The notes under the pieces were generated by a model. The model was given only the letters and a program-made list of their open reading frames with translations. It was not told the origin of the DNA and ran no database searches. A stretch of DNA of 64,000 nucleotides from Antrihabitans auranticaus (GTDB taxonomy: Bacteria > Actinomycetota > Actinomycetes > Mycobacteriales > Mycobacteriaceae): positions 930,001 through 994,000 of the forward strand of contig NZ_JAEMNW010000001.1 in the NCBI RefSeq assembly GCF_016481275.1, read 5' to 3'. The stretch's first letter is position 1. Every line of letters starts with the position of its first letter. A program made the translations under genes and the position numbers. Positions 1 to 64,000 of this stretch are shown piece by piece.

Positions 1-936
1 CACGAGGTGCGGATTGTCGAAGGTGAACGTGACGTAGTTCCGGAGCAGCCCGATCAGTGCGTCCTGCGGCCCTGACGCGCGGGCTAACGAGCGGGTCATG
101 TCCATCTGCAGCCACTCTTCGCCGCGGTGCATTGCTGCCAGCAAGATATCGGACTTGCCCGCGAAATGGTTGTAGATACTGGGCCCGCTCGCCCCGATCG
201 CCACGCCGACGTCATCGAGGCTGACATTCGAGAAGCCTTGCTCGGCGAACAGTCTGGTCGCTTCGATCAGGATCGTTTCGCGCCGCGTCGGTGCGCGGAG
301 TACGCCGCGTGACGCCTTGACGGCGGGTACCGGATCCAGTGCCGGCAGCGCAGTGTCAACCGCAGCGTCGATCATCGCAGCGAGCGTTGCCCGGAAATCC
401 GCGATGGGCAGGTGCAAGCTGTGATAGGAGATGCTCTGCGCGATCGCCAGTGCGCACCACGCCAACAGATCGGCGCCGGTCTCGCTGAGTTCGGGACGCT
501 GCCTGCGAACGACCGCGGCGATCCGCTCCCCCGCCGTTCTTGTCTGTCTTCGCAGCTCGGTACGCGTGTCTGCAGCGAGGTAGCGGCCTTCGCGTTGCCA
601 CAGCACCCCAGCCGGGCGGTTGCGCAGGCCGAGAGCGGCGAGGGTTTCGCTGATATCGCCGGCAGGATCGGCCAGTGTCGCCGCGAGGGCGTCCTGCATC
701 TCGACGAGCGCGTCGCCGACGACCGTGGCCAGCAACGTTTCCTTGCTCCGAAAATGCCGATACAACGCAGAGGGTCCGATGGCGACGGCGTCGGCGATGT
801 CACTCATGCTGACGTTGGCGTAACCGTTGCGGTAGAACAGATCTGCGGCGGCGGCGACTATTAGTTCACGGCGATTGGCCGGCCGGGTGCCGCGGGCAGG
901 CCGGATCGTCACACGTCCGCCCTGCCCGTTCGTCAC
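1..936 (-). CDS. TetR-family regulator with two TetR HTH domains (3' end beyond the window)
   Basis: This is a DNA-binding repressor-type protein, cut by the left edge, with about 312 residues visible. The translation holds two separate TetR N-terminal helix-turn-helix domains. The first is at about residues 22-68 (motif SMSDIADAV...ALYRHFRSKETLL) and the second at about 215-262 (SLDDVGVAI...SIYNHFAGKSDILL), so the protein is a tandem TetR fusion roughly twice the usual 200 residues. I chose the GTG at 936 because GAAAGG lies six bases upstream; an in-frame ATG at 957 is possible. It follows the beta-oxidation cassette on the same strand and may regulate it. The ligand is unknown. Confidence 0.8.
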   Translation of the reverse strand, partial: MTNGQGGRVTIRPARGTRPANRRELIVAAAADLFYRNGYANVSMSDIADAVAIGPSALYRHFRSKETLLATVVGDALVEMQDALAATLADPAGDISETLAALGLRNRPAGVLWQREGRYLAADTRTELRRQTRTAGERIAAVVRRQRPELSETGADLLAWCALAIAQSISYHSLHLPIADFRATLAAMIDAAVDTALPALDPVPAVKASRGVLRAPTRRETILIEATRLFAEQGFSNVSLDDVGVAIGASGPSIYNHFAGKSDILLAAMHRGEEWLQMDMTRSLARASGPQDALIGLLRNYVTFTFDNPHLV

Positions 937-998
937 GCCGTTCCTTTCAACCTTCATCGATCTCGTCGCTCGATCGATCGTAGCGGCGCTACCCAGTA

Positions 999-2171
999 CT
1001 ACAGCGAGCGCGCGATCAGCTCCTTCATCACTTCCGTCGTCCCGGCGTAGATCTTCTGCGCGCGGGAATCGGCATACATGCGCGCGATCGGGTACTCGAG
1101 CATGTAGCCGTAACCGCCGAACAGTTGGACGCACCGGTCGATCACCTCGCACTGCACCTCGGTCGCGTAGGCCTTGGCCATCGACGCGCTGGCAGCATCG
1201 AGTTCGCCGCGGAGATGCCGTTCGATGCAATTGTCGACGAACACCCGGGCGACGCGGGCGAGTGTCGCGCATTGGGCGAGCTCGAATCGCGTGTTCTGCA
1301 TCTCGAACAACGGCGCGCCGAATGCATGCCGCACTTTGGTGTACTTGATCGTCTCCTTGACGGCCGCCTGCGCCATCGTGGCGCCCGCGTCGGCAATAAG
1401 GAGGCGCTCGTGCGCGAGCTGCTTGATTGCGTAGCTGTAGCCTCTGCCCTCTTCGCCGAGGAGATTTGCCACGGGCACCCGCATGTCCTCGAAGAACAGC
1501 TCCGCTGTGTCCTGTGCCTTCATGCCGACCTTTTCGAGCACTCGTCCGACGCGGTAACCCGGATTGTCGCGAGTTTCGACGACGAGCAGCGACACCCCCT
1601 TCACGCCCGCGGTGGGGTCGGTCTTGAGGACGAGGATGACGAGGTCGGCGTTCTTGCCATTGGAGATGAACGTTTTAGAACCGTTGACGACATAGGAGTC
1701 GCCGTCTCGGATCGCGGTGGTGCGGATCGCTTTCAGATCCGAACCCCCACCGGGCTCGGTCATCGCAATAGCGCCGATGAATTCACCACTGGCCATCTTC
1801 GGCAACCATCGGTGCTTCTGCTCCTCGGTTCCGTAGCTGTTGATGTAGTTCGCGACGAGCCCACTGTGCACCGAAGCACCCGTGCCGAAGCCCATTTCGG
1901 TCAATTCGAGCGCGGCCTGGAAGATCGCGAGGTCGTGCGCGAACGTCCCGCCGCCGCCGCCGTATTCCTCCGGGATAGACGCGCACAAGAGGCCGATTTT
2001 TCCTGCCTCGCGCCAGAACTCACGATCGACACATTTCTGTTCGATCCATCGTTCGCTGTGCGGAAGAGCCTCGCTCACAAGGAATTTAGTTGCCATCTCC
2101 TTGAGTGCGACGACCTCGTCGTCGGCCCAGGGAGAGCGGTACACGAATGCGGAGTCAACAGCGGCAGTCAC
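999..2171 (-). CDS. Acyl-CoA dehydrogenase (FadE type)
   Basis: Flavoprotein that oxidises an acyl-CoA to the 2-enoyl-CoA, the first step of beta-oxidation. It has 390 residues, the normal family length. Family signatures include MTEPGGGSD, the C-terminal GGYGYMLEYPIARMYAD block and the ending IYAGTTEVMKELIAR. The last block has Ala where medium-chain enzymes carry their catalytic Glu, as in long-chain/isovaleryl types, whose base is the Glu in a helix like LAHERLLIAD (about residue 250). The start is GTG, preceded by AAAGGACGGAG. It is the last enzyme gene of a five-gene minus-strand cassette, 15 bp after the SDR. Substrate chain or ring type is not predictable. Confidence 0.9.
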   Translation of the reverse strand: MTAAVDSAFVYRSPWADDEVVALKEMATKFLVSEALPHSERWIEQKCVDREFWREAGKIGLLCASIPEEYGGGGGTFAHDLAIFQAALELTEMGFGTGASVHSGLVANYINSYGTEEQKHRWLPKMASGEFIGAIAMTEPGGGSDLKAIRTTAIRDGDSYVVNGSKTFISNGKNADLVILVLKTDPTAGVKGVSLLVVETRDNPGYRVGRVLEKVGMKAQDTAELFFEDMRVPVANLLGEEGRGYSYAIKQLAHERLLIADAGATMAQAAVKETIKYTKVRHAFGAPLFEMQNTRFELAQCATLARVARVFVDNCIERHLRGELDAASASMAKAYATEVQCEVIDRCVQLFGGYGYMLEYPIARMYADSRAQKIYAGTTEVMKELIARSL

Positions 2172-2186
2172 GACGGTCTCCGTCCT

Positions 2187-3017
2187 TTAGATGTTGAAGC
2201 CGCCGCCGCAGAGCAGTGTCTGGGCGCTGACGTAGTTGGATTCGGGGATGCAGAACAGGTAGACAGCGCCTGCTGCTTCGGACGGTTCGCCACCGCGGCC
2301 GAGCGGGATCATCTGTTCCATCGCGGCGAGCAGGTTCGGGTTGACCCCGACCTTGATTTCCTTGCCACCGACGTCGATGGTGCCGTCACCGTCGGCAGGT
2401 GCCGAGGTGAGGCGGGTCTTGATCAGACCGAACGCGACTGTGTTGACGGTGACGTTGTAGCGGCCCCATTCCTTGGCGAGGGTCTTGGTGAGTCCGGTGA
2501 TGCCGGCCTTCGCTGACGAGTAGTTGGTCTGGCCGGCGTTGCCGCCGGTGCCTGCCATGGAGGAGATGTTGACGACCTTGCGGCACGGGATAGGTTCGCC
2601 GGCCTCCTTGGCCTTCTTCACCAGCCCGGCGATCACTGGCTGCGCGGCGCGCAGGATCCGGAACGGGGCTTTGAGGTGCACGTCGAGGATGGCGTCCCAC
2701 TGCTCGTCGGTCATCTTCTGGATGACCGAGTCCCAGGTGTAGCCGGCGTTGTTGACGATGATGTCGAGGCCACCGTAGTTGTCGACCGCTGTGGCGACGA
2801 ATCGCTCGCCGAAGTCGGCGTCGGTGACGCTGCCGACACACGAGACTGCTTGTCCGCCGGCGGCTTCGATCGCGGCGACGGTCTCCTTGGCGGGTTCGGC
2901 GTCGAGGTCGTTGACGACGACCTTCGCGCCTTCGGAGGCGAGCTTGAGTGCGATTTCGCGGCCGATGCCACGGCCGGAGCCGGATACGATGGCGACTTTG
3001 CCGTCAAGAGTTCCCAT
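2187..3017 (-). CDS. SDR-family 3-hydroxyacyl-CoA dehydrogenase-like oxidoreductase
   Basis: NAD(P)-dependent short-chain dehydrogenase, 276 residues. The cofactor motif SGSGRGIGRE lies near residue 12, NNAG near 92, and the catalytic Ser and Tyr-x3-Lys are in NISSMAG and NYSSAKAG. Lying between hydratases and an acyl-CoA dehydrogenase, it most likely oxidises the 3-hydroxyacyl-CoA made by the MaoC pair, as FabG/17-beta-HSD4-like SDRs do in steroid side-chain and long-chain oxidation. The C-terminal part has an insertion (residues about 205-235) often seen in this actinobacterial subgroup. The specific function is inferred from neighbours. Confidence 0.85.
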   Translation of the reverse strand: MGTLDGKVAIVSGSGRGIGREIALKLASEGAKVVVNDLDAEPAKETVAAIEAAGGQAVSCVGSVTDADFGERFVATAVDNYGGLDIIVNNAGYTWDSVIQKMTDEQWDAILDVHLKAPFRILRAAQPVIAGLVKKAKEAGEPIPCRKVVNISSMAGTGGNAGQTNYSSAKAGITGLTKTLAKEWGRYNVTVNTVAFGLIKTRLTSAPADGDGTIDVGGKEIKVGVNPNLLAAMEQMIPLGRGGEPSEAAGAVYLFCIPESNYVSAQTLLCGGGFNI

Positions 3018-3032
3018 GTCCTGTAATCCTTT

Positions 3033-3431
3033 TCAGAGTTCGACGACTGCGTCGCCGGTGAGTGTGACGGTGCCGTCGGCGAGTGCGACGGTGAGTTCGA
3101 TCGTGGCGAGGCCGTTCTCGACGGCGACGACCTTGCCGGTGGCGGTCGGCTGACCGTGAACGGGAGTGATCGAGGCGAACCGCACCCGGTACGAGCGGAT
3201 TTTGGCCGAGTCGAAGTTGTCGGTGAGCAGCCGGCCGAGGTAGGCCATCGACAGCATGCCGTGGGCGAAAACGTCGTCGAGCCCGGCGGACTTCGCCACG
3301 TCGATATCGACGTGCATCGGGTTGTGATCACCCGAGGCGCCGGCGAACAACGCCAGCGTGGTGCGGGAGATCGGGCGAATCTTCAACGGCGCCAGCTCGG
3401 TTCCGACCGAGAGTGTTTCGGTTGTAGTCAC
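3033..3431 (-). CDS. MaoC-like enoyl-CoA hydratase, catalytic-type subunit
   Basis: Hot-dog-fold hydratase of 132 residues. The hydratase-2 signature GASGDHNPMHVD is at residues 31-42, with the expected catalytic Asp35 and His40. Its start overlaps the stop of the upstream FAS1-like dehydratase gene by four bases (ATGA), which suggests translational coupling and a heteromeric enzyme. Such paired small MaoC proteins (HadAB and ChsH1/ChsH2 are the known types) hydrate 2-enoyl-CoA or -ACP substrates. Here the neighbouring thiolase, SDR and acyl-CoA dehydrogenase point to CoA substrates. Confidence 0.87.
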   Translation of the reverse strand: MTTTETLSVGTELAPLKIRPISRTTLALFAGASGDHNPMHVDIDVAKSAGLDDVFAHGMLSMAYLGRLLTDNFDSAKIRSYRVRFASITPVHGQPTATGKVVAVENGLATIELTVALADGTVTLTGDAVVEL

Positions 3432-3847
3432 TTGCCTGCTCCTGGATTGCGGACGACGATGACGGTTTTCAGGTCTGCGACGAGCGAGCCAGCGGCATTG
3501 GTCACCGCGGTCTCCTTGACGATGAAGTCGAGCGCGCCACCCTTTTTGCTGTAGACATCGGTGATCTTCGGTGTCGCGGTGAGCACGTCGCCGGCGTGGG
3601 CTGGCTGGTGGTAGGTGAAGGCCTGCTCGCCGTGGAGCACGAACCGTAGGTCGATACCGAGTTTGTCGGCCCAGCCGAACGGGTCCGGGTTCTCCAGTTC
3701 GATCGAGAACAGGAACGTCGGCGGCACTCGCAGTTCGTCGTCGACTGTGTCGCCGATCGCCTTGGCGAAGAAACGTAGGCGTCCTTCGTCGACGGTCAAA
3801 GTGGTTGGCGCAAGTTCGGTTCCGATTACAGCGGGATCGATAGCCAT
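3428..3847 (-). CDS. FAS1-like/MaoC N-terminal dehydratase partner subunit
   Basis: Hot-dog-fold protein of 139 residues resembling the MaoC_dehydratas_N domain (FAKAIGDTVDDE then VPPTFLFSIE). The Asp-x4-His catalytic signature found in the next gene is absent, so this is probably the substrate-binding partner of a heteromeric hydratase. The open frame extends further upstream, but the ATG at 3847 begins a family-like N terminus (MAIDPAVIGTEL) directly after the thiolase stop at 3850. Gene order thiolase - this gene - MaoC - SDR - acyl-CoA dehydrogenase supports a complete beta-oxidation turn. Confidence 0.82.
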   Translation of the reverse strand: MAIDPAVIGTELAPTTLTVDEGRLRFFAKAIGDTVDDELRVPPTFLFSIELENPDPFGWADKLGIDLRFVLHGEQAFTYHQPAHAGDVLTATPKITDVYSKKGGALDFIVKETAVTNAAGSLVADLKTVIVVRNPGAGK

Positions 3848-3849
3848 TC

Positions 3850-5034
3850 TCAGCTCACCTTCTCGTAGAGGGTCACGACGGCAGCGCCACCGAGACCGAT
3901 GTTGTGCTGCAAGGCAAGCGTCACGCCCTCGACCTGACGCGCTTCGGCTTGACCGCGCACCTGCCAGACCAGCTCGGCGCATTGCGCCAAACCTGTTGCG
4001 CCAAGTGGGTGCCCCTTCGACATCAAACCGCCCGAAGGGTTCGTGACAACCTGCCCGCCGTAGGTGTTGTTGCCGTCGGCGATGAACTTCTCCGCGGTGC
4101 CCTCGGGGGTGAGGCCGAGACCCTCGTAGGTCAGCAGTTCGTTGGTGGTGAAGCAATCGTGCAGTTCGACGACTCGGATGTCCTCCGGCGAGACGCCGGA
4201 CGCGGCGTAGACCTCGTCGGCTGCAGCCTTGGCCATGTCATACCCGACGATCCGGATCATGTCGGTCGAGAAGGTGGAGGAGAAGTCGGTCGTCATCGCC
4301 TGCGCCTTGATCCGCACAGAAGCGTCGATGCCGTTGGCCTTTGCGAACTCCTCGCTGCACAGGATCGCTGCAGCCGCACCGCACGTGGGTGGGCAACATT
4401 GCAGCCGGGTCAACGGACCGAAGATCTGCGGGGACGCCAACACTTCTTCGGCGGTGATCGGATCGCGGAACACGGCGAACGGGTTGTTCGCAGCATGCTT
4501 GCGCGACTTCACCGCGATCTCTGCGAACACCTTGGGATCCATGCCGTACTTGTCGCAATACGCCTGTCCCGCACCGCCGAAATACTGGGCGGCCATCGGC
4601 GCCTGCTCGTCCCAACCCTGCAACGTGGTGGTCTGCGTATCGAAGCGTGTGAACGCGTTCGGGCGGTCACTCCACATCGAACCGAGCGCGCCCCGCATCA
4701 TCTGCTCGAACCCGAGCGCGATCACACAATCGGCCGCGCCGGACTCGATGGCTTGCCGAGCCAGGAACAACGCCGAGGACCCGGTCGAACAGTTGTTGTT
4801 GACGTTCACGATCGGGATACCCGTCTGGCCCAGCCCGTACAGCGCTGCCTGACCTGACGTCGAGTCGCCGTATACGTAACCGACATAGCCCTGCTGAACC
4901 TTCGAGTACTCCACGCCCGCATCAGCCAATGCGCTGCGAGCTGCGGCCTCTCCCATCACGTCATACGGCTTCGTGTTCCGCGGGGTAGTGAACGGAATCA
5001 TCCCGACACCCGCGACAACGACTTTAGTGCTCAT
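3850..5034 (-). CDS. SCP2/lipid-transfer-type thiolase
   Basis: Thiolase-superfamily protein of 394 residues that would cleave or condense 3-oxoacyl-CoA. The nucleophile region NNNCSTGSSALF places Cys82 at the active site. The C-terminal blocks HDCFTTNELLTYEGLGL and GGLMSKGHPLGATG carry the His residues of SCPx/lipid-transfer thiolases. I chose the ATG at 5034 because GGAGG lies five bases upstream and the translation starts MSTKVVVAGVGM, as the family does; an upstream in-frame ATG adds 20 atypical residues. It is the first gene of the cassette. Relatives include Ltp proteins of steroid side-chain degradation, but the substrate here is unknown. Confidence 0.87.
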   Translation of the reverse strand: MSTKVVVAGVGMIPFTTPRNTKPYDVMGEAAARSALADAGVEYSKVQQGYVGYVYGDSTSGQAALYGLGQTGIPIVNVNNNCSTGSSALFLARQAIESGAADCVIALGFEQMMRGALGSMWSDRPNAFTRFDTQTTTLQGWDEQAPMAAQYFGGAGQAYCDKYGMDPKVFAEIAVKSRKHAANNPFAVFRDPITAEEVLASPQIFGPLTRLQCCPPTCGAAAAILCSEEFAKANGIDASVRIKAQAMTTDFSSTFSTDMIRIVGYDMAKAAADEVYAASGVSPEDIRVVELHDCFTTNELLTYEGLGLTPEGTAEKFIADGNNTYGGQVVTNPSGGLMSKGHPLGATGLAQCAELVWQVRGQAEARQVEGVTLALQHNIGLGGAAVVTLYEKVS

Positions 5035-5360
5035 CAATCCTCCATGTATTAATGTGGATTCACTTACTGTAACCACAAGACGCTTTGGAGGCAAGCGTCC
5101 GCCGAAATGACTGCTGCCTGGTCCGTGATATGACTCTTACAGCTCCGAATGCCAGGGCGGATGGCAATAGGTCAACTATCAGCAGGGGCCGACCACGTGG
5201 CCGTATGGGTGAAGAGAACTTCACTTATCAGCGACGAAGGCGACGTGGACTCTTCATTCCAGGCCCCGCGATGCGAGTCGGGATCGACATCATGCACCGC
5301 ATCCCCCGCGCGACACCCCGATGGCAATTGCGCGAGCACAGTGCCACAGAACGCATGAAC
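5035..5360. other. Intergenic region upstream of the beta-oxidation cassette
   Basis: No supported gene. The part next to the thiolase start is AT-richer and includes TTACTGTAA (about 5063-5071), a short dyad TTAC-N-GTAA that could be part of a promoter or operator. The remainder shows no recognisable coding sequence or hairpin terminator. Confidence 0.5.
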
Positions 5361-5828
5361 TCAGCTGGCGCTGCCGAGATCCTTGTAGTGCGTCCGCATC
5401 GCCTCGATCAGCGCGACGAACACCCGGTGTGCGGTGTCCAGATCCGCATCCGGGAAACCGGCGAGGGCCTCCCTGGTTCGGACACCGAGCGGAGTGAAGA
5501 AGCCTCGCGCTACCTCCATGCCGTGCTCGGCATAGCGGAGGATGACCTTGCGTCGATCCGCGGCGTCCGACTCGCGACGGATGTGCCCCGACTCGATCAT
5601 CCGCTCGACCAGGTACGTCATCGCCGCCGACGACGTGCCCAGCAGCCGCGCGAGCTCCCCTGCGGTGAGCGGACGGCCCTCCATGTCGGCAACCATGATG
5701 TGCATCAGGGCACGGAAATCATTGGGCCGTAGATCATGTTGCGCCGCAAAGAACAGCCCGATCTGCTCGGAGACGGCGGCCATTGCACGAATGTCGGACG
5801 ATATATCCGTCTCGAGTCGTTCGCGCAT
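5361..5828 (-). CDS. MarR-family transcriptional regulator
   Basis: Winged-helix regulator of 155 residues. The core ELARLLGTSSAAMTYLVERM followed by the wing GHIRRESDAADRRKV is the MarR DNA-binding domain. The ATG at 5828 is preceded by AAGGAGG at seven bases, a better start than the upstream in-frame ATG at 6068, which would run into the divergent exporter gene. It is divergent from the MMPL/lipocalin operon, with a palindromic operator candidate between them, so it probably represses that exporter. The ligand is unknown. Confidence 0.88.
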   Translation of the reverse strand: MRERLETDISSDIRAMAAVSEQIGLFFAAQHDLRPNDFRALMHIMVADMEGRPLTAGELARLLGTSSAAMTYLVERMIESGHIRRESDAADRRKVILRYAEHGMEVARGFFTPLGVRTREALAGFPDADLDTAHRVFVALIEAMRTHYKDLGSAS

Positions 5829-5894
5829 CGCCGTGCCTCCTTCCGCATCCGGGATGAGCGTAGCGCTCGAGCACACACCGAAATTGTATTTCAG

Positions 5895-5913
5895 TTGCTT
5901 AATATTTAAGTAA
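5895..5913. promoter_or_regulatory. Palindromic operator candidate for the divergent MarR regulator
   Basis: A 19-bp inverted repeat reads TTGCTTAATATTTAAGTAA. The core CTTAA-TAT-TTAAG (5898-5910) is perfect and the outer arms differ at one pair. It lies in the AT-rich gap between the MarR start (5828) and the MMPL start (5931). This is the size and symmetry of typical MarR sites. Confidence 0.6.
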
Positions 5914-5930
5914 ATGAGATTGTTGTAACC

Positions 5931-8036
5931 ATGGTCAGTCGCACCTCGCCATGGGACGTCGTTGCAAGCGCTCTCACGGGCCGTCGTTCCTGGCTCGCAC
6001 TCGTCGCGCTGCTCGTACTGTCGGGCGCTCTGTTCGGATTCGTCGGAGAGAACGAGTCCGCCGGCCAATCCCCCAATTCCGTACCTGCTGCCGCAGACTC
6101 GGCAGCGGTCGACGACCTATTGGCCCAGTTCCCGAACTCCGATGTCACACAAGCGATTCTGGTCGTGACGCGGAACGATGGTGGCGAACTCTCGAACGCG
6201 GATATCCAGTCGGCGACCACTGCGCGCGACAACATGCGTGCCGTCGGCCGCTCCGTGGACCCAGCCGCCGACGCCCCCGTACCGCTCACGATCGCACCGG
6301 ACAAGAAGGCCGCGATCGGGATCGTGCCGGTCGATTCGACCCTGTCCGGTTTTGCGCTGAACGACCTCGTCACCGAACTACGGACCGCCGCCACACGCAA
6401 CTCTCCACCCGACCTCCGTGTGCAGGTAACCGGCGGACCGGCTTTCGGCGCCGATATTGCGAATTCCTTCTCGGGCGCGAACACGACACTGCTCGCCGTA
6501 ACGGGCCTGGTCGTGGCACTACTGCTGATCGCAACCTATCGATCGCCGATTCTCTGGCTCGTGCCGCTTGCGGTCGTCGGTGTCGCGGACCGAGTGGCAA
6601 CCACCGTCGGGATAGGACTCGCCGAACTCACAGGACTCAGTTTCGACGGGTCCACGTCGGGGATCACCAGCGTCCTCGTGTTCGGCGCGGGCACGAACTA
6701 TGCGCTCCTACTCGTCTCGCGTTACCGCGAAGAGCTCGGTCACGAGGACGATCATCGGGTCGCGCTACGCCGGGCCGTTCGGCATGCAGGGCCGGCAATC
6801 CTCGCCAGCAACGCCACCGTCGTCCTCGCACTTCTCGTTCTTCTCCTCGGCACACTGCCGAGCACGCGGAGCCTCGGCGCGCTTGCCGCCGCGGGCCTTG
6901 TGGTCGCTGTCGTGTTCGTTCTCGTCGGGCTTCCACCCGCGCTCGCATTGTGCGGCAAAAGGCTGTTCTGGCCCTTCGTACCGCACGTCGGTGACCGCGA
7001 CACGACGACCGACGGCCCCTGGTTCCGAGTCGCCTCCGCGGTGGCGCGTCAACCGGCGCGCGTGGCTGCGGCCGCGCTGGTCGCACTTGCGATATGTGCG
7101 GCCGGACTGTTCGGTACCGATGTCGGCCTCTCCCAGACCGAACAGTTCCGGGTCGCCGCCGAATCTGTCGACGGCTTCACTGAACTGTCGGCGCATTTCC
7201 CTGCGGGACAATCGGATCCGACGATTGTCGTCGCACAGACCCCGACAGCCGACGAAGTCCAGAAAGCACTCGACGGGACAGACGGCGTCGTATCGGCGTC
7301 TCAGGTCGCTCGGTCCGACACTGGCCTGTCTCGTTGGTCCGTCGTCACCGATGCCGCTCCGGGATCGGACGACGCGTTCGCAGTTATCGAGTCGACCCGG
7401 TCCGCACTTTCACCCATACTCGACGCCGACGCCCTCGTCGGTGGCAGCGACGCCCAGGCTCTCGATACTCGCAATGCCGCCGCGCGCGACCGGATCCTGT
7501 TGATCCCGTTGATACTTGCGGTGGTGTTGGCAGTTCTGGTGCTGTTGCTCCGCGCTGCGGCTGCGCCTGTCGTACTTGTCGCCACGACGGTCCTCAGTGC
7601 CCTGGCCGCGCTCGGAATCGGCAGCTGGGTGAGTCTGCACATCTTCGGCTTTCCAGCGCTGGACACCAACGTCCCGCTGTTCGCGTTCCTCTTCCTCGTC
7701 GCGCTCGGTGTGGACTACACGATCTTCCTCGTCACCCGAGCCCGCGAAGAGACGCCCGAGCACGGCACCCGAGACGGCATCGTTCGCGCGGTCGCCGCAA
7801 CCGGCGGCGTGATCACCAGCGCCGGAATTGTGCTCGCCGCCGTCTTCTGTGTCCTCGGTGTCCTGCCGCTGATTACGCTCACGCAACTGGGAATCGTTGT
7901 GGGCCTGGGCATTCTGCTGGACACCTTCGTCGTGCGCACGCTCGTGATCCCCGCCCTGTTTACGCTGATCGGACCACGAATCTGGTGGCCGAACCCGATC
8001 GACAGCTCAGTTCACCCTCGAAAAGGAGCAAAGTAG
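5931..8036 (+). CDS. MMPL-family (RND-like) membrane transporter
   Basis: Large membrane protein of 701 residues built of two homologous halves. Each half has one transmembrane segment, an extracytoplasmic domain and a bundle of helices. The paired signatures GAGTNYALLLVSRYREEL (first half) and GVDYTIFLVTRAREET (second half) are the MMPL proton-relay region. MMPL proteins of mycolata export cell-envelope lipids and some drugs or siderophores. No good ribosome-binding site precedes the ATG, so it may be leaderless or start slightly differently. The lipocalin gene overlaps its stop by one base. Regulation by the divergent MarR is inferred. Confidence 0.9.
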   Translation: MVSRTSPWDVVASALTGRRSWLALVALLVLSGALFGFVGENESAGQSPNSVPAAADSAAVDDLLAQFPNSDVTQAILVVTRNDGGELSNADIQSATTARDNMRAVGRSVDPAADAPVPLTIAPDKKAAIGIVPVDSTLSGFALNDLVTELRTAATRNSPPDLRVQVTGGPAFGADIANSFSGANTTLLAVTGLVVALLLIATYRSPILWLVPLAVVGVADRVATTVGIGLAELTGLSFDGSTSGITSVLVFGAGTNYALLLVSRYREELGHEDDHRVALRRAVRHAGPAILASNATVVLALLVLLLGTLPSTRSLGALAAAGLVVAVVFVLVGLPPALALCGKRLFWPFVPHVGDRDTTTDGPWFRVASAVARQPARVAAAALVALAICAAGLFGTDVGLSQTEQFRVAAESVDGFTELSAHFPAGQSDPTIVVAQTPTADEVQKALDGTDGVVSASQVARSDTGLSRWSVVTDAAPGSDDAFAVIESTRSALSPILDADALVGGSDAQALDTRNAAARDRILLIPLILAVVLAVLVLLLRAAAAPVVLVATTVLSALAALGIGSWVSLHIFGFPALDTNVPLFAFLFLVALGVDYTIFLVTRAREETPEHGTRDGIVRAVAATGGVITSAGIVLAAVFCVLGVLPLITLTQLGIVVGLGILLDTFVVRTLVIPALFTLIGPRIWWPNPIDSSVHPRKGAK

Positions 8037-8659
8037 TGGAATTCCAGTCAACGAAGTTCCGGTTTCGCCGCACCCTCGCAATGTGTGCAATCGCCGGTGG
8101 CGCTGCCCCGCTCTGCGCACCGGTAGCGCACGCTGCTCCGCTACTTCCAGAACCGCTGGCACCCATCCCGTCACTCGACGTCGAGCGCTACCTCGGCGAC
8201 TGGAATCAAGTTGCCGCAGTGCCACAGCCTTTCAATCTGGAGTGCGCTCGCGACACCAAAGCCAACTATCAGCTGATCGACCCGACGAATGTCCGTGTCG
8301 AAAACACGTGCACCACGTGGTCGGGTGAGACGAATCGGATCATCGGCAATGCGCGCGTGAACGATACGGTCACGAACGCCCAACTCCACGTGAGCTTCCC
8401 GCAGGTGCCGCTGCAGAGTTCGCCCGACGGACCGACCAATTACATCGTCACCTATATCGCGGACGACTACTCATGGGCACTCGTGGGCGATCCCCTCCGG
8501 CTGTCCGGCTTCGTTCTGTCCCGCTCGACCGAAGTCAGTCCGCAAATGTGGCGCGAGATTCGCTCGGTTCTGGAAAGTCGGGGATACAACACGTGCCTTG
8601 TCTTCACATCGCCGACGCCCGGCGGTGCCACCGACATTCGCCCTCTCTGCACGACCTAG
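8036..8659 (+). CDS. Secreted lipocalin-family protein
   Basis: Exported protein of 207 residues. It has a basic N terminus and hydrophobic stretch ending in the signal-peptidase-like site AHA-AP near residue 34, then a lipocalin start YLGDWNQVA containing the G-x-W motif. Four Cys in the mature part could form two disulfides, as in Blc-like lipocalins. The GTG start overlaps the MMPL TAG by one base and AAAGGAG lies seven bases before it, so the two genes are one operon. It may carry a lipid handled by the transporter; this role is inferred. Confidence 0.85.
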   Translation: MEFQSTKFRFRRTLAMCAIAGGAAPLCAPVAHAAPLLPEPLAPIPSLDVERYLGDWNQVAAVPQPFNLECARDTKANYQLIDPTNVRVENTCTTWSGETNRIIGNARVNDTVTNAQLHVSFPQVPLQSSPDGPTNYIVTYIADDYSWALVGDPLRLSGFVLSRSTEVSPQMWREIRSVLESRGYNTCLVFTSPTPGGATDIRPLCTT

Positions 8660-8807
8660 GCCCGCGCTCGAGGGTCCCCCGATCGGTGGACGCGCATCTC
8701 CCCCTGCATTCGACCTGTTCGGTGGATGCCGCGCCGGGGCGCGGCGGCGGATAGTTCTCGCAACGGCAGATGCGCCGCAGGCAAAGACTTCCGAAAGGTC
8801 CACTCCA

Positions 8808-9284
8808 ATGATCAAGACCTCGATCCGCCGCCTCGTCTTCGTCCCGATCGCGGCCACCGCGGCCCTCGCAACGATGGTCGGGGTGGCAGGAGTTGCCTCG
8901 GCCGGCACCCTGCCCTCCGGCTCTCCCACCACCGCAATGACAATCACCAACGACACGAACCAGACCATGTGGCTCGCTAGCTCGAACAACCCCTACGGCT
9001 CTTGGATTGCGGCACCACATCAGTCCTTGGCGCCACACGAGACCGAGATCGTGACCGCCGTGTCGAACGGCTCCACCCCGGTCTTTCCGATCAACATCTC
9101 CTACGCATACGGCAGCCTCGGTTCGGTAGCGAACTTTGTGTCGACCAACGACTACAGCGGCGCTACCACGGACGGTTCCGGGGTCACCGGCAACAACGTC
9201 CAGAACTACGACGTGCAAACGTCGATCGACTCCGGTCCGCCCGCGGTGAACGCAAGCTACATCCTGGCTCCGATGATGATGTGA
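8808..9284 (+). CDS. Secreted protein of unknown function
   Basis: Protein of 158 residues with a clear signal peptide (basic start, hydrophobic core, VASAGT near residue 32). The mature part is rich in Asn, Ser and Thr and predicted beta (TITNDTNQTMWL, then NISYAYGSLGS) and lacks Cys. The pattern is faintly like small lipid-binding or pore-forming beta-sandwich proteins, but I do not recognise a family. GAAAGG lies ten bases before the ATG. It follows the lipocalin gene by 148 bp with its own likely promoter. Confidence 0.72.
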   Translation: MIKTSIRRLVFVPIAATAALATMVGVAGVASAGTLPSGSPTTAMTITNDTNQTMWLASSNNPYGSWIAAPHQSLAPHETEIVTAVSNGSTPVFPINISYAYGSLGSVANFVSTNDYSGATTDGSGVTGNNVQNYDVQTSIDSGPPAVNASYILAPMMM

Positions 9285-9322
9285 GGCATGCGGATACGTC
9301 CGATCAGGGATATATCGGCGGA

Positions 9323-11335
9323 TTAGCGGGTTTGGGTGTCGTCAATGGCCGAGCTGTCGTCGACTCCCGAGCTGTCGTCTGCAGACGCGGTGGTGCGGGT
9401 GCGCTGATAAAGCCACCCGATGACAACGACGAAGAGGACGACGCCGAGCAGCTCCGCCCAATTCTCGAATCCGGCACCGAGAATAGCGAGCGGAGCCTCT
9501 TTGCCAGTCGCGGCGACGATTCCGGCGAATACGACTCCGTAGAGGCTTTCACCGACGATCAGACCGGTTGCCAGCAAAATGCCCAACCGCTTCTTCCGCT
9601 CGACATTCGATCCCGTTCGCTCGGCCCACGAGTCATAGAAGCGCCCCAGTATCGCGCCGATCGGGATGATCAGCGTGAGCGCCATCGGCAGGTACATCCC
9701 CATGCCCACGGCCAGCGGTGGTAGCCGGAGCTTCGACGTCGTCCTACCCAACGTCTCGTCGATGGCAATCACCACAGCGCCGATCAGTGCACCCAGGCCG
9801 ATGAGCGCCCAGTCCAGTGAACCGCCGAAGACGCCCTTCGCAAGCGACGAGATGAGCGATGCTTGCGGTGCCGCGAGCGCGTCCGGCCCAGCCCCCGGCG
9901 TCCCCGCAAATCCGAACGCCGTCTGCATCAGCTGCAGCACCGGGGGAATCACAGCCGAGCCGAACAACACGCCGATGATCAAGGCCACCTGCTGCTTCCA
10001 CGGCGTCGACCCCACAAGTTGACCCGTCTTGAGGTCCTGCAGATTGTCGTTCGAAATCGTCGCTACGCCGAAGACGATCGCGGCGGTGAAGAGCGTGAAT
10101 GCGATGAGTGCGGCAGATTGCGAGGCATCGGCGTCGCCGTACGTCACCCGGATCATTACTGCCGCAATGATGACGACGAGAATGCCGACGCCGGAGATCG
10201 GGCTGTTCGACGACCCGATCAGACCGGCCATGTAGCCGCACACTGCGGCAATGATCAGACCAATCAGCAGGACGAACACCAGACTCACCGCGATGATGCC
10301 CATCGAACTGCCGCTCAGGCTGGTGTCGTGTACGAAGTCCCACAACAAGAATCCGATCGGAACCAGCGACGCGACGACCACCATCGCCACGTACTGGATC
10401 GGAATGTCGCGCTCGGTGACGTCGACGGTCGTGCCGCGCTTGCGATTCTGCGCCGAAAGCATCGCGCCTTTGATGCCCGTGAGGACGGGGCCGATGATTT
10501 TGAGCAGCGTCCAAATTGCCGCAATTCCGATCGCGCCGGCACCGATGAAGCGCACGTCCGTGGAGAAGATTGCCGGGATCACGTCGGCGACGGGTTCGGA
10601 TCCCACCATTCCCGCGCTGCGAACCGGCAGGAGCACGCCGTACGAGATGACCAAACCGACGAGCATCGCGATGCCGACAGTGATGCCGACGAGATGTCCA
10701 ACGCCGATCAGCGCAAACGACAGGCTGGCGCCGAACATCGTGCCGCCCGAACCGATCTTGAAGACGTGTGCAAGCGAGTTGCTGATGAATTTGAGCGAAG
10801 CCACAAGTGCGAAGCCAGCGGAAACGACGCTACCGAGCGCGATGATTCGCAGCCCGCTGCGGTTCTCCTCGGCACCCTGCTGCGTGTCTCCCACCTTCAG
10901 AACTTCCGCGGCTGCAACACCTTCCGGATACGGCAGATCCGAGCCGGTAACCAGCGCACGTCGCAGCGGAATCGAATACATCACTCCGAGGATGCCGCCG
11001 ACACCACACACGGCCACCGTGATCCAGTACGGGAATCCGCTCCACCAACCGATCATGACAAGGCCCGGCAGCACGAAGATGATGGCTGAGAGGGTGCCTG
11101 CGGCAGAGGCGATCGTCTGGACGATGTTGTTCTCGACAATTGAGTGGTTGCTGAAATAGCGCAGGATGCTCATCGAAATGACTGCCGCTGGAATCGCAGT
11201 CGCGAACGTAAGTCCGACCTTGAGGCCGAGGTAGACATTTGCGGCAGTGAAAACCAAAGTGATCGCGCCGCCGAGAACGGCACCCCGCAGCGTCAACTCG
11301 CGAACGCTGGACTGCTTGGACTGCGTGGTGGACAT
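9323..11335 (-). CDS. OPT-family oligopeptide/metal-chelate transporter
   Basis: Polytopic membrane protein of 670 residues with about 14-16 hydrophobic segments. OPT features are NVYLGLKVGLTFATAIPAAV near the N terminus and ENNIVQTIASAAG in the next loop. Family members import oligopeptides or metal-siderophore complexes by proton symport. I chose the ATG at 11335 (MSTTQSKQSS) because AAGGGG lies eight bases upstream; the longer in-frame start adds 26 atypical residues. It is convergent with the secreted-protein gene. The substrate is unknown. Confidence 0.9.
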   Translation of the reverse strand: MSTTQSKQSSVRELTLRGAVLGGAITLVFTAANVYLGLKVGLTFATAIPAAVISMSILRYFSNHSIVENNIVQTIASAAGTLSAIIFVLPGLVMIGWWSGFPYWITVAVCGVGGILGVMYSIPLRRALVTGSDLPYPEGVAAAEVLKVGDTQQGAEENRSGLRIIALGSVVSAGFALVASLKFISNSLAHVFKIGSGGTMFGASLSFALIGVGHLVGITVGIAMLVGLVISYGVLLPVRSAGMVGSEPVADVIPAIFSTDVRFIGAGAIGIAAIWTLLKIIGPVLTGIKGAMLSAQNRKRGTTVDVTERDIPIQYVAMVVVASLVPIGFLLWDFVHDTSLSGSSMGIIAVSLVFVLLIGLIIAAVCGYMAGLIGSSNSPISGVGILVVIIAAVMIRVTYGDADASQSAALIAFTLFTAAIVFGVATISNDNLQDLKTGQLVGSTPWKQQVALIIGVLFGSAVIPPVLQLMQTAFGFAGTPGAGPDALAAPQASLISSLAKGVFGGSLDWALIGLGALIGAVVIAIDETLGRTTSKLRLPPLAVGMGMYLPMALTLIIPIGAILGRFYDSWAERTGSNVERKKRLGILLATGLIVGESLYGVVFAGIVAATGKEAPLAILGAGFENWAELLGVVLFVVVIGWLYQRTRTTASADDSSGVDDSSAIDDTQTR

Positions 11336-11523
11336 GTGCGTCACCCCTTCACTCCGGCCTCGGATGGTCGGCCCAAACAAATGTATGCGTCGCACGCCCA
11401 ATTCGAGCGGCAATCAGGCATCGAATCCGGTGATTCAGACAATTCGGATGTGCTTGCGTACCCGGTGTTTTCGCACGGCAACAAATGGTCGTGCTGGTGG
11501 TGTCAGTGGAACTTTGGAAATCC

Positions 11524-12411
11524 TCAGCGGCTCGCCCGAAGAATGCGGACCGCGCGTAGCTGGGGTGGTTCGGCGTCGAATTCAGCGGATCCATCCAGGT
11601 ACTCGGCAACGAGGTCCGCTGCGGAGTGGTCTTCGACGTCGGTGAAGCCGAGAGCGCGTAACTGCGCGGCGATGTCGTCAGGCGTGAAGTAGCTGAACCA
11701 GGGTTCGCCGACAGCTGCCGCTCGATTTGCGCGCGTCCGCATTTGCGCACGATCCGCTTCGGTGTCGCCTGGCTGCAGGTAATCGAAGATCACTTCGACC
11801 CCCTCGGATTGACCAGCAACGTATTCGAGGGTGGTGCTGGCGGCGTCCGGGGTCAGATAGAAGACGACACCGAGCCACACGAACACGGCCGGATCGGTCC
11901 GACTGAAGCCGGCAGCCTCCAATCGTGTTGCCAGTGTGTCGGTTTCGAAGTCGACCGGCACGAAAGTCAACCGCTCGGGCAGGTCGATACCGGATGCGGC
12001 GAGGCGTTGGTGTTTCCACGCTTGCGTAGCGGGATGGTCGACCTCGAATACATGCAGGTCCGGATGCGAGTTGCGGTAGGCGAAGGTATCCAGGCCCGCG
12101 CCGAGGAGCACAGCCTGTCGCATGCCGGCAGCGACGGCAGCTGCCACACGATCCTCGGCGAAACGGGCGCGAGCGGCAAAGAACAGTCGGCGGGGCCGAT
12201 CGCTGACACCGAGCCGCAGGATTCCCTCGCCGACATTGCTACCGGGACGATCCTCGGCGGGCCGGCCCAATTCGGTCAACTCAGCCACGGTGACGCCGAG
12301 CAGACGTGCAGCCAGCGGATCGGTGAGAATCCTTGGCCGGTCGGCAATTTGGTGATAGGCACGGGCGTAGGCGGTTGCGAGCGCGGTCCGGCTGGGCCCC
12401 TCATTGTCCAT
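11524..12411 (-). CDS. SAM-dependent methyltransferase of the actinobacterial LCM-like family
   Basis: Class I methyltransferase of 295 residues belonging to the large actinobacterial family related to leucine carboxyl methyltransferases (TIGR00027 type). The SAM-binding motif VLLGAGLDTFAYR and the acidic loop VFEVDHPATQ are visible, as is the family start TALATAYARAYH and LTDPLAARLLG. Substrates of this family are largely unknown, though some are linked to lipids or polyketides. It is followed by 44 bp and the stop of the DUF2993-like gene on the same strand, a possible two-gene unit. Confidence 0.88.
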   Translation of the reverse strand: MDNEGPSRTALATAYARAYHQIADRPRILTDPLAARLLGVTVAELTELGRPAEDRPGSNVGEGILRLGVSDRPRRLFFAARARFAEDRVAAAVAAGMRQAVLLGAGLDTFAYRNSHPDLHVFEVDHPATQAWKHQRLAASGIDLPERLTFVPVDFETDTLATRLEAAGFSRTDPAVFVWLGVVFYLTPDAASTTLEYVAGQSEGVEVIFDYLQPGDTEADRAQMRTRANRAAAVGEPWFSYFTPDDIAAQLRALGFTDVEDHSAADLVAEYLDGSAEFDAEPPQLRAVRILRASR

Positions 12412-12455
12412 GCTCTAGAAGCTACTCACGATCTCGGCGCGGGTGCACCCTCGAT

Positions 12456-12950
12456 TCACTCCTTCAGCGAATCGAGGTCGAGCACGAGGTCCGAGGCGAC
12501 GCCCGTGACCAGTATCTGTCCGTCGTCGAACCCGATGTCGGTCGGTGTCAAACCGAACGGCAGCAACGCAACAACGTCCAGCAGCGCCAACGGCCGCGAC
12601 GCCGGGAACCGGACCCGCGTGTCGACGCGGTCCACCGGAATTCTGCTGAGGTTACGGCTGACCAGGTCGCCGAACGACACGTGGACGCCGCGCAAGTTTG
12701 CCTCGACGTCGAGGTCGCCGAAGTTGCCGGAACCGACGTGGCTTGCGTGGATCTCGATATCGCTGAACTCGCCCAGAACTGCCTGGGTCAGGAACGGAAA
12801 CCCATGGATTCTGACGCTCGGATCAGGTCCGAGGTTGGCGGTGTTCTTCACCGCCGCCTGCGTTGCGTGGTTGGCATACGCGGCCGCGCCGAAATCGGCG
12901 ACAACCGCGAAGCCGAGGAGCACGACCAGCAGGATGATGAGCTTTCGCAT
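12456..12950 (-). CDS. Short DUF2993/LmeA-like envelope protein
   Basis: Protein of 164 residues with an N-terminal hydrophobic anchor or signal (LIILLVVLLGFAVVADF), then the pattern VRIHGFPFLTQAVLGEFSDIEI typical of DUF2993 (LmeA-like) envelope proteins. Known members are usually about 230-270 residues, so this copy lacks roughly the last third. Only 44 bp separate its stop from the methyltransferase start, leaving no room for the missing part. It may be a genuinely short variant or a truncated gene. It probably acts outside the membrane in lipid or envelope biogenesis. Confidence 0.7.
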   Translation of the reverse strand: MRKLIILLVVLLGFAVVADFGAAAYANHATQAAVKNTANLGPDPSVRIHGFPFLTQAVLGEFSDIEIHASHVGSGNFGDLDVEANLRGVHVSFGDLVSRNLSRIPVDRVDTRVRFPASRPLALLDVVALLPFGLTPTDIGFDDGQILVTGVASDLVLDLDSLKE

Positions 12951-13080
12951 GCATTGATTGTGTCAGGAGAACCGTGCCGGAGAAATCGGTGCGAACCCGT
13001 CACCCGATACAGTGGCCGCTCATCTACCGATACGACCGGCGTCCAAGAAGCAGTGCCGATCCATCTCCCGGGAGAACCAC

Positions 13081-13365
13081 ATGAAGCACCGTGCAGCGAC
13101 ACTGACCGCAGCAGTGACCATCGCTCTCGCAACGCCACTGTTGGCGACCGCCACCGCGAACGCTGACGTATGGCAGCCGTTCCCAGGCATCTCGATCCCG
13201 CTTCCCGACGGTGTGTTCCGGGGCTTGCCCGGTGTCATCGCCACGCCTCCCCCCGGTCCCGCACCGACCGAGGGCGCACCGTGTGAAGCCGACGGTCACT
13301 GGGTGCACCTCGACGGCGGAAACGCCGCCCACTACGGCACCGAATGGCTGTGCGCCCACAACTGA
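13081..13365 (+). CDS. Small secreted protein, unknown function
   Basis: A 94-residue protein with a signal peptide (ending TATANADV near residue 29). The mature part is about 65 residues, Pro/Gly-rich (ATPPPGPAPTEGAPCE) with two Cys. Such short secreted proteins are common in mycolata and mostly uncharacterised. CCGGGAGAACC precedes the ATG. It is convergent with the LacI gene. Confidence 0.7.
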   Translation: MKHRAATLTAAVTIALATPLLATATANADVWQPFPGISIPLPDGVFRGLPGVIATPPPGPAPTEGAPCEADGHWVHLDGGNAAHYGTEWLCAHN

Positions 13366-13494
13366 CACGAACCGAGGAACTTCGCCGCTCGCATATCCCA
13401 GCGCGCTGGCGTGGGAAGGCAACTCGCACTGGCGTGAAGGCATTCCCGCCCCTCGCCAACCGGTTCGTCGCTGTGGACGTTCTCCGGGCAAGCC

Positions 13495-14577
13495 TCAAAG
13501 AGTGTGAGTGCCGGCAACTTCCAGATCGCGCCGTATGCGCGGCGGAGCTGTGGTGCCACGAATGACCAGCGACGGCTCGAGGACGGTGTCGGACCGACCG
13601 GTGCGATTGCGTTCCAGCATGCCGACGGCCATCTGCACGGCATCGCGGGCGAGCCCAACCGAGTCTTGGTGCACCGTCGTGAGGTTGATTCGCGGATACT
13701 CCGAGAGTCGCGCGTCGTCGTAGCCGACCAGCGAAAGTTGCCCGGGCACATCGATTCCGGCACGGGTGAATACGTCGAGCAGTCCGAGGGCACACCGGTC
13801 GTTGCTGGCGATAACCGCTGTGGGCAGTTCGGGCTCCTGCAACATCGCACGGGCAGCGGAGAAACCGGCTTCTTCGTTGTGAGCGCCCGGAACAATCCTG
13901 GTCTGTTCCGCCAGCCCGTGACTTCGCATTGCGGCGCGGTAGGCACGGCGGCGGTCTGCGGACCCGGGATCCGTGCCGCCATCGACGTGCGTGATGTTGC
14001 GATGACCGAGTTGGACGAGATAGGCCACCGCCTGCCGAATTCCTTTGGCGTCGTTGGTTCGAACGGTGGCGAAGTTCGTTGCAGCATCCTCCGGGGACGC
14101 CGGAACGCGTCGGCCGACCACCACGACAGGAACACGCCTTGCCAACTCGTGCAGGTAGTCGTCGTCGGATCGCGGGCCGAGCAGTATCAAGGCGCCGCAG
14201 CGGTGACTCAGAAGTGCGTCCACCGGAACTGTCTCGGGCCGATCGTGGAGGTTCGCCGAGAGCAGCACCTCGTACCCGAGACCTTCGGCGGCGGGATAGA
14301 TCGACGTCACCAGATCGGCTTGAAAAAGCTGTCGCACGTCGGTGATCACCCCCAGCGTGCGGCTGTGCTTCAAAGCGAGCCCGCGCGCAACCGAATCGTG
14401 CCGGTAGCCGAGTTCGGCGGCGACAGCCAGTACTCGCTGCCGAGTCTCCTCGCTTGCGCCCGGCTTCCCGTCGAGAACGAATGACACGAGCGTTCTCGAG
14501 ACCCCCGCCTGGGCGGCGACGTCGGACATGGTCGGCCTCCGGTTACCGGAAGGCCGGGACCTGGGCAGCGATGTCAT
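13495..14577 (-). CDS. LacI-family transcriptional regulator of the inositol/sugar locus
   Basis: Protein of 360 residues with the LacI helix-turn-helix at about residues 17-40 (TMSDVAAQAGVSRTLVSFVL) followed by a periplasmic-binding-like sensor domain (TLGVITDV; DGGTDPGSADRR; SLVGYDDARLSEY). The ATG at 14577 has GAAGGAG eight bases upstream. It is divergent from the sugar porter, and a perfect 14-bp palindrome lies in between. It most likely represses the porter-isomerase-dehydrogenase operon and responds to its sugar or inositol substrate. Confidence 0.9.
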   Translation of the reverse strand: MTSLPRSRPSGNRRPTMSDVAAQAGVSRTLVSFVLDGKPGASEETRQRVLAVAAELGYRHDSVARGLALKHSRTLGVITDVRQLFQADLVTSIYPAAEGLGYEVLLSANLHDRPETVPVDALLSHRCGALILLGPRSDDDYLHELARRVPVVVVGRRVPASPEDAATNFATVRTNDAKGIRQAVAYLVQLGHRNITHVDGGTDPGSADRRRAYRAAMRSHGLAEQTRIVPGAHNEEAGFSAARAMLQEPELPTAVIASNDRCALGLLDVFTRAGIDVPGQLSLVGYDDARLSEYPRINLTTVHQDSVGLARDAVQMAVGMLERNRTGRSDTVLEPSLVIRGTTAPPRIRRDLEVAGTHTL

Positions 14578-14647
14578 TCGACAACTCCTTCGATGTGACG
14601 GTTGACACGACGTACCGCCGGGCTCATAGTAACTCTTATGCGCGTTA

Positions 14648-14661
14648 CTAACGCGCGTTAG
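14648..14661. promoter_or_regulatory. LacI-type operator palindrome
   Basis: Perfect 14-bp palindrome CTAACGCGCGTTAG with the central CG typical of LacI-family operators. It lies 71 bp before the LacI start and 37 bp before the porter start. A second partial copy (TGCGCGTTA, 14639-14647) lies directly beside it. Confidence 0.7.
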
Positions 14662-14697
14662 ACGCCAGTAACCAGCGAACCCGAAGAGGTAAGCGCA

Positions 14698-16110
14698 ATG
14701 CCACAGCGACCGACCCAGCCCACTACCTCGTCGGGCCGATTCCTGACCAAACTCACACTCATCGCCACGCTGGGTGGACTGTTGTTCGGCTACGACACCG
14801 GTGTCATCTCCGGCGCCCTGCTCTACATGAAGGACGACCTCGCGCTCAGCTCCTTCGGCGAGGCCACCGTCGTGAGCTCGCTACTGTTCCCCGGAGCAGC
14901 GCTGGGTGCGTTGTTCGGTGGCCGCGTCGCCGACCGGATCGGCCGCAAACGGACCCTATTGCTCTGCGCCGGACTGTTTTTGGTCGGTGCGCTCGGCTGT
15001 GCGATCGCGCCGAACGTCCAGATAATGGTGGCTGCCCGAATCGTTCTCGGTATCGGTGTCGGCGCAGCGTCGGTGACCTGCCCGTTGTACTTGGCAGAGA
15101 TGGCGCCCGCCGAGCGCCGCGGCCGGATGGTCACCATCAACGAGCTGATGATTGTCACCGGTCAGATGCTCGCGTTCGCAACTAACGCGCTCCTCGATCG
15201 ACTCATTCAGGATCCGCACGTGTGGCGCACGATGTTGGCAGTCGCTTCCGTACCCGCGATTGCGCTACTGGTCGGGATGCTGGTGTTGCCCGATTCGCCG
15301 CGCTGGTACGGACTGAAGGGTCGGATGGCCGAGGCACGCGAGGTCCTCATCTTGAGCCGAACGCCGCAGCAAGTGGACAGCGAGTTCGACCTGATCTCCG
15401 AACACACGGCACACATGTCCAAGACCACGAGCACGCCGTGGACCGTTTTGCGCGATGTCACGTGGATCCGCCGAGTCGTTCTGGTCGGCTGCGGTCTGGC
15501 CGTCGTACAGCAGGCAACCGGAATCAACACGGTAAACTATTACGCACCAACAATTTTGGAGGAGAGCGGGCTCGGCGTCAGCGCCGCGTTGGTAGCGACG
15601 ATTGCTGTCGGCGTGACATCGGTAGTCACGACGATTATCGGGATCATCCTGCTCGGTTACATCGGACGGCGCACGATGTTGATGATCGGATTCGCGGGCG
15701 TCGCAGCCTCACAGGCCGCACTCGCACTGACGTTTCTGCTTACCGAATCCACTACGCGCAGCTACATCATTCTCGCGTGCATGGTGCTCTTCGTCGGGTT
15801 CGTGCAGATGTTCATCGGCACCTGTGTCTGGCTACTGCTCTCCGAAATCTTCCCACTCAGTATTCGCGGTTTCGCAATGGGCATCGCGGTCTTCGTCCTC
15901 TGGTGCACGAACGCGATCATCTCGTTCTTGTTCCCCATACTGAACAGCGCCCTCGGCTCCACTGGCACCTTCGGACTGTTTGTCGCGGTCAACATCGCAT
16001 CGTTTGCCTTCGTCCGCCGCTTCGTTCCCGAGACCAAGGGAACGACTCTCGAAGAACTGGAAGAGCGGTTCGAAGAACAGGGCAGCACGCGCGTTCCTGT
16101 GCTCGTCTGA
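14698..16110 (+). CDS. MFS sugar porter, probably for inositol or a related polyol
   Basis: Twelve-helix transporter of 470 residues with all sugar-porter signatures: GGLLFGYDTGVISGAL (helix 1), GRVADRIGRKRT (loop 2-3), PDSPRWYGLKGR (loop 6-7), QQATGINTVNYYAPTI (helix 7) and PETKG (C terminus). The following genes are IolE- and IolG-like, so myo-inositol or a similar polyol is the likely substrate, imported with protons. It is the first gene of the operon under the LacI operator, with GAAGAGGTAAG before the ATG. Confidence 0.9.
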   Translation: MPQRPTQPTTSSGRFLTKLTLIATLGGLLFGYDTGVISGALLYMKDDLALSSFGEATVVSSLLFPGAALGALFGGRVADRIGRKRTLLLCAGLFLVGALGCAIAPNVQIMVAARIVLGIGVGAASVTCPLYLAEMAPAERRGRMVTINELMIVTGQMLAFATNALLDRLIQDPHVWRTMLAVASVPAIALLVGMLVLPDSPRWYGLKGRMAEAREVLILSRTPQQVDSEFDLISEHTAHMSKTTSTPWTVLRDVTWIRRVVLVGCGLAVVQQATGINTVNYYAPTILEESGLGVSAALVATIAVGVTSVVTTIIGIILLGYIGRRTMLMIGFAGVAASQAALALTFLLTESTTRSYIILACMVLFVGFVQMFIGTCVWLLLSEIFPLSIRGFAMGIAVFVLWCTNAIISFLFPILNSALGSTGTFGLFVAVNIASFAFVRRFVPETKGTTLEELEERFEEQGSTRVPVLV

Positions 16111-16162
16111 GCCTGGCCGAACCTCCCACCCAGACCATTCACCGTCGCGCACAGGAGATTCT

Positions 16163-16288
16163 GTGACTTCTCTCGACGGACTTCGCGTCGGCCGCTGCGG
16201 CGGCGCGGTCGTCCGCGTCGACACCGCCGGTGATCTCGCCGAACGCAACCAGCTACGCCCCTCCGAGACCAAAGGACCACATACATGA
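16163..16288 (+). CDS. Possible 41-residue leader ORF coupled to the next gene
   Basis: Short ORF starting GTG with AGGAG six bases upstream and ending in TGA that overlaps the ATG of the isomerase gene (ATGA). The peptide (starts MTSLDGLRVGRCGGAVV) has no family I recognise. Good initiation signals and stop/start overlap suggest it is translated, either as a coupling leader or as the remains of a lost gene. It could also be a chance ORF. Confidence 0.4.
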   Translation: MTSLDGLRVGRCGGAVVRVDTAGDLAERNQLRPSETKGPHT

Positions 16289-17190
16289 GCGCCATCCGCG
16301 TTGGATCTGCCCCCGACTCGTGGGGGGTCTGGTTCCCCGACGACCCACAGCAGACTCCCTACACCCGCTTCCTCGACGAAGTTTCCGGCTCCGGCTACGA
16401 GTGGATCGAACTGGGCCCGTACGGGTATCTGCCCACCGACCCGCAGCAACTCCGCGGCGAGCTCGAATCCCGAAATCTGAAGCTTTCCGCCGGAACGGTA
16501 TTCGAGCATCTGCACCAGCCCGATTCGTGGGATGCGGTGTGGAGCCAGGTGAAAGATGTTGCTGCACTTACTGCCGCGGCCGGTGGCCAGCACGTTGTCG
16601 TCATTCCCGAGATGTGGCGCCACCCGTCGACGGGACAGGTTCTGGAATCGCGTGTGCTCACCCTCGACCAGTGGGACAAGAAGACCCGCGACATCGATCG
16701 GCTCGGTAAGGCGATGTTCGACGAGTACGGCGTTGCGCTGCAATATCATCCGCATGCCGACAGCCACGTCGGGCTCCAGGACGAGGTGTATCGGTTCCTC
16801 GAAAGCACCGACCCGGAATATGTGAATCTGTGCCTCGACACCGGCCACATCTCCTACTGCGGCGGTGACAACCTCGCGATCATCGAGAAATACCCGAGCC
16901 GCATCGGGTACCTGCACCTGAAGCAGGTCGACCCTGCAGTGGTCGCGAAGGTCACGACCGACGACATTCCGTTCGGTGAGGCTGTAAAACTCGGCGCGAT
17001 GATCGAACCGCCGCTAGGCATTCCGGAGCTGCCACCGCTGCTCGAGGCGATCGACAAGCTAGGTGTCGACGTGTTTGCGATCGTCGAGCAGGACCTCTAT
17101 CCCTGCCCGGTCGACACGCCACTGCCGATCGCACAGCGCACCCGAAAGTACCTGGGCTCCTGCGGGATCCCGTCCGTCCGTTTCAATTAG
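16285..17190 (+). CDS. IolE-like sugar-phosphate isomerase/epimerase (inosose dehydratase-like)
   Basis: TIM-barrel metal enzyme of 301 residues. It starts VGSAPDSWGVWFPDD, as many inosose dehydratase-like proteins do. Metal ligands are visible in YHPHADSHV, LDTGHISY, YLHLKQVDP and IVEQDLYP. Such enzymes dehydrate 2-keto-myo-inositol or isomerise related keto-polyols. It sits between the sugar porter and an inositol-dehydrogenase-like gene, which supports that role. Exact specificity is not proven. Confidence 0.82.
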   Translation: MSAIRVGSAPDSWGVWFPDDPQQTPYTRFLDEVSGSGYEWIELGPYGYLPTDPQQLRGELESRNLKLSAGTVFEHLHQPDSWDAVWSQVKDVAALTAAAGGQHVVVIPEMWRHPSTGQVLESRVLTLDQWDKKTRDIDRLGKAMFDEYGVALQYHPHADSHVGLQDEVYRFLESTDPEYVNLCLDTGHISYCGGDNLAIIEKYPSRIGYLHLKQVDPAVVAKVTTDDIPFGEAVKLGAMIEPPLGIPELPPLLEAIDKLGVDVFAIVEQDLYPCPVDTPLPIAQRTRKYLGSCGIPSVRFN

Positions 17191-17202
17191 GAGAACATCG
17201 TC

Positions 17203-18219
17203 ATGTCAGAACTGCGAATCGCGGTGCTCGGGGTTGGGCTGATGGGAGCCGGCCATGCCCGCCGAATTACCAAACAGATCAGCGGTGCTCGCGTCACCGT
17301 CATCAACGACTACCTCGTCGAGAAGGCCGAAGAGGTCGCTGCGACGATTCCCGGATCTCGCGTGGTGGCCGACCCACTCGATGCGATTGCGGCCGACGAC
17401 GTCGATGCGGTCGTCCTCGCGACGCCAGGTACGACGCACGAGAAGCTGTTGCTGGCCTGCCTCGAGCTCGGCAAGCCGGTGCTGTGCGAGAAGCCGCTGA
17501 CCACCGACGTCGACACGTCGTTCGAGATCGTGAAGCGCGAAGAAGACTTGGGCCGCAAACTGATTCAGGTCGGCTTCATGCGCCGGTTCGATCCGGAGTA
17601 TGTGCAGCTGAAGGCACTCATCGACTCCGGTGCCATCGGTCTTCCGCTGATCGTGCATTGCGCACACCGAAATCCAGTTGTGCCGCCCGGTTTCGACAGC
17701 GCGATGATCGTCAGGGACTCCCTTGTGCACGAGGTGGATGTTGCCCGCTTCTTGCTGGACGAGGAAATTGTCGCGGTGACGATTCTGAAGCCGACACCGA
17801 ACTCGCACGCCGGTGCGGGTTTGCAGGATCCGCAGCTGGCTCTGTTCGAGACGGCTAGCGGCCGCCTGGTCGATGTCGAAGTATTCGTCACCACAGGGGT
17901 CGCCTACGAAGTGCGGACCGAGGTTGTCGCCGAGCGGGGAAGCGCGATGATCGGCCTGGATGTGGGCATGGTCCGGAAGTCGACATCGGGCGCATGGGGC
18001 GGCCAGATCGCACCGGGTTTCAAGCAACGTTTCGCCCAGGCGTTCACAAACGAGCTGCAGAGCTGGGTCGATGCGGTGCAAGCAGGAACGAACGTCGACG
18101 GTCCGGATGCGTGGGACGGGTACGCGGCTGCGGCGGTCTGCGCAGCCGGTGTGCGCTCGTTGGAGTCCGGCGTTCGGGTCGAGGTCGAGATGGCCAGCAA
18201 AGTGAGTGCATCCCGATGA
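17203..18219 (+). CDS. Inositol 2-dehydrogenase-like Gfo/Idh/MocA oxidoreductase
   Basis: NAD(P)-dependent oxidoreductase of 338 residues. The Rossmann motif VLGVGLMGAGHA is at residues 8-19, the family catalytic CEKPLTTD near 97-104, and QVGFMRRFDPEY near 126-137, as in bacterial inositol dehydrogenases (IolG). It would oxidise myo-inositol or a similar cyclitol to its 2-keto form, the substrate for the preceding IolE-like enzyme. Its stop overlaps the next start (ATGA). Confidence 0.85.
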   Translation: MSELRIAVLGVGLMGAGHARRITKQISGARVTVINDYLVEKAEEVAATIPGSRVVADPLDAIAADDVDAVVLATPGTTHEKLLLACLELGKPVLCEKPLTTDVDTSFEIVKREEDLGRKLIQVGFMRRFDPEYVQLKALIDSGAIGLPLIVHCAHRNPVVPPGFDSAMIVRDSLVHEVDVARFLLDEEIVAVTILKPTPNSHAGAGLQDPQLALFETASGRLVDVEVFVTTGVAYEVRTEVVAERGSAMIGLDVGMVRKSTSGAWGGQIAPGFKQRFAQAFTNELQSWVDAVQAGTNVDGPDAWDGYAAAAVCAAGVRSLESGVRVEVEMASKVSASR

Positions 18220-19088
18220 AAATCGCATTGGACCCGACACCGTTCCATTCGACCCATCGTCTGCTCGAATTTCCCCGGCTCGCAGCCGATCTCGGCTACG
18301 AGTACCTGCAGCTCACCCCGCACGCGGACATGATCCCGTTCTTCAACCATCCGAAGGCGAACGACGAACTGGTCGCGAAGTTCCGCAAAGCATGTGCCGA
18401 CGCCGGCGTCGGCATCGCGTCGGTGCTGCCGGTCCTGCGCTGGTCGGGCCCAGATGAGGACGCGCGCGAAGCCGCGGTCCGGTACTGGAAACGCGCCATT
18501 CAGATCACCGTCGACCTCGGCGTGAACGTGATGAACACCGAATTCAGCGGACGCCCCGAGAAGGCGGAGGAATCCGAGCGGGCGTTCTTCCGATCGATGG
18601 AGGACCTCGTCCCGATCATCGAACGCGAAGGCATCGACGTCCGGATCGATCCGCACCCCGACGATTTCGTCGAAGACGGGCTTGCCGCGATCCGAATGAT
18701 CCGCGGCATCAACTCGCCCAACTTCGGGATGGTCTACGTGGCCTGCCACAGCTTCCACATGGGCGGGAACATGCGCGAGATAATGAGCGAGGCGGGTGAC
18801 CTGCTACGCCTCGTCCACGTGGCCGACACGATGGACCACCACCGATCACACGGGTTGCGTTACATCACCAACCCGCCCGGCAACGCGGTCCGGGTGCACC
18901 AGCACCTCAAGATCGGCGACGGCGACGTCGACTGGGACGACTTCTTCGGCGGCCTCGCCGACCTCGGTTTCTACGACCGCGACGACACCGTGATGGTGTC
19001 CAGTGTGTTCGCCGAGAACGAGAACGCCCACGAGGTGTCCCGCTACCAACTACAGACCATGAAGGAATACATCGCCAAGATGCAATGA
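18216..19088 (+). CDS. TIM-barrel sugar-phosphate isomerase/epimerase
   Basis: Xylose-isomerase-like TIM barrel of 290 residues (AP-endonuclease-2 fold). Likely metal ligands are in TEFSGRPEKAEESE, RIDPHPDDFVEDG, YVACHSFHMGG and RLVHVADTMDHHRS. It is a second isomerase in the inositol/polyol operon, distinct from the IolE-like enzyme. Related genes in rhizobial and actinobacterial inositol loci interconvert keto-inositols. The ATG overlaps the TGA of the dehydrogenase gene. Substrate assignment is by context only. Confidence 0.8.
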   Translation: MKIALDPTPFHSTHRLLEFPRLAADLGYEYLQLTPHADMIPFFNHPKANDELVAKFRKACADAGVGIASVLPVLRWSGPDEDAREAAVRYWKRAIQITVDLGVNVMNTEFSGRPEKAEESERAFFRSMEDLVPIIEREGIDVRIDPHPDDFVEDGLAAIRMIRGINSPNFGMVYVACHSFHMGGNMREIMSEAGDLLRLVHVADTMDHHRSHGLRYITNPPGNAVRVHQHLKIGDGDVDWDDFFGGLADLGFYDRDDTVMVSSVFAENENAHEVSRYQLQTMKEYIAKMQ

Positions 19089-19104
19089 CGACACTGCGAC
19101 CCAC

Positions 19105-19374
19105 TCACGTCGAGGCGTACTCAACCGGCGAAGAAGGCCAAAACCGTTGGGGCGACGGAACATGCGTCGACCGCGTGACCGGGTGCGTCGATAGTGCCTC
19201 TGATTGCGTGCGGCAGCGCCAACGCGCCACGGCCTCAGCTCCGACGCTGTACGTAACGTCGTACCCGACGAGGCGATCCACAGGCAGTTCGGCCGCGGCG
19301 GCTTCCAGGGCGAGCGCAGGATAGGCGATCGGCGTTCCATCAGCTGATGTCACGGTTTGCCTAGCACTAGCCAT
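19105..19374 (-). pseudogene. Internally deleted alpha/beta-hydrolase remnant
   Basis: The 89-residue frame begins like an alpha/beta-hydrolase (TVTSADGTPIAY) but jumps at about residue 18 (position about 19320) straight to LALEAAAAELPVDRLVGYD, which in intact homologues follows the nucleophile elbow about 100 residues later. The oxyanion loop and G-x-S-x-G motif are therefore missing, and the tail after about residue 55 is unlike the family. I read this as a decayed gene with one internal and one 3' deletion, judged from family memory rather than alignment. Confidence 0.6.
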
Positions 19375-19388
19375 ACACGCAATCCCCC

Positions 19389-19447
19389 GTCAGGCGAGAA
19401 GATCCATCGGTCTCCCGGGATCATCCCCCGGCATTCCGGGGCCTGAC
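19389..19447. repeat. Nested inverted repeats (possible structured RNA or attenuator)
   Basis: GTCAGGC (19389-19395) pairs with GCCTGAC (19441-19447). Inside, CCCCGG-CATT-CCGGGG (19426-19441) forms a perfect six-base stem with a four-base loop, and TCCCGGGA is self-complementary. It lies upstream of the broken hydrolase (minus) and before the WS/DGAT promoter (plus). It is not followed by a T-run. Confidence 0.4.
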
Positions 19448-19509
19448 AATAGCCGGGCCGACGACGTGAAATCACCCAGCAATCGCCATACGGAATCCCT
19501 CGATTCATA

Positions 19510-19529
19510 CCTAACATATGTTATATTAC
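19510..19529 (+). promoter_or_regulatory. Island motif site A (TetR operator candidate) before the first WS/DGAT
   Basis: CCTAACATATGTTATATTAC. The core TAACATATGTTA is a perfect 12-bp palindrome. It is the most symmetric of seven related sites in the 19.5-39.5 kb island and lies 108 bp before the WS/DGAT start. Confidence 0.6.
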
Positions 19530-19637
19530 GTGTGAGTCTGGGAACCGACTCGGCAACAGGCATCCTCTGAAGACGTCGGCACGAACCACTCGTCGCTCTG
19601 CGTCGGACGAAAATTGGCCCACCCCAAGGAGATTGCT

Positions 19638-21023
19638 GTGCAGACGATAGTCCTGAAACCCTTCGACGCGGCCTGGTTCTACGTCGAGAAGGCCGAAACT
19701 CCTGCGAACGTCGGCCCCCTCCTTATTCTGACGCCGCCTGCTGGTGCACCGGACAACTTCATCAGCGAATTCGTCGAACAGTGGCGACAGTGCAAAACTT
19801 TCATGCCACCCTTCAACTACCGGATTCGGCGCAACCCGATACCCGTCTGGGAAGTGCTGCCCGACGACGCAATCGATCTCGACTACCACCTTCGACACAG
19901 CGCCCTGCCCGCGCCCGGTGGCGAACGCGAACTGGGTGTGATGATTTCGCGCCTTCACTCCCATCCGCTCGATCTCAAACGACCGCTGTGGGAGTGCCAT
20001 GTGATCGAGGGGCTCGCCGGCGGCCGGTTTGCTATCTATATGAAGTTTCACCACGGCCAACTCGACGGTGTTGCTACCACTCGGCTATTCGAAGGAGTCC
20101 TCAGCTCCGATCGATCGGCACGCGGAATGTTGCCGCCGTGGGCGGTCGGCGTTCGTAGCAGTACCGGTCGAGACTCGAAGCAGAACACGACTCCCAGTTC
20201 AGGCATGGGACTGCGAAACTCGTTGGGCGGTATTGCAGGCGCGGCGAAAGGCCTGTTCCGCATGGCGACCACGATTCGATCCGGCAGCGAACCTGAACTT
20301 ACCGGACCCTTCCAGGCCCCGGACACTATCTTCAACGGTCGCATCAGCGCTCAGCGCCGGTTCGCCACCCAGCAATACGAATTGGCCCGCTTCAAACGAG
20401 TTGCGAAGGCCACCGAAGTCAGTGTCAACGATGTGTTTCTGGCGGTCACCGGTGGTGCCATGCGGCGCTACCTCATGGAGGTCGACGCTCTGCCTGAACG
20501 TTCGATCGTTGGACAGGTCCCCGTGAGCGTCCGCGCGACCGACAGCAATGGCGTCGGTAACCAGATTGCGTTCATGTACGCGCGACTTCGTACCGACATC
20601 GAGGATCCGCTCGAACGACTCGCCGCCGTCCACGCCTCCACTGCCGCCGGTAAGGCGATGCACGAATCCCTGCCAGCGGAATCGGTCACACCGTTCACCA
20701 TGCTGCTCAGCGGTCCCTACATTGCTCAGACGATTCTCGGCCTCGGCGGGCGGGTATCTCCTGCAGCCAATCTGGTTATCTCGAATGTGCCCGGACCGCC
20801 GGCTCCCCTGTTCTTCAACGGTGCGAGCGTCGAAGAAATGTACGGCCCCTCCGTTCTGTTCCACGGTCAGGCACTCAACATCACGATGTTCAGTTACGCC
20901 GGACGGGCAAACATCAGCTACACCGGTTGCCGCGACTCCATGCCGAGCATGCAGAAGCTGGCCGTGTACACCGGCGAGGCCCTCGATCATCTCGAATCAG
21001 CTGTTGGGGCCAAGATTTCGTAG
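19638..21023 (+). CDS. WS/DGAT acyltransferase (wax ester/triacylglycerol synthase), copy 1
   Basis: Bifunctional-type acyltransferase of 461 residues that esterifies acyl-CoA with long-chain alcohols or diacylglycerol to make storage lipid. The N-terminal catalytic motif HHGQLDG (H138-G144) fits the family HHxxxDG. PLWECHVIEGL precedes it, and the C-terminal domain contains VISNVPGP. The GTG at 19638 with AAGGAG seven bases upstream is preferred to the in-frame ATG at 19614, which lies before the ribosome-binding site. It is transcribed from a region holding motif site A and is followed by the oxygenase operon. Confidence 0.9.
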   Translation: MQTIVLKPFDAAWFYVEKAETPANVGPLLILTPPAGAPDNFISEFVEQWRQCKTFMPPFNYRIRRNPIPVWEVLPDDAIDLDYHLRHSALPAPGGERELGVMISRLHSHPLDLKRPLWECHVIEGLAGGRFAIYMKFHHGQLDGVATTRLFEGVLSSDRSARGMLPPWAVGVRSSTGRDSKQNTTPSSGMGLRNSLGGIAGAAKGLFRMATTIRSGSEPELTGPFQAPDTIFNGRISAQRRFATQQYELARFKRVAKATEVSVNDVFLAVTGGAMRRYLMEVDALPERSIVGQVPVSVRATDSNGVGNQIAFMYARLRTDIEDPLERLAAVHASTAAGKAMHESLPAESVTPFTMLLSGPYIAQTILGLGGRVSPAANLVISNVPGPPAPLFFNGASVEEMYGPSVLFHGQALNITMFSYAGRANISYTGCRDSMPSMQKLAVYTGEALDHLESAVGAKIS

Positions 21024-21105
21024 CAGCCCTTCGCCGAGGTGCCCTCACGTTCCATCGCAGCTCGCACTCGATTCGAAACAACGCGCAACAGGTCTTGATC
21101 GCAAA

Positions 21106-21125
21106 CCTAACATAGGTTATCTTAT
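21106..21125 (+). promoter_or_regulatory. Island motif site B before the Rieske/P450 operon
   Basis: CCTAACATAGGTTATCTTAT, the best match to the seven-site consensus. It contains AACCTA-ACA-TAGGTT when extended to 21104-21118. It lies 105 bp before the small membrane ORF that opens the operon. Confidence 0.6.
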
Positions 21126-21230
21126 AACAACGTTCATAGCTCGATGCACCCACGATCAGCGCTCAGGCGCCCCGGTCTCGTGGTACAGCAAATGTTGGGG
21201 CGCAATAGGTTACGTGGAAGGAACGACAAC

Positions 21231-21380
21231 ATGACTTTGTACTTCTACCTCTCGATCTACGCGTTCGTCTTCGCACCCATGGTGCTTCCCCCCGTCCTTC
21301 AGCTGGTGGAAGTGATCGTCCGCCGCGTCCGCGCCCTGGTGTCGCCGACCGCCCAGCGCCAGCCGACCCTCGCTGTCTGA
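21231..21380 (+). CDS. Small single-span membrane protein (49 residues)
   Basis: Starts at an ATG with GGAAGGA eight bases upstream. The sequence begins MTLYFYLSIYAFVFAPMVLP, with one hydrophobic helix (residues about 3-28), then an Arg-rich amphipathic stretch (VIVRRVRALV). No family was recognised. It is the first gene after motif site B and lies 55 bp before the ferredoxin reductase gene, so it may help place the oxygenase system at the membrane. That role is a guess from context. Confidence 0.6.
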   Translation: MTLYFYLSIYAFVFAPMVLPPVLQLVEVIVRRVRALVSPTAQRQPTLAV

Positions 21381-21435
21381 TGTACCGACCTCCGCCGCGA
21401 CCGACTCGCGCCGGTACCGAAAGGAGCCCTGGCTG

Positions 21436-22440
21436 ATGGCTACAGGCGAGCCCGTATCCACGGCGGTCTCGGGTGCGAAGATTCACGAATTCTCGAAGGA
21501 TCTGCGCGTACAGAGGCGCCACTGCGCCGCAGATGGCGTAGCAGCCATCGATCTCGTCGATCCGGCCGGAGGACCACTGCCGGAGTGGCAGCCGGGAGCA
21601 CACATCGACCTGCTGCTCGACGACAAATTGGTACGCCAGTACTCCCTCTGCGGCGATTCCCACAACACCGAAGTGTGGCGCGTTGCCGTGCTGCTCGACC
21701 CCAACAGTCGCGGCGGATCTCGGCACGTTCACGAGCGCCTTGTCGAAGGCGCCACGGTGCGAATTCGCGGTCCTCGCAACCATTTTCCTCTGGTCGACTC
21801 GCCACGGTACCTGTTCATCGCCGGTGGCATCGGGATCACCCCGATGATGCCGATGATCGCTTCCGCGGCTCGGTCAGGAAGCGACTGGAGGCTCGTATAC
21901 CTCGGACGACAAATGACGACAATGGCGTTCGCCGAGGAGCTGGCGGACGCTTACGGTGACCACGTAACTCTGTGGCCAGACGACGAAAAAGGAGTGTTCG
22001 ACCTCGCTGCGGCACTCGAGCAGCCCGAAGATCGAACCCTGATCTACAGCTGCGGACCCGAACCGCTGCTGTCCGCCGTCGAGGAGAACTCTCGCCACTG
22101 GCCCGACGGCAGCCTGCACGTCGAACGGTTCGCAGCGAAAGCGCCTGTCGCCGAAGCGGAAACGACGGCATTGGACAGTTTCCAGGTGGTATGTCAGCGT
22201 TCGGGCCAGACGATCGAGGTCTCTGCCGGCGAGTCGATCCTCGAGGCGCTCGAAGACGCCGACATACCGATTCTCTCTTCATGCCTGCAAGGCGTCTGCG
22301 GCACGTGCGAGGCGACGGTCCTGGAAGGCACCCCTGACCATCAAGACTCGATGCTCACCGACGCCGAACGCGCTTCCGGCAACGTAATTCTGACGTGCGT
22401 GTCTCGTTCGCGCACCGAGAGGCTGGTGCTCGACCTATGA
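21436..22440 (+). CDS. Phthalate-dioxygenase-reductase-like ferredoxin reductase
   Basis: Electron-transfer protein of 334 residues for the Rieske oxygenase encoded next. Domain order is flavin-binding (RQYSLCGD near residue 70), NAD-binding (GGIGITPMMP near 135), and a C-terminal plant-type [2Fe-2S] ferredoxin with Cys283, Cys288, Cys291 and Cys321. This is the class IA VanB/PDR arrangement that takes electrons from NAD(P)H directly to the oxygenase. AAAGGAG lies before the ATG. Its stop overlaps the oxygenase start (ATGA). Confidence 0.92.
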   Translation: MATGEPVSTAVSGAKIHEFSKDLRVQRRHCAADGVAAIDLVDPAGGPLPEWQPGAHIDLLLDDKLVRQYSLCGDSHNTEVWRVAVLLDPNSRGGSRHVHERLVEGATVRIRGPRNHFPLVDSPRYLFIAGGIGITPMMPMIASAARSGSDWRLVYLGRQMTTMAFAEELADAYGDHVTLWPDDEKGVFDLAAALEQPEDRTLIYSCGPEPLLSAVEENSRHWPDGSLHVERFAAKAPVAEAETTALDSFQVVCQRSGQTIEVSAGESILEALEDADIPILSSCLQGVCGTCEATVLEGTPDHQDSMLTDAERASGNVILTCVSRSRTERLVLDL

Positions 22441-23522
22441 ACGCGAACTATCCCGCAAAATGCTGGTACGTGGCCGCCACCTCCGATGAACTGGGCGATA
22501 CGTCGCTCGGGCGCCGGTTGCTCGGACACGACGTCGTGCTCTGGCGATCGGGCTCCGGCCAACCCGTTGCGCTGGCTGATCGCTGCGCGCACCGCGGATT
22601 CCCGCTCTCGCACGGCCGGTCGGACGGTGACCGGCTGATCTGCGGCTACCACGGTTGCACCTACGAACCAGACGGCCGCTGCGTACACATTCCGACGCAG
22701 CATCGGGTCCCCCCGGGCATGAGAGTGCAGGCCTTTCCGGTCCTGGAGGAACCACCATTCGTGTGGATCTGGCTGGGACCTCCTACCGCAGCATCCGCCA
22801 ACCGACCACCGCGTACGCCCTGGCTCTCCGACAATGAATGGTCCACATTCGCCGGCAACTGGATCGTGCAGGCGAACTACTTGATGCTGCACGAGCACTA
22901 TCTCGATTTTTCCTACGCTCCGGTGGTCCACCGTTCCGATGTGCCCCCTGGAATGGATCGCCTACCAGTCTTCGACGAGGTCGAGGTCACCGAGACAGCG
23001 GTGTCCTACACGCGCTTGCTTCAAGAGGCACCGCTTGCGAAATGGGAAGCCGAGGCAACCGGGTTGGACCCGGCGCAGCCCTACGTCCGGCGTGAACGCG
23101 GCACCTTTGCCTCACCGGCAATGCATATCCAACGCTGGGAGATCGACGCCGGTGACCAAGCCTATCGCCACATCAGGACGCATGCGATCACGCCCGAGAC
23201 ACCAACGTCTACACACGTTTTCATGCAAGCCTCGCGCAACTACGCTCCGGACAGTGCAGCTGTGACAACCGTCTTGCGTACCCTGTCCGACGACCTGGTC
23301 CGCCGCGACTCGGAAGTCCTGGAGATGGCCGCGGCCCGCGTGGGCTACGACGGCTGGCGATCCGGCGTCGAGTTCCAAGCCGATGCCGCCGCCCTGCGCG
23401 CTCGACGCATCGTCGCCGTGATGCTCGCCAAAGAAGCCGGCCGTTCCACCCTGCGCCCCGGCCTCTCCGCATCCAAAAACCCTGATAGCGAACGAAACCC
23501 GGCGTTACCGAGAACGAACTGA
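22437..23522 (+). CDS. Rieske non-heme iron oxygenase, VanA-like
   Basis: Oxygenase component of 361 residues. The Rieske centre ligands are Cys50-x-His52 and Cys69-x2-His72 (CAHRGFPLSHG, CGYHGC). The mononuclear iron region is ENWI-like NYLMLHEHYLDFSYAPVVH, near residues 144-162. VanA-type enzymes hydroxylate or O-demethylate aromatic acids, and relatives act on other ring compounds. Electrons come from the overlapping reductase gene. Substrate is unknown; the setting with a P450, Mce importer and WS/DGATs suggests a hydrophobic molecule. Confidence 0.9.
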   Translation: MNANYPAKCWYVAATSDELGDTSLGRRLLGHDVVLWRSGSGQPVALADRCAHRGFPLSHGRSDGDRLICGYHGCTYEPDGRCVHIPTQHRVPPGMRVQAFPVLEEPPFVWIWLGPPTAASANRPPRTPWLSDNEWSTFAGNWIVQANYLMLHEHYLDFSYAPVVHRSDVPPGMDRLPVFDEVEVTETAVSYTRLLQEAPLAKWEAEATGLDPAQPYVRRERGTFASPAMHIQRWEIDAGDQAYRHIRTHAITPETPTSTHVFMQASRNYAPDSAAVTTVLRTLSDDLVRRDSEVLEMAAARVGYDGWRSGVEFQADAAALRARRIVAVMLAKEAGRSTLRPGLSASKNPDSERNPALPRTN

Positions 23523-23553
23523 TCACCCTCCGGGGCTGACGAAAGGAACATCG

Positions 23554-24807
23554 ATGACCTCCACCACAGACTTCACCGAACTCGATCTCGACAAGGTCGA
23601 CCTGACCGACCTCGCCTACTTCCAGGATGGACCCCCACACCAGCTCTTCGCCCGCATGCGTTCCGAAGCCAACCCGCATTGGAACGCACTCACCGGGGAT
23701 GAACCAGGATTCTGGTCCTTCACCAAGGCCACCGACATCGCGGCCATCAGCAAAGACCCCGCCACCTTCTCCTCGGCCCGCGGCGGCGTCTTCGCCACCA
23801 CCCGTGGTGCGGCGCCGGTCGAAGTGCTGCGCGAGGTCATCCTTGGCATGGATCCGCCGCGCCATACCGCGCAGCGAAACGTCATGCAGGTCGTTTTCAC
23901 CCCAAAACTGATGCGCCAGAAGGAATCCGCCATCCGCTCGATCGTGACGGAACTCATCGACGACGTGATCGAGAAGGGCGAATGCGACTTCGTCGACGAC
24001 ATCGCCGTCGAACTGCCCCTGCGCGTCATTGCCGACATGCTCGGCGTCCCCCAGGAAGACCGTCGCCAGCTCTTCGAGTGGACGAACAGGCTCTCCTACG
24101 CTGCGGCAACAGCCGACCCTGACATGGGTCTCGGCGCGCTCATGGAGATCAGCGGCTACCTCACCGGAATTACGGCCGACAGAAAAGCCAATCCCACCGA
24201 CGACCTTGTATCGCGTTTGATCACAGCGGAAGTCGATGGCGAAAGGCTCACCGAGCCGGAGGTGACGTTCTTCTTCGGCCTGCTGATGTTCGCCGGCAAC
24301 GACACCACGCGAAACACCGCTTCCGGTGGCATGCGCGCGTTGATCGAGAACGACGCCGAACGACAGAAGCTGATCGGCAATCCCGCCGCCATCCCGAATG
24401 CGATCGAGGAGATGCTGCGCTGGGTCAATCCCGTCGTCTACTTCTCCCGCACCGCCCAGAAGGACACCGATGTGAACGGGCACCAGATCCGCGAGGGTGA
24501 ACGCGTAGTCATGTGGTACTCGGCTGGATCTCGCGACCCCGAACTCAATGCCGAGCCCGACACGTTCGACGTCTCCCGCCATCGGCCGATGCACCAAGCT
24601 TTCGGAGGCGGCGGACCGCACTTCTGCCTGGGTAACGCTCTGGCAAAGCTCGAATTGCGCGTGCTCTTCGAAGAACTCACGCGCCGCATCCCGGATATGC
24701 AGTTTGCGGGTCCGATTACGCGCCTGACGTCGAACTTCTCCAACGAACTCACGTCGATGCCGGTTGCCTTCACTCCAGGACAACGCGAAGGCACCGGCAT
24801 CGCCTGA
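23554..24807 (+). CDS. Cytochrome P450 (CYP125/124/142-like clade)
   Basis: Haem monooxygenase of 417 residues. The I-helix motif AGNDTTRN is near residue 250, the E-x-x-R helix is in EEMLRW near 287, and the haem loop FGGGGPHFCLGNA places the ligand at Cys358. The overall pattern resembles actinobacterial P450s that hydroxylate terminal carbons of sterol side chains or methyl-branched lipids; this likeness is from memory of family motifs. GAAAGGA precedes the ATG. It is the last gene of the plus-strand oxygenase operon and convergent with a TetR gene. No ferredoxin gene is adjacent. Confidence 0.9.
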   Translation: MTSTTDFTELDLDKVDLTDLAYFQDGPPHQLFARMRSEANPHWNALTGDEPGFWSFTKATDIAAISKDPATFSSARGGVFATTRGAAPVEVLREVILGMDPPRHTAQRNVMQVVFTPKLMRQKESAIRSIVTELIDDVIEKGECDFVDDIAVELPLRVIADMLGVPQEDRRQLFEWTNRLSYAAATADPDMGLGALMEISGYLTGITADRKANPTDDLVSRLITAEVDGERLTEPEVTFFFGLLMFAGNDTTRNTASGGMRALIENDAERQKLIGNPAAIPNAIEEMLRWVNPVVYFSRTAQKDTDVNGHQIREGERVVMWYSAGSRDPELNAEPDTFDVSRHRPMHQAFGGGGPHFCLGNALAKLELRVLFEELTRRIPDMQFAGPITRLTSNFSNELTSMPVAFTPGQREGTGIA

Positions 24808-24928
24808 GCGGCGTGTCGACGTGGTCGCCATCAGCCCATCGCTACAGCGGGTTCATCCGCTCTCGATGGCGGCCGCGTCCCGGACCGCTCCCGCCGGAAA
24901 GGCACATGACTGTGGTGCACCGATCACG

Positions 24929-25576
24929 CTATGCCGGCCGCCCAAGACCCGAATCATCATCTTCCGCGAGGCGTGCCGCGACGCGGCGCGCTACCAAGAG
25001 TTCGTACTCGTCGAAGAGTGCGTCGAAGTAGGTTTGCTGGCTGTGCGATCGCCACTGTTGCAGCCCGATGAAGATTGTCATCCCTATGACGGCGAGCCGG
25101 TCGGCGTCCTCGTCTGACCCTACCTGCGGCCGCAATGCAGCAGCCAACGCTTCGGTGCGCAGCCTGTCGATCCGCCTCTGCGCTTCCGCGACCCGCTGGT
25201 TCGTGTGTGCCCAGGCACGCATCGACACTTCCGCCCTGAATGGGACTTGCGCAGTGAGGTCTTTCAGCAGTCGGCGCCGATCGTCGGACGCGGTTTCACC
25301 GGGTCGCACTTCGCTGATCCGCGCTGAGTGCAGTAACTCCCAGTGCGCGAGAAGTTCAGCAACGAATCCGTCGAAGCTTCCGAAGTACCCGTAGAACGAT
25401 CCGGTTGTGATCCGCAGACCCTTGCACAGCGGCGCAATTTTCAAGCTCGTAGCACCCTTCGTGGCCAGCAGCTCGAGCGCAGCCTCGAAATAGTCCTCGC
25501 GCGTAACAGTGAGATGCAACTCTCCACTCTCCTGTCGCCGACTCGGTTCGGTCCCAACAACTTCCGCCGCCGTCAT
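24929..25576 (-). CDS. TetR-family regulator, island paralogue 1
   Basis: Repressor of about 215 residues. The HTH domain carries LTVTREDYFEAALELLATKG and ITTGSFYGYFGSFDGF. It is clearly paralogous to the TetR at 29660, which has SVTREDYFEAAMNILATEG and VTTGSFYNYFGSWDAF, and the likeness continues in the ligand domain. The start is uncertain; the ATG at 25576 gives a normal length, while the longest frame starts at 25642. Two motif sites (C and D) lie between it and the divergent WS/DGAT gene, so autoregulation and control of that operon are likely. Confidence 0.87.
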   Translation of the reverse strand: MTAAEVVGTEPSRRQESGELHLTVTREDYFEAALELLATKGATSLKIAPLCKGLRITTGSFYGYFGSFDGFVAELLAHWELLHSARISEVRPGETASDDRRRLLKDLTAQVPFRAEVSMRAWAHTNQRVAEAQRRIDRLRTEALAAALRPQVGSDEDADRLAVIGMTIFIGLQQWRSHSQQTYFDALFDEYELLVARRVAARLAEDDDSGLGRPA

Positions 25577-25657
25577 GCCATAGCGGCGTGCGCCGGAAAC
25601 GGTGGGCAGTCGCCAATCGCGAACACGGCCGCATCGCCACAACCTCGGAAAGGCTTA

Positions 25658-25677
25658 CGTAACGTAGTTTATCTTAC
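25658..25677 (+). promoter_or_regulatory. Island motif site C (TetR1/WS-DGAT2 divergent region)
   Basis: CGTAACGTAGTTTATCTTAC lies 82 bp upstream of the TetR1 start. It shares TAACGTAG-TTATCTTA with site D, exactly 60 bp away. Confidence 0.6.
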
Positions 25678-25717
25678 AGTAACTTGCACGAAGGGCGGAA
25701 GCAGTCTTGCGCTTGAA

Positions 25718-25737
25718 GCTAACGTAGCTTATCTTAT
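25718..25737 (+). promoter_or_regulatory. Island motif site D before the second WS/DGAT operon
   Basis: GCTAACGTAGCTTATCTTAT, 70 bp before the WS/DGAT2 GTG. It differs from site C mainly at the edges. Paired sites in a divergent region are typical for an autoregulated TetR. Confidence 0.6.
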
Positions 25738-25806
25738 ATTTCGACTGAAGGCGCACTCTCACCTCTCCTGATCGCAAACTTGCGACCGTCGCGAAAGGAC
25801 GATCAC

Positions 25807-27210
25807 GTGACGCAACGCCGACTCGGCCCCGTCGACGCGGCCTTTCTTCATGTCGAAGACCGCTCGAATCGGATGCAGCTTGCCGGTGTACTGATCTTCG
25901 ACGGTGACGCTCCGCCATTCGCAGAATTCCGCGACGCGATCGCGCGGTGCCTGCCCCTGCTGCCACGCTTTCGCCAGCGCCTGCAGCACTCCTCATTGCG
26001 TCTGAACCGGCCGACGTGGGTCGACGACGATGCCTTCGATCTCGACTATCACTTGCACCGATTGGCGCTCCCGGCGCCCGGGAGACATGCCGAGATCGTC
26101 GGTCTCATCGACCACATCACTGCGCAACCACTGGATATGCAACGTCCCCTGTGGGAACTGGCGCTGGTCGAAGGGCTCGGCGGACGCTTCGCCGTATCGA
26201 TCAAGGTCCACCACAGCATGGTCGACGGCCTATTCATCATCGATATCTTCGCCGTCCTGTGCAATCCCGATCCACAGCATCAACTTCCCGATCCGCGAGA
26301 GTGGAAACCGCAACCTCCGCCATCGTGGTGGCACCGGGTTCACCGTGTTCGGCCGCCGGACCTCCCCCGCAAGTCGGGGAAGATCCTCGTCGCCTGCAAG
26401 ACAACCGACGCAGAAAGCTGGAAATTCGTTCGGCGCCTGCAGCGAGCTCGGCGACTCATCGGACGCGCCCCCGAAACCCGGTTCAACTCGGGTGCTCCCA
26501 GTCCCGTCCGGCGAAGTGAATTCCTCACTATTCCGCTGGACACGATTCACGACATCCGGTACGCCCACCGCACCACTGTCAACAACGTGGTCCTGGCGAT
26601 TGTCGCCGGCGCGTTGCATCGATACCTTGTCCGCCACGACGAACTCGTCGATCACCTGCACGCTTTCGTACCAGTGAACCGACGGCCGCAGGACCAGCGC
26701 GGGGAACTCGGCAACCAGATCGCGATGACCTACCCATCTCTGCCCGTCGGCGAGCCGGACCCCGCCGCCCGGCTCGCCGGTGTCATCACGGCGGTCGAAT
26801 CAGCCTCTGCCGCAAAGGAAGCCGACGACACCGCCGCGCTGATGAATCTGACGAAGTACGCTCCCCAGCCGATAGTGGCAGCGCTGAACCGCGCCATGCA
26901 CTTCGACACAAACATGTTCAACTTGACGGTCACCAATGTCGCGGGGCCGCACATCCCGGTCTACTTCCTGGGCCGCCAGCTCCAGCTGATTCTGGGCGCT
27001 ACACCGTTGACCCGTCGCCACGCCCTCACCGTTGCTGTCCTCAGCTACCGAGGACAGTTGACGTTCTCGGTGACCACCGATCCCCGTCGAGTCCCCGATC
27101 TCGCAGCACTGATCGACGACATCACTGCCGAGATCGACGCGCTTCATGCACTCGCCTCCCGATCCGGTGACACAAGTTCGGCAACCTCGACCACTAGGAG
27201 AGATTTATGA
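25807..27210 (+). CDS. WS/DGAT acyltransferase, copy 2
   Basis: Acyltransferase of 467 residues with the catalytic motif HHSMVDG at residues 135-141 and the family blocks DAAFLHVED (start) and TNVAGPHIPVYF (C-terminal domain). It is only distantly like copy 1, so the two may prefer different acceptors. The GTG at 25807 follows GAAAGGA by seven bases. Its stop overlaps the SDR start (ATGA). It opens an operon SDR - Mam - Mam - small peptide - Cys-rich protein, controlled from sites C and D. Confidence 0.9.
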   Translation: MTQRRLGPVDAAFLHVEDRSNRMQLAGVLIFDGDAPPFAEFRDAIARCLPLLPRFRQRLQHSSLRLNRPTWVDDDAFDLDYHLHRLALPAPGRHAEIVGLIDHITAQPLDMQRPLWELALVEGLGGRFAVSIKVHHSMVDGLFIIDIFAVLCNPDPQHQLPDPREWKPQPPPSWWHRVHRVRPPDLPRKSGKILVACKTTDAESWKFVRRLQRARRLIGRAPETRFNSGAPSPVRRSEFLTIPLDTIHDIRYAHRTTVNNVVLAIVAGALHRYLVRHDELVDHLHAFVPVNRRPQDQRGELGNQIAMTYPSLPVGEPDPAARLAGVITAVESASAAKEADDTAALMNLTKYAPQPIVAALNRAMHFDTNMFNLTVTNVAGPHIPVYFLGRQLQLILGATPLTRRHALTVAVLSYRGQLTFSVTTDPRRVPDLAALIDDITAEIDALHALASRSGDTSSATSTTRRDL

Positions 27211-28034
27211 CCGCTACATCACTGCGCGGCCGCCGCATCGCAATCACCGGGGCCGGCCGCGGCATCGGCCTCGCTACCGCCAGGGAGTTGTACCGCCGCG
27301 ACGCAGACGTCGTCATCGGCGATCTCGATCAAGCGTCCGCGGCGGCTGCCGCCGCAACGATCGGGCCGGGCGTCGATGCCTACGAACTCGACGTGTCGGA
27401 CCACGCATCCTTCGCCGCCTTCATCGAAAAAGCCTCCGCGAAGGCACCGCTGGACGTCCTGATCAACAACGCCGGCATCATGCCGATCGGCAACTTCCTC
27501 GATCTATCGCCGGCCACCCACAGACGCGCCGTCGAAATCAACGTTCTCGGCTGCGTATATGGGATGCACCTGACGCTTCCCGCCATGGTCGCCCGCAGGC
27601 AGGGACACATCATCAACGTCGCATCGACAGCTGGAAAGGCGCCTGTACCAGGTGGTCTCAGCTATTGCGGCACCAAATCGGCGGTCGTCGCGCTCACCGA
27701 AACCGCACGTGTCGAATTTGCGGGCACCGGCGTGGACTTCACCTGCGTGATGCCGCACTTCACCAACACCGAACTCATCGCCGGAACCAAGGCAACGAAG
27801 CTGGTCCCCGTCGTCGAACCCGAAGACGTGGCCCGCGCCATCGCGAAGACAATATCGGCGCCCGCCGCAGATGTCTTCGTGCCCAGGGTAATCGGGGCGA
27901 TTCTCAAGTCTCAGCCTCTCATGGGCCGTTCCCTCCGCGACCTTGTCAGCCGCAGGCTGGGCGCTTACCAGACCTTCCTGACTTTCGACCGCGATGCCCG
28001 TGCCGGGTACGACCGGCGGATCGGCAAGCCATGA
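27207..28034 (+). CDS. SDR-family oxidoreductase
   Basis: Short-chain dehydrogenase of 275 residues: cofactor motif ITGAGRGIGLAT near residue 12, NNAG near 88, catalytic Tyr-x3-Lys in SYCGTKSAVV near 152. Its place between a wax-ester synthase and Mce-associated genes suggests that it interconverts an alcohol and aldehyde or ketone of a lipid substrate, for instance supplying the alcohol for esterification. This is inference from context. Confidence 0.85.
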   Translation: MTATSLRGRRIAITGAGRGIGLATARELYRRDADVVIGDLDQASAAAAAATIGPGVDAYELDVSDHASFAAFIEKASAKAPLDVLINNAGIMPIGNFLDLSPATHRRAVEINVLGCVYGMHLTLPAMVARRQGHIINVASTAGKAPVPGGLSYCGTKSAVVALTETARVEFAGTGVDFTCVMPHFTNTELIAGTKATKLVPVVEPEDVARAIAKTISAPAADVFVPRVIGAILKSQPLMGRSLRDLVSRRLGAYQTFLTFDRDARAGYDRRIGKP

Positions 28035-28062
28035 CGTCCACACCGATTCGAATCGAGCACCC

Positions 28063-28590
28063 ATGAAGATATTGCACGCGCTTCGCCAGCTGACCGTACG
28101 ACCTACACTCACCCCCTTTCGCTGCACCGTGATCGTGCTGTTCGCGACCGCCGTCGTCTTCGCGGTTCTCGCCGGCTCACAGCTGCAACGACATCACGAG
28201 AGCGAGAACGAGCGCACACGCGATGCCGAAATTCTTGCGACCGCGCGCTCGGGTGTGACAGCCATGATCTCGATCCGCGACGTCTCTGCTGCGGCAGATG
28301 TACAGAAGGTCCTCGACCAGTCCACCGGGACTTTCAAGAACGACTTCCAGGCGCGCGCAACTGCCTTTATCGGCGTCGTCGAGGAAGCCAAAGTCGTCAC
28401 CCAGGGCGACGTCCTCGCCGAAGGAATCGAATCCCGAACCCGCGACTCGGCGGTCGTGCTCGTCTCCGCGACCTCGACTGTGTCCAACGCGGCAGGCGCG
28501 GCCGACGAAACGCGCAATTGGCGACTCCGGGTCACGATGACCGACGACGAAGGGCAATACAAAATGTCGAACGTGGAGTTTGTGGCATGA
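28063..28590 (+). CDS. Mce-associated membrane protein (Mam), copy 1
   Basis: Protein of 175 residues with one N-terminal transmembrane helix (TVIVLFATAVVFAVLAGS, about residues 22-40) followed by an extracytoplasmic domain with ARSGVTAMISIRD and KNDFQARAT, the pattern of Mce-associated proteins. In most mycolata such genes directly follow mceF on the same strand; here they face the operon from an opposite-strand unit. The next gene overlaps by ATGA. They probably stabilise the Mce complex. Confidence 0.8.
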   Translation: MKILHALRQLTVRPTLTPFRCTVIVLFATAVVFAVLAGSQLQRHHESENERTRDAEILATARSGVTAMISIRDVSAAADVQKVLDQSTGTFKNDFQARATAFIGVVEEAKVVTQGDVLAEGIESRTRDSAVVLVSATSTVSNAAGAADETRNWRLRVTMTDDEGQYKMSNVEFVA

Positions 28591-29186
28591 GCACACAGAC
28601 ACCGATCGAACAGATCACCGAGAGCGCATCCCAAAGACTCTCTCCCTCAACTTCATCCGGCGCCGTGCCCGTGCCGGCACCTCGGTCAGGCAAACATCGC
28701 AGGCGCAAAGCATTCGCGATCGTGATCAGTGCCTGCCTTGCCGTCGCGTCGATCGGCACGTGGACGTACCTGTTCTTCGGGGTCTCCCCCACTGACGATG
28801 CTGTTGCTCCGAACCGCCAACAGGTTGCCGTGGACGCGGCCGCGACCGCCGCGACCGCAATCCTGAGCTACAGCGCCGACACTGTCGAGACCGACCTCGG
28901 TGCCGCCAACCAACTCGTCACCGGCACGTTCGGTGACTACTACCGGACCTTCACCCGGGACGTCGTCGTGCCGGCAGCGAAGGAGAAGCGGATCAGCACG
29001 GTAGCGACAGTCGTCGGCAAAGCAATCTCGGCTTTCAGCGACGACACCGCATCCGTTCTCGTCTTCGTCAATCAGTCGACGACCACGGCCGCTGCCGCGG
29101 AACCCACCGTCACGACAACCACCATCCGCATCGAAGTGGAGCGCCACGGCGACCAGTGGCTTGTCGCAAAGTTCGACCCTTCCTGA
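28587..29186 (+). CDS. Mce-associated membrane protein (Mam), copy 2
   Basis: Protein of 199 residues: a cytoplasmic basic segment (SGKHRRRKAF), one transmembrane helix (AIVISACLAVASIGTWTYLF, about residues 43-62), then the Mam-type domain (AATAATAILSYSADTVETDL; TGTFGDYYRTFT). The C terminus ends VERHGDQWLVAKFDP, a familiar Mam ending. It overlaps Mam copy 1. It likely works with the Mce operon at 30-39 kb. Confidence 0.82.
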   Translation: MSTQTPIEQITESASQRLSPSTSSGAVPVPAPRSGKHRRRKAFAIVISACLAVASIGTWTYLFFGVSPTDDAVAPNRQQVAVDAAATAATAILSYSADTVETDLGAANQLVTGTFGDYYRTFTRDVVVPAAKEKRISTVATVVGKAISAFSDDTASVLVFVNQSTTTAAAAEPTVTTTTIRIEVERHGDQWLVAKFDPS

Positions 29187-29216
29187 CCGCCGCCGATTCC
29201 GAAAGATCGCACTCAC

Positions 29217-29303
29217 ATGATCATCGACCTTGTCGACCCCCTGCAGTCCATCATCACAGCGATAGCGTTTCTCCTGTTCCGCGGTGTTTTGCCGCCGGCA
29301 TGA
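29217..29303 (+). CDS. 28-residue hydrophobic peptide ORF
   Basis: ATG at 29217 with GAAAGA upstream. It encodes a 28-residue peptide beginning MIIDLVDPLQSIITAIAF and ending LLFRGVLPPA, hydrophobic enough to be membrane-associated. Its TGA overlaps the ATG of the Cys-rich protein (ATGA), continuing the coupled pattern of the operon. No family recognised. It may be a real small membrane protein or only a coupling ORF. Confidence 0.45.
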   Translation: MIIDLVDPLQSIITAIAFLLFRGVLPPA

Positions 29304-29614
29304 CAGACACCGTCGACAGCACCGGAGCCTCCAAGTCGCGCCGGGGCACGCTATCCGAACGAGACCCGCGCCACGGCACGATCAACGGCTACATCAACCT
29401 TGCCTGCCGGTGCGCCGCGTGCCGAGAGGCGAACCGCCGACAGCACGCCGACTACATCTCCCGTCTCCGCGCCCAGGGACGTACGGTGGGAGGTCACGGC
29501 ACCACGGCGAGTTACGAGTGCGGCTGCCGATGCGTCGACTGCACCCGGGCCAATTCCGCCAAAGCACGAATCCGACGCCAGCAGAAGACCGTTCGTCCGC
29601 CACGCTCCAGCTGA
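29300..29614 (+). CDS. Cys-rich protein with two tandem putative zinc motifs
   Basis: Protein of 104 residues made of two similar blocks. One is HGTINGYINLACRCAACREA and the other HGTTASYECGCRCVDCTRA, each with a C-x-C-x2-C cluster (the second has one further Cys) and a nearby His. The spacing suggests two small zinc ribbons or knuckles, and the C terminus is basic (KARIRRQQK), fitting nucleic-acid binding. Similar short proteins occur in actinobacterial genomes and phages. It is coupled to the preceding 28-residue ORF and is the last gene of the WS/DGAT2 operon. Confidence 0.7.
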   Translation: MTDTVDSTGASKSRRGTLSERDPRHGTINGYINLACRCAACREANRRQHADYISRLRAQGRTVGGHGTTASYECGCRCVDCTRANSAKARIRRQQKTVRPPRSS

Positions 29615-29659
29615 CGAGGACGGAAGCGAACACGGGCCCATGCGGGCGGCAGCGAAAGT

Positions 29660-30265
29660 TCAGGCCGACGTTGCCGCGCCGGGAATCTCCGCTGAGACGC
29701 CCGCGTGCCGGCGAATCATCAATTCGAACTCGTCGAAAACCCGGTGCAGTTCGTCTCTGTCGACCGGTGATCGCATCGACTGCACGCCGACGAGAAGGCT
29801 GATACCCATCAGCGACAGCGTCTCCACCGCGACCGGATCCGCCACCACCGCCGAGACCATTCCGCGCAACGCTGAGACACGCTCGTCATCGACTCGCCGC
29901 TGAAATTCGGCCACGAGTGGATCGCCATTGCTCCATGCACGAATCGCGAACTCGGACTCGTGCGGTAGCTGGGTCGCGAGTTCCTTCATCGTGAATATTC
30001 CTGCCAGCGCGTCGCCGGCTTGACCGGACAGTTCCTCGATCCGGAGCGTCTGTTCGCGCTCCCAATGGGTCAACAACTGCGGCGCAAACGCGTCCCAGCT
30101 GCCGAAATAGTTGTAGAACGATCCAGTGGTGACGCCGAGCATTTTGCAGAGGACGGTCATCTTCAGCGCGCGATGTCCTTCGGTGGCAAGAATATTCATC
30201 GCTGCCTCGAAGTAATCCTCACGTGTCACGGACAAACGCACGTGGCCCGACCTCCCCGCAATCAT
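29660..30265 (-). CDS. TetR-family regulator, island paralogue 2
   Basis: Repressor of 201 residues with HTH blocks SVTREDYFEAAMNILATEG and VTTGSFYNYFGSWDAF, paralogous to the TetR at 24929. The ATG at 30265 has no ribosome-binding site and sits 13 bp from motif site E; an in-frame GTG at 30241 has GGGAGG nine bases upstream and may be the true start. It is downstream of mceF on the same strand, 104 bp away, and convergent with the Cys-rich gene. Probably it regulates the mce operon and/or itself. Confidence 0.87.
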   Translation of the reverse strand: MIAGRSGHVRLSVTREDYFEAAMNILATEGHRALKMTVLCKMLGVTTGSFYNYFGSWDAFAPQLLTHWEREQTLRIEELSGQAGDALAGIFTMKELATQLPHESEFAIRAWSNGDPLVAEFQRRVDDERVSALRGMVSAVVADPVAVETLSLMGISLLVGVQSMRSPVDRDELHRVFDEFELMIRRHAGVSAEIPGAATSA

Positions 30266-30277
30266 GTTAAAGCCGTG

Positions 30278-30297
30278 TGTAATAGACCTTATCTTTC
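30278..30297 (+). promoter_or_regulatory. Island motif site E upstream of TetR paralogue 2
   Basis: TGTAATAGACCTTATCTTTC, the weakest of the seven sites. It keeps TAA and TTATCTT of the consensus and lies between mceF and the TetR start. Confidence 0.4.
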
Positions 30298-30369
30298 GAT
30301 TCTAGAGCGGCATCGACGATCGGAGCTTCACGAGGTCGGCGGGTCGCGGGACCGCCGACACGCGTGCCG

Positions 30370-31581
30370 TCAGTTCACACCGGACCCGATCGGAGGGTTG
30401 GTGCCGAGCGGGACATAACCGTCCTGGTCCCGGCAAGCGTCGACGTCGGGTGCCCGTCTGCCGGGATTTTCCATGCACGGGAAGTTCCGCGCACCACGGA
30501 CAACACTCGGGTCGTCCTGCGCAATTGCGCAGTATCCGGGAGCCTGTGTCTCGATGGGGGCCGCATCCGCAGCTGAGCGACGCTGGTCAGGCGGAAGGTA
30601 GCCGGTGATGCACGGTGGGGGTGCGTTCACGCCGAGATTGAAGTCGAGGTTGCCCATGCCAGGTTCGGATCCGGCGACGACGCTTTGAATCGCCGCGGCC
30701 ATCGCGGGGTACACGACCAAGATTTGCTCGAGACTCATGTGGTAGATCCGAAGCACGTCGGCGATCGAGTTCAGATTTGTCAGTGTGGTCGGCAGCGTTG
30801 GAGCAATCCTGTTGAAAAGGTCGGTTCCTTCGGCCCCTGCGGCGGCGCCGTTGACGAGAAGGCCACGGACGTGGTCGTCGTTGACTGCGACCGAGGTGGT
30901 GATCGAACCGAGGTACCCGGTCCACGCGCGGATCGCTCCGGCTGATTCGATCTGTGTATCCAGCAGTGGCCCGGCATTGTCGATGAGTTGCAGCGTCGGC
31001 TCCAGGTTCTTCTGACTCTCGTCGAGGAAATCGTCGAGGCCGTCGAGGATCTGCTGAATGTCGTTGCCGGAGTTGCGAAATGCCTCGCCACTTTCGTCGA
31101 TCAAGGTCTGCAGGTCGGCTCGCGGCACATCCTGCAGCGCGGTGTCGAGCGTAGCGACCAATTGTGCGGTCGAGGTGGGAACTGCGTTGCTGACGATGGT
31201 GTCACCGTCGTCGAGGTAGGGTCCGTCGTCGGTTTGCGGGAGCAACTCGATGTACTGCTCGCCGATGGCGGACCGGCTGTGCACCTCTGCCCTGAGATTT
31301 GTCTTCGGGATATCGATGTCGTCCTCGAGATACATGGTGACGACGACCGCGTCACCGTCGATTCGCATTCCATCGACCACACCGACATGGATTCCGCGGT
31401 AGGTGACATTCGATTTCGGGTAGAGACCACCGCCGGACGGCAGAATCAGCTCGACGGTGTTGCGGCCGACGCCGAGCATCGACGGCACTCGCAGGTACTG
31501 ACTCACAATCCAGCCGACCGACACAAGGGTGATGACGGCGAACGCGATCAGTTGATAGCGGACAAATTTCGATAAGAGCAT
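30370..31581 (-). CDS. mceF: Mce-family protein, MceF position
   Basis: Last of six Mce proteins of an ABC-type lipid importer, 403 residues. N-terminal transmembrane helix (LIAFAVITLVSVGWIV) followed by the MCE domain (about residues 38-115; VELILPSGGGLYPKSNVTYR) and a long helical region. The C-terminal tail is Pro/Cys-containing. Start overlaps the mceE stop by one base. MCE proteins form a hexameric channel carrying lipids across the periplasm to the YrbE permease. Which mce system (1-4) this corresponds to cannot be told from sequence alone. Confidence 0.9.
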   Translation of the reverse strand: MLLSKFVRYQLIAFAVITLVSVGWIVSQYLRVPSMLGVGRNTVELILPSGGGLYPKSNVTYRGIHVGVVDGMRIDGDAVVVTMYLEDDIDIPKTNLRAEVHSRSAIGEQYIELLPQTDDGPYLDDGDTIVSNAVPTSTAQLVATLDTALQDVPRADLQTLIDESGEAFRNSGNDIQQILDGLDDFLDESQKNLEPTLQLIDNAGPLLDTQIESAGAIRAWTGYLGSITTSVAVNDDHVRGLLVNGAAAGAEGTDLFNRIAPTLPTTLTNLNSIADVLRIYHMSLEQILVVYPAMAAAIQSVVAGSEPGMGNLDFNLGVNAPPPCITGYLPPDQRRSAADAAPIETQAPGYCAIAQDDPSVVRGARNFPCMENPGRRAPDVDACRDQDGYVPLGTNPPIGSGVN

Positions 31582-32711
31582 CAGTTTCCGCCTTGCCCAG
31601 GAACGTTCAACGGTGTGATCAGCGGGTTGCCCTGGATCGGCGGGATCGGCGGTAGTTGCCCGAGTAGTCCACCCAGAGAAGCCAATTGGCCGGCGGCAGG
31701 TGTCCCGGTCAGCAGTGCCTTGTCGAGCCGTTCGGTGGTGAGATCCAGGTTGAGGAACAGGTTGGCAAAGTCGCCTTGAATCGCGTTGCGATAGGTGTTG
31801 AGCGGGAACGGCACCGTCAGCAGCAGTGACATCGACGACGGCAGAGCCGGTCCGGCGTCGGCCAAGCCGCGTAGCACCGGTTCCAACGCGCGGAGGTTGG
31901 CATCGAGGTCCTCGCGACTGCCGGTCACTACCTGGTCTGCCGCCGCAGCGAAGTCGCCAATTGCCGTGAGGGCGTTGGTCAGGTCGTCACGTTGTTCGTT
32001 CAGCGTCGTCAACGCGGGGTCGAGAGTTTCGAGACCTTCGTCGACGACGACGCGATCGTTGGCGACGACCGTCGCGAACCGGTCGAGTCCTTCCAGTGCG
32101 CGAATGATGTCGTCGCGTTGCTCGTTGAGGCGGCTGGTGAAGTCCTCGACATTGGTCAGCAAGTTCCGCACGATATCTTCGCGGCCGGACAGAGCCTCGC
32201 CGACCTCCCGATTGATTTCCTCCAATTTTCCGACACTGCCACCGGTGAGCAAGAACGACAAGGTCGACAGGGTCTGCTCGGTGGTGGGATATTGCCCAGC
32301 GCGATCCAGAGGGATTCGGTCGCCGTTATGCAGCTGTCCGGTCCCGGCCTCAGCCGGAGGAATCAGTTCCAGGTGCGACGATCCGAGCAGGCTGGTTACA
32401 CCGATCTTTGCGGTGGTGTTTTCCGGCAGCACAACGTCCTCGTCGAGCGACACCGACAACAGAGCATGGTCGTCTTCGACCTCGATCCGCCGAACGGTGC
32501 CGACGTTGACGTCACTGACCCTGACACGGGCGTTCTCGGTCAACGTGGAGACATCTGGCATCTCGATGTCGATGCTCCACGCGCCTTCGCCGGTACCTTC
32601 CGTGCCGGGCAACGAGAACTGATTGAGTCCGGTCCATCCGCAGCCGCTGAGGGTGACCGCAAGCGTGATCCCGCACATGACGACAGTCGACGATCGAGCG
32701 CGCATCCTCAT
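31581..32711 (-). CDS. mceE: Mce-family lipoprotein, MceE position
   Basis: MCE protein of 376 residues and the lipoprotein of the set: signal peptide with lipobox TLSGC, lipidated Cys24. The MCE domain (residues about 44-120; VRVSDVNVGTVRRIEV) is followed by a long helical part with repeated EQRDD turns (NEQRDDIIRAL, NEQRDDLTNAL) and a Pro-rich end. In Mce complexes the E protein is the lipid-anchored subunit (LprK-type). Overlaps mceD by four bases. Confidence 0.92.
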   Translation of the reverse strand: MRMRARSSTVVMCGITLAVTLSGCGWTGLNQFSLPGTEGTGEGAWSIDIEMPDVSTLTENARVRVSDVNVGTVRRIEVEDDHALLSVSLDEDVVLPENTTAKIGVTSLLGSSHLELIPPAEAGTGQLHNGDRIPLDRAGQYPTTEQTLSTLSFLLTGGSVGKLEEINREVGEALSGREDIVRNLLTNVEDFTSRLNEQRDDIIRALEGLDRFATVVANDRVVVDEGLETLDPALTTLNEQRDDLTNALTAIGDFAAAADQVVTGSREDLDANLRALEPVLRGLADAGPALPSSMSLLLTVPFPLNTYRNAIQGDFANLFLNLDLTTERLDKALLTGTPAAGQLASLGGLLGQLPPIPPIQGNPLITPLNVPGQGGN

Positions 32712-33982
32712 CGAGCACCGACTTCCGGAAGGCCGGGTAGCAGTAGGCCCGGCAGGCCTGGGACCGAGGGCAACGCCGGCGGAATCCGCAGCTGGGAGTC
32801 ACCACCGGTCCGAACAGGCGCCGCCAAGCCCGGCTCGCTGTATTCGATTTGGTCAGGGGTGGCGCCGACGGAGTTGCCCACGACCGCTCCGATCGGGACA
32901 TAGTTGAATGCAAGGGTTTTCAGCACCGGTCCGAGGTACTGCACGCAGAGGTCGGTGGCCTCTTGCGCACCTTGCTCCCCCGCGGCGGCAATCGCCGAGC
33001 AGATGAACTGCACCGGATTGGCGAAGTTCGCCAGCGCCGGCGCGCCGGTCAGCGAGTTCTGCGCGGGCTGGTAGATGTCGTAGAGGTTCACCAGAGCGGT
33101 AGGCCCGACGTGAAGCACCTGTTCCAAGTCTCGGCGGTTGTCGGCCAATGACTGTGTTGCGGTACCGAGTTTGTCGACAGTCGCGCCGAGAGCGTCTTTG
33201 TTGTCCCGGACAAACTGTTCGATGTCGGTCACAGCGAGGTCCAAATCGGCCACGGCGTCCCCGATCGAGGTCTCGCTCGCAGCGAAGACTTCGGTGACCG
33301 ACGCGAGGTGGTCATTGAAGGCCACGATCTGCTGATGACTCTGTGACAATGCGTCCACGAGCACAGAGAGGTCGCGCACCATCGAAAACAGGTCCGTACG
33401 ACCATCCGACAGTGCGGTTGTCGCCTGTGCGAGGTTGGCCAGAGTCTCGTGCAATGTGGATCCGTTTCCTCGCGCGTTGTCTGCCGCTTTGGTAACGAAC
33501 TCGGCCAGAGTGCCGGTGGCATCACCGTCGTCCGATTGGGGCCCGAGGGTATCGGTCAGCCGGGTGAGCTGTTCCTTGATCTTGTCCCATTCGACCGGCA
33601 CGGCGGTCCGGTCCTCGGGGATCGTGCCGCCATCGGGCAACGTCGGTCCGCCGGTGTAGGCGGGGGTCAGTTGCACGAACCGGGTGGTGACCAGGGTCGG
33701 CGCGATCAACACCGCTTGCACGTCTGCGGGGAGCTCCCACTTCTTGTCCATCCGCATGTGGACCGCGACGCGCGTTCCTTCCGGCTCGATCCGCTCCACC
33801 GACCCGACGTCCACACCGAGAATCCGGACTTCGTCGCCCGGGAAAAGCCCAACTGCGGCGGGGAAGTACCCGACGACGGTGCGCGAAGTCAGCTTCGGGA
33901 CGACGACGTAGGCGAGAACGGCAAGAAGCGCCAGGACGCCAGCCGTCGACACGAGCGTGACAGTCTTGCGGCTCATGGTCAT
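32708..33982 (-). CDS. mceD: Mce-family protein, MceD position
   Basis: MCE protein of 424 residues: transmembrane helix at about 8-28, MCE domain about 36-115 (VGLFPGDEVRILGVDVGSVE), helical domain, and a Pro/Leu-rich tail (LPSVPGLPGLLLPGLPE) typical of MceC/D-type proteins. ATGA overlaps at both ends show tight coupling within the operon. Confidence 0.9.
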   Translation of the reverse strand: MTMSRKTVTLVSTAGVLALLAVLAYVVVPKLTSRTVVGYFPAAVGLFPGDEVRILGVDVGSVERIEPEGTRVAVHMRMDKKWELPADVQAVLIAPTLVTTRFVQLTPAYTGGPTLPDGGTIPEDRTAVPVEWDKIKEQLTRLTDTLGPQSDDGDATGTLAEFVTKAADNARGNGSTLHETLANLAQATTALSDGRTDLFSMVRDLSVLVDALSQSHQQIVAFNDHLASVTEVFAASETSIGDAVADLDLAVTDIEQFVRDNKDALGATVDKLGTATQSLADNRRDLEQVLHVGPTALVNLYDIYQPAQNSLTGAPALANFANPVQFICSAIAAAGEQGAQEATDLCVQYLGPVLKTLAFNYVPIGAVVGNSVGATPDQIEYSEPGLAAPVRTGGDSQLRIPPALPSVPGLPGLLLPGLPEVGAR

Positions 33983-35013
33983 CGGGGTGGTCCTTCCGTT
34001 GCCGGTGGCGTCGGTACGCGACCGTCGCCGAGCGCGGCGTCGATGAACGGTTGAATGAATTGGCCAGGAAGCAAATTCCCCACATAAGCGGTGAAGAACG
34101 GTCCGCTGCCGACGGCGTCGTTGAGAGTGCGCGCGTAGCGCGCCAACCCCGGCAGCGCCGCCTCGATCGAGGCCTTGTTGCGCTCGAGCAGATCCAGCAC
34201 GTTGTTCACCCGAGCGAGCGTGGGGCTCAACTGTTCCCGGTTGTCGGCGATCAAACCGCTGATCTGCTGGGAAACTGCAGCCACGTTGGTGGTGAGTGTC
34301 GAAATCGCCGACCGGCGTGCGTCGAGTTCGGCGAACAGCGTGTTGCCGTCCACGATCAACGCATTGATCTGGCGGCTACGTTCGGCCAGGACGCCGGTGA
34401 CCGACGACCCGTCAGCCAGCAGCTTCTTCAATGCCTCGTCGCGCGAGCCCAACGAATCAGACAGTCGCGCAACACCGTCGAGGGCAGTGCCTAGCTCCGG
34501 CGAGGTTTCGTCGAGCACACCCGCGGTGGCCCGTAGCGCGTCCGACAGTTGGTCGGTGTCGATGTCTTCGACGTTCGCAGCAAGCTTTCCGAGTTCGGTC
34601 GGCAGATCGTAGGGTGTGCGCGTGCGTTCCAGCGGTATAGCTGTGTCGGCGTCGAATCTGTCGTCGTCGGTGCTGGGTATCAGCACGATCGCCTTTGCGC
34701 CGAGCACCGAGCGGGTACGCATCTGCGCGCTCGGCGCCTCCCCCAGATTCAGATCGTCGCGGATCGACATAGTGATCTCGACGTCGTTACCGCGTAGTTC
34801 CAGGTCCCGAACGGTGCCGACATCTACACCGGCGAACTCCACCTTGTCGCCGGTCTTTATGCCACCAGCATCGGCAAAGACCGCCCGGATTTCATGGTCG
34901 GAATCGAGAAAGGGAAGTTGGTCGTAGTTGGAAACCGTTGCGACGGTGGCCAGAATAAGTGCGATACCGACGACGCCGGTGCGGGTCGTGTTGCGGTTCT
35001 CGAAGCGTCTCAT
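33979..35013 (-). CDS. mceC: Mce-family protein, MceC position
   Basis: MCE protein of 344 residues. The ATG at 35013 overlaps the mceB stop by four bases and is chosen over a longer frame that would extend 31 residues into mceB. Transmembrane helix about residues 10-30, MCE domain about 36-115 (IKTGDKVEFAGVDVGTVRDL), helical domain, and terminal blocks LPGQFIQPFIDAALG. Confidence 0.9.
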   Translation of the reverse strand: MRRFENRNTTRTGVVGIALILATVATVSNYDQLPFLDSDHEIRAVFADAGGIKTGDKVEFAGVDVGTVRDLELRGNDVEITMSIRDDLNLGEAPSAQMRTRSVLGAKAIVLIPSTDDDRFDADTAIPLERTRTPYDLPTELGKLAANVEDIDTDQLSDALRATAGVLDETSPELGTALDGVARLSDSLGSRDEALKKLLADGSSVTGVLAERSRQINALIVDGNTLFAELDARRSAISTLTTNVAAVSQQISGLIADNREQLSPTLARVNNVLDLLERNKASIEAALPGLARYARTLNDAVGSGPFFTAYVGNLLPGQFIQPFIDAALGDGRVPTPPATEGPPR

Positions 35014-36026
35014 TGCGGTGTCACGCACCTGCCTTGTTTCTGTTGCACGAGTTTGGTGATGATCGGCGTTCCGCCGGGGCCGTCGACCTTGAGCGTCACC
35101 GCGCACAGGTAGAAGTTGAAGAAACTGCCATAGGCGCCGAGCCGGCTCAACCGCTGGTAGGCGTCGGGAAGCTCGGTCAGCACCGCTTCGATCTGCGCGC
35201 TTCCATCATCGAGAACAGTTGCGGCGCGGTTTATTTCGGCGACATCGGCACGAATCGCGGGCCTGTCGTCGAGCAGCAGGTCGGCGACGGTTGCAGTGCC
35301 ACTGTTGATCCGCACCAGTGCGTCGGCAATCGGCGTGCTGCGCTGCGACAGCGTGGTAACCAGCTGCTGCAACTGGTCGATGATGTTCGACAGCGCCTGG
35401 CTGTCGTCACCGACGGTTTGCAGCGTCGTGCCCAAGTTGGCGATCACTGCGCCGATCAACTGGTCGCGATCGGCCAGTCGGCTGGTAAGAGCGGCGACTT
35501 GTTGCAGGATCCCCGTGATCGTTCCACCTTGGCCCTGCAGCACGCGCAGCAGTTCACCGGAGAGCCGGTCGACTTGCTCGGGCTCCAACGAGCGCGTCAA
35601 CGGTGCGAGCCCGCCGAGCAGCGCATCGATGTCGAGCGCCGACTTCGTTTGTGTGGCAGGAAAACTGCCATCCTCCGGCATGGGTTCGGCAATGTTCGGA
35701 CCGTTGACGACCTCGAGGTACCTATCACCGAGCAGGTTTTGATAGCGAACCTGCAAGGTGGCGTCCTTGGTAATGCGGACGCTGTCCGCGACGTCGAAAT
35801 CGACGTGCGCGGTTCGGTTTTCGAGTTTCACGGACCGCACACGACCGACATCCACGCCGGCCAGACGTACGACCTGGCCTTCCTTCAACCCGGATGCGTC
35901 ACCGAAATCGGCCTGGTACGGCGTCCGACTGTCGAGCCGGATCTGACCGAGTACGAGTATCAACATTCCGAGCACGAGCAGCATGGCGAGCGCGAACACC
36001 CCGAATTTGGCAACGTTCTTGGTCAT
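35010..36026 (-). CDS. mceB: Mce-family protein, MceB position
   Basis: MCE protein of 338 residues. The ATG at 36026 (MTKNVAKFGVFALAM) overlaps the mceA stop by four bases; the longer open frame upstream is rejected. One transmembrane helix, MCE domain about 36-112 (LKEGQVVRLAGVDVGRVRSV), then the helical region and a Cys pair near the C terminus (YLCAVTL, QGRCVTPQ). Confidence 0.9.
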   Translation of the reverse strand: MTKNVAKFGVFALAMLLVLGMLILVLGQIRLDSRTPYQADFGDASGLKEGQVVRLAGVDVGRVRSVKLENRTAHVDFDVADSVRITKDATLQVRYQNLLGDRYLEVVNGPNIAEPMPEDGSFPATQTKSALDIDALLGGLAPLTRSLEPEQVDRLSGELLRVLQGQGGTITGILQQVAALTSRLADRDQLIGAVIANLGTTLQTVGDDSQALSNIIDQLQQLVTTLSQRSTPIADALVRINSGTATVADLLLDDRPAIRADVAEINRAATVLDDGSAQIEAVLTELPDAYQRLSRLGAYGSFFNFYLCAVTLKVDGPGGTPIITKLVQQKQGRCVTPQ

Positions 36027-37210
36027 CGCAGCCCTCCGGGAATTCCGTACAGCATGAAGTCGAGAACGTTCAATTGAGCCGGACGGTCCGATGCCGCATA
36101 CGGATTGACGCCGGTATCGGTTACCAGGTACTTCGCTGGCCCGTTCGCGATGTCGAGGTATGGCAATTCGCCGCACCGCGGACCGCCGCCCGCGGCGACT
36201 TGTGGCAGGTTTCGCGGGTTCCTGTAGGGCATATCGCCGGCCAGCACGGTCGCGCTGATATTGAAGCCGGGAACCGTGCCGCCGATGACGTCTTCCACGT
36301 ACGCGCGGGCTTTGTCCAGGCCCTGAAAGAAGCAGGCGAATTCCGGTGAGTACTCCTCGAGCAGTTCGGATGTGGGTCGCAGTTGTTCCATCAACAGGTC
36401 GATCGACCGTTCGTTCTGTCGGAGCAGATCACTGCCGGTGGTGCCAAATCCGATTGCGGCGAGGAAGAACTGGTCCAATGGCTCCTTCAGCTCCACGACG
36501 GTGGATCCGGTGGTGGTCAGGGCGTCGACGCTGGCGAGAAACTCGGGCGCGACCTCGGCGTAGACATTGGCGACTTCAGCGGTGGCGACGAGATCCTGCT
36601 GCAGATTGTCCAGGCTCGGACGCAGCGCGTTCAGGTAGGAGTCGGCCTGCTCCAGGGTATGACCGAACTGCTTTCCCCGGCCACGAAAGGCGTCGGATAT
36701 GGCAGTCAGCGTCGCGTTGAGATCTTCTGGCGAGATCGCTTCGAGCACGGTCGTAAGCCGCTCGAACAATGTGTTCAGTTCAGGTGTGATGTTGCGGCTG
36801 TCGATGGTATCGCCGGTCGAAATCGGTTGCTCGTCCAGGTCTTTCGGCAATCCCAGGTTGATGTACTTGGCGCCGAACACTGTCGTCGAATCGATCGATG
36901 CGACCACGTTCGCCGGGATCGAACCGGCCTGCTCGGGGAAGAGGTCGAGTTCGATTTTCGCGTAGCCGTCGACCTCTTCTACCGCGCCGACGCGGCCGAC
37001 CTGGACGTCGAGCAGTTTGACGCGGGCACCGGGTTCGAGGATGAGGCCCGAGCGAGGTGCGAGCAGTGCGACCTTCACGCTGTCGACGAAAGCGCCGCGG
37101 AACTGGAGCGCGACAAAGACGGCGATCAGTGCCAGCGCGACGACGAATACTGCTCCGGCGGTGGTGTAGTGCGGCTGGCGGGGCGCACGCCGCTGTCGCT
37201 GCCCGGTCAT
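36023..37210 (-). CDS. mceA: Mce-family protein, MceA position
   Basis: First MCE protein after the permeases, 395 residues: transmembrane helix about 18-38 (AVFVVALALIAVFVALQF), MCE domain about 42-120 (LILEPGARVKLLDVQVGRV), long helical domain and a C-terminal region with GGGPRCGELPYLD. Position after yrbEB and ATGA overlap identify it as MceA-type. Confidence 0.9.
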   Translation of the reverse strand: MTGQRQRRAPRQPHYTTAGAVFVVALALIAVFVALQFRGAFVDSVKVALLAPRSGLILEPGARVKLLDVQVGRVGAVEEVDGYAKIELDLFPEQAGSIPANVVASIDSTTVFGAKYINLGLPKDLDEQPISTGDTIDSRNITPELNTLFERLTTVLEAISPEDLNATLTAISDAFRGRGKQFGHTLEQADSYLNALRPSLDNLQQDLVATAEVANVYAEVAPEFLASVDALTTTGSTVVELKEPLDQFFLAAIGFGTTGSDLLRQNERSIDLLMEQLRPTSELLEEYSPEFACFFQGLDKARAYVEDVIGGTVPGFNISATVLAGDMPYRNPRNLPQVAAGGGPRCGELPYLDIANGPAKYLVTDTGVNPYAASDRPAQLNVLDFMLYGIPGGLR

Positions 37211-38079
37211 CCGGCGAAGTTGAAGTTGCCCGACACGCCGTAGACGGCCAGGGAGACGGCAAGGCAGACGAAAACTACTGCAGCCAACGACGCACGCACG
37301 GCACGGCCGACCGCTTCACCGACACCGGCGGGTCCGCCCGATGCGTTGTAGCCGAAGTAGGTGTGGATCAACATGACGACAAGTCCCATCAAGATCGCTT
37401 GCAGGAAGGACCAGAGCAAGTCCGTCGGCACCAGGAAGGAAGTGAAGTAGTGGTCATAGACACCGCCGGATTGGCCGTAGACCACGATCGTGATCGTCCG
37501 GCTCGCGAGAAAAGAGGCGATGACCGCGACACCGTAGATCGGAACGATCGCGATCATGCCCGCCACAATGCGGGTGGAGGCAAGGTAGGGCACCGACCGC
37601 ACAGCCATGACCTCGAGCGCGTCGATCTCTTCCGAGATCCGCATAGCGCCCAATTGTGCTGTCGCACCGGCACCGATCGTCGCGGCCAGCCCGACCCCGG
37701 CGATCACCGGCGCAGCGATGCGCACGTTCACGTACGCCGCGAAGAACCCGGTGAGCGCTTCCACGCCGATGTCGCCGAGCGAGGAGTAGCCCTGCAATGC
37801 GACGACTGCGCCGGCCGACAAGGTGAGGAACCCGCAGATAACCACGGTTCCGCCGATCAGGGCCAGGGCGCCCGATCCCAGCGCGACTTCGGCGACCAGG
37901 CGAATGGTTTCGCGCGGGAAATGCTTGATAGCGGTAGGTATTTCGGCGATGGCGTTTCGGTAGAACACTGCTTGGCGGCCGACTTCGTCCAGCGACCTCT
38001 TCGCGCTCTTTCCGCGCTGGACGGTGTTGGTCTTGGCCCGGTCGAGCACACCCGACCGGCGTACGGCGATTGTCATCAT
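37207..38079 (-). CDS. yrbEB: YrbE/MlaE-family permease B of the Mce system
   Basis: Integral membrane permease of 290 residues with five to six hydrophobic segments. The MlaE signature is AQLGAMRISEEIDALEVMAV, containing the EExDALEVM element that contacts the ATPase. It pairs with YrbEA to form the transmembrane part of the importer; the ATPase (MceG/MkmA-type) is normally encoded elsewhere and is not in this window. The start overlaps the yrbEA stop; two adjacent ATGs exist. Confidence 0.92.
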   Translation of the reverse strand: MMTIAVRRSGVLDRAKTNTVQRGKSAKRSLDEVGRQAVFYRNAIAEIPTAIKHFPRETIRLVAEVALGSGALALIGGTVVICGFLTLSAGAVVALQGYSSLGDIGVEALTGFFAAYVNVRIAAPVIAGVGLAATIGAGATAQLGAMRISEEIDALEVMAVRSVPYLASTRIVAGMIAIVPIYGVAVIASFLASRTITIVVYGQSGGVYDHYFTSFLVPTDLLWSFLQAILMGLVVMLIHTYFGYNASGGPAGVGEAVGRAVRASLAAVVFVCLAVSLAVYGVSGNFNFAG

Positions 38080-38846
38080 CTACCTGCTGTCATCTTGATT
38101 CCGATGGCGGTCATCACGACATTGACCAGGAACAACGCCATGAACGCGTACACGACGGTTTCGTTGACCGCCTGCCCGACGCTTTTCGGTCCGCCCTTGA
38201 CCGTGAGCCCCCGATAGCACGCGATCAACGCGGCAATGAGTCCGAACGCACCAGCTTTGACCTGGGAAATCAGCAGTTCCGGCAGTCCGGTGAGCAGCGG
38301 GATACCGTCAACGAAGGCGCCGGGGGTCACGTTCTGGAAGAAGACCGAGAACCCGAAGCTGCCGACGATGCCGATCGCGCAGACAAGCGCATTGAGCAGC
38401 AGGGCAACGACAGTCGATGCCAGAACTCGAGGTGACACCAGCCGCACGACGGGATCGATACCCAGCACTTCCATCGCGTCGATCTCCTCGCGAATGGTGC
38501 GCGAGCCGAGATCGGCGCAGATCGCGGTTGCACCGGCACCGGCTACCACCAGCACGGTCACCACCGGCCCCACCTGGGTAACCGCGCCCAGCGTCGCTCC
38601 CGCGCCGGCAACATCCGAAGCGCCGAACTCCGCGGCCAAGATGTTGAAGGTAAAGCTGATGAGCGCCGTAAATGGCAGAGCAACAAGCAAAGTCGGCAAC
38701 AATGACACTCGCACGATGAACCAGCACTGGTCGATGAACTCGCGCCACTGGAACGGCCATACGACCATTCCACGAAAGGCGTCCGCCGAAAGCGCAAAAA
38801 ACTCCCCGAGAGATCCGAGCGGACGCAGCAGCACCTTCGTCGTCAT
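38076..38846 (-). CDS. yrbEA: YrbE/MlaE-family permease A of the Mce system
   Basis: First gene of the eight-gene mce operon: permease of 256 residues with the MlaE signature ADLGSRTIREEIDAMEVLGI and several transmembrane helices. GAAGGAG lies six bases before the ATG. Motif site F lies 36 bp upstream, so the whole operon is probably controlled there. Confidence 0.92.
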   Translation of the reverse strand: MTTKVLLRPLGSLGEFFALSADAFRGMVVWPFQWREFIDQCWFIVRVSLLPTLLVALPFTALISFTFNILAAEFGASDVAGAGATLGAVTQVGPVVTVLVVAGAGATAICADLGSRTIREEIDAMEVLGIDPVVRLVSPRVLASTVVALLLNALVCAIGIVGSFGFSVFFQNVTPGAFVDGIPLLTGLPELLISQVKAGAFGLIAALIACYRGLTVKGGPKSVGQAVNETVVYAFMALFLVNVVMTAIGIKMTAGR

Positions 38847-38881
38847 CCTTGCTCCTTCGCCGGCCGCCCATTCAAACCTAA

Positions 38882-38901
38882 GGTAAATTAGCTTATCTAT
38901 C
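38882..38901 (+). promoter_or_regulatory. Island motif site F before the yrbE/mce operon
   Basis: GGTAAATTAGCTTATCTATC, immediately preceded by ACCTAAG. It lies 36 bp upstream of yrbEA (minus strand). It shares TAGCTTATCT with site D and CCTAAGGTAA with site G. Confidence 0.5.
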
Positions 38902-38987
38902 CGAGGCGGTCAACCAGTGACGTCGAACATCGCGAGGCACCGTTTGCCGGGCTCGCTTTTCGCGACTGCGGACCTTACGATGCGCCG

Positions 38988-39455
38988 ATGAACGACTGGA
39001 GAGTACGTGGAGCGGCGTTGGCTGCAGCGCTGGTGACCACTCGCATGCTGATCGACCTCGGAGTCGAGGCGTCGCCCGACGCGGGAATAGTGTTGCGCTA
39101 CACCGGCTTGATCGCCATTGTGGCCATTGCGGTGGCGTGGGGATTTCTGGATGGCCAGCGCGATCGCAGACGCAATCCAGATCCCGATCGCGGCGCCGAC
39201 CTGACGATCGTGTGGCTTGCGGCTGCCGCCGCAGCAGGAGTCGGTGCCGCCGTGGTCGCCTGGTTGCTGGGTGTACTCAGCCCGCTCGACCTCGGCGGAA
39301 ATTCACTCCTGTTCGAACTGACTTCGGGTGCAGCGTGGTCGATGCTGCTCGTGTTCGCGTCAGCCCTCGCGGGATCGACGGCCGGCGCCCGCGTGGCCGG
39401 GACGTCACAGGGCGCCCGGTCACCGGAGGTCACGGTCTCGGCACCATCCGGGTAG
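38988..39455 (+). CDS. B-4DMT-family four-helix membrane protein
   Basis: Protein of 155 residues with four hydrophobic helices. The loop GFLDGQRDRRRNPDPDRGADLT is close to the conserved loop of the actinobacterial proteins annotated as B-4DMT transporters. Function is not established experimentally for this family as far as I know. It is divergent from yrbEA and upstream of fadD; no obvious ribosome-binding site precedes the ATG. Confidence 0.75.
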   Translation: MNDWRVRGAALAAALVTTRMLIDLGVEASPDAGIVLRYTGLIAIVAIAVAWGFLDGQRDRRRNPDPDRGADLTIVWLAAAAAAGVGAAVVAWLLGVLSPLDLGGNSLLFELTSGAAWSMLLVFASALAGSTAGARVAGTSQGARSPEVTVSAPSG

Positions 39456-39514
39456 CCGCGCGCTCCGCGCAGTCGCCTCGACGAAGAATCCGCGAGACAT
39501 CCCTGGCCATTTGA

Positions 39515-39534
39515 CCTAAGGTAAGTTATCTTTG
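39515..39534 (+). promoter_or_regulatory. Island motif site G before fadD
   Basis: CCTAAGGTAAGTTATCTTTG lies 33 bp before the GTG of the acyl-CoA ligase. It aligns with site B over most of its length. At this distance TTATCT could serve as a -10 element, so a bound repressor would block the promoter. Confidence 0.55.
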
Positions 39535-39566
39535 GTTTCAGTTAACCAGAGACCAGAGGAGCTCTC

Positions 39567-41111
39567 GTGTATTTGACTCAAGCCCTGCACCGCTGGGCCA
39601 GCGCGACACTCGCCGGGGTCGCGACGGCATGTGGTGAGCGCGTCCGCACATTTGCCGAGACGCGCGAACGGGTCTCGCGACTCGCCGGTGGCTTACGCAG
39701 AATCGGCGTCGCACACGAGGATCGCGTCGGGATCCTGTCGCTGAACTCCGACCGCTACATCGAGAGCTTGTTTGCAATTCCCTGGGCGGATGGCGTGCTG
39801 AACCCGGTGAACATCCGGTGGAGTCCCACCGAGATCGCCTACTCACTGGAAGACTCGCAGACTCGAGTTCTGATCGTCGATGATGTTTTCGCGCAGGCAG
39901 TTCCGGCTGTGCAGGCGATCTACCCGGGTCTGCGGACCGTCATCCACGCCGGTGACGGGCCGACACCGGACTTCGCGATCTCCTACGAAGAACTCATCAC
40001 CGAGTCGGAGCCGACCGGCGACGCCTGTCGCTCGGGTGACGATCTGGCCGGAATCTTCTACACCGGTGGAACCACCGGAGCGCCAAAGGGTGTCATGCTC
40101 ACCCATGCCAACCTGGTCAGCGCCGCGCTCGGCGGGCTCGCCTCCGGAAGCTTCTTTCGGCACGGTGTCACACCGCGCTCCCTGCATGTGGCGCCGGTGT
40201 TTCATCTCGCCGATTTCGCTTTCTTTCTCATGACCAGCATCGGCGGCGGCGCCAACATCGCCGTCCCGATGTTCGATCCGGAGAACGTGCTCGAATTGAT
40301 CGGTACGCAATCGGTCACGGACACACTGCTCGTCCCGACCATGATTCAAATGCTGGCCGATCACCCGAAGGTATCGGCGTACGACATGTCGTCGTTGCGA
40401 ACGATCGTCTACGGTGCCTCGCCGATCTCACCGGCACTGCTCGGCCGCGCCCAAAATGCATGGCCCACCGTTGATTTCGTGCAGGCATACGGCATGACAG
40501 AACTTGCCGCACTCGCAACGATTCTGCCTGCCGCAGACCACTCCGACGGCACCCGGCAACGGTCGGCGGGACTAATGGCACCGATATCGGAGGTTCGCAT
40601 CGCCGACGGCGACGGCACCAACGTGCCACATGGCGTCGTCGGCGAAATTTGGGTTCGTGGCCCGCAAGTCATGCGCGGATATTGGCACAAGCCGCAGGAA
40701 ACAACCGAGGCGCTGCAGAACGGGTGGATGCGCACCGGGGACGCCGGATACCTCGACGAGGACGGCTACCTCTACATTGTCGATCGGCTCAAGGACATGA
40801 TCATCACCGGTGGGGAAAACGTCTACTCGAGCGAAGTCGAGAACGCACTTGCCCAGCACAAAGCTGTCGCGGCCTGCGCAGTGATAGGCCTCCCCGACGA
40901 GCGGTGGGGAGAGCGCGTGCACGCTGTGATCGTCAGGGCTCCGCACTCTTCCGTGACCGCCGCCGAACTACAGGTGCACACCCGCAACCTGATCGCGGGC
41001 TACAAGGTTCCCCGATCGGTCAGCTTTGTCGACGCTCTCCCCATTTCGGGTGCAGGCAAGATCCTCAAACGTTCGTTGCGTGACACGATCGAGAACTCGT
41101 CGCGTTCCTGA
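39567..41111 (+). CDS. FadD-like acyl-CoA ligase/synthetase
   Basis: ANL-superfamily enzyme of 514 residues that activates a carboxylic acid with ATP and CoA. Motifs: P-loop YTGGTTGAPKGVMLTH near residue 165, QAYGMTEL near 305, GWMRTGDAGYLDEDG near 390, hinge DRLKDMIITGGENVY, and catalytic Lys in GAGKILKRSLR near the C terminus. GTG start with AGAGGAG six bases upstream. Placed after motif site G and followed by aldehyde dehydrogenase, it likely activates the acid produced in the island. Confidence 0.92.
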   Translation: MYLTQALHRWASATLAGVATACGERVRTFAETRERVSRLAGGLRRIGVAHEDRVGILSLNSDRYIESLFAIPWADGVLNPVNIRWSPTEIAYSLEDSQTRVLIVDDVFAQAVPAVQAIYPGLRTVIHAGDGPTPDFAISYEELITESEPTGDACRSGDDLAGIFYTGGTTGAPKGVMLTHANLVSAALGGLASGSFFRHGVTPRSLHVAPVFHLADFAFFLMTSIGGGANIAVPMFDPENVLELIGTQSVTDTLLVPTMIQMLADHPKVSAYDMSSLRTIVYGASPISPALLGRAQNAWPTVDFVQAYGMTELAALATILPAADHSDGTRQRSAGLMAPISEVRIADGDGTNVPHGVVGEIWVRGPQVMRGYWHKPQETTEALQNGWMRTGDAGYLDEDGYLYIVDRLKDMIITGGENVYSSEVENALAQHKAVAACAVIGLPDERWGERVHAVIVRAPHSSVTAAELQVHTRNLIAGYKVPRSVSFVDALPISGAGKILKRSLRDTIENSSRS

Positions 41112-41173
41112 ACATTTGCAAGGTGGTCACGCGCCTTCGATATCGAACACGTTCACACGCAAGGAGATCGGCT

Positions 41174-42595
41174 ATGAACGAGTCACAATCTCGACGTTTC
41201 GCACAGGTCGCGGCGCCAGACGCCGACCCTCGCGAATCGATCACTGATGTCGTCGCGCGCCTACGCGCAACCTTCGCATCTGGGCGCACACGTTCCGCCA
41301 CGTGGCGGCGGAACCAGCTGGTGGCGCTCGAGCGACTGCTCACCGATCGCGAAGCCGACTTTGCCGAAGCGCTGGCCAAGGATCTGGGACGTCCCGCGAC
41401 CGATGCGTGGCTGGCCGACCTCGCCCCAGTCACAGCGGAGGCACGGTTCGCACGCAAACACCTCGGCAAGTGGATGCGACCCAAGCGCGTCGGGGTTCCG
41501 TTGGCGGCGATGCCGGCACGCGCGTGGTACGAGTACGAACCGCTGGGCGTCACCTTGATCATCGGTCCGTGGAACTACCCTGTCTTCCTTGCGCTTTCAC
41601 CCCTCGTCGGTGCCCTCGCGGCCGGCAACTGCGCGATCGTCAAGCCGTCGGAACACACACCGACCGTGTCGGCGAAACTTGCCGAGCTGCTCCCCCGCTA
41701 CCTCGACGCGGACGCTGTCGCCGTAGTCCAAGGCGCCGCCGCCGAGACTCAGAATCTACTCGCGCAAGGCCTCGACCATGCCTTCTTCACCGGAGGACCG
41801 GAAATCGGCAAGGCCGTAATGACCGCAGCGGCTGCCCATCTGACGCCGGTCACCCTAGAGCTCGGCGGCAAGAGCCCGGCAATCGTGACCGCCGAGTCCA
41901 ACATTCGCACCGCCGCACGTCGAATCGCATGGACGAAGACGCTGAACTCCGGCCAGACCTGCGTCGCGCCGGATTACGTCCTCGTCGACGAAAGGGTGCG
42001 CGACCGATTCATCGCCGAACTGTGCGAGGCACTCGATACCTTCCTGCAGGAGTCACCCCCGCTCCTGCCCCTCGTCAATTCCCGGCACGCTGCGCGAATC
42101 CAGCAGCTACTCAACAAATCCGGTGGGAAAATCGTGCGGGGTGGTCACGTTGATGTCGACGGCGCCGCAGCTCATCTTTCGATCGTCCTGGACCCCGCGC
42201 TCAACTCGGCCCTGATGACGGAGGAAATCTTCGGCCCGATCCTGCCCGTTGTCACGATCGACTCGCTCGACGCCGCGATAGCCCACGTGCGCCGTGGCCC
42301 CAAACCACTCGCTGTGTATTTGTTCAGCGGCAGGCGACATGAGCAGCGCCGCGTACTCGACGAAATCAGCAACGGCGGAACGGTAATCAATCATTTGATG
42401 TACCAAGTGCTCGTATCGCAACTGCCGTTCGGCGGCGTAGGAAATTCCGGGATGGGCACCTACCACGGCAAGTGGGGATTCGAGACCTTCAGCCATCGCA
42501 AGTCCGTACTGCGCAAGGCCGCCTGGCCCGACCCGAACATTCTCTACCCGCCGTACACCGCAGCCAAGGAGCGGCTCTTGCGGCGAGTGTTCTGA
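41174..42595 (+). CDS. Aldehyde dehydrogenase, ALDH3-like (fatty aldehyde type)
   Basis: NAD(P)-dependent enzyme of 473 residues. Catalytic Cys263 is in NSGQTCVAPDYV and Glu229 in LELGGKSP; GPWNYPVFL near residue 131 and the ending GGVGNSGMGTYHGKWGFETFSH are characteristic of class 3 fatty or aromatic aldehyde dehydrogenases. AAGGAG lies seven bases before the ATG. With the P450, SDR and FadD it would complete alcohol to aldehyde to acid to acyl-CoA. Confidence 0.92.
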   Translation: MNESQSRRFAQVAAPDADPRESITDVVARLRATFASGRTRSATWRRNQLVALERLLTDREADFAEALAKDLGRPATDAWLADLAPVTAEARFARKHLGKWMRPKRVGVPLAAMPARAWYEYEPLGVTLIIGPWNYPVFLALSPLVGALAAGNCAIVKPSEHTPTVSAKLAELLPRYLDADAVAVVQGAAAETQNLLAQGLDHAFFTGGPEIGKAVMTAAAAHLTPVTLELGGKSPAIVTAESNIRTAARRIAWTKTLNSGQTCVAPDYVLVDERVRDRFIAELCEALDTFLQESPPLLPLVNSRHAARIQQLLNKSGGKIVRGGHVDVDGAAAHLSIVLDPALNSALMTEEIFGPILPVVTIDSLDAAIAHVRRGPKPLAVYLFSGRRHEQRRVLDEISNGGTVINHLMYQVLVSQLPFGGVGNSGMGTYHGKWGFETFSHRKSVLRKAAWPDPNILYPPYTAAKERLLRRVF

Positions 42596-42743
42596 CACCG
42601 GTCGCGACCCGAATGCCTAGTCGAAGAATAGATTTCGACGCAGCAACATTCGCGGAGGCGACCCTAGCGTCGGCCCCCGCTATCTGCAGCATCTCGGCGA
42701 GGTCGGTAGTTTGACTGCAGGGCGTCCGGTAACTCGACCTGCT

Positions 42744-43691
42744 TCACGTTCGTGCTCGTCTATTCGTTGCCTCAGGCGGTCGACGGGCCGGCTGGAGGTG
42801 GCGGGTCAGGAACTCGATCTGGTCCGTCACGAGATGCTCGAACGGCTCACCGAGATAGAAGGCGAAGTGGCCGGCGTCGTAGGTCTTGATCTCGCCGCGT
42901 GGTGCGGTGCGCGCGTAGCGGAGCGTCTCCTCAGGAGGGGTCACGGTGTCGCTGTTGCTGACGCAGAACAGAATTGGCATCGAGACCTTTTTGGCCGCCT
43001 TTCCAGGCCGATACGCCACGGCCGTAGGGATGAACCGAGCGGCGACCTCGTTGCGGAAATCGTTTCCGTCCGGAACCAGGGCGAGGTAGCCGGGAAGGGC
43101 GTCCGGGGCGTTCATGAGAGCGACCGAACCGGGGGCACCGGCGAGAGGGATCATGGCGGGCTCGCTTCCGCGAACCATGGCCAGCAGGTCTCGAGTGAGG
43201 AACGGTAGTCCCTTGAGCGTGGCGAGCGGACCCAACGCGCGCGCCGATGCCAGACCATCGGTGAACGGGCATTGGGACACGGCCGCACGCAGCTCGGGGT
43301 GGCGCGATGCGACGGTGATGGCGTGGCCGCCACCGAAGGAGCTGCCCCAGACCGCAAGTCGCGTGCCGTCCACGTCGCGGCGTCCCTTGATGTGTTCGAT
43401 CGCGGCATCCCAGTCGGCGAGCTGTCGCTTGATCGACAGCAGCTGGCGGGGCTGGCCGCCGCTGTCGCCGAAGTGGCGATACGTGAAGGCGAACGCTGCG
43501 ATCCCGGCCTCGGCGAACCGCTCGGCGAAGGCATCCAGGCGCATGTCGCGCGTCGCACCCAGCCCATGACCGAGGATCACCACTGGCGGAGCGGTTACGC
43601 CTGCGGGAAGGTAAAGCCATGCTGCGCAGGTAGTTTCGCCCGAAGTGAACTCGACATCGTGCCGAGTGTAGGTCCGTGACTCGACCATCAC
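42744..43691 (-). CDS. Alpha/beta-hydrolase (dienelactone-hydrolase-like)
   Basis: Hydrolase of 315 residues: oxyanion region GHGLGATRDM near 41, nucleophile Ser118 in WGSSFGGG, Asp in SNSDTVTPPEE near 254, His in DAGHFAFYLG near 276. The start overlaps the stop of the enoyl-CoA hydratase gene (ATGA). It is the third gene of an SDR - hydratase - hydrolase unit that begins at the ATAAC-N3-GTTAT operators. The ester or thioester substrate is unknown. Confidence 0.87.
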   Translation of the reverse strand: MMVESRTYTRHDVEFTSGETTCAAWLYLPAGVTAPPVVILGHGLGATRDMRLDAFAERFAEAGIAAFAFTYRHFGDSGGQPRQLLSIKRQLADWDAAIEHIKGRRDVDGTRLAVWGSSFGGGHAITVASRHPELRAAVSQCPFTDGLASARALGPLATLKGLPFLTRDLLAMVRGSEPAMIPLAGAPGSVALMNAPDALPGYLALVPDGNDFRNEVAARFIPTAVAYRPGKAAKKVSMPILFCVSNSDTVTPPEETLRYARTAPRGEIKTYDAGHFAFYLGEPFEHLVTDQIEFLTRHLQPARRPPEATNRRART

Positions 43692-44686
43692 CGACTCACC
43701 CTTCCTTCTTCGTTGCGGACTCTGCCGTTGCGAGCTCCAACTGCGGACACCGTGCCCGCTTCGAGGGCCTCTTCGAAGACGCCTGGGCTGTAGAGCGGCA
43801 GCTCGCCTAACGCGTCGGTGGTTGCCATGTAATCGAGCATCAGCCGCTGGCCCACTTCCGACAGCGCGGTGGTCAGGAACTCTGCGCGTTCGACGTGCAG
43901 GCCGTCGGTCAACGACATCGACCCGCCGAGGTACACCGACCGCTTGATCGCGGCGAGCGATCCCTTGGGTCGCGATCCGAAGTGCTCGGCCAATTCGATT
44001 GCCCTGGCCAGGACCTGCTCCTGCGGCACGACGTCGTCGACGGCTCCGTTGGCCAGAGCCTGCGCGGGAGTGAACGGTTTGCCCTCCAGGATTGCGACCA
44101 GCGACTGGTGCATGCCGATCAGCCGGGTCAACCGCTGCGTGCCACCGCCGCCGGGCATGATCCCCAGCAACACTTCGGGCTGACCGAGGACGAAGTCACC
44201 GTCGGCCATTACTCGCAGGTCGTTGGCCCAGGTGAACTCCGCACCCAGGCCCAGGGCCGAACCATTCAGCGCCGCAACAAAAATGACGCCACTGCGGTTC
44301 ATCTTCAAGAACGTCTCGTGCAAGCGCTCGAGTTGGACCGCGGGCCACAACGGTGTCCTTCCCAGCAGGGCCTGGAATCCACCCGCCCGATTGACCCCCT
44401 TGGCTGTACGCGCGAGTGCGGACGCACCCTTGACCCCGACCGAGGGGACCTTCGCTCCGCCCGCTTGCAACCAGCGGACCTCAGCGTGGCTGACGAACCG
44501 TTCGGGATGGGTTCCGGTGAAGACGACCGCGTGCACGCCCGGGTCTGCGTCGGCACGCTCTACCAGCGCATCCAATTGCTCGGCGATGTCGTTGCCGAAC
44601 AGACCGAGTGGACCGCCGTCGATTCGCGCGACCAACACGCTGCCGCGGTCCTCGATCTCGAGATTTCCCCTGACTTCTACTGCCAT
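43688..44686 (-). CDS. Enoyl-CoA hydratase/isomerase (crotonase fold)
   Basis: Crotonase-superfamily protein of 332 residues, longer than the usual 260. Oxyanion-hole segments are AALNGSALGLGAEF and GIMPGGGGTQRLTRLIG; the Glu within VLLGIMPGGGG-type context that is catalytic in hydratases is replaced here (PEVLLGI, Glu earlier), so isomerase or hydrolase chemistry is possible. The ATG at 44686 with GAAGGA upstream starts MAVEVRGNLEIED; the longer frame is rejected. Part of the TetR-linked catabolic unit. Confidence 0.85.
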   Translation of the reverse strand: MAVEVRGNLEIEDRGSVLVARIDGGPLGLFGNDIAEQLDALVERADADPGVHAVVFTGTHPERFVSHAEVRWLQAGGAKVPSVGVKGASALARTAKGVNRAGGFQALLGRTPLWPAVQLERLHETFLKMNRSGVIFVAALNGSALGLGAEFTWANDLRVMADGDFVLGQPEVLLGIMPGGGGTQRLTRLIGMHQSLVAILEGKPFTPAQALANGAVDDVVPQEQVLARAIELAEHFGSRPKGSLAAIKRSVYLGGSMSLTDGLHVERAEFLTTALSEVGQRLMLDYMATTDALGELPLYSPGVFEEALEAGTVSAVGARNGRVRNEEGRVSR

Positions 44687-44817
44687 GACTGCTTCCTTCG
44701 GTAAGTGCTTGCGGCTGAACTGCATTGGATCGTGGTTGGTGGTATCGAGGGTCGGTCGTCGAGGTCGCACTTCACCATTGCCCTTCCGAACACGCGCCCC
44801 GCGCTGTCGAGCAATGG

Positions 44818-45690
44818 CTAGTTCCCCGCGTGAGGAACGAGCTGCTCGTTTCGACCGAGGGCGGAGACCTCACGTTCGAGGGCCGGGACCCACTTAGCCG
44901 CGAAGCGCCGGGACCACAGCCCCGCTGGCGGCGAGCTCAGCAGCGCCTTTGCCCAATTCGCAATACCGACCGCGCGAGGTACGTACACACGGGCGCGCCT
45001 ACTGGTGAGCCCGTCGACGATCGCTTCCGCAACCGTATCCACACTCGTCGTAACGTTTCCCGGGTACGGCAGTTCCGCGCGCAGGCGATCGAAGGACGGA
45101 AGGTCCTGTGCCGCACCGCGTACCAAGTCTGTGTCGATCCATGAGGGGTGTACCAAGCCGACTGTGATGCCTAAATGCGCAACCTCTTGCCGGTAGGCGA
45201 GCGCCAGCATTTCGACTCCGGCCTTGCTTGCTCCGTAGGACGCCATCGAGGGCAGGGACAGGAATGACAGAGCGGACGCGACAACCACCACGTGTCCCCG
45301 ACTGCGCTCGAGATGCGGGGTCGCGAACTTCAGGGTCCTGAACGTTCCGTTCAGATTGACGTCGAGGACCTTTACGAAGGAGTCCTCCTCCGCTTGCCGC
45401 ACAGTGCCGTAGGCCACGACCCCGGCATTCGCCACCACACAGTCGATACCGCCCATGACGACGGCAACCTCGTCGATTGCGGAACGGAGGGCGGCGCCGT
45501 CCCGGACGTCGGCCTCACGCCATGTCGCCGACGGCCCGAGTTCGTCGGCGAGCGCCTCCAGGCGGCCGGCCTCGAGACCGATCAACGCAACGCGGGCGCC
45601 CCGCTCAGCGGCAAGTCGCGCCACCTGTTCCCCGATGCCTCGCGCACCGCCGGTTACGACGACCCTTCGGCCAAGCAGTTTGTGTGTCAT
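44818..45690 (-). CDS. SDR-family oxidoreductase
   Basis: Short-chain dehydrogenase of 290 residues: VTGGARGIGEQVA near 12, ANAG near 88, catalytic ASYGASKAG near 154, plus a C-terminal extension with WSRRFAAKWVPALE seen in some actinobacterial lipid SDRs. It is divergent from the MDR gene, and an operator copy ends just 10 bp from its start, so it is probably tightly repressed. First gene of a minus-strand unit. Confidence 0.87.
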   Translation of the reverse strand: MTHKLLGRRVVVTGGARGIGEQVARLAAERGARVALIGLEAGRLEALADELGPSATWREADVRDGAALRSAIDEVAVVMGGIDCVVANAGVVAYGTVRQAEEDSFVKVLDVNLNGTFRTLKFATPHLERSRGHVVVVASALSFLSLPSMASYGASKAGVEMLALAYRQEVAHLGITVGLVHPSWIDTDLVRGAAQDLPSFDRLRAELPYPGNVTTSVDTVAEAIVDGLTSRRARVYVPRAVGIANWAKALLSSPPAGLWSRRFAAKWVPALEREVSALGRNEQLVPHAGN

Positions 45691-45699
45691 GCCACGACC

Positions 45700-45712
45700 A
45701 TAACTTGGTTAT
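45700..45712. promoter_or_regulatory. TetR operator candidate 1 (ATAAC-N3-GTTAT)
   Basis: Perfect inverted repeat ATAAC-TTG-GTTAT, 10 bp upstream of the SDR start at 45690 and 97 bp before the divergent MDR start. Confidence 0.65.
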
Positions 45713-45753
45713 TTCAGGTTGACAAGGCTTCGCCGCCCGGTTGCAAAGCGTTG

Positions 45754-45766
45754 ATAACGAAGTTAT
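45754..45766. promoter_or_regulatory. TetR operator candidate 2 (ATAAC-N3-GTTAT)
   Basis: Perfect inverted repeat ATAAC-GAA-GTTAT, 43 bp before the MDR start and 54 bp from operator 1 (start to start). It lies where the promoter of the plus-strand gene is expected. Confidence 0.65.
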
Positions 45767-45808
45767 GCTGAAGCAAACCGGCCGATACCCTCCAGGAAGT
45801 AGGACCTC

Positions 45809-46807
45809 GTGAAAGCGTTCGTCGTCGACAAATACGGGAAGGACGGCCTGCGCGCCGCCGACGTACCCGAGCCCACCGTCGGCGCCAACGACGTCCTCGT
45901 CAAGGTGAGTGCGGCAAGCATCAATCCACTGGACAAGATGGTCCGCAACGGCGAGTTCAAGCAGCTCTTGAAGTACAAGAAGCCGTTCGTGCTCGGCCAT
46001 GACGTCGCAGGCGTCGTCACCCAGGTCGGCTCTGCCGTAAGCGGATTCACCGTGGGCGACCAGATCTACGCCCGGCCCCGCGACCTGCGCATCGGTACCT
46101 TTGCCGAGTACATCGCGATCGACCACAACGACGTCGCCGCCAAGCCCGCCTCACTGTCCTTGCACGAGGCGGCAGCGGTTCCCCTTGTGGCGCTGGCCGC
46201 CCGGCAAATCCTCATCGACCGCGCGAATGTTCAACCCGGACAGAAGGTCCTCGTCCACGCCGGAGCCGGCGGACTCGGGTCCACCGTCATCCAACTCGCG
46301 AAGTACCTCGGCGCCCACGTCGCGACGACCGCAGCCGGCGCCGACGTCGATCGCGTGCGCAGCCTCGGCGCGGACGTAGTGGTCGATTACGCCAAAGATG
46401 ATTTCTCACAGCTGCTTTCGGGCTACGACCTCGTTCTGGATTCGCTCGGCGGTAAGAATCTCGAGAAGTCCTTGACCGTGCTGAAGCCTGGCGGTCTCGC
46501 TATCGGCGTCGCCGGTCCCCCCGACGCCGGGTTCGCCAAGCAGTTGGGCCTGCCGGGATTCATGGGCCTCCCGATGAACTTCCTGAGCCGTAAGGTCCGC
46601 GCCGCCGCGAAACGCCAGGGCGTGCGCTACTCGTTCTTCTTCATGCAGGCCAACGGGACGCAGCTACGCGAGCTCGCCGCGCTCTACGACGCCGGCCACC
46701 TGCGCCCTGTCATCGACCGGACATTTCCCTTCGAACAGACCCTCGACGCACTCGAATACGTCGAGCAGGGCAAGGCCAAGGGCAAGATCGTCATCACACT
46801 CGATTGA
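45809..46807 (+). CDS. Zinc-free MDR/quinone-oxidoreductase-like reductase
   Basis: Medium-chain reductase of 332 residues without zinc-ligand Cys. GroES-like start (KASAASINPLDKMVRNG-like: VSAASINPLDKMVRN), NADPH motif VLVHAGAGGLGSTVIQLAKY near 150, and LDSLGGKNLEKS near 213. Enzymes of this group reduce quinones or alpha,beta-unsaturated ketones. GTG start with AGGAAGTAGGA upstream. It is controlled from the same divergent operator region as the SDR unit. Confidence 0.88.
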   Translation: MKAFVVDKYGKDGLRAADVPEPTVGANDVLVKVSAASINPLDKMVRNGEFKQLLKYKKPFVLGHDVAGVVTQVGSAVSGFTVGDQIYARPRDLRIGTFAEYIAIDHNDVAAKPASLSLHEAAAVPLVALAARQILIDRANVQPGQKVLVHAGAGGLGSTVIQLAKYLGAHVATTAAGADVDRVRSLGADVVVDYAKDDFSQLLSGYDLVLDSLGGKNLEKSLTVLKPGGLAIGVAGPPDAGFAKQLGLPGFMGLPMNFLSRKVRAAAKRQGVRYSFFFMQANGTQLRELAALYDAGHLRPVIDRTFPFEQTLDALEYVEQGKAKGKIVITLD

Positions 46808-46875
46808 ATCCGAACGCCGGACATGGTGGCATCTTCCAGCATCACCCACGGTTTATCGGCGATGCGCTCGAAATT

Positions 46876-47559
46876 CTAGCCTCGTGAATGCGAGACACGT
46901 AGGGCCGACTCGTGCGATGCGAGCGCACGATCACGCCGGTCACCCAGCCCGACAACAAGATTCACACCCGTCGGCATCATCACCTGCACCACCGGGTCGT
47001 CGAAGGCGACGAAGTGCTCGGCCAACTCGAGGGTGATGTAGCCGTGGACGTAGCTCCAGAGTTGAGCCGCGACAACCTCCGGATCCTGCGGCTCGATCCG
47101 GCCCGAGTTCGCGAGACGAACACACGCTTCGAGCATGTGGGCGAACGCATCTCGGAACGCATGCGAACGCCCACTGAAACGAATGTCCGATTCCCCCATC
47201 GGCCGATACGTCGCGCGTGTGGACAGACCGAACATCAGGTCGTAGAGGTGCGGGTTCTGTCGTGCGACCCGACGACAAGACAAAGCCATGGCGAAGAGAT
47301 CCGCGACTGGGTCCGCAGTCGTCGGCGTCTCGGAAAACGCTCGGTCGAGATCGTTGAATCCCTCGTCGACTACGGCGCGGACGAGCTCTGGGATCCCACC
47401 GAAGTGGCTGTAGACCACCATTGTCGACAACCCGGTTGCCGCAGCGACCGTCCGCGCCTTGATCGCCGAGGGCCCCTGCTCGGCCAGCAGACCGATGGTC
47501 GCTCTGACGAGCCGCGCCGGCACGCTTTCAGTCGTCGAATCCTCGGACATGTCTTTCAT
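46876..47559 (-). CDS. TetR-family regulator of the ATAAC-N3-GTTAT regulon
   Basis: Repressor of 227 residues with the HTH domain at about residues 12-58 (ARLVRATIGLLAEQGPSAIK; ATGLSTMVVYSHFGG). The C-terminal domain includes YDLMFGLSTRA and WSYVHGYITLELAEHF, the TetR_C-type pattern of WHG-domain regulators. The ATG at 47559 follows GGTGGAAGT; the longest frame from 47682 would overlap the operator region. Two operator copies lie upstream and two more before the SDR/MDR pair, so it probably controls both and itself. Confidence 0.88.
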   Translation of the reverse strand: MKDMSEDSTTESVPARLVRATIGLLAEQGPSAIKARTVAAATGLSTMVVYSHFGGIPELVRAVVDEGFNDLDRAFSETPTTADPVADLFAMALSCRRVARQNPHLYDLMFGLSTRATYRPMGESDIRFSGRSHAFRDAFAHMLEACVRLANSGRIEPQDPEVVAAQLWSYVHGYITLELAEHFVAFDDPVVQVMMPTGVNLVVGLGDRRDRALASHESALRVSHSRG

Positions 47560-47663
47560 ACTTCCACCTGACTCCGCAGCGGTTCGATCTCGAGCCTGCG
47601 ACTCGCGAATCCGCACCGACCCGGCCTTGCGAACGACACCCGGGCAACGGTTGCCCGGCGCGT

Positions 47664-47676
47664 ATAACGTAGTTAT
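47664..47676. promoter_or_regulatory. TetR operator candidate 3 (ATAAC-N3-GTTAT)
   Basis: Perfect inverted repeat ATAAC-GTA-GTTAT, symmetric out to TATAAC...GTTATA (47663-47677), in the divergent region between the TetR gene and the CoA ligase gene. Confidence 0.65.
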
Positions 47677-47685
47677 AGTCAAAGT

Positions 47686-47698
47686 GTAACTTAGTTAT
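47686..47698. promoter_or_regulatory. TetR operator candidate 4 (one mismatch)
   Basis: GTAAC-TTA-GTTAT, one base off the perfect repeat and 22 bp after copy 3, two helical turns away on the same face of DNA. It overlaps the farthest-upstream in-frame ATG of the CoA ligase, which argues for the downstream start. Confidence 0.6.
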
Positions 47699-47786
47699 GA
47701 CGCCCGGCGGGCAGATGAAGAGCGGACGAGTACTTCGGTGCCGCCAGGTCCGTATCAGGACGCCACATCAGATAGGTAAGCCCGAG

Positions 47787-49271
47787 ATGAACTTCCCATC
47801 CCTGCCCGACCGCCGGTCCGCTACCGACCCCGGCGCACGCGCCATCTCCGACCGGGCTCAGTCACTCACCAATATCCAACTGCTACAACGGGTTCGAGCG
47901 GCTGCTCGACAACTTCACGACCTCGGGATCGGCCCGGGTGACGTCGTTGCCCTGAAGCTGACGAACCGACTCGAATTCGTGGTCCTGATGTTCGCGACCT
48001 GGCGGCTCGGCGCCGCCGTCACACCGGTAAATCCGAGCCTGACCAATGCCGAAATGGTTCGGCAACTAGATGATTCGGGCGCGCGCCTGCTGGTTATCGA
48101 GGACGCCGCGCCTCTCACACGCAAGGTGGCCATACTCGCCGTGGGCGACCTGTACATCGACGCGACGGAGACAGACCCGGCACCGGTGGCGAATTCGTCG
48201 GCGCTGGCGTTGCTCATCTACACCAGCGGCACCACCGGGATTCCGAAGGGCGTCATGCTCGATCACGCCAACCTCGATGCGATGGCAGCCATGGGTGCCG
48301 AAGCGTTGCAGCTCGGGCCAGCCGATCGGTGTCTGCTGATCTTGCCACTCTTCCATGTCAACGGCATCGTCGTCAGCGTCCTCACACCGTTGCTCACCGG
48401 TGGAAGTGTCGTGATTGCCGGCCGGTTCGACCCCCGCTCCTTCTTCGACGTGGTCGAGCGCGAGCGCCCCACCTTCTTCAGCGGCGTGCCGACGATCTAC
48501 AGCATGCTCGCCGCGGTGCCCGACGAAGTCGCACCGGACACGTCGTCGGTACGGTTCGCAATCTGCGGCGCAGCACCGGCTTCCGCCGAATTACTGACGC
48601 GTTTCGAGAACCGCTACGGGTTCGGACTCGTCGAGGGGTACGGGTTGTCGGAGGGAACGTGCGGCTCCACCATCAACCCGGTCGACGGTCCTCGACGCGT
48701 CGGCACGGTAGGAATTGCGTTCCCGGGTCAGGACATTCGGATCATCGACCAGAACGGTACCGAGATGGCCCAGGGCCTCGACGGGGAAGTCGTCGTGCGC
48801 GGCCCCAATGTGATGCGTGGCTATCTCGGTCGCCCGGAGGAAACCGAGCGGGTCCTCGTCGACGGCTGGTTGCATACCGGTGACGTGGGGCATCTCGATG
48901 CAGACGGCTATCTGACGCTGGTCGGGCGGTCGAAGGACATGATCATCCGTGGCGGCGAGAACATCTACCCGAAGGAGATCGAGGACGTGCTGACGGGCGA
49001 CGCGTCCGTCCTCGATGCCGCCGTCATCGGTGCGCCCGACGACAAGTGGGGCGAAGTCGTCGTCGCCTACGTCCAGCCGCGAGCGGGCGCAACGGTCGAC
49101 CCCGCGGCATTGAAGTCCCTGTGCGCACGCCAACTCAGCGGCTACAAACGGCCTACCTCTCTCGTCGTCGTCGAGACAATCCCCAAGAATGCGGTCGGCA
49201 AGACAGACAAGAACTCGCTGCGCACAATCCATCGAAGTGCAATGACGGCGGCCGAAGCGCCGTCGAATTAG
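47787..49271 (+). CDS. Acyl-CoA synthetase (ANL family)
   Basis: ATP-dependent CoA ligase of 494 residues: P-loop YTSGTTGIPKGVMLDH near 147, EGYGLSEGTCGS near 290, GWLHTGDVGHLDADG near 365, GRSKDMIIRGGENIYPKE, and Lys in NAVGKTDKNSL near 475. The ATG at 47787 gives a natural start (MNFPSLPDRRS); the frame is open from 47697 but that start lies in an operator. It would activate the acid degraded by the neighbouring SDR, hydratase and MDR enzymes. Confidence 0.88.
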   Translation: MNFPSLPDRRSATDPGARAISDRAQSLTNIQLLQRVRAAARQLHDLGIGPGDVVALKLTNRLEFVVLMFATWRLGAAVTPVNPSLTNAEMVRQLDDSGARLLVIEDAAPLTRKVAILAVGDLYIDATETDPAPVANSSALALLIYTSGTTGIPKGVMLDHANLDAMAAMGAEALQLGPADRCLLILPLFHVNGIVVSVLTPLLTGGSVVIAGRFDPRSFFDVVERERPTFFSGVPTIYSMLAAVPDEVAPDTSSVRFAICGAAPASAELLTRFENRYGFGLVEGYGLSEGTCGSTINPVDGPRRVGTVGIAFPGQDIRIIDQNGTEMAQGLDGEVVVRGPNVMRGYLGRPEETERVLVDGWLHTGDVGHLDADGYLTLVGRSKDMIIRGGENIYPKEIEDVLTGDASVLDAAVIGAPDDKWGEVVVAYVQPRAGATVDPAALKSLCARQLSGYKRPTSLVVVETIPKNAVGKTDKNSLRTIHRSAMTAAEAPSN

Positions 49272-49301
49272 GCCTACTACCACATTGATTCAGGAGAACA
49301 C

Positions 49302-49807
49302 GTGACGTCGATCAACTTCTTCAGCGCGGAGTGACGAAAATCTATGCCGCAGCAAGTGATCCGCGGAAGATCGACGCAAGCGATCCGCGGGTCGTACCGC
49401 TGCAACTCGAAGTCACCAGCGCGACGTCCATTGCCGATGCCGCGCAAGCGGCGCCGGACGTCAGCGTTCTCATCAACAGCGCAGGCATCGCACGAGGGGC
49501 CTCGGTCCTCGACACGGACGCGTCGAGGCTCCGCGAGGAGATGGAGACGAATCTGTTCGGCCCGCTCCCGCTCGCGTCCACATTCGCCGACCGAATTGCC
49601 GACCGGTCCGGTGTCATCGTCAACGTCTCGTCGGTACTTGCCTGGTTACCGGTCGGAGCGAGCTACGTCGTCTCGAAGGCGGCGCTCTGGAATGCCACGG
49701 ACTCCATGCGAACCGAACTGACGCCACGCACTGTGCAAGTAGTAGGCGTCTACGTGGGACTCGTCGATACCGACATGAGCCGATTTTCCCACACGCCGGA
49801 GTCGTAG
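49302..49807 (+). pseudogene. SDR gene lacking its NAD-binding start and its C terminus
   Basis: A GTG at 49302 with CAGGAG upstream encodes MTSINFFSAE and stops at 49332. In a different frame, SDR sequence begins abruptly at about 49325 (RGVTKIYAAASDP), i.e. about 25-30 residues into the fold, so the TGxxxGxG cofactor loop is missing. The rest keeps INSAG, NVSSVLAW and the catalytic YVVSKAAL but ends early after VDTDMSRFSHTPES. I read this as a deletion plus frameshift near 49322 and a lost 3' end. An active enzyme is unlikely. Confidence 0.65.
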
Positions 49808-49861
49808 TTGAGCGGCTGGACACGCGGCGGTGTCCCAGCCCCTCCCGCTGCCGTAGCGGAC

Positions 49862-50686
49862 CTACTTGGAAGTCGTGGCCGCAGCCAGCACAGCATCGTT
49901 GACGGCAGTGGGAGTGATCCCAACGAGCGCCTTCTGTACGCGACTTGTGTTGTCGCACAGGTAACGCCGCTTCGGACGGTTAGATGTCAGCGCGTGGTCG
50001 ACGGCTTTCACCACCCTCTTGGGATCGGCTGCCAACTTCTGCATGCGCCCCAGCAACTTTCGAGTCCCGGCGAGGTGAGCGGCGTACAGAGCGCGATGCT
50101 GATCGGTCAGTCGCGCAACCATCCGGTCGTGCTCGTCGAGCATGTCGGTCCACATGTCGGTCCGGATGGCGCCGGGCTCGATGAGAGAGACGGGAATTTG
50201 CCACGGGCGCAACTCCATACGTAGTGCGTCGGCCAACGATTCGACGGCGTATTTCGAGGCGCAGTAGGCGCCGGTGCCCGGCGTGGTGATCAATCCGAGT
50301 ACAGATGACATGAACAGCACCCGCCCGCGCGCGGCACGTATTTTCGGCAGGACCGCCTGTGTGACTGCGATCTGGGCGGTGACGTTGACGTCGAGTTGCT
50401 GCGACAACGCATCGATGGACAACGCCTCCACGGGTCCGTTCACGATGATGCCGGCGTTGTTCACGACACCGTTCAACGCGGCCGGGAGCTGGTCGGAAAG
50501 CGTTGCGATGGACGATCTGTCGGTGACGTCGAGGGCGACAGCGTGCACGTTTGGCAGGCGCTCGAGACTACCCAGTGCGGTGTCGGACCGAGCAGTGGCA
50601 TAGACGTCCCACCCTCGTCGGCTCATGTGTTCGGTGATGGCCAGACCAATTCCTCTGCCGGCGCCGGTAACCAATAATGCAGGCAT
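49862..50686 (-). CDS. SDR-family oxidoreductase
   Basis: Short-chain dehydrogenase of 274 residues: VTGAGRGIGLAI at residues 6-17, NNAG near 76, Ser in FMSSVLGL and Tyr-x3-Lys in AYCASKYAVESLADAL. The block EPGAIRTDMW follows, as in retinol-dehydrogenase-like SDRs. It is the last gene of the minus-strand unit OYE - SDR - hydrolase - SDR. Confidence 0.87.
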   Translation of the reverse strand: MPALLVTGAGRGIGLAITEHMSRRGWDVYATARSDTALGSLERLPNVHAVALDVTDRSSIATLSDQLPAALNGVVNNAGIIVNGPVEALSIDALSQQLDVNVTAQIAVTQAVLPKIRAARGRVLFMSSVLGLITTPGTGAYCASKYAVESLADALRMELRPWQIPVSLIEPGAIRTDMWTDMLDEHDRMVARLTDQHRALYAAHLAGTRKLLGRMQKLAADPKRVVKAVDHALTSNRPKRRYLCDNTSRVQKALVGITPTAVNDAVLAAATTSK

Positions 50687-50739
50687 CGTGCTTCCCTTTT
50701 CCTCGTGGTCGTGCGGTCGGCATCGGAAACGGTTTCGAT

Positions 50740-51579
50740 TCAGTGATCGGCGAGAAATTCCAGGGCTGCAGGCACGAATTCGTGGTGATACTGGAAGACC
50801 CCACCGTGGCCTGAGTTCGGATAGATGGTCAGCTGGGCGTTGGGTAGCCGGCGGGCGAGGTCGGCAGAATGCTCGGATGCAACCATGAGGTCTTTGTCGC
50901 CGTTGGCGACGAGGACGGGTGCAGTGATGACGGACAGGTCGTCGGGCGCCGACCCGCCGCCGCGAACGATCGCTTGCAGTTGTGCGCGGCGCGCCTGCAA
51001 GGAGATCTTCTTGTCGCGGTCGGTACGGCGTTCGGACAAGCGGGTGAAGTAGGCATCGGCGGCCCGCTTGCCCTCGGCGGTGCGGGGAAAGAACAAGAAG
51101 TGACGGGCATCCTTGCGGGCGAGGATCGCTTTCAGATAGGCCAGCCCGACGATCCGGGTCATCTTGTCGATCCCGCCGCCGCCGCGTGGTCCGGTTCCCG
51201 CAAGAATGATGCGCCGCACCAGGTCCGGTGCCTGCAGGGCCACCATTTGGGCCACCGCACCACCGAGGGAGAAGCCGAACAGGTCGACCTTGTCGTAGCC
51301 GAGGGCTCGGATGAAGGAGATGGCGTCGGCACCCATGTGTTCGAGGTCCGCGGGGACGGTCGACCCGGTCGCTCCGATCCCCCGATTGTCGAAGGCGATG
51401 ACGTGATGGCGGGCGGCGAGTCCGTCGACAACCCGGGGGTCCCAGTCGTCGAGAACCGCCATCAGGTGATGCAGAAACACGACCGGCACGCCGCCGGTCG
51501 GTCCCAGCTCCCGGTAGGCGTACCGCACGCCGTGTACGTCGACGGTCTTTGTGGGAGTGTCTTTCCAGGTCGTGGTCAT
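50740..51579 (-). CDS. Alpha/beta-hydrolase
   Basis: Hydrolase of 279 residues: HHLM oxyanion region near 37, FDNRGIG near 63, nucleophile Ser104 in GFSLGGAVAQ, Asp in NGDKDLMV near 224, His in NSGHGGVFQ near 255. The HH-L pattern and FDNRGIGATGS resemble a group of peroxidase/ring-cleavage-type hydrolases. It lies between two SDR genes on the minus strand. The substrate is unknown. Confidence 0.87.
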   Translation of the reverse strand: MTTTWKDTPTKTVDVHGVRYAYRELGPTGGVPVVFLHHLMAVLDDWDPRVVDGLAARHHVIAFDNRGIGATGSTVPADLEHMGADAISFIRALGYDKVDLFGFSLGGAVAQMVALQAPDLVRRIILAGTGPRGGGGIDKMTRIVGLAYLKAILARKDARHFLFFPRTAEGKRAADAYFTRLSERRTDRDKKISLQARRAQLQAIVRGGGSAPDDLSVITAPVLVANGDKDLMVASEHSADLARRLPNAQLTIYPNSGHGGVFQYHHEFVPAALEFLADH

Positions 51580-51630
51580 GGTCGCGCTCTCTCTAGGTGT
51601 GGGAAATGCTGGGCGAGTTGGGGTTCGGGG

Positions 51631-52470
51631 TCAGCGCGTGTCGAGCTCGGACAATGCAGTCCGCGTCGGGGAATGCTTTGCGAGGTGGGAATCCAGGAGG
51701 GGGCCGCTGATTCCGCGGGTGGCATCCAGTGGCCGCCATCGTCGGGGCCGGATGATCCGCGGGGTGCGGTGTTGTAGTCCGTCGGCGAGTGCGGTCGCGG
51801 CGTCTTCGGGTCGCAGACGCCGCAGCAGCGGGCGCGGCAAGGCTTCGAGCAACTTGCCCGCGGCCGGATCGGCGTCGACACCGGAGGCGATCATCGGTGT
51901 TTCGATCAGGGAGAAGTATGCCGTGGTGGTGGTGACGCCGTGCATGGCCAATTCCACACGCAATCCGCGACCGAGTTGCTCGACGGCGGCCTTGCTCATG
52001 GCATACGGGACGGTGCCCATGCCGTTGATGAACGAGAAGACCGAGCTCAACAAAACCAGTTGCCCGCGTTGGTCGATCACGTGCTCGATCGTCGCCTGCA
52101 CGGTGTTGATCGCCCCGGTGATGTTGACGTCGAACAACTTCGAGATCGCGGCCGGGGGCGTGTTGCGCACGGTAGCAGCACGAATAAGGATGCCGGCGTT
52201 GGCGATTGCGACGTCGATGCGGCCGAACCGGTCGATCACGCTGCCTACCGCGGCATCGAGTTGAGCGCGCTCGGTGACGTCGGCGACCACGCCCATCGCG
52301 GCGGTGGGCGACAGGTGACGGGCGAAATCGGCTGTGCCGGAATCGATGTCGACGACGGCGACACGTGCGCCGCGGCGCAGCAGTTCCCGCGCGGTCGCCG
52401 CGCCGATGCCGCTGGTGCCGCCGGTGACAAGGACGACCTTGTCGACCAGGGAGTAGGTGCCGCGCGTCAT
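51631..52470 (-). CDS. SDR-family oxidoreductase
   Basis: Short-chain dehydrogenase of 279 residues: VTGGTSGIGAATA near 14, ANAG near 91, Ser in LLSSVFSF and catalytic YAMSKAAVEQ. The ATG at 52470 overlaps the stop of the flavin oxidoreductase gene (ATGA); the longer frame upstream is the shadow of that gene. Possibly oxidises or reduces a ketone/alcohol handled by the flavoenzyme. Confidence 0.87.
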   Translation of the reverse strand: MTRGTYSLVDKVVLVTGGTSGIGAATARELLRRGARVAVVDIDSGTADFARHLSPTAAMGVVADVTERAQLDAAVGSVIDRFGRIDVAIANAGILIRAATVRNTPPAAISKLFDVNITGAINTVQATIEHVIDQRGQLVLLSSVFSFINGMGTVPYAMSKAAVEQLGRGLRVELAMHGVTTTTAYFSLIETPMIASGVDADPAAGKLLEALPRPLLRRLRPEDAATALADGLQHRTPRIIRPRRWRPLDATRGISGPLLDSHLAKHSPTRTALSELDTR

Positions 52471-53708
52471 CGGATTCCGCGCTTCGGTCCGATCGCGACG
52501 CGGCCGTTGCGGCGCAGCAACGCCACCGCGGTGACCAGCCGCCCGCGATCGAGGTCGGGGTCCAGACCGTTGCCCATCCGGTGCAACTGGTCGGCGTTCC
52601 AGCCGAGGTTGAGGACACCTTCGAGGGCTTTGGTGTCGGCGACCTTGCCGAGCAACCGCGGCAGCGTGAGTTCGGTGATCGTCAAGGCCTCGGCAATTTC
52701 GGACAGAATCGCTTCTGCGGCGTCGGGTCGGGTCGCGGTCGGTCGAGCGATCCCGACGACATCGCATTCGCCGGTCTCGACCGCAGCCGCCATTCCAGCG
52801 CGGGTCCGGAAGCCGCCGGTGACGGCCAGTGGCACCTCGCCCGCGGCCTCGCGCACCGAGCGGGCGTACTCGAGAAAGTAGGCCTCCCGTGCGCGGGTGC
52901 TGGCGGCGGCTGAGCCGGCCATGGCCGGGGATTCGTATGTGCCGCCGCTGATCTCGATCAGATCGACGCCCTCCCCCGCCAGGCTGGCAACGACCGCCCT
53001 CGACTCGTCTTCGGTGAATCCGCCGCGTTGGAAGTCGGCCGAGTTGAGCTTCACCGTCACCGCGAAACCTGGCGATACCCGCGCCCGGACGCGACGCACG
53101 ATCTCGAGCAGGAACCGCATCCGCCGCGCTGGATCACCGCCCCACTCATCGGTGCGGAGGTTGCTCAACGGTGAGAGGAACTGGGTGACCAGATAGCCGT
53201 GGGCGGCATGGATCTGCACGCCGTCGAAGCCGGCGGTCTCGCACACCACGGCCGCTGTGGCGAACCGATCGACGATGTCCTCGATCTCGACGCTCGCCAA
53301 CGCCCGCGGCGTCGTCGCACCCGGAAAGTCGAGCCCGACCGCGCTGGGCGCCACCGGGGTGTGCCCGATCGACAGCGGATTCGCCTGCCTACCTGGATGA
53401 TTGAGCTGCACAACGATCGGGACCCCGGCATCTTTGGTCGACTTCGCCCACGCCGTCAACGCTGCCAGATCACGCTCGTCCTCGATTGCGATGTTGCCGG
53501 GCTCCCCGAGTTGGCGCCGATCGACCATCACATTTCCCGTCACCAGCAATCCGTATCCCCCACGCGCCCACCGGCGGTACAACCGCTCGATCCGGTCGTC
53601 AGGTTCGTTGCCGCGGCCACCGAGAGCCTCGCTCATCGCGGCCTTCATGATCCGATTGGGAAGGACCAAACCGTTGGGCAAGCGCAGAGGGTCGTGCAGC
53701 GTCGTCAT
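52467..53708 (-). CDS. Old-yellow-enzyme-family NADH:flavin oxidoreductase
   Basis: FMN-dependent enzyme of 413 residues. TIM-barrel OYE motifs: LPNRIMKAAMSEAL near 18, VQLNHPGRQANP near 102, HAAHGYLVTQFLSPLSNLRTD near 172 (His-x2-His pair and substrate loop), TGGFRTRAGM near 310. These enzymes reduce activated C=C bonds. First gene of the minus-strand unit, divergent from a TetR gene. The ATG at 53708 is preferred because AGAGG lies upstream and the longer frame adds 13 unlikely residues. Confidence 0.9.
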   Translation of the reverse strand: MTTLHDPLRLPNGLVLPNRIMKAAMSEALGGRGNEPDDRIERLYRRWARGGYGLLVTGNVMVDRRQLGEPGNIAIEDERDLAALTAWAKSTKDAGVPIVVQLNHPGRQANPLSIGHTPVAPSAVGLDFPGATTPRALASVEIEDIVDRFATAAVVCETAGFDGVQIHAAHGYLVTQFLSPLSNLRTDEWGGDPARRMRFLLEIVRRVRARVSPGFAVTVKLNSADFQRGGFTEDESRAVVASLAGEGVDLIEISGGTYESPAMAGSAAASTRAREAYFLEYARSVREAAGEVPLAVTGGFRTRAGMAAAVETGECDVVGIARPTATRPDAAEAILSEIAEALTITELTLPRLLGKVADTKALEGVLNLGWNADQLHRMGNGLDPDLDRGRLVTAVALLRRNGRVAIGPKRGIR

Positions 53709-53750
53709 GAATTCGGAACCTCTCTCGGGGCGGCTGCCGCCGCTCATTAG

Positions 53751-53798
53751 CTGTCGATCGTAATCTTATGGGCGTAATGCTATCCTCATGGGCGACAG
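53751..53798. promoter_or_regulatory. Operator region candidate between OYE and TetR genes
   Basis: CTGTCG (53751-53756) and CGACAG (53793-53798) are inverted. Between them CTTATGGGCG and CTCATGGGCG form an imperfect direct repeat. The repeats fill the short divergent promoter region, so they are likely bound by the TetR at 53832. Confidence 0.45.
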
Positions 53799-53831
53799 CA
53801 ATGCAAGAGCGCAGCGAAGAAACGAGGACCC

Positions 53832-54407
53832 GTGGCTCGATATCCCAAGGAGCACAAGGACGTCACGCGCCGACGCATCCTCGATACAGCGGGAAGACGG
53901 TTCAAACGCGACGGACTCGACGGGTCGGGAATCGCGACACTCATGTCGGACGCCGGGCTGACTAACGGTGCGTTCTACGCACACTTCAGTTCCAAGGACG
54001 ACCTCGTCGCTGCCGTGGTGAGCGACCAACTGAGCACGCAGGCGCACGCGATTCAGCAATTGCGGCCAGGACAGGCGGGCCTCGAGGATTTCGTCCACCA
54101 GTACTTGAGCGCCGAGCACCGCGACGAGGTCGCCGCCGGCTGCCCCTCGGCGGCGTTGCTCGACGAGATCGGCCGCAGCGGCGACCCGGTCAAGCTGGCC
54201 TACACTGCCGGCGCAGCCGCGATCCTCGACGAAGTCACGACCCGACTGGCACCCGAGGATCCCGCTACGACCCGCCGCACCGCGCAGAGTCTTTTCACCT
54301 TGCTTGTCGGCACAATGCAACTCGCCCGCGCGATCGCTGACCGCGACACGTCCGACGCGGTACTCGAACAGGGAATCGCCGCCGCGCTAGACCTGCTCGC
54401 GCTCTGA
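53832..54407 (+). CDS. TetR-family regulator (LmrA/YxaF-like)
   Basis: Repressor of 191 residues beginning ARYPKEHKDVTRRRILDTAG with HTH helices SGIATLMSDAGLTNGAFYAH and FSSKDDLV. The second domain has CPSAALLDEIG, the usual block of LmrA/YxaF-type TetR proteins with redox or quinone-like ligands. GTG start with ACGAGGA upstream. Divergent from the OYE - SDR - hydrolase - SDR unit, which it probably represses. Confidence 0.87.
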   Translation: MARYPKEHKDVTRRRILDTAGRRFKRDGLDGSGIATLMSDAGLTNGAFYAHFSSKDDLVAAVVSDQLSTQAHAIQQLRPGQAGLEDFVHQYLSAEHRDEVAAGCPSAALLDEIGRSGDPVKLAYTAGAAAILDEVTTRLAPEDPATTRRTAQSLFTLLVGTMQLARAIADRDTSDAVLEQGIAAALDLLAL

Positions 54408-54638
54408 TTCGCGAACCAGCCAGCCCCAGCACCCGGCCACGGTCACGTTCGGCCGACCACTGGCTCGGTACGCCAGCGCAGGCCTGAACACACTCCTCGC
54501 GCCACAGCAAAAAATCTGTTGTGATCACACTAGACATTGCGACGATGTCGATGTACTTTAGGTGTCGTACAGACAGAACAAGTCGATCGGTGCGGGAGAG
54601 AATGAACTACCCGCAGGGAAGGATCGCTCAAGCTGGGC
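54408..54638. other. Intergenic region before the repeat array
   Basis: No gene is seen. It contains the perfect palindrome TGTGATCACA (54520-54529) and the inverted pair GACAT (54533-54537) / ATGTC (54545-54549). Both could be regulator sites for a transcript running into the repeat array. Confidence 0.4.
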
Positions 54639-54858
54639 ATGCCGAGACCGGCAGTAAGTCGCAGTAAAGGTAAGTCGCAGTAAAGGTAAGTCGCAGTAAA
54701 GGTAAGTTGCAGTTCGCAGTACAGGTAAGTCGCAGTTCGCAGTACAGGTAAGTCGCAGTTCGCAGTACAGGTAAGTCGCAGTTCGCAGTACAGGTAAGTC
54801 GCAGTTCGCAGTAAAGGTAATTCGCAGTAAAGGTAAGTAGCAGTACCGGTCTCGGCAT
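54639..54858. repeat. Tandem-repeat array enclosed by 13-bp perfect inverted repeats
   Basis: The arms are ATGCCGAGACCGG (54639-54651) and its exact reverse complement (54846-54858). Between them lie 16-bp units GCAGTAAAGGTAAGTC (54661-54676, 54677-54692, 54693-54708 with one change, and 54824-54839 with one change). There are also 23-bp units made of GCAGTTC plus GCAGTACAGGTAAGTC: four copies from 54709 to 54800 and a variant at 54801-54823. Partial units GCAGTA border both arms. Unit length is not a multiple of three and all frames are open on the minus strand only because of composition, so I do not read it as coding. Confidence 0.9.
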
Positions 54859-55022
54859 ACCCGTTCGACACTCGGGGTCGCGCCTCCGAGTGCGGTAAGT
54901 GAAGTAAGTGAGTGAGTGAGTAGAAAGTTACATATCCCTCCTGGGCCCCGGCGCCGCACCTGGCGTCGGGGCCCCGACCTGTCCCAAACATCTCCGCACC
55001 CGACCTGAAAGGGGCTGAACAC

Positions 55023-55382
55023 ATTTCGAGCCCACCACCGCAAAACAGTTCCGGCCCCGACCTGGACAACACGCTCGACTCGAAGTTCGACGACGAGGAC
55101 TATCCCGCCTACAGCATGGGACACGCCGCCGAAATCCTCGGGGTCACACCAGCATTCCTGCGCAGCCTCGATGCTGCGCACTTGCTCGCACCCGGACGCT
55201 CCACCGGCGGACATCGTCGCTACTCTCGCTACCACCTGCGATTGGCGGCTCGCGCTCGCGAACTCATCGATGCCGGCACCGCACTCGAGGCGGCCTGTCG
55301 CATCATCATCCTCGAAGATCAACTCGCCGAAGCTCGCCGCATCAACGACACCCTGCGCCACCCGCAATCCGACACTCCGTAG
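55023..55382 (+). CDS. MerR-family (HspR-like helix-turn-helix) regulator, ATT start proposed
   Basis: Small regulator with a MerR N-terminal HTH (YSMGHAAEILGVTPAFLRSL, then GGHRRYSRYHLRLAARAREL) and a C-terminal helix (CRIIILEDQLAEARRIND). The first ATG in frame is at 55116, but the frame continues upstream through DDEDYPAY, residues usual in this family before the HTH. No ATG or GTG occurs there, but ATT at 55023 lies eight bases after AAAGGGG. I propose that ATT start (119 residues); the fallback is ATG 55116 (88 residues). Confidence 0.65.
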   Translation: MSSPPPQNSSGPDLDNTLDSKFDDEDYPAYSMGHAAEILGVTPAFLRSLDAAHLLAPGRSTGGHRRYSRYHLRLAARARELIDAGTALEAACRIIILEDQLAEARRINDTLRHPQSDTP

Positions 55383-55820
55383 CCAGTTCCCTAGCCGCCA
55401 CGCGGTCCACGGAAGGTCCGGGTGGCGACGACTGCCGGATACCTGCGTCCTGGCTGAAGCTCCATTCGTAAGCGCCCCTCATTGGCCGACCCGAGAAGGC
55501 CGCGACACATTAGGAGTGCAGTGCGCGCGGCGGGTGATGGACCGTACGCTCCCGTGTTCCTGTACCGGTTCGTCATCCGAATTCGCGAGGTGGAGCCGAC
55601 GTCGGCGTCCGCATGGCCTTTCCCTTCTGACGTCCAGGAAACATGTTGCGGACCCAACGCGTGACGTTGGCAGAACCCCACTCCCCCATCGGATCCTGGC
55701 TAACACTTCGATCCTCGGGCGCTCGGACACCGCAGCTGCGCAGCTATCTGTTCATTGGTTGTCGATCCGGATCACGGTGTGCGGCGTTGACCGTCTCGGA
55801 ACGACACATCGCAGTCCCTG
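55383..55820. other. Intergenic region without a supported gene
   Basis: Several small frames exist on both strands, but none has family-like sequence, a good ribosome-binding site and biased codon use together. No clear terminator was seen between the MerR-like gene and the convergent hydrolase. Confidence 0.5.
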
Positions 55821-56663
55821 TCAGACGACGAGTGCAGCGATCGCGACGGGCCCTTCCAGGGAGGCGAAATGGCCGATGTTCGGCAGGTGCACAAAATCGG
55901 CGTGTGGCAACAGCGCCTCGTTGGCGTGACGATCCGATGGCCGCGACCAATCCTTGTCGCCGTAGACCACTCGGACCGGGACTTTCACGCGGGGATAGAG
56001 CGACCGGGCGGCGATGAGACTGGGCAGGTTGGTAAAGACCGAGTACGCGACCTGGGCATACTGCGGCCGACGGCCGACTGCGAGGAGCTCGTCGAGGTAC
56101 TCGTCGGTGAGGACCGACTTGTCGACCAGACCGCCTCGCAGGATCGCACGCACCGCGGGTCTCGGCTCGATGCCTGCGACTATCGGACCGATGCCGGGTG
56201 TCCGGATGCCGGCCATGAGCGCTCGCGCGAGCAAGCCGGATCGGGCAATCCCGCCGGCATAGTCGTAGGGGTTGATAGCGATGACTCGGCGAATTCGTTC
56301 CGGTAAGTCCGCGGCCACGGTGAGCGCGAGCACCGCGCCCATCGACTCGCCGATCACGATGACATCGCGAAGATCCAACCCCGTCAGGAAGTCCGCTACT
56401 GCGTGACGCATCGAGGGTTCCGTGTAGGAGGCGCCCGGTGTGATGTCGGAGTGCCCCATACCGGGCAGGTCGAGTGCGTACACGGTGTGGTGCGGCAGCA
56501 GAAAAGGGATCAGTCGGTGGAAGTGCTCAGCTTGGGTGCGCACCGTGTGCAGTAGAACAACGGGGGAACCGGTGCCGCCAACCAGGTAGCGGAGGCGCCC
56601 GGGCGGCCGCGCACCCGGCGTGGTAGAGGCATAGAACAGGCTGGTTGTGCCGTGAATGTTCAC
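55821..56663 (-). CDS. Alpha/beta-hydrolase, coupled to the MFS gene
   Basis: Hydrolase of 280 residues: LHTVRTQAEHF oxyanion region near 39, nucleophile Ser107 in VIGESMGAVLAL, Asp in YGDKDWSRPSD near 241, His in NIGHFASLEGP near 267. The GTG at 56663 overlaps the MFS stop (GTGA). The open frame continues far upstream but only as a shadow of the MFS gene. It may hydrolyse or modify the compound exported by the transporter. Confidence 0.85.
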   Translation of the reverse strand: MNIHGTTSLFYASTTPGARPPGRLRYLVGGTGSPVVLLHTVRTQAEHFHRLIPFLLPHHTVYALDLPGMGHSDITPGASYTEPSMRHAVADFLTGLDLRDVIVIGESMGAVLALTVAADLPERIRRVIAINPYDYAGGIARSGLLARALMAGIRTPGIGPIVAGIEPRPAVRAILRGGLVDKSVLTDEYLDELLAVGRRPQYAQVAYSVFTNLPSLIAARSLYPRVKVPVRVVYGDKDWSRPSDRHANEALLPHADFVHLPNIGHFASLEGPVAIAALVV

Positions 56664-58189
56664 TTCGGCCTCGCCGGAAGGAAGAGGAGGGCCACGATCG
56701 CGCCGATCGCGGTCACCGCTGCGGCAATGTAGGAGCCTGCCGCGAGGCCGTCGAGGAAGGCCGCGTTGGCGGCCTGCGAGATGGCCTGCGCGCTCGCCAC
56801 GTCTCCGGCCGCTCCGACCTGCTCGGCGACTGTTGCCGCAGCGCCGATCGATTCCTCGACCACAGACCGCAACCCCGGCGGCAGTTGTTGTGCCGCTGCG
56901 GAATCGGCCAGCGTGGAGGCATACAGGGAGGCGTACACACTGCCGATTACCGCCACGCCGAGTGTGCCACCGACTTCGCGAGTTGCATCGTTCATCGCCG
57001 ATCCGATACCCGCCTTGTTCAGGGGTACAGCTCCCATGATGGCTTCGGTGGCGGGGGCGGCAGCCAAGCCCAAACCGAGTCCGAGCGGAATCATTTGCCC
57101 GGCGATTTCGAGGTAACTGGTCGAAGCACTCAACGTCGAAATCCAGATGAACGCGCTCGTGAACAGCAGCAGTCCGGCCGTGACCACCAGTTTGTTGCCC
57201 AATCGAACCGCCAACAGCATTCCCAGTATCGATCCCACCGCGATGGAGGTCGCGACGGGCAGCATCCTGAGTCCCGTCTCGAGCGGCCTGTAGGAATGCA
57301 CCAACTGGAAGTACTGAGTGATGAGGAAGACGAAACCGAACAGTGCGAAGTAGGCGCACGTCACGGCGGCGCTGGCTGCGGTGAAACGCATGTTGGTGAA
57401 CAGGGTGATGTCGATCATCGGCTGATCGCGACCGCGCTCCCAGCACACCAGCGCAACGAACAGCACACTCGCGAAGCCGAATCCGCCGAGGGTCGTACCG
57501 CTGAGCCACCCATGTTCGGGAGCTTCGATGATCGTGTACACCAGGCTGCCGACCGCGAGCGCAGAGAGCACGAGCCCGCCGTAGTCGATGCGGGGTGTTT
57601 CCGGGTCGCGTGAAGTGTGGACAACTGTGCTCACGGAGGTGATCGCGATCGCCGCCGTCAGGGCGAGAGCGAGGAAGACGCTGCCCCACCAGAAGGATTC
57701 GAGCATCCAGCCGCCGAGGATCGGTCCGCACGCCACGCCCACGCCGGTAGTGGCGCCCCAGACTCCGATCGCCTTCGCCTTGGCGGCGCGTTCGGTGAAG
57801 ACGTTCGTGAGGATGGACAGCGTGGTGGGGTAGACGAACGCCGCACCCAGACCCATCACTGCTTGCCACCCGGTCAGTTGCGCAGAACTCTCCGCGAGGG
57901 AGGCACCGACTGCGCCGAGGCCGAAAATCGCCAGTCCGGTGAGCAGTGCGCCTTTGCGGCCGTACCGGTCGCTGAGGCTGCCGAAGGCGAGGACGAAGGT
58001 CGCGAACGTCAGGTTGTAGGCATCGACGATCCATTGCAGTTCGCGGTTGCTGGCGTTCAGTTCCACGGCCAGTGATGGCAACGCCACGTTGATCGAGGTA
58101 GTGGCGAGGCTGATGGTCAAGGTTGCGAGGCACAGGACAGCCAGCACCACGGTGCGCGACTTCTGCGGCCGCGTCTCTACATCGATCAT
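56660..58189 (-). CDS. MFS drug:proton antiporter, EmrB/QacA (14-helix) type
   Basis: Exporter of 509 residues with 14 predicted helices. DHA2 features: SINVALPSLAVELNAS in helix 1, SDRYGRKGALLTG in loop 2-3, and GATTGVGVACGPILGGW, the antiporter motif C region. It would pump hydrophobic toxicants or antibiotics out using the proton gradient. Divergent from an HxlR regulator with a 53-bp gap containing repeated TCAAGTAT, and coupled to a downstream hydrolase. Confidence 0.9.
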   Translation of the reverse strand: MIDVETRPQKSRTVVLAVLCLATLTISLATTSINVALPSLAVELNASNRELQWIVDAYNLTFATFVLAFGSLSDRYGRKGALLTGLAIFGLGAVGASLAESSAQLTGWQAVMGLGAAFVYPTTLSILTNVFTERAAKAKAIGVWGATTGVGVACGPILGGWMLESFWWGSVFLALALTAAIAITSVSTVVHTSRDPETPRIDYGGLVLSALAVGSLVYTIIEAPEHGWLSGTTLGGFGFASVLFVALVCWERGRDQPMIDITLFTNMRFTAASAAVTCAYFALFGFVFLITQYFQLVHSYRPLETGLRMLPVATSIAVGSILGMLLAVRLGNKLVVTAGLLLFTSAFIWISTLSASTSYLEIAGQMIPLGLGLGLAAAPATEAIMGAVPLNKAGIGSAMNDATREVGGTLGVAVIGSVYASLYASTLADSAAAQQLPPGLRSVVEESIGAAATVAEQVGAAGDVASAQAISQAANAAFLDGLAAGSYIAAAVTAIGAIVALLFLPARPK

Positions 58190-58230
58190 TACTTTATTAT
58201 TTCAAGTATCAACTCCTGATTGTCAAGTAT
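58190..58230. promoter_or_regulatory. HxlR operator candidates between MFS and regulator genes
   Basis: TCAAGTAT occurs at 58202-58209 and 58223-58230, a direct repeat exactly 21 bp (two helical turns) apart. TACTT (58190-58194) is inverted to AAGTA (58204-58208). The gap is AT-rich and must hold both promoters. Confidence 0.5.
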
Positions 58231-58242
58231 TAGGCTGGTTGC

Positions 58243-58956
58243 ATGAAGTCCTATGGGGAGTTTTGTGCGTTGTCCCGAGCATTGGACCTTGTCGGTGACC
58301 GATGGAACATGCTGGTGATTCGCGAACTGTTGATCAGCCCGAGCAGGTATTCGGACCTGCAGAAATCGCTGCCGGGCATCGCGACGAACTTGCTTGCACA
58401 GCGACTGCGGACCCTGGAAGACGATGGCGTTATCAGGTCGGCAGTCCAGCCGGCGCCAGTGTCTGCGCGTGTGTATGAACTAACCGATTGGGGACGCGGG
58501 CTGCGAACTGCGCTGGTTGGGCTGGCACGGTGGGGAGCGCCACTGCTAGCACCTGGCACCGACGGTGACGAAAGCCAGGGGCGATGGCTGATATTCGCGG
58601 TGATGGCGCTCTATCCCAATGAGGCCGAGATCGCCGAAGCCGTCCACTTTCCCAACCTGACCGCCGCGATTATCGCCGACGGCGACAACCTGTTGCTCAC
58701 CTCCGGCGCACACGGCGTAAAAATGGCGCTCTCGCGCGCGGCCCCACCGGCCGACGTGACAATCAAGGGAACGTCGGAACAAGTCTTCCGAACGCTATCC
58801 GGAGAGCGAAGCGAAAGACCGAAAGCCGCTGTCGTCGGCAACCCCGAAGCAGTGCATCGATTCTCGGAACTGACCCGCCGAGCCTATACCTACGAACTCG
58901 ACCTCGCGGCACTCAATGCCGACCGCACCAACCGTAGCGCAGCGCACGGAGTTTGA
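58243..58956 (+). CDS. HxlR-family regulator with C-terminal SCP2-like domain
   Basis: Regulator of 237 residues. The N-terminal winged helix (about residues 5-95) carries ALDLVGDRWNMLVIRELL and LPGIATNLLAQRLRTLEDDG, the HxlR signature. The extra 130 residues resemble an SCP2-like ligand-binding domain, as in other actinobacterial HxlR proteins of this length. Divergent from the MFS exporter, which it probably controls in response to a hydrophobic ligand. No strong ribosome-binding site was seen. Confidence 0.85.
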   Translation: MKSYGEFCALSRALDLVGDRWNMLVIRELLISPSRYSDLQKSLPGIATNLLAQRLRTLEDDGVIRSAVQPAPVSARVYELTDWGRGLRTALVGLARWGAPLLAPGTDGDESQGRWLIFAVMALYPNEAEIAEAVHFPNLTAAIIADGDNLLLTSGAHGVKMALSRAAPPADVTIKGTSEQVFRTLSGERSERPKAAVVGNPEAVHRFSELTRRAYTYELDLAALNADRTNRSAAHGV

Positions 58957-59606
58957 AGCTTGTCGGCGACTTCGCCGGTGTATCAACCTATTTGGTTATC
59001 GGCGCACTCGGCGGCGCTCCGGCCGGCACAGTCCACGGCGAGCGCCAGTCCATACCCTGCTTGGTGGCGGTAGGTGTCCCGCCGTCGAAGGTACCGCTCC
59101 CGGTGAGCGCGCTGGCGTTGTTGTCCAACATGTGGGCGAGTGACGCCAATCTCCGTCCGGCGAAATCAGCGTTCTCACAGGCATATTCGGCGCCTGGAAC
59201 CGATGCGGATTTCGCAGACCAAGACGTACCCGCCGCGTTCGATGAGGAGTACGAGGAGAACTCGGATCTGGCGATAGACGATGAATGGAAAGCTGGCGCT
59301 CACGCACGCGATGTGAACATCGATCTCGTTGTCTTCGCGCAATCGTTTCACTGGGTGCACCCAGACAACGCACTCGAGAGACTCGCCTCGATTCTTCGTC
59401 CCCACGGTCGACTGGCCCTGCTGGAGTTGGGCCAGGCCCACGCCGGATATCTGCAGTCGATCGAGCGGCAGCACGACCGGGAACGACTCCACTACTCCAC
59501 GGACGCGTGGGTGCAAATGGTGCTCACCTATTACAAGGCCTGCCTTTCGGGCGAGTTGGTCGCACGCATATTGCGCACCAAGAATGTTGCGCGACAACAT
59601 ATTTGA
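58953..59606 (+). pseudogene. Fragment of a SAM-dependent methyltransferase within an otherwise unlikely frame
   Basis: The 217-residue frame is mostly unlike any protein, but at about 59316-59430 it reads NIDLVVFAQSFHWVHPDNAL then ERLASILRPHGRLALLE. This is the motif-II/post-III region of class I methyltransferases. The SAM-binding glycine loop and the C-terminal part are absent. I interpret it as the relic of a decayed methyltransferase gene. Confidence 0.5.
58988..59240 (-). pseudogene. C-terminal fragment of an unrecognised gene
   Basis: One minus-strand frame ending with TAG at 58988-58990 reads like the end of a real protein, including ADFAGRRLASLAHMLDNNAS, GSGTFDGGTPTATKQGMDW and RSPWTVPAGAPPSAPITK. 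Third codon positions are GC-rich toward this end and less so upstream, where no start is evident. It is antisense to the annotated-length plus frame. I do not recognise the family; it may be only chance. Confidence 0.3.
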
Positions 59607-60053
59607 GGTAGCAGTATGTACATTGAAAATAAGACCCAGTTGAGGGCAGTAGTTCACTGAGTTTGGGGTGTCGTCTGCTGGTGACCGACGAAGGCGTCGG
59701 CGGGTCATTTCGGACGACAGCGGCACAAGGTTGTCCGCCTCGTTGGCCGACGACGGCAGCGCAGTCCCGGTGATCGCCGTCGTCGCTACTCATGACCTGC
59801 GTCCTCCTTCGATTGGCGGCATCCGTCGACTTTGACGGATTCGAAACCGAATTGCGGTGTCGCCGAATGCGATAGATCGAGCAGGCACCGCGACTCGAGC
59901 GTCGAGCGCCCACCATCGGTGGGGATTTGGGCACCCCCGGAAGGGTCGCAACCCACCTTCTATCGACTGTTTGCGCACCGCCGAGCAGCCGAATATTGAA
60001 GACAACTTCCTGACACACACAGGGAGGTCGACCACTTCGAAAGGCACATTCCA
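59607..60053. other. Intergenic region without a supported gene
   Basis: Frames here lack family features and codon bias. The end of the stretch supplies a ribosome-binding site (GAAAGG) for the secreted protein at 60054. No repeat or RNA structure stands out. Confidence 0.5.
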
Positions 60054-60494
60054 ATGACCAGCATCCCCTTCAGCTTCAAGACCATCGCAGCATCGGTCGC
60101 CGTGGCCACTGCGGCCGGCCTCTCCGCGGTCGCGTTTGCCGCTCCCGCCTCGGCAGCTACCGTCACCAACCATCCGATCGCAGTGAGCAACTGCAACTCG
60201 ACCGGGCAGATCTGCGCCGAGCGCCCAACGGTCACCGTAAACACGAACAGCGGACTGAAAGTCGAATTCACCGCATCCCGAGCACATTGCTCGGACATGA
60301 TCGCCCACATCTACATCGATGGCGCGGAATGGGGATCGGCGAAGGTCGGCCCAGGCCAGCGCGACGGTGGATACTTCATCCCGGTCACTCCCGGCACGCA
60401 CGACGTGTCGATCGTCGCCGAAGGGGTGACCGGCGGTTGCAACACCGGAAAACTGGCCTCGTGGGCCGGCAACCTGCGCGTGGAAACCAACTGA
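60054..60494 (+). CDS. Secreted Cys-containing protein of unknown function
   Basis: Protein of 146 residues with a signal peptide (hydrophobic core then PASAAT near residue 34). The mature part, about 112 residues, has four Cys (SNCNSTGQIC, HCSDM, GGCNTG) that could form two disulfides, and beta-rich sequence. GAAAGG lies nine bases before the ATG. No family recognised. Confidence 0.75.
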   Translation: MTSIPFSFKTIAASVAVATAAGLSAVAFAAPASAATVTNHPIAVSNCNSTGQICAERPTVTVNTNSGLKVEFTASRAHCSDMIAHIYIDGAEWGSAKVGPGQRDGGYFIPVTPGTHDVSIVAEGVTGGCNTGKLASWAGNLRVETN

Positions 60495-60629
60495 CAACGA
60501 GGTCTTCAACGCCTGGTTACGACGTTGTGTGTGTTGTGCGTCCCGTGCCATCAACGGCGGGACGCACAACACCAGCCCGAACGGCGGCTCGCCGCGCGAG
60601 CCAAACGGTCGGCGGATGCGATGGGCGCG

Positions 60630-60976
60630 TTGGGTCGCGTGGAAAGACCCCGCATCGAGTGGAATTCGTCGGATCTGCGCACTGCAGGCGGGATACGCGT
60701 CGAGGTGAAATCGGCAGCGTATCTGCAGAGTTGGAGGCAGCCCCGGCATTCGAACGTCCGCTTCGACATCGAACCGAAGAAGGGCTGGGACGCGACTGCC
60801 GACTCAATCGCCGTCGTACGGGAACGGCAGTCGGACGTCTACGTGTGTTCTGCCTGTTCGAGCATCGCGACAAAACCACGGCGAGTCCGCTCGACCTAGA
60901 TCAGTGGGACTTCTTCGTGATCTCGACAAACATGGAGCGCATGTCGAGATCGCACAAGACGGCGCGTCCGATGTGA
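60630..60976 (+). pseudogene. Frameshifted gene related to a PD-(D/E)xK-like hypothetical family
   Basis: In one frame the translation reads RPRIEWNSSDL, GGIRVEVKSAAYLQSW and SDVYV. At 60846 it continues in another frame as FCLFEHRDKTTASPLDLDQWDFFVIS. Intact relatives that I recall have these segments joined (DVYVFCL), so two extra bases (TG in GTGTG, 60846-60847) break the gene. The N terminus is also missing and the C terminus ends early at 60976. The EVK motif after a conserved Asp is the hallmark of the PD-(D/E)xK nuclease fold, but nuclease activity is not established. Confidence 0.6.
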
Positions 60977-61031
60977 CGAACCTACCGGTCGCAGCGAAAA
61001 TCGGGACCGGGGCTCTGAAATTGCTTCCGTC

Positions 61032-61658
61032 TCACACGTTTGCCGGTACATAGCACAGGCGTCCATCGGACGGCAGCAGGTAACTTTCGCGATGTTCGTT
61101 CGGAACACCGTCCTCGAGATCGCGCTCGGTGAAGACGTCCAATTGCCAGCCGATCACAGCAAATTTGAAGTCGACGTCACGATAGACCGCGGTGCCGACA
61201 TCGGCCAGCCAGTCATCGACGATTCGTCGCCATGCTAGGTCTTCGCACCCCGCCCATTGATCGAAGGGGTAGATCGACGCGCGCTGTAGCGCTTCCACCG
61301 GCATGTAGAAGCCGAGACAGTCGGTGCCGTCTTCGAGGTCCCGGGTGACGTACCACCCGCACACTACGGTGCGCCCGCCTGGCAGGGGGACGGTGCCGTA
61401 CAGATGACCAGCACGCGCCAGTGAGGCTAGCGTGCAAGGGATTTCGGACTGCTCGGCGGGCTCGAGGTTTCTCGTCGCATAGCAACCTTGCACGTTCGCC
61501 GCGCGGCACACAGACACCATTGCGCGTTCGAGGCGGGCGTCACTCCTCTCGTCGGTAATGTAGCCAACGTGTATGCATAGCTCGTACAGTCCACCGCGCC
61601 AGTTCGATTCGTCGGTGAACACGGTCGGATCGGCCACTCTGGAAGTGTATTCAGGCAT
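61032..61658 (-). CDS. Hypothetical protein, about 200-residue actinobacterial family
   Basis: Protein of 208 residues, apparently cytoplasmic: no signal peptide, acidic, rich in Trp and Asp (SNWRGGLYELCIHVGY; WRRIVDDWLADVGTAVY; RESYLLPSDGRLCYVPANV). It resembles a family of actinobacterial hypotheticals I recall only by pattern; no function known. The start MPEYTSRVADPTVF looks natural. It lies among broken genes with opposite orientation. Confidence 0.65.
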   Translation of the reverse strand: MPEYTSRVADPTVFTDESNWRGGLYELCIHVGYITDERSDARLERAMVSVCRAANVQGCYATRNLEPAEQSEIPCTLASLARAGHLYGTVPLPGGRTVVCGWYVTRDLEDGTDCLGFYMPVEALQRASIYPFDQWAGCEDLAWRRIVDDWLADVGTAVYRDVDFKFAVIGWQLDVFTERDLEDGVPNEHRESYLLPSDGRLCYVPANV

Positions 61659-61740
61659 CGGCAGCGTGCATCGATTTCAGGTGTCGTGCTCATGGACAGC
61701 GCAACAGACGGGCGCTCTTACTTGATCCTGAAACCCGTAG

Positions 61741-61776
61741 GGCACCGTGCCCGACGGGCTTCTTGCCTCGGTGCCG
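61741..61776. repeat. Inverted repeat before the poly-C tract
   Basis: GGCACCG is inverted to CGGTGCC about 20 bases later, with GCCCG-A-CGGGC between them, so the RNA could form a branched hairpin. It ends about ten bases before the poly-C run. Confidence 0.45.
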
Positions 61777-61785
61777 TCGACTACT

Positions 61786-61812
61786 CCCCCCCCCCCCCCC
61801 CCCCCCCCCCCC
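61786..61812 (+). repeat. 27-base poly-C homopolymer
   Basis: An uninterrupted run of 27 C followed by GGG, in a non-coding stretch about 165 bp upstream of a broken ORF. Runs this long are rare in actinobacteria and are unstable by slippage, so the exact length may be an assembly estimate. Confidence 0.9.
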
Positions 61813-61976
61813 GGGAACCGCTTGCCCGGGCACGTAATCCTCGCCGAACAGGCAGTAAGACGGCGACGCAGCAGCTTGCGATGGCTCGTACTGTTGCCGA
61901 ATTCGTTGCGGTGCAGATGTGGCTGCACGCACTTCCCTCGATACAGAATAGGTCCAGGCTGAATGAGGAGGGCGAC

Positions 61977-62304
61977 GTGACAGCACAGACGCCGGACAGC
62001 ATCGAGATCGACAACCAGGCATGGTTTCTCCGGTCTACCCCACTGCAACCGCTGGTCGCGGAGGTGCCCTTCGTCGCGTCACGCACCGACCTCCGCCGGG
62101 GTTATGTCGCGAAGTGGCGATTTGGACGGTGACACGTTGCTGCTGGACGGACTCGACGGGACTATTCACACGGGATCAGCCGTGATGCACGTCGACGCGG
62201 CTTCGGTGACGGTCTCGCTCGGGGTGGCCACCTCGTCGACGCTCGCTGGCTCCTATTCGAACGCCAATTGCTCGACTGCTGCGAGGTCCTCGGGCGGTTT
62301 CTAG
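61977..62304 (+). pseudogene. Frameshifted small hypothetical gene
   Basis: A GTG at 61977 with GAGGAGG five bases upstream opens a frame with IEIDNQAWFLRSTPLQPLV and RTDLRRGYVAKWR that stops at about 62132. The adjacent frame continues DLDGDTLLLDGLDGTIHTG, the expected next segment of a family pattern GYVAxWxxDGDxLxLxGLxG that I recall from actinobacterial hypotheticals, and ends at 62304. A one- or two-base indel near 62118 would explain it. Confidence 0.5.
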
Positions 62305-63353
62305 TCGCCCGTTCGTGTGGCGACCCACTCGTCGACGAACTCCCCGGCACAGTCGCCGACGTATGTATACGTACCAGTTCCGCGAATCGTCTGTGCGGGG
62401 CTAGATCCATCGACGTTTTCGAGCCGATGCACATATTGAGGGTTGTCGCTTTTGCCCGTGGGGCTCGACGGGCAATCGATCAGATGCGCGGATGTGGATA
62501 CTGATTCATAGTGACCGTCGACGAACCACAAGAACGTGGGGACGCCGCTTCCGTCGTCGATCATGATCATGCATCTGTCGCCGCTTCGCGTACAGGTCGG
62601 AGTCGCTTGCAGCTGCGTGACCGGATACTCGGTGCGTTGTCCGGGAGCGAAATTCGGTGCTGCGACTCGGGTGACATTCACGGTGTAGGTGCCCCGGAAC
62701 GCGGCGCCGGGAGGGTCCAGAACAAGCGGTTCGATCGGATCTGCATCTGGCGTGGGTGTTCCGGCGGGCACGTCGCCCGTTCGGGTGAGAGTGATCGTCG
62801 CGTCGTTCTTTTGGTGGCATGTATTGCCTTGTAAAAATGTGATGTTGCCGGTCAAGCTCGGCGCCGGATTCGCGTTGCTGGTTGCGGTCAACGTCATGGA
62901 GTGAATCCCGGCCCATGGCTCGACTATGACCGCACCGGTTTCATTGTTTTTGCATTCGCGGGGGATACCTTCGATCACGCGTGTCCATGCCGAGCCGTCG
63001 TAAATCAAGTCGAGCCGATCGCGGTTCACGTTCGAAGACTGATCCGGTGCCGTCGATGCCGCGACGGCCGTACACCCCCCAGCGGCACCTTCGCACACCG
63101 ACTGCACCACCCAGGTGAACTTTCTCGGCTTCGGCTGCGTCGCAGAATCGTAGGGCTGGCCGTTGCGAAGGGTATCGACAATTTCCACGGTGTACGTCCC
63201 GGAGAAGGCTGCACCGGGGTTCGACGATGAGTCGCTTTCAGGTTCGCCCGAATCTGTACTCGTTGCGCAGCCAGCAAGTAGTACTGCTGCGGCCAACAAC
63301 CCGAGACCCCCTGGAAGTCGCCGCGGTCTACCTTCACGCCGGCCATGCCGCAT
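62301..63353 (-). CDS. Lipoprotein with two repeated domains, unknown function
   Basis: Protein of 350 residues. Lipobox LLAGC gives lipidated Cys29, followed by a Ser/Asp-rich linker. Two related domains begin NPGAAFSGTYTVEIVD (about residue 45) and PPGAAFRGTYTVNVTR (about residue 215). Each contains paired Cys and Thr/Val-rich strands, so a domain was duplicated. The ATG at 63353 with GAGGGG upstream is preferred over the frame start at 63467, which would precede the signal by 38 charged residues. Anchored outside the membrane; role unknown. Confidence 0.8.
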   Translation of the reverse strand: MRHGRREGRPRRLPGGLGLLAAAVLLAGCATSTDSGEPESDSSSNPGAAFSGTYTVEIVDTLRNGQPYDSATQPKPRKFTWVVQSVCEGAAGGCTAVAASTAPDQSSNVNRDRLDLIYDGSAWTRVIEGIPRECKNNETGAVIVEPWAGIHSMTLTATSNANPAPSLTGNITFLQGNTCHQKNDATITLTRTGDVPAGTPTPDADPIEPLVLDPPGAAFRGTYTVNVTRVAAPNFAPGQRTEYPVTQLQATPTCTRSGDRCMIMIDDGSGVPTFLWFVDGHYESVSTSAHLIDCPSSPTGKSDNPQYVHRLENVDGSSPAQTIRGTGTYTYVGDCAGEFVDEWVATRTGD

Positions 63354-63906
63354 GTTCGGCCCCTCGCCTCGCAGATTCGGGCGACGATTTCTCACCCTCT
63401 CTGGAAGATAGGCCGATAGATACGGGAACGGGCACAATCGCCAAAACTGGGATCGCCGACCCCGCAAGCACCAGAAAGAACTGCATCTGCAGACACGAGA
63501 TCGGTGTTTCAGAACTCACCGACACCTTGAAGATTCGACACATAGATTCTGGGACGAGTTTCGTAACACTGGTTTGCTGGGTCGACATGTCAGCGCGGAC
63601 GCAGTCGAACTGTGACCCAAAAACGAACGAATATGGGACCGGATGATACCGCTCGGACTAAAAGCGGTTGGGGGGCGAGGGGTCTGAGACCGGCAACCGC
63701 CAACACCCCGGCGAGATCACCGCCAATTATCGCCGCGAACACAATAGGGCCGAGCCTCGCGCACTTGTCGCATAAACGACCCAATGTCGGAGCATGCCGA
63801 AACTGCTTGCGACTGAAGGCTGCTGTAGTGCTGCTACATAACCGTCAGCCTGTTGTGGATCTTGAGTGCGGGACAGGCGATTCCACACTGCGATGAAGGT
63901 CGTTCC
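63354..63906. other. Intergenic region without a supported gene
   Basis: Contains the promoter region of the lipoprotein gene and several short frames on both strands with no family features or convincing start signals. AT content is higher than in neighbouring genes. Confidence 0.5.
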
Positions 63907-64000
63907 TCACCGGCGAAGCTCTCCGAGATGGATGCTGAGAGTTCGGATCGCCTTCTCGATATTGACGAGTTCCTTATCATCGCCAAGCACTTTCGGGCCC
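63907..64000 (-). CDS. C-terminal end of an unidentified protein (5' part beyond the window)
   Basis: A minus-strand frame enters from the right edge and ends with TGA at 63907-63909. The last 31 residues include GPKVLGDDKELVNIEKAIRT and LSIHLGELRR, a charged helical tail. Too short to name. Confidence 0.5.
   Translation of the reverse strand, partial: GPKVLGDDKELVNIEKAIRTLSIHLGELRR

Follow-up and report, generated by a model that had tools for sequence, protein, structure and literature searches.

Among the closest described parallels to the locus reported here is KstR, a TetR repressor that, in the portion of its description available to us, binds a palindromic operator overlapping a putative −10 element, controls many lipid genes and regulates itself (PMC1995591). 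Repressor type, palindromic operators, lipid targets and autoregulation are all predicted for our locus as well. The KstR2 regulon, in the excerpted account, offers a further likeness in being small and local, with several operators in one catabolic cluster and mostly near start codons (PMC3068626). According to a similarly partial account, Mce3R of M. tuberculosis exerts TetR-type control over an mce operon and lipid genes, also through two sites tens of bp apart (PMC11667970). In the window analyzed here (64,000 nucleotides from Antrihabitans auranticaus), a 24-kb lipid island encodes two TetR-family proteins and carries seven related intergenic sites (Table 1). On sequence evidence we regard these, with a probability of about 0.8, as operators of an autoregulated, local regulon under TetR-family control (TetR1, TetR2), which would repress genes of lipid use.

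Table 1. Predicted operator sites and gene units of the island, in window positions; site scores are from the family matrix.
Feature	Coordinates	Strand	Remarks
Operator site 1 (predicted)	19510..19530		CCTAACATATGTTATATTACG; upstream of WS/DGAT1; exact core; score 27.6
Operator site 2 (predicted)	21106..21126		CCTAACATAGGTTATCTTATA; exact core; score 29.0
Operator site 3 (predicted)	25658..25678		TetR1/WS-DGAT2 divergent region; exact core; score 27.7
Operator site 4 (predicted)	25718..25738		TetR1/WS-DGAT2 divergent region; exact core; score 25.7
Operator site 5 (predicted)	30278..30298		weakest of the seven; 2 of 10 core bases deviate; TetR2 begins 12 bp away; score 23.1
Operator site 6 (predicted)	38877..38897		between yrbEA and orf38988; exact core; score 20.6
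Operator site 7 (predicted)	39515..39535		CCTAAGGTAAGTTATCTTTGG; 31 bp before fadD; 1 core mismatch; score 23.3
WS/DGAT1	19614..21023	+	TIGR02946, 441 bits
Ferredoxin-type reductase, Rieske oxygenase, P450 operon	21436..24807	+	Pfam
TetR1 regulator	24929..25642	-	237 aa as called; PF00440
WS/DGAT2, SDR, two short proteins	25780..29186	+	short proteins without Pfam match
TetR2 regulator	29660..30265	-	201 aa; PF00440
yrbEA, yrbEB, mceA-F lipid transporter operon	30370..38846	-	MlaE, MlaD, Mce4_CUP1 matches
orf38988	38988..39455	+	155 aa; weak DUF2568 match, below cut-off (20.4 vs. 24.2 bits)
FadD acyl-CoA ligase and aldehyde dehydrogenase operon	39567..42595	+	PF00501, PF00171

The initial annotation had reported seven shared sites, and a coordinate check recovered all seven, each intergenic in a gene model in which intergenic DNA makes up 2,214 of 23,911 bp (9.3%), and together far above chance. 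Its site upstream of yrbE is present but fits better when framed at 38877, where the core is exact, than at the originally given 38882 (2 mismatches). Likewise, the perfect dyad it described for the first site does exist (TAACATATGTTA, at 19512), yet it is not the best center common to the sites. The frame that the sites share best is an odd palindrome of 21 bp, TGTAACATAA-C-TTATGTTACA, centered on base 11 of each site. In a window-only test, which involved no symmetrization, this center matched 5.57 of 9 pairs against 5.43 for the dyad, a narrow margin; the family matrix was symmetrized, so the symmetry peak obtained with it is partly circular. Individual window sites are imperfect palindromes (5–8 of 10 pairs).

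Transcription units were assigned from gene direction. The statement that a site marks every unit holds for 19.5–42.6 kb but not beyond, as the operon at 42744–45690 has none. The P450 is closest to the solved chains CYP125MRCA, then CYP124 and CYP268A2. Domain scanning of the Mce operon covered four proteins (yrbEA, yrbEB, mceA and mceF); the names mceB-E come from homology and position, and the label MAS for the two short proteins from position alone.

The core TAANNTANNNTANNTTA is rare. Exact matches number five in the 6.5-Mb genome, all within the island (reversed control, 0), and with one mismatch the whole genome holds 23 (control, 6). At two or fewer mismatches the window contains 19 matches including shifted registers, where 0.73 were expected and the largest shuffle gave 3; one of the 19 (at 5050) falls outside the island. 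In a leave-one-out test of the 20-bp matrix, four sites outscored every other position among the 127,962 scored in the window, while 39515 was reached by 1 non-site position, 38882 by 4 and 30278 by 5, with shifted registers of sites counted as non-sites. That AT-rich intergenic gaps merely resemble one another by chance or composition is scarcely credible: the sites are indeed AT-rich, and the pattern of the initial annotation, at three or fewer mismatches, is no commoner than its control (15 vs. 21 matches) and so does not discriminate, but Markov DNA modeled on intergenic composition yielded no core match in 5 Mb, against five in the island, and the site before fadD is conserved in three genera. 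Exact matches of that earlier pattern number three, all in the island. Sites within one genome are not independent of one another, and across the wider family the exact core, present in 43 of 301 genomes, is no commoner than its reversed control, present in 57 (the latter a hand count).

The sites lie 12–101 bp before called start codons, with one exception, site 2, whose downstream reductase/Rieske/P450 operon starts 309 bp away. Such placement would also suit a core promoter element, as would the TATCTT or TAAGGT within the site, which fits TAnnnT, the actinobacterial −10 form; one of two sigma-70-like matches in 25500–40000 (25713–25740) overlaps site 4. We nevertheless consider it very improbable that the repeat is a promoter element rather than an operator. 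Promoters would occur genome-wide, whereas exact cores occur in one island only; the two sigma-70-like matches are the number expected by chance (2.1); and palindromic conservation across 21 bp, like the paired sites 46–60 bp apart in seven divergent promoters (60 bp between sites 3 and 4), fits operators. An operator that overlaps the −10 element is likely.

Both candidate regulators carry a single TetR_N helix-turn-helix match per chain (PF00440; 25.7 bits for TetR2 and 24.1 for TetR1, cut-off 24), and homologues suggest that the true start of TetR1 may lie further downstream than called. In its AlphaFold model (pLDDT 87.5, nine helices), TetR2 has the all-helical TetR-family fold with a C-terminal domain. 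The best 50 of 870 structural matches to this model are all TetR-type regulators by title, and the matches listed reach a TM of 0.72 with identities of at most 20%. Each regulator also has predicted palindromic operators near its own gene: sites 3 and 4 for TetR1, and site 5 for TetR2. Phylogenetically, TetR1 falls in a TetR1-type branch of 23 rows, on a long end branch, and TetR2 in a TetR2-type branch. Of the 30 rows in the combined clade, 26 come from motif-bearing loci, with motif labels assigned by hand from site scans; the other four, without a site in the DNA covered, are from Skermania, a Propionibacteriales MAG, a 5.4-kb Nocardiaceae contig and a third paralogue in the same-genus genome G002. 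Eleven diverged Rhodococcus rows do not come from motif-bearing loci, and sites do occur with three sister-clade rows. The tree left out L147 and L149 (duplicates of L041 and L058) and one truncated L054 row.

Among 36 loci collected through their TetR proteins, the window-only matrix found strong sites (≥18) in 19, or in 17 of 34 once the two G002 loci, which hold the same island, are set aside; its highest score in 1 Mb of Markov DNA was 17.6. With the family matrix, again leaving out the G002 loci (L037 and L048), 15 of 34 loci lack a site ≥18, and 11 of these 15 are Rhodococcus loci, whose TetRs have diverged and which have no sites. Counted by genome, the core occurs in four of seven with a TetR above 250 bits, or in four of eight when G193 is counted (213 bits, yet inside the clade by tree). 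G002 has four exact cores, three of them in its island (reversed control, 0), while no core match occurs in the two same-genus genomes that lack a TetR2 homologue (E ≤ 1e-30).

Conservation upstream of orthologous genes, on which the initial annotation had staked its proposal, is borne out in other genera. Gene order differs in G002, and sites still precede the MAS pair, yrbEA (the counterpart of site 6) and WS/DGAT1, the last as CCTAATATAGGTTATATTACG; a further site lies between a fadD-like gene and a reductase, and none lies directly upstream of TetR2. In other genera, sites precede the fadD and TetR2 orthologues and, in different gene orders, P450/reductase and SDR/ALDH genes; at many strong-site loci they adjoin orthologues of the island's genes. 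At fadD, site 7 is matched almost letter for letter in G067 and by a related site in G049. TetR2 of G067 is preceded by a site similar to site 5, and weak sites occur upstream of TetR1 in G067 (16.5) and of TetR2 in G049 (15.5). Since the sites recur near matching genes and beside related regulators elsewhere, they are most likely bound by a local TetR-type repressor pair. This co-occurrence and the phylogeny point to TetR1 and TetR2 as the probable binders, in support of the TetR regulon joining lipid import, oxidation and storage that had been proposed.

Matrix scans of the organism's own genome covered the window and ten further stretches. With the family matrix, peaks ≥14 number seven in the 24-kb island and none in the 40 kb of window outside it, in five 20-kb own-genome stretches or across 219 kb of Rhodococcus loci. 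The remaining five own-genome stretches (L031, L032 and L082–L084), kept out of that peak-free control set and picked for loose matches or for a second lipid island, hold nine peaks of up to 25.5 (at C12:657810). Scores in the second island are 21.2, 20.5, 19.1 and 18.8, and another match scores 20.5 at C22:243729, so that off-island scores fall within or near the 20.6–29.0 spanned by the window sites. The window-only matrix gave 22.5, 19.0, 18.7 and 18.6 in four of the ten stretches (chosen for matches). The equal density elsewhere that would have refuted the initial annotation is therefore excluded for the exact core, found only in the island; looser matrices match elsewhere in the genome, and confinement does not extend to such forms. 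Either the regulon may extend further, or scores near 18–22 may mark the sites of other TetRs.

Such looser matches, some within the second lipid island and others ahead of further TetR genes, would also fit a regulator encoded elsewhere, with the two TetR genes, which have sites upstream, simply among its targets. We judge this improbable, given that exact cores are island-only across the whole genome and that strong sites in other genera track the TetR clade and are mostly missing where the TetR has diverged. A paralogue, TetR3 (C12:626759), is a doubtful reader of a second motif, because the motif-2 sites in G002 (C1:441–446 kb) lie away from its four clade matches; the sites adjoin a gene resembling a different second-island TetR (C12:622732).

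For the local TetR pair, we envisage that TetR1 and/or TetR2, as dimers, bind the 21-bp palindrome TGTAACATAACTTATGTTACA (core TAAnnTAnnnTAnnTTA). The palindrome lies near the called start codon of most units, and protein bound there would block RNA polymerase at promoters. The repressed program would comprise lipid import by Mce, oxidation by P450/Rieske proteins, conversion to acyl-CoA by SDR, ALDH and FadD, and storage through WS/DGAT. Release would come from a lipid ligand, probably one of the pathway's own products, an acyl-CoA or an acid; sites upstream of both TetR genes would allow autoregulation. Binding by these TetRs, repression, the ligand and operon structure are predictions of the model.

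A tentative and rather unlikely extension is that the two paralogous repressors share one operator and respond to different signals, binding mixed sites as a heterodimer or alternately. TetR2 would take TAAG half-sites and TetR1-type proteins would prefer TAAC/TAAT; the mixed C/G sites (21106, 25658 and 25718) could bind a TetR1-TetR2 heterodimer or both proteins in turn, and G/G sites at mce and fadD (import and activation) could answer to other signals than the mixed sites of oxidation and storage. Half-site position 6 is G in 21 of 46 half-sites from six TetR2-bearing loci, compared to 2 of 46 from twelve TetR1-type-only loci (2 of 44 without L145, whose genome has TetR2 elsewhere), and in 9 of 22 vs. 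2 of 46 without the two Antrihabitans genomes; Fisher tests on these counts assume that related sites are independent, and their values serve as description only. The count used sites ≥18 in 12 + 6 + 5 named loci, excluding the second L039 site (16.8) and weaker ones. A strict half-site code is weakened by G049, where one clade TetR was found (10 candidates scored) together with C/C and mixed sites, so that one regulator can serve both types.

For a TetR clade spanning several actinobacterial families, the analysis provides a predicted operator at letter resolution and a brief set of candidate targets. Our literature search, covering titles and the starts of abstracts of the papers listed and subscription papers thinly, found no account of the operator or the clade and no function assigned to the latter. 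The regulon would link an Mce transporter with oxidation along a P450/ALDH/FadD route and with lipid storage as wax ester/TAG, and ligand identity would therefore point to the Mce cargo. With its two regulators and their related sites, the island is also a case in which to study the divergence of TetR specificity.

Differences from the known systems are as follows. The initial annotation was right that the motif is unlike that of KstR: the island holds no match to the published form, TnnAACnnGTTnnA, and the sole window match to it (47884) is inside a called frame. As far as the available portion of its description goes, the KstR operator also differs in length and spacing, and its sites are numerous and dispersed, whereas the island's exact cores are local (PMC1995591). 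The KstR2 motif AnCAAGnnCTTGnT, as given in the excerpted account (PMC3068626), has no exact match in the window; with one mismatch there are three, two of them inside island genes. Mce3R, as partially described, is a double TetR in one chain, in contrast to two single-domain TetRs in the island, and its 25-bp sites are nonpalindromic (PMC11667970), an apparent difference drawn from description rather than operator letters and against island-family sites whose palindromic look rests on a symmetrized matrix. PDB matches up to E 0.1 for the island TetRs include no chain named Mce3R. We rejected the idea that TetR1 and TetR2 are an unfused Mce3R, with long frames (416–424 aa in six genomes and 417 aa in one more) as its relatives, because the seven frames fetched are single TetRs with read-through in front. 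Predicted mycobacterial TetR motifs, comparable by approach only in the part of the study available, are likewise palindromes before divergent TetR genes (PMC4482099). The regulon proposed here thus appears new in detail, and its type, a TetR-controlled lipid regulon, is familiar.

All seven sites of the roughly 20-bp motif in the initial annotation, taken here as 21-bp candidate operators, were found in the lipid island, which spans 19.5 to 42.6 kb of the window (contig C1, 930001-994000, of a 6.5 Mb genome). Every site is intergenic in our own gene model, where intergenic sequence makes up 9.3% of the island, and lies 12-101 bp upstream of a called start, except that of the Rieske operon (309 bp); starts were called mechanically, and TetR1 probably begins downstream of its called one.

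Units of the lipid island, in order, with the candidate operators that precede them (window positions)
Unit	Operator	Gene position	Strand
WS/DGAT1	19510
reductase-Rieske-P450	21106
TetR1	25658, 25718	24929..25642	-
WS/DGAT2-SDR-two short proteins	25658, 25718
TetR2	30278	29660..30265	-
yrbEA/B-mceA-F	38877 (initially 38882)
orf38988
fadD-ALDH	39515

Once symmetrised and enlarged by sites from beyond this genome, a family matrix settles on TGTAACATAACTTATGTTACA (23 bits), with its strongest positions at TA steps spaced by 5 bp and at TAA/TTA on both ends. The dyad had been centred at -2.5, which scores 5.43 in the window alone; a centre on base 11 (0) is the most symmetric by a small margin (5.57 of 9 pairs). 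The sites of other genomes also favor base 11 (5.45 vs. 4.72 and 4.90), a comparison partly circular with a symmetrised matrix. The best single examples are TGTAACATAACTTATGTTTCA from Mycobacterium barrassiae, with 9 of 10 pairs, and a perfect 17-bp palindrome, TAACATAAATTATGTTA, in G049, another genome of the family. Two sites stand 46–60 bp apart in divergent promoters at seven loci (25658/25718 in the window, G002 of the same genus, L029, L040, L052, L054, and L146), as if each promoter had its own operator. A sigma-70-like match overlaps the site at 25718, although such matches total only a chance number in the scan; an operator overlapping the -10 element has precedent in KstR (PMC1995591).

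The exact core of the motif, TAANNTANNNTANNTTA, occurs five times in the whole genome, always inside the island, while its reversed control does not occur; no match to the core appeared in 5 Mb of Markov sequence with intergenic composition. With one mismatch allowed there are 23 matches vs. 6 for the control, many of the extra ones being these sites again in a shifted register or belonging to a second cluster on contig C12. The family matrix gives seven peaks of at least 18 in the island and none of at least 14 in the 40 kb of window outside it, five 20-kb stretches of the same genome, or 219 kb of Rhodococcus loci. Five other own-genome stretches contain nine peaks of at least 14: eight are on C12, in the interval 603-658 kb (maximum 25.5), and the ninth, scoring 20.5, is at C22:243729. 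A matrix built from the seven window sites reaches at least 18 in 4 of 10 own-genome stretches (22.5, 19.0, 18.7, and 18.6), these four having been chosen for their loose matches. Equal density across the genome is thus contradicted by the exact core, but looser peaks do occur elsewhere; scores of about 18–22 arise a few times outside the island in a genome of such size, and the core is the cleaner test.

For comparison with other genomes, eight aligned TetR proteins served as the query to fetch 36 loci from named genomes, of which L056 and L057 are nearly the same. The window-only matrix, which peaked at 17.6 over 1 Mb of Markov sequence, finds a site of at least 18 in 19 of the 36 loci, or 17 of 34 without the two from the G002 island (L037 and L048); the family matrix finds one in 19 of 34. 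Many of these sites lie within clusters of ALDH, SDR, WS/DGAT, reductase, P450, fadD, TetR, and sometimes mce genes. As the initial annotation would predict, sites precede matching genes. G067, a further family genome, and G049 share many of the genes, with sites before the units, including fadD (window CCTAAGGTAAGTTATCTTTGG, G067 CCTAACCTAAGTTATCTTTGG, G049 CATAATATAAGTTATCTTTTA), and weak ones before TetR1 in G067 (16.5) and TetR2 in G049 (15.5). Gene order differs in G002, where sites still precede the pair of short proteins (labelled MAS from position), yrbEA, and WS/DGAT1 and are also found between the reductase and a fadD-like gene; none lies directly upstream of TetR2 there.

The paralogues TetR1 and TetR2 (41% over 182 residues) share one 30-row clade in a tree of 49 TetR rows, with a TetR2-type branch of 7 rows (support 99/91) and a TetR1-type branch of 23 (99/93). 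Motif-bearing loci hold 26 of these 30 rows, with site labels assigned by hand from locus scans; the 19-row sister clade comprises 11 Rhodococcus rows without sites, five with similar sites (two weak), and three with a related second motif. A second, more diverged TetR gene stands in tandem with a TetR1-type gene at L044, L045, L050, L054 (Mycolicibacterium), L040, and G002 C1:430.9-432.1 kb; the six tandem rows form a single long, fully supported branch within the TetR1 type. The predicted structure of TetR2 is typical of TetR proteins (pLDDT 87.5), and the structural matches listed include EilR, AmtR, QacR, FasR, and EthR.

Of 301 family genomes, 7 encode a clade protein above 250 bits, and 4 of these have the exact core; among the remaining 294 it is present in 39 (Fisher p 0.009). 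If G193 (213 bits) is counted too, the figure becomes 4 of 8 (p 0.017). In those four genomes, 12 of the 13 matches are in or beside the cluster or the TetR gene. The congeneric G001 and G003 have neither an exact core nor a TetR2 homologue at E<=1e-30 (G001 has one at 2e-17). Family-wide, the core is found in 43 of 301 genomes and shows no enrichment relative to its control (57, hand-counted), so the core alone is not a marker.

Half-sites differ with the regulators present. G at position 6 (TAAG) occurs in 21 of 46 half-sites from six TetR2-bearing loci vs. 2 of 46 from twelve loci with only the TetR1 type, grouped by locus, not genome (2 of 44 without L145, whose genome has TetR2 elsewhere); omitting the two Antrihabitans genomes gives 9 of 22 vs. 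2 of 46. In the window, the mce and fadD sites are G/G, and those of TetR1/WS-DGAT2 and the Rieske operon C/G. In G049, where one TetR belonging to the clade was found, both C/C and mixed sites occur; a heterodimer is therefore not required.

A second lipid island at C12:618-658 kb (L032, L082, and L083) has a separate mce operon and TetR3, along with genes resembling fadD, P450, ALDH, and WS/DGAT. The core of its related motif, AATNTANNNTANATT, matches the genome exactly three times, each time within this second island (none for the control), and G002 four times, three of them at C1:441-446 kb. Its regulator may be TetR3, the TetR at C12:622732, or TetR1/TetR2 by cross-talk. Looser matches at C12:287923 (L030:9922) and C22:243729 (L031:9727) precede two further TetR-like genes, of which one diverges from another gene and one from an operon resembling acyl-CoA carboxylase genes, and are possibly operators of the adjoining TetRs. 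TAACATAATGTAGATTA, possibly another conserved operator, occurs once each in 10 of the 301 genomes (G022, G063, G079, G095, G099, G138, G150, G181, G229, and G270), five of which have a more distant TetR match (about 182–186 bits), far from the site where on the same contig.

The closest solved chains to the P450 are CYP125MRCA, then CYP124 and CYP268A2; such families hydroxylate lipid and steroid side chains. We infer from the gene set a single route under repression, with a pathway-made ligand: Mce would import, P450/Rieske hydroxylate, SDR and ALDH oxidize, FadD activate, and WS/DGAT store the lipid.

The literature matches listed included none on this operator or TetR clade. The sites do not fit the KstR motif, the difference originally proposed, nor that of KstR2, and Mce3R has a different protein build from TetR1 and TetR2. 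Sequence comparison supports well the prediction of a new TetR regulon, in a system of a known kind.
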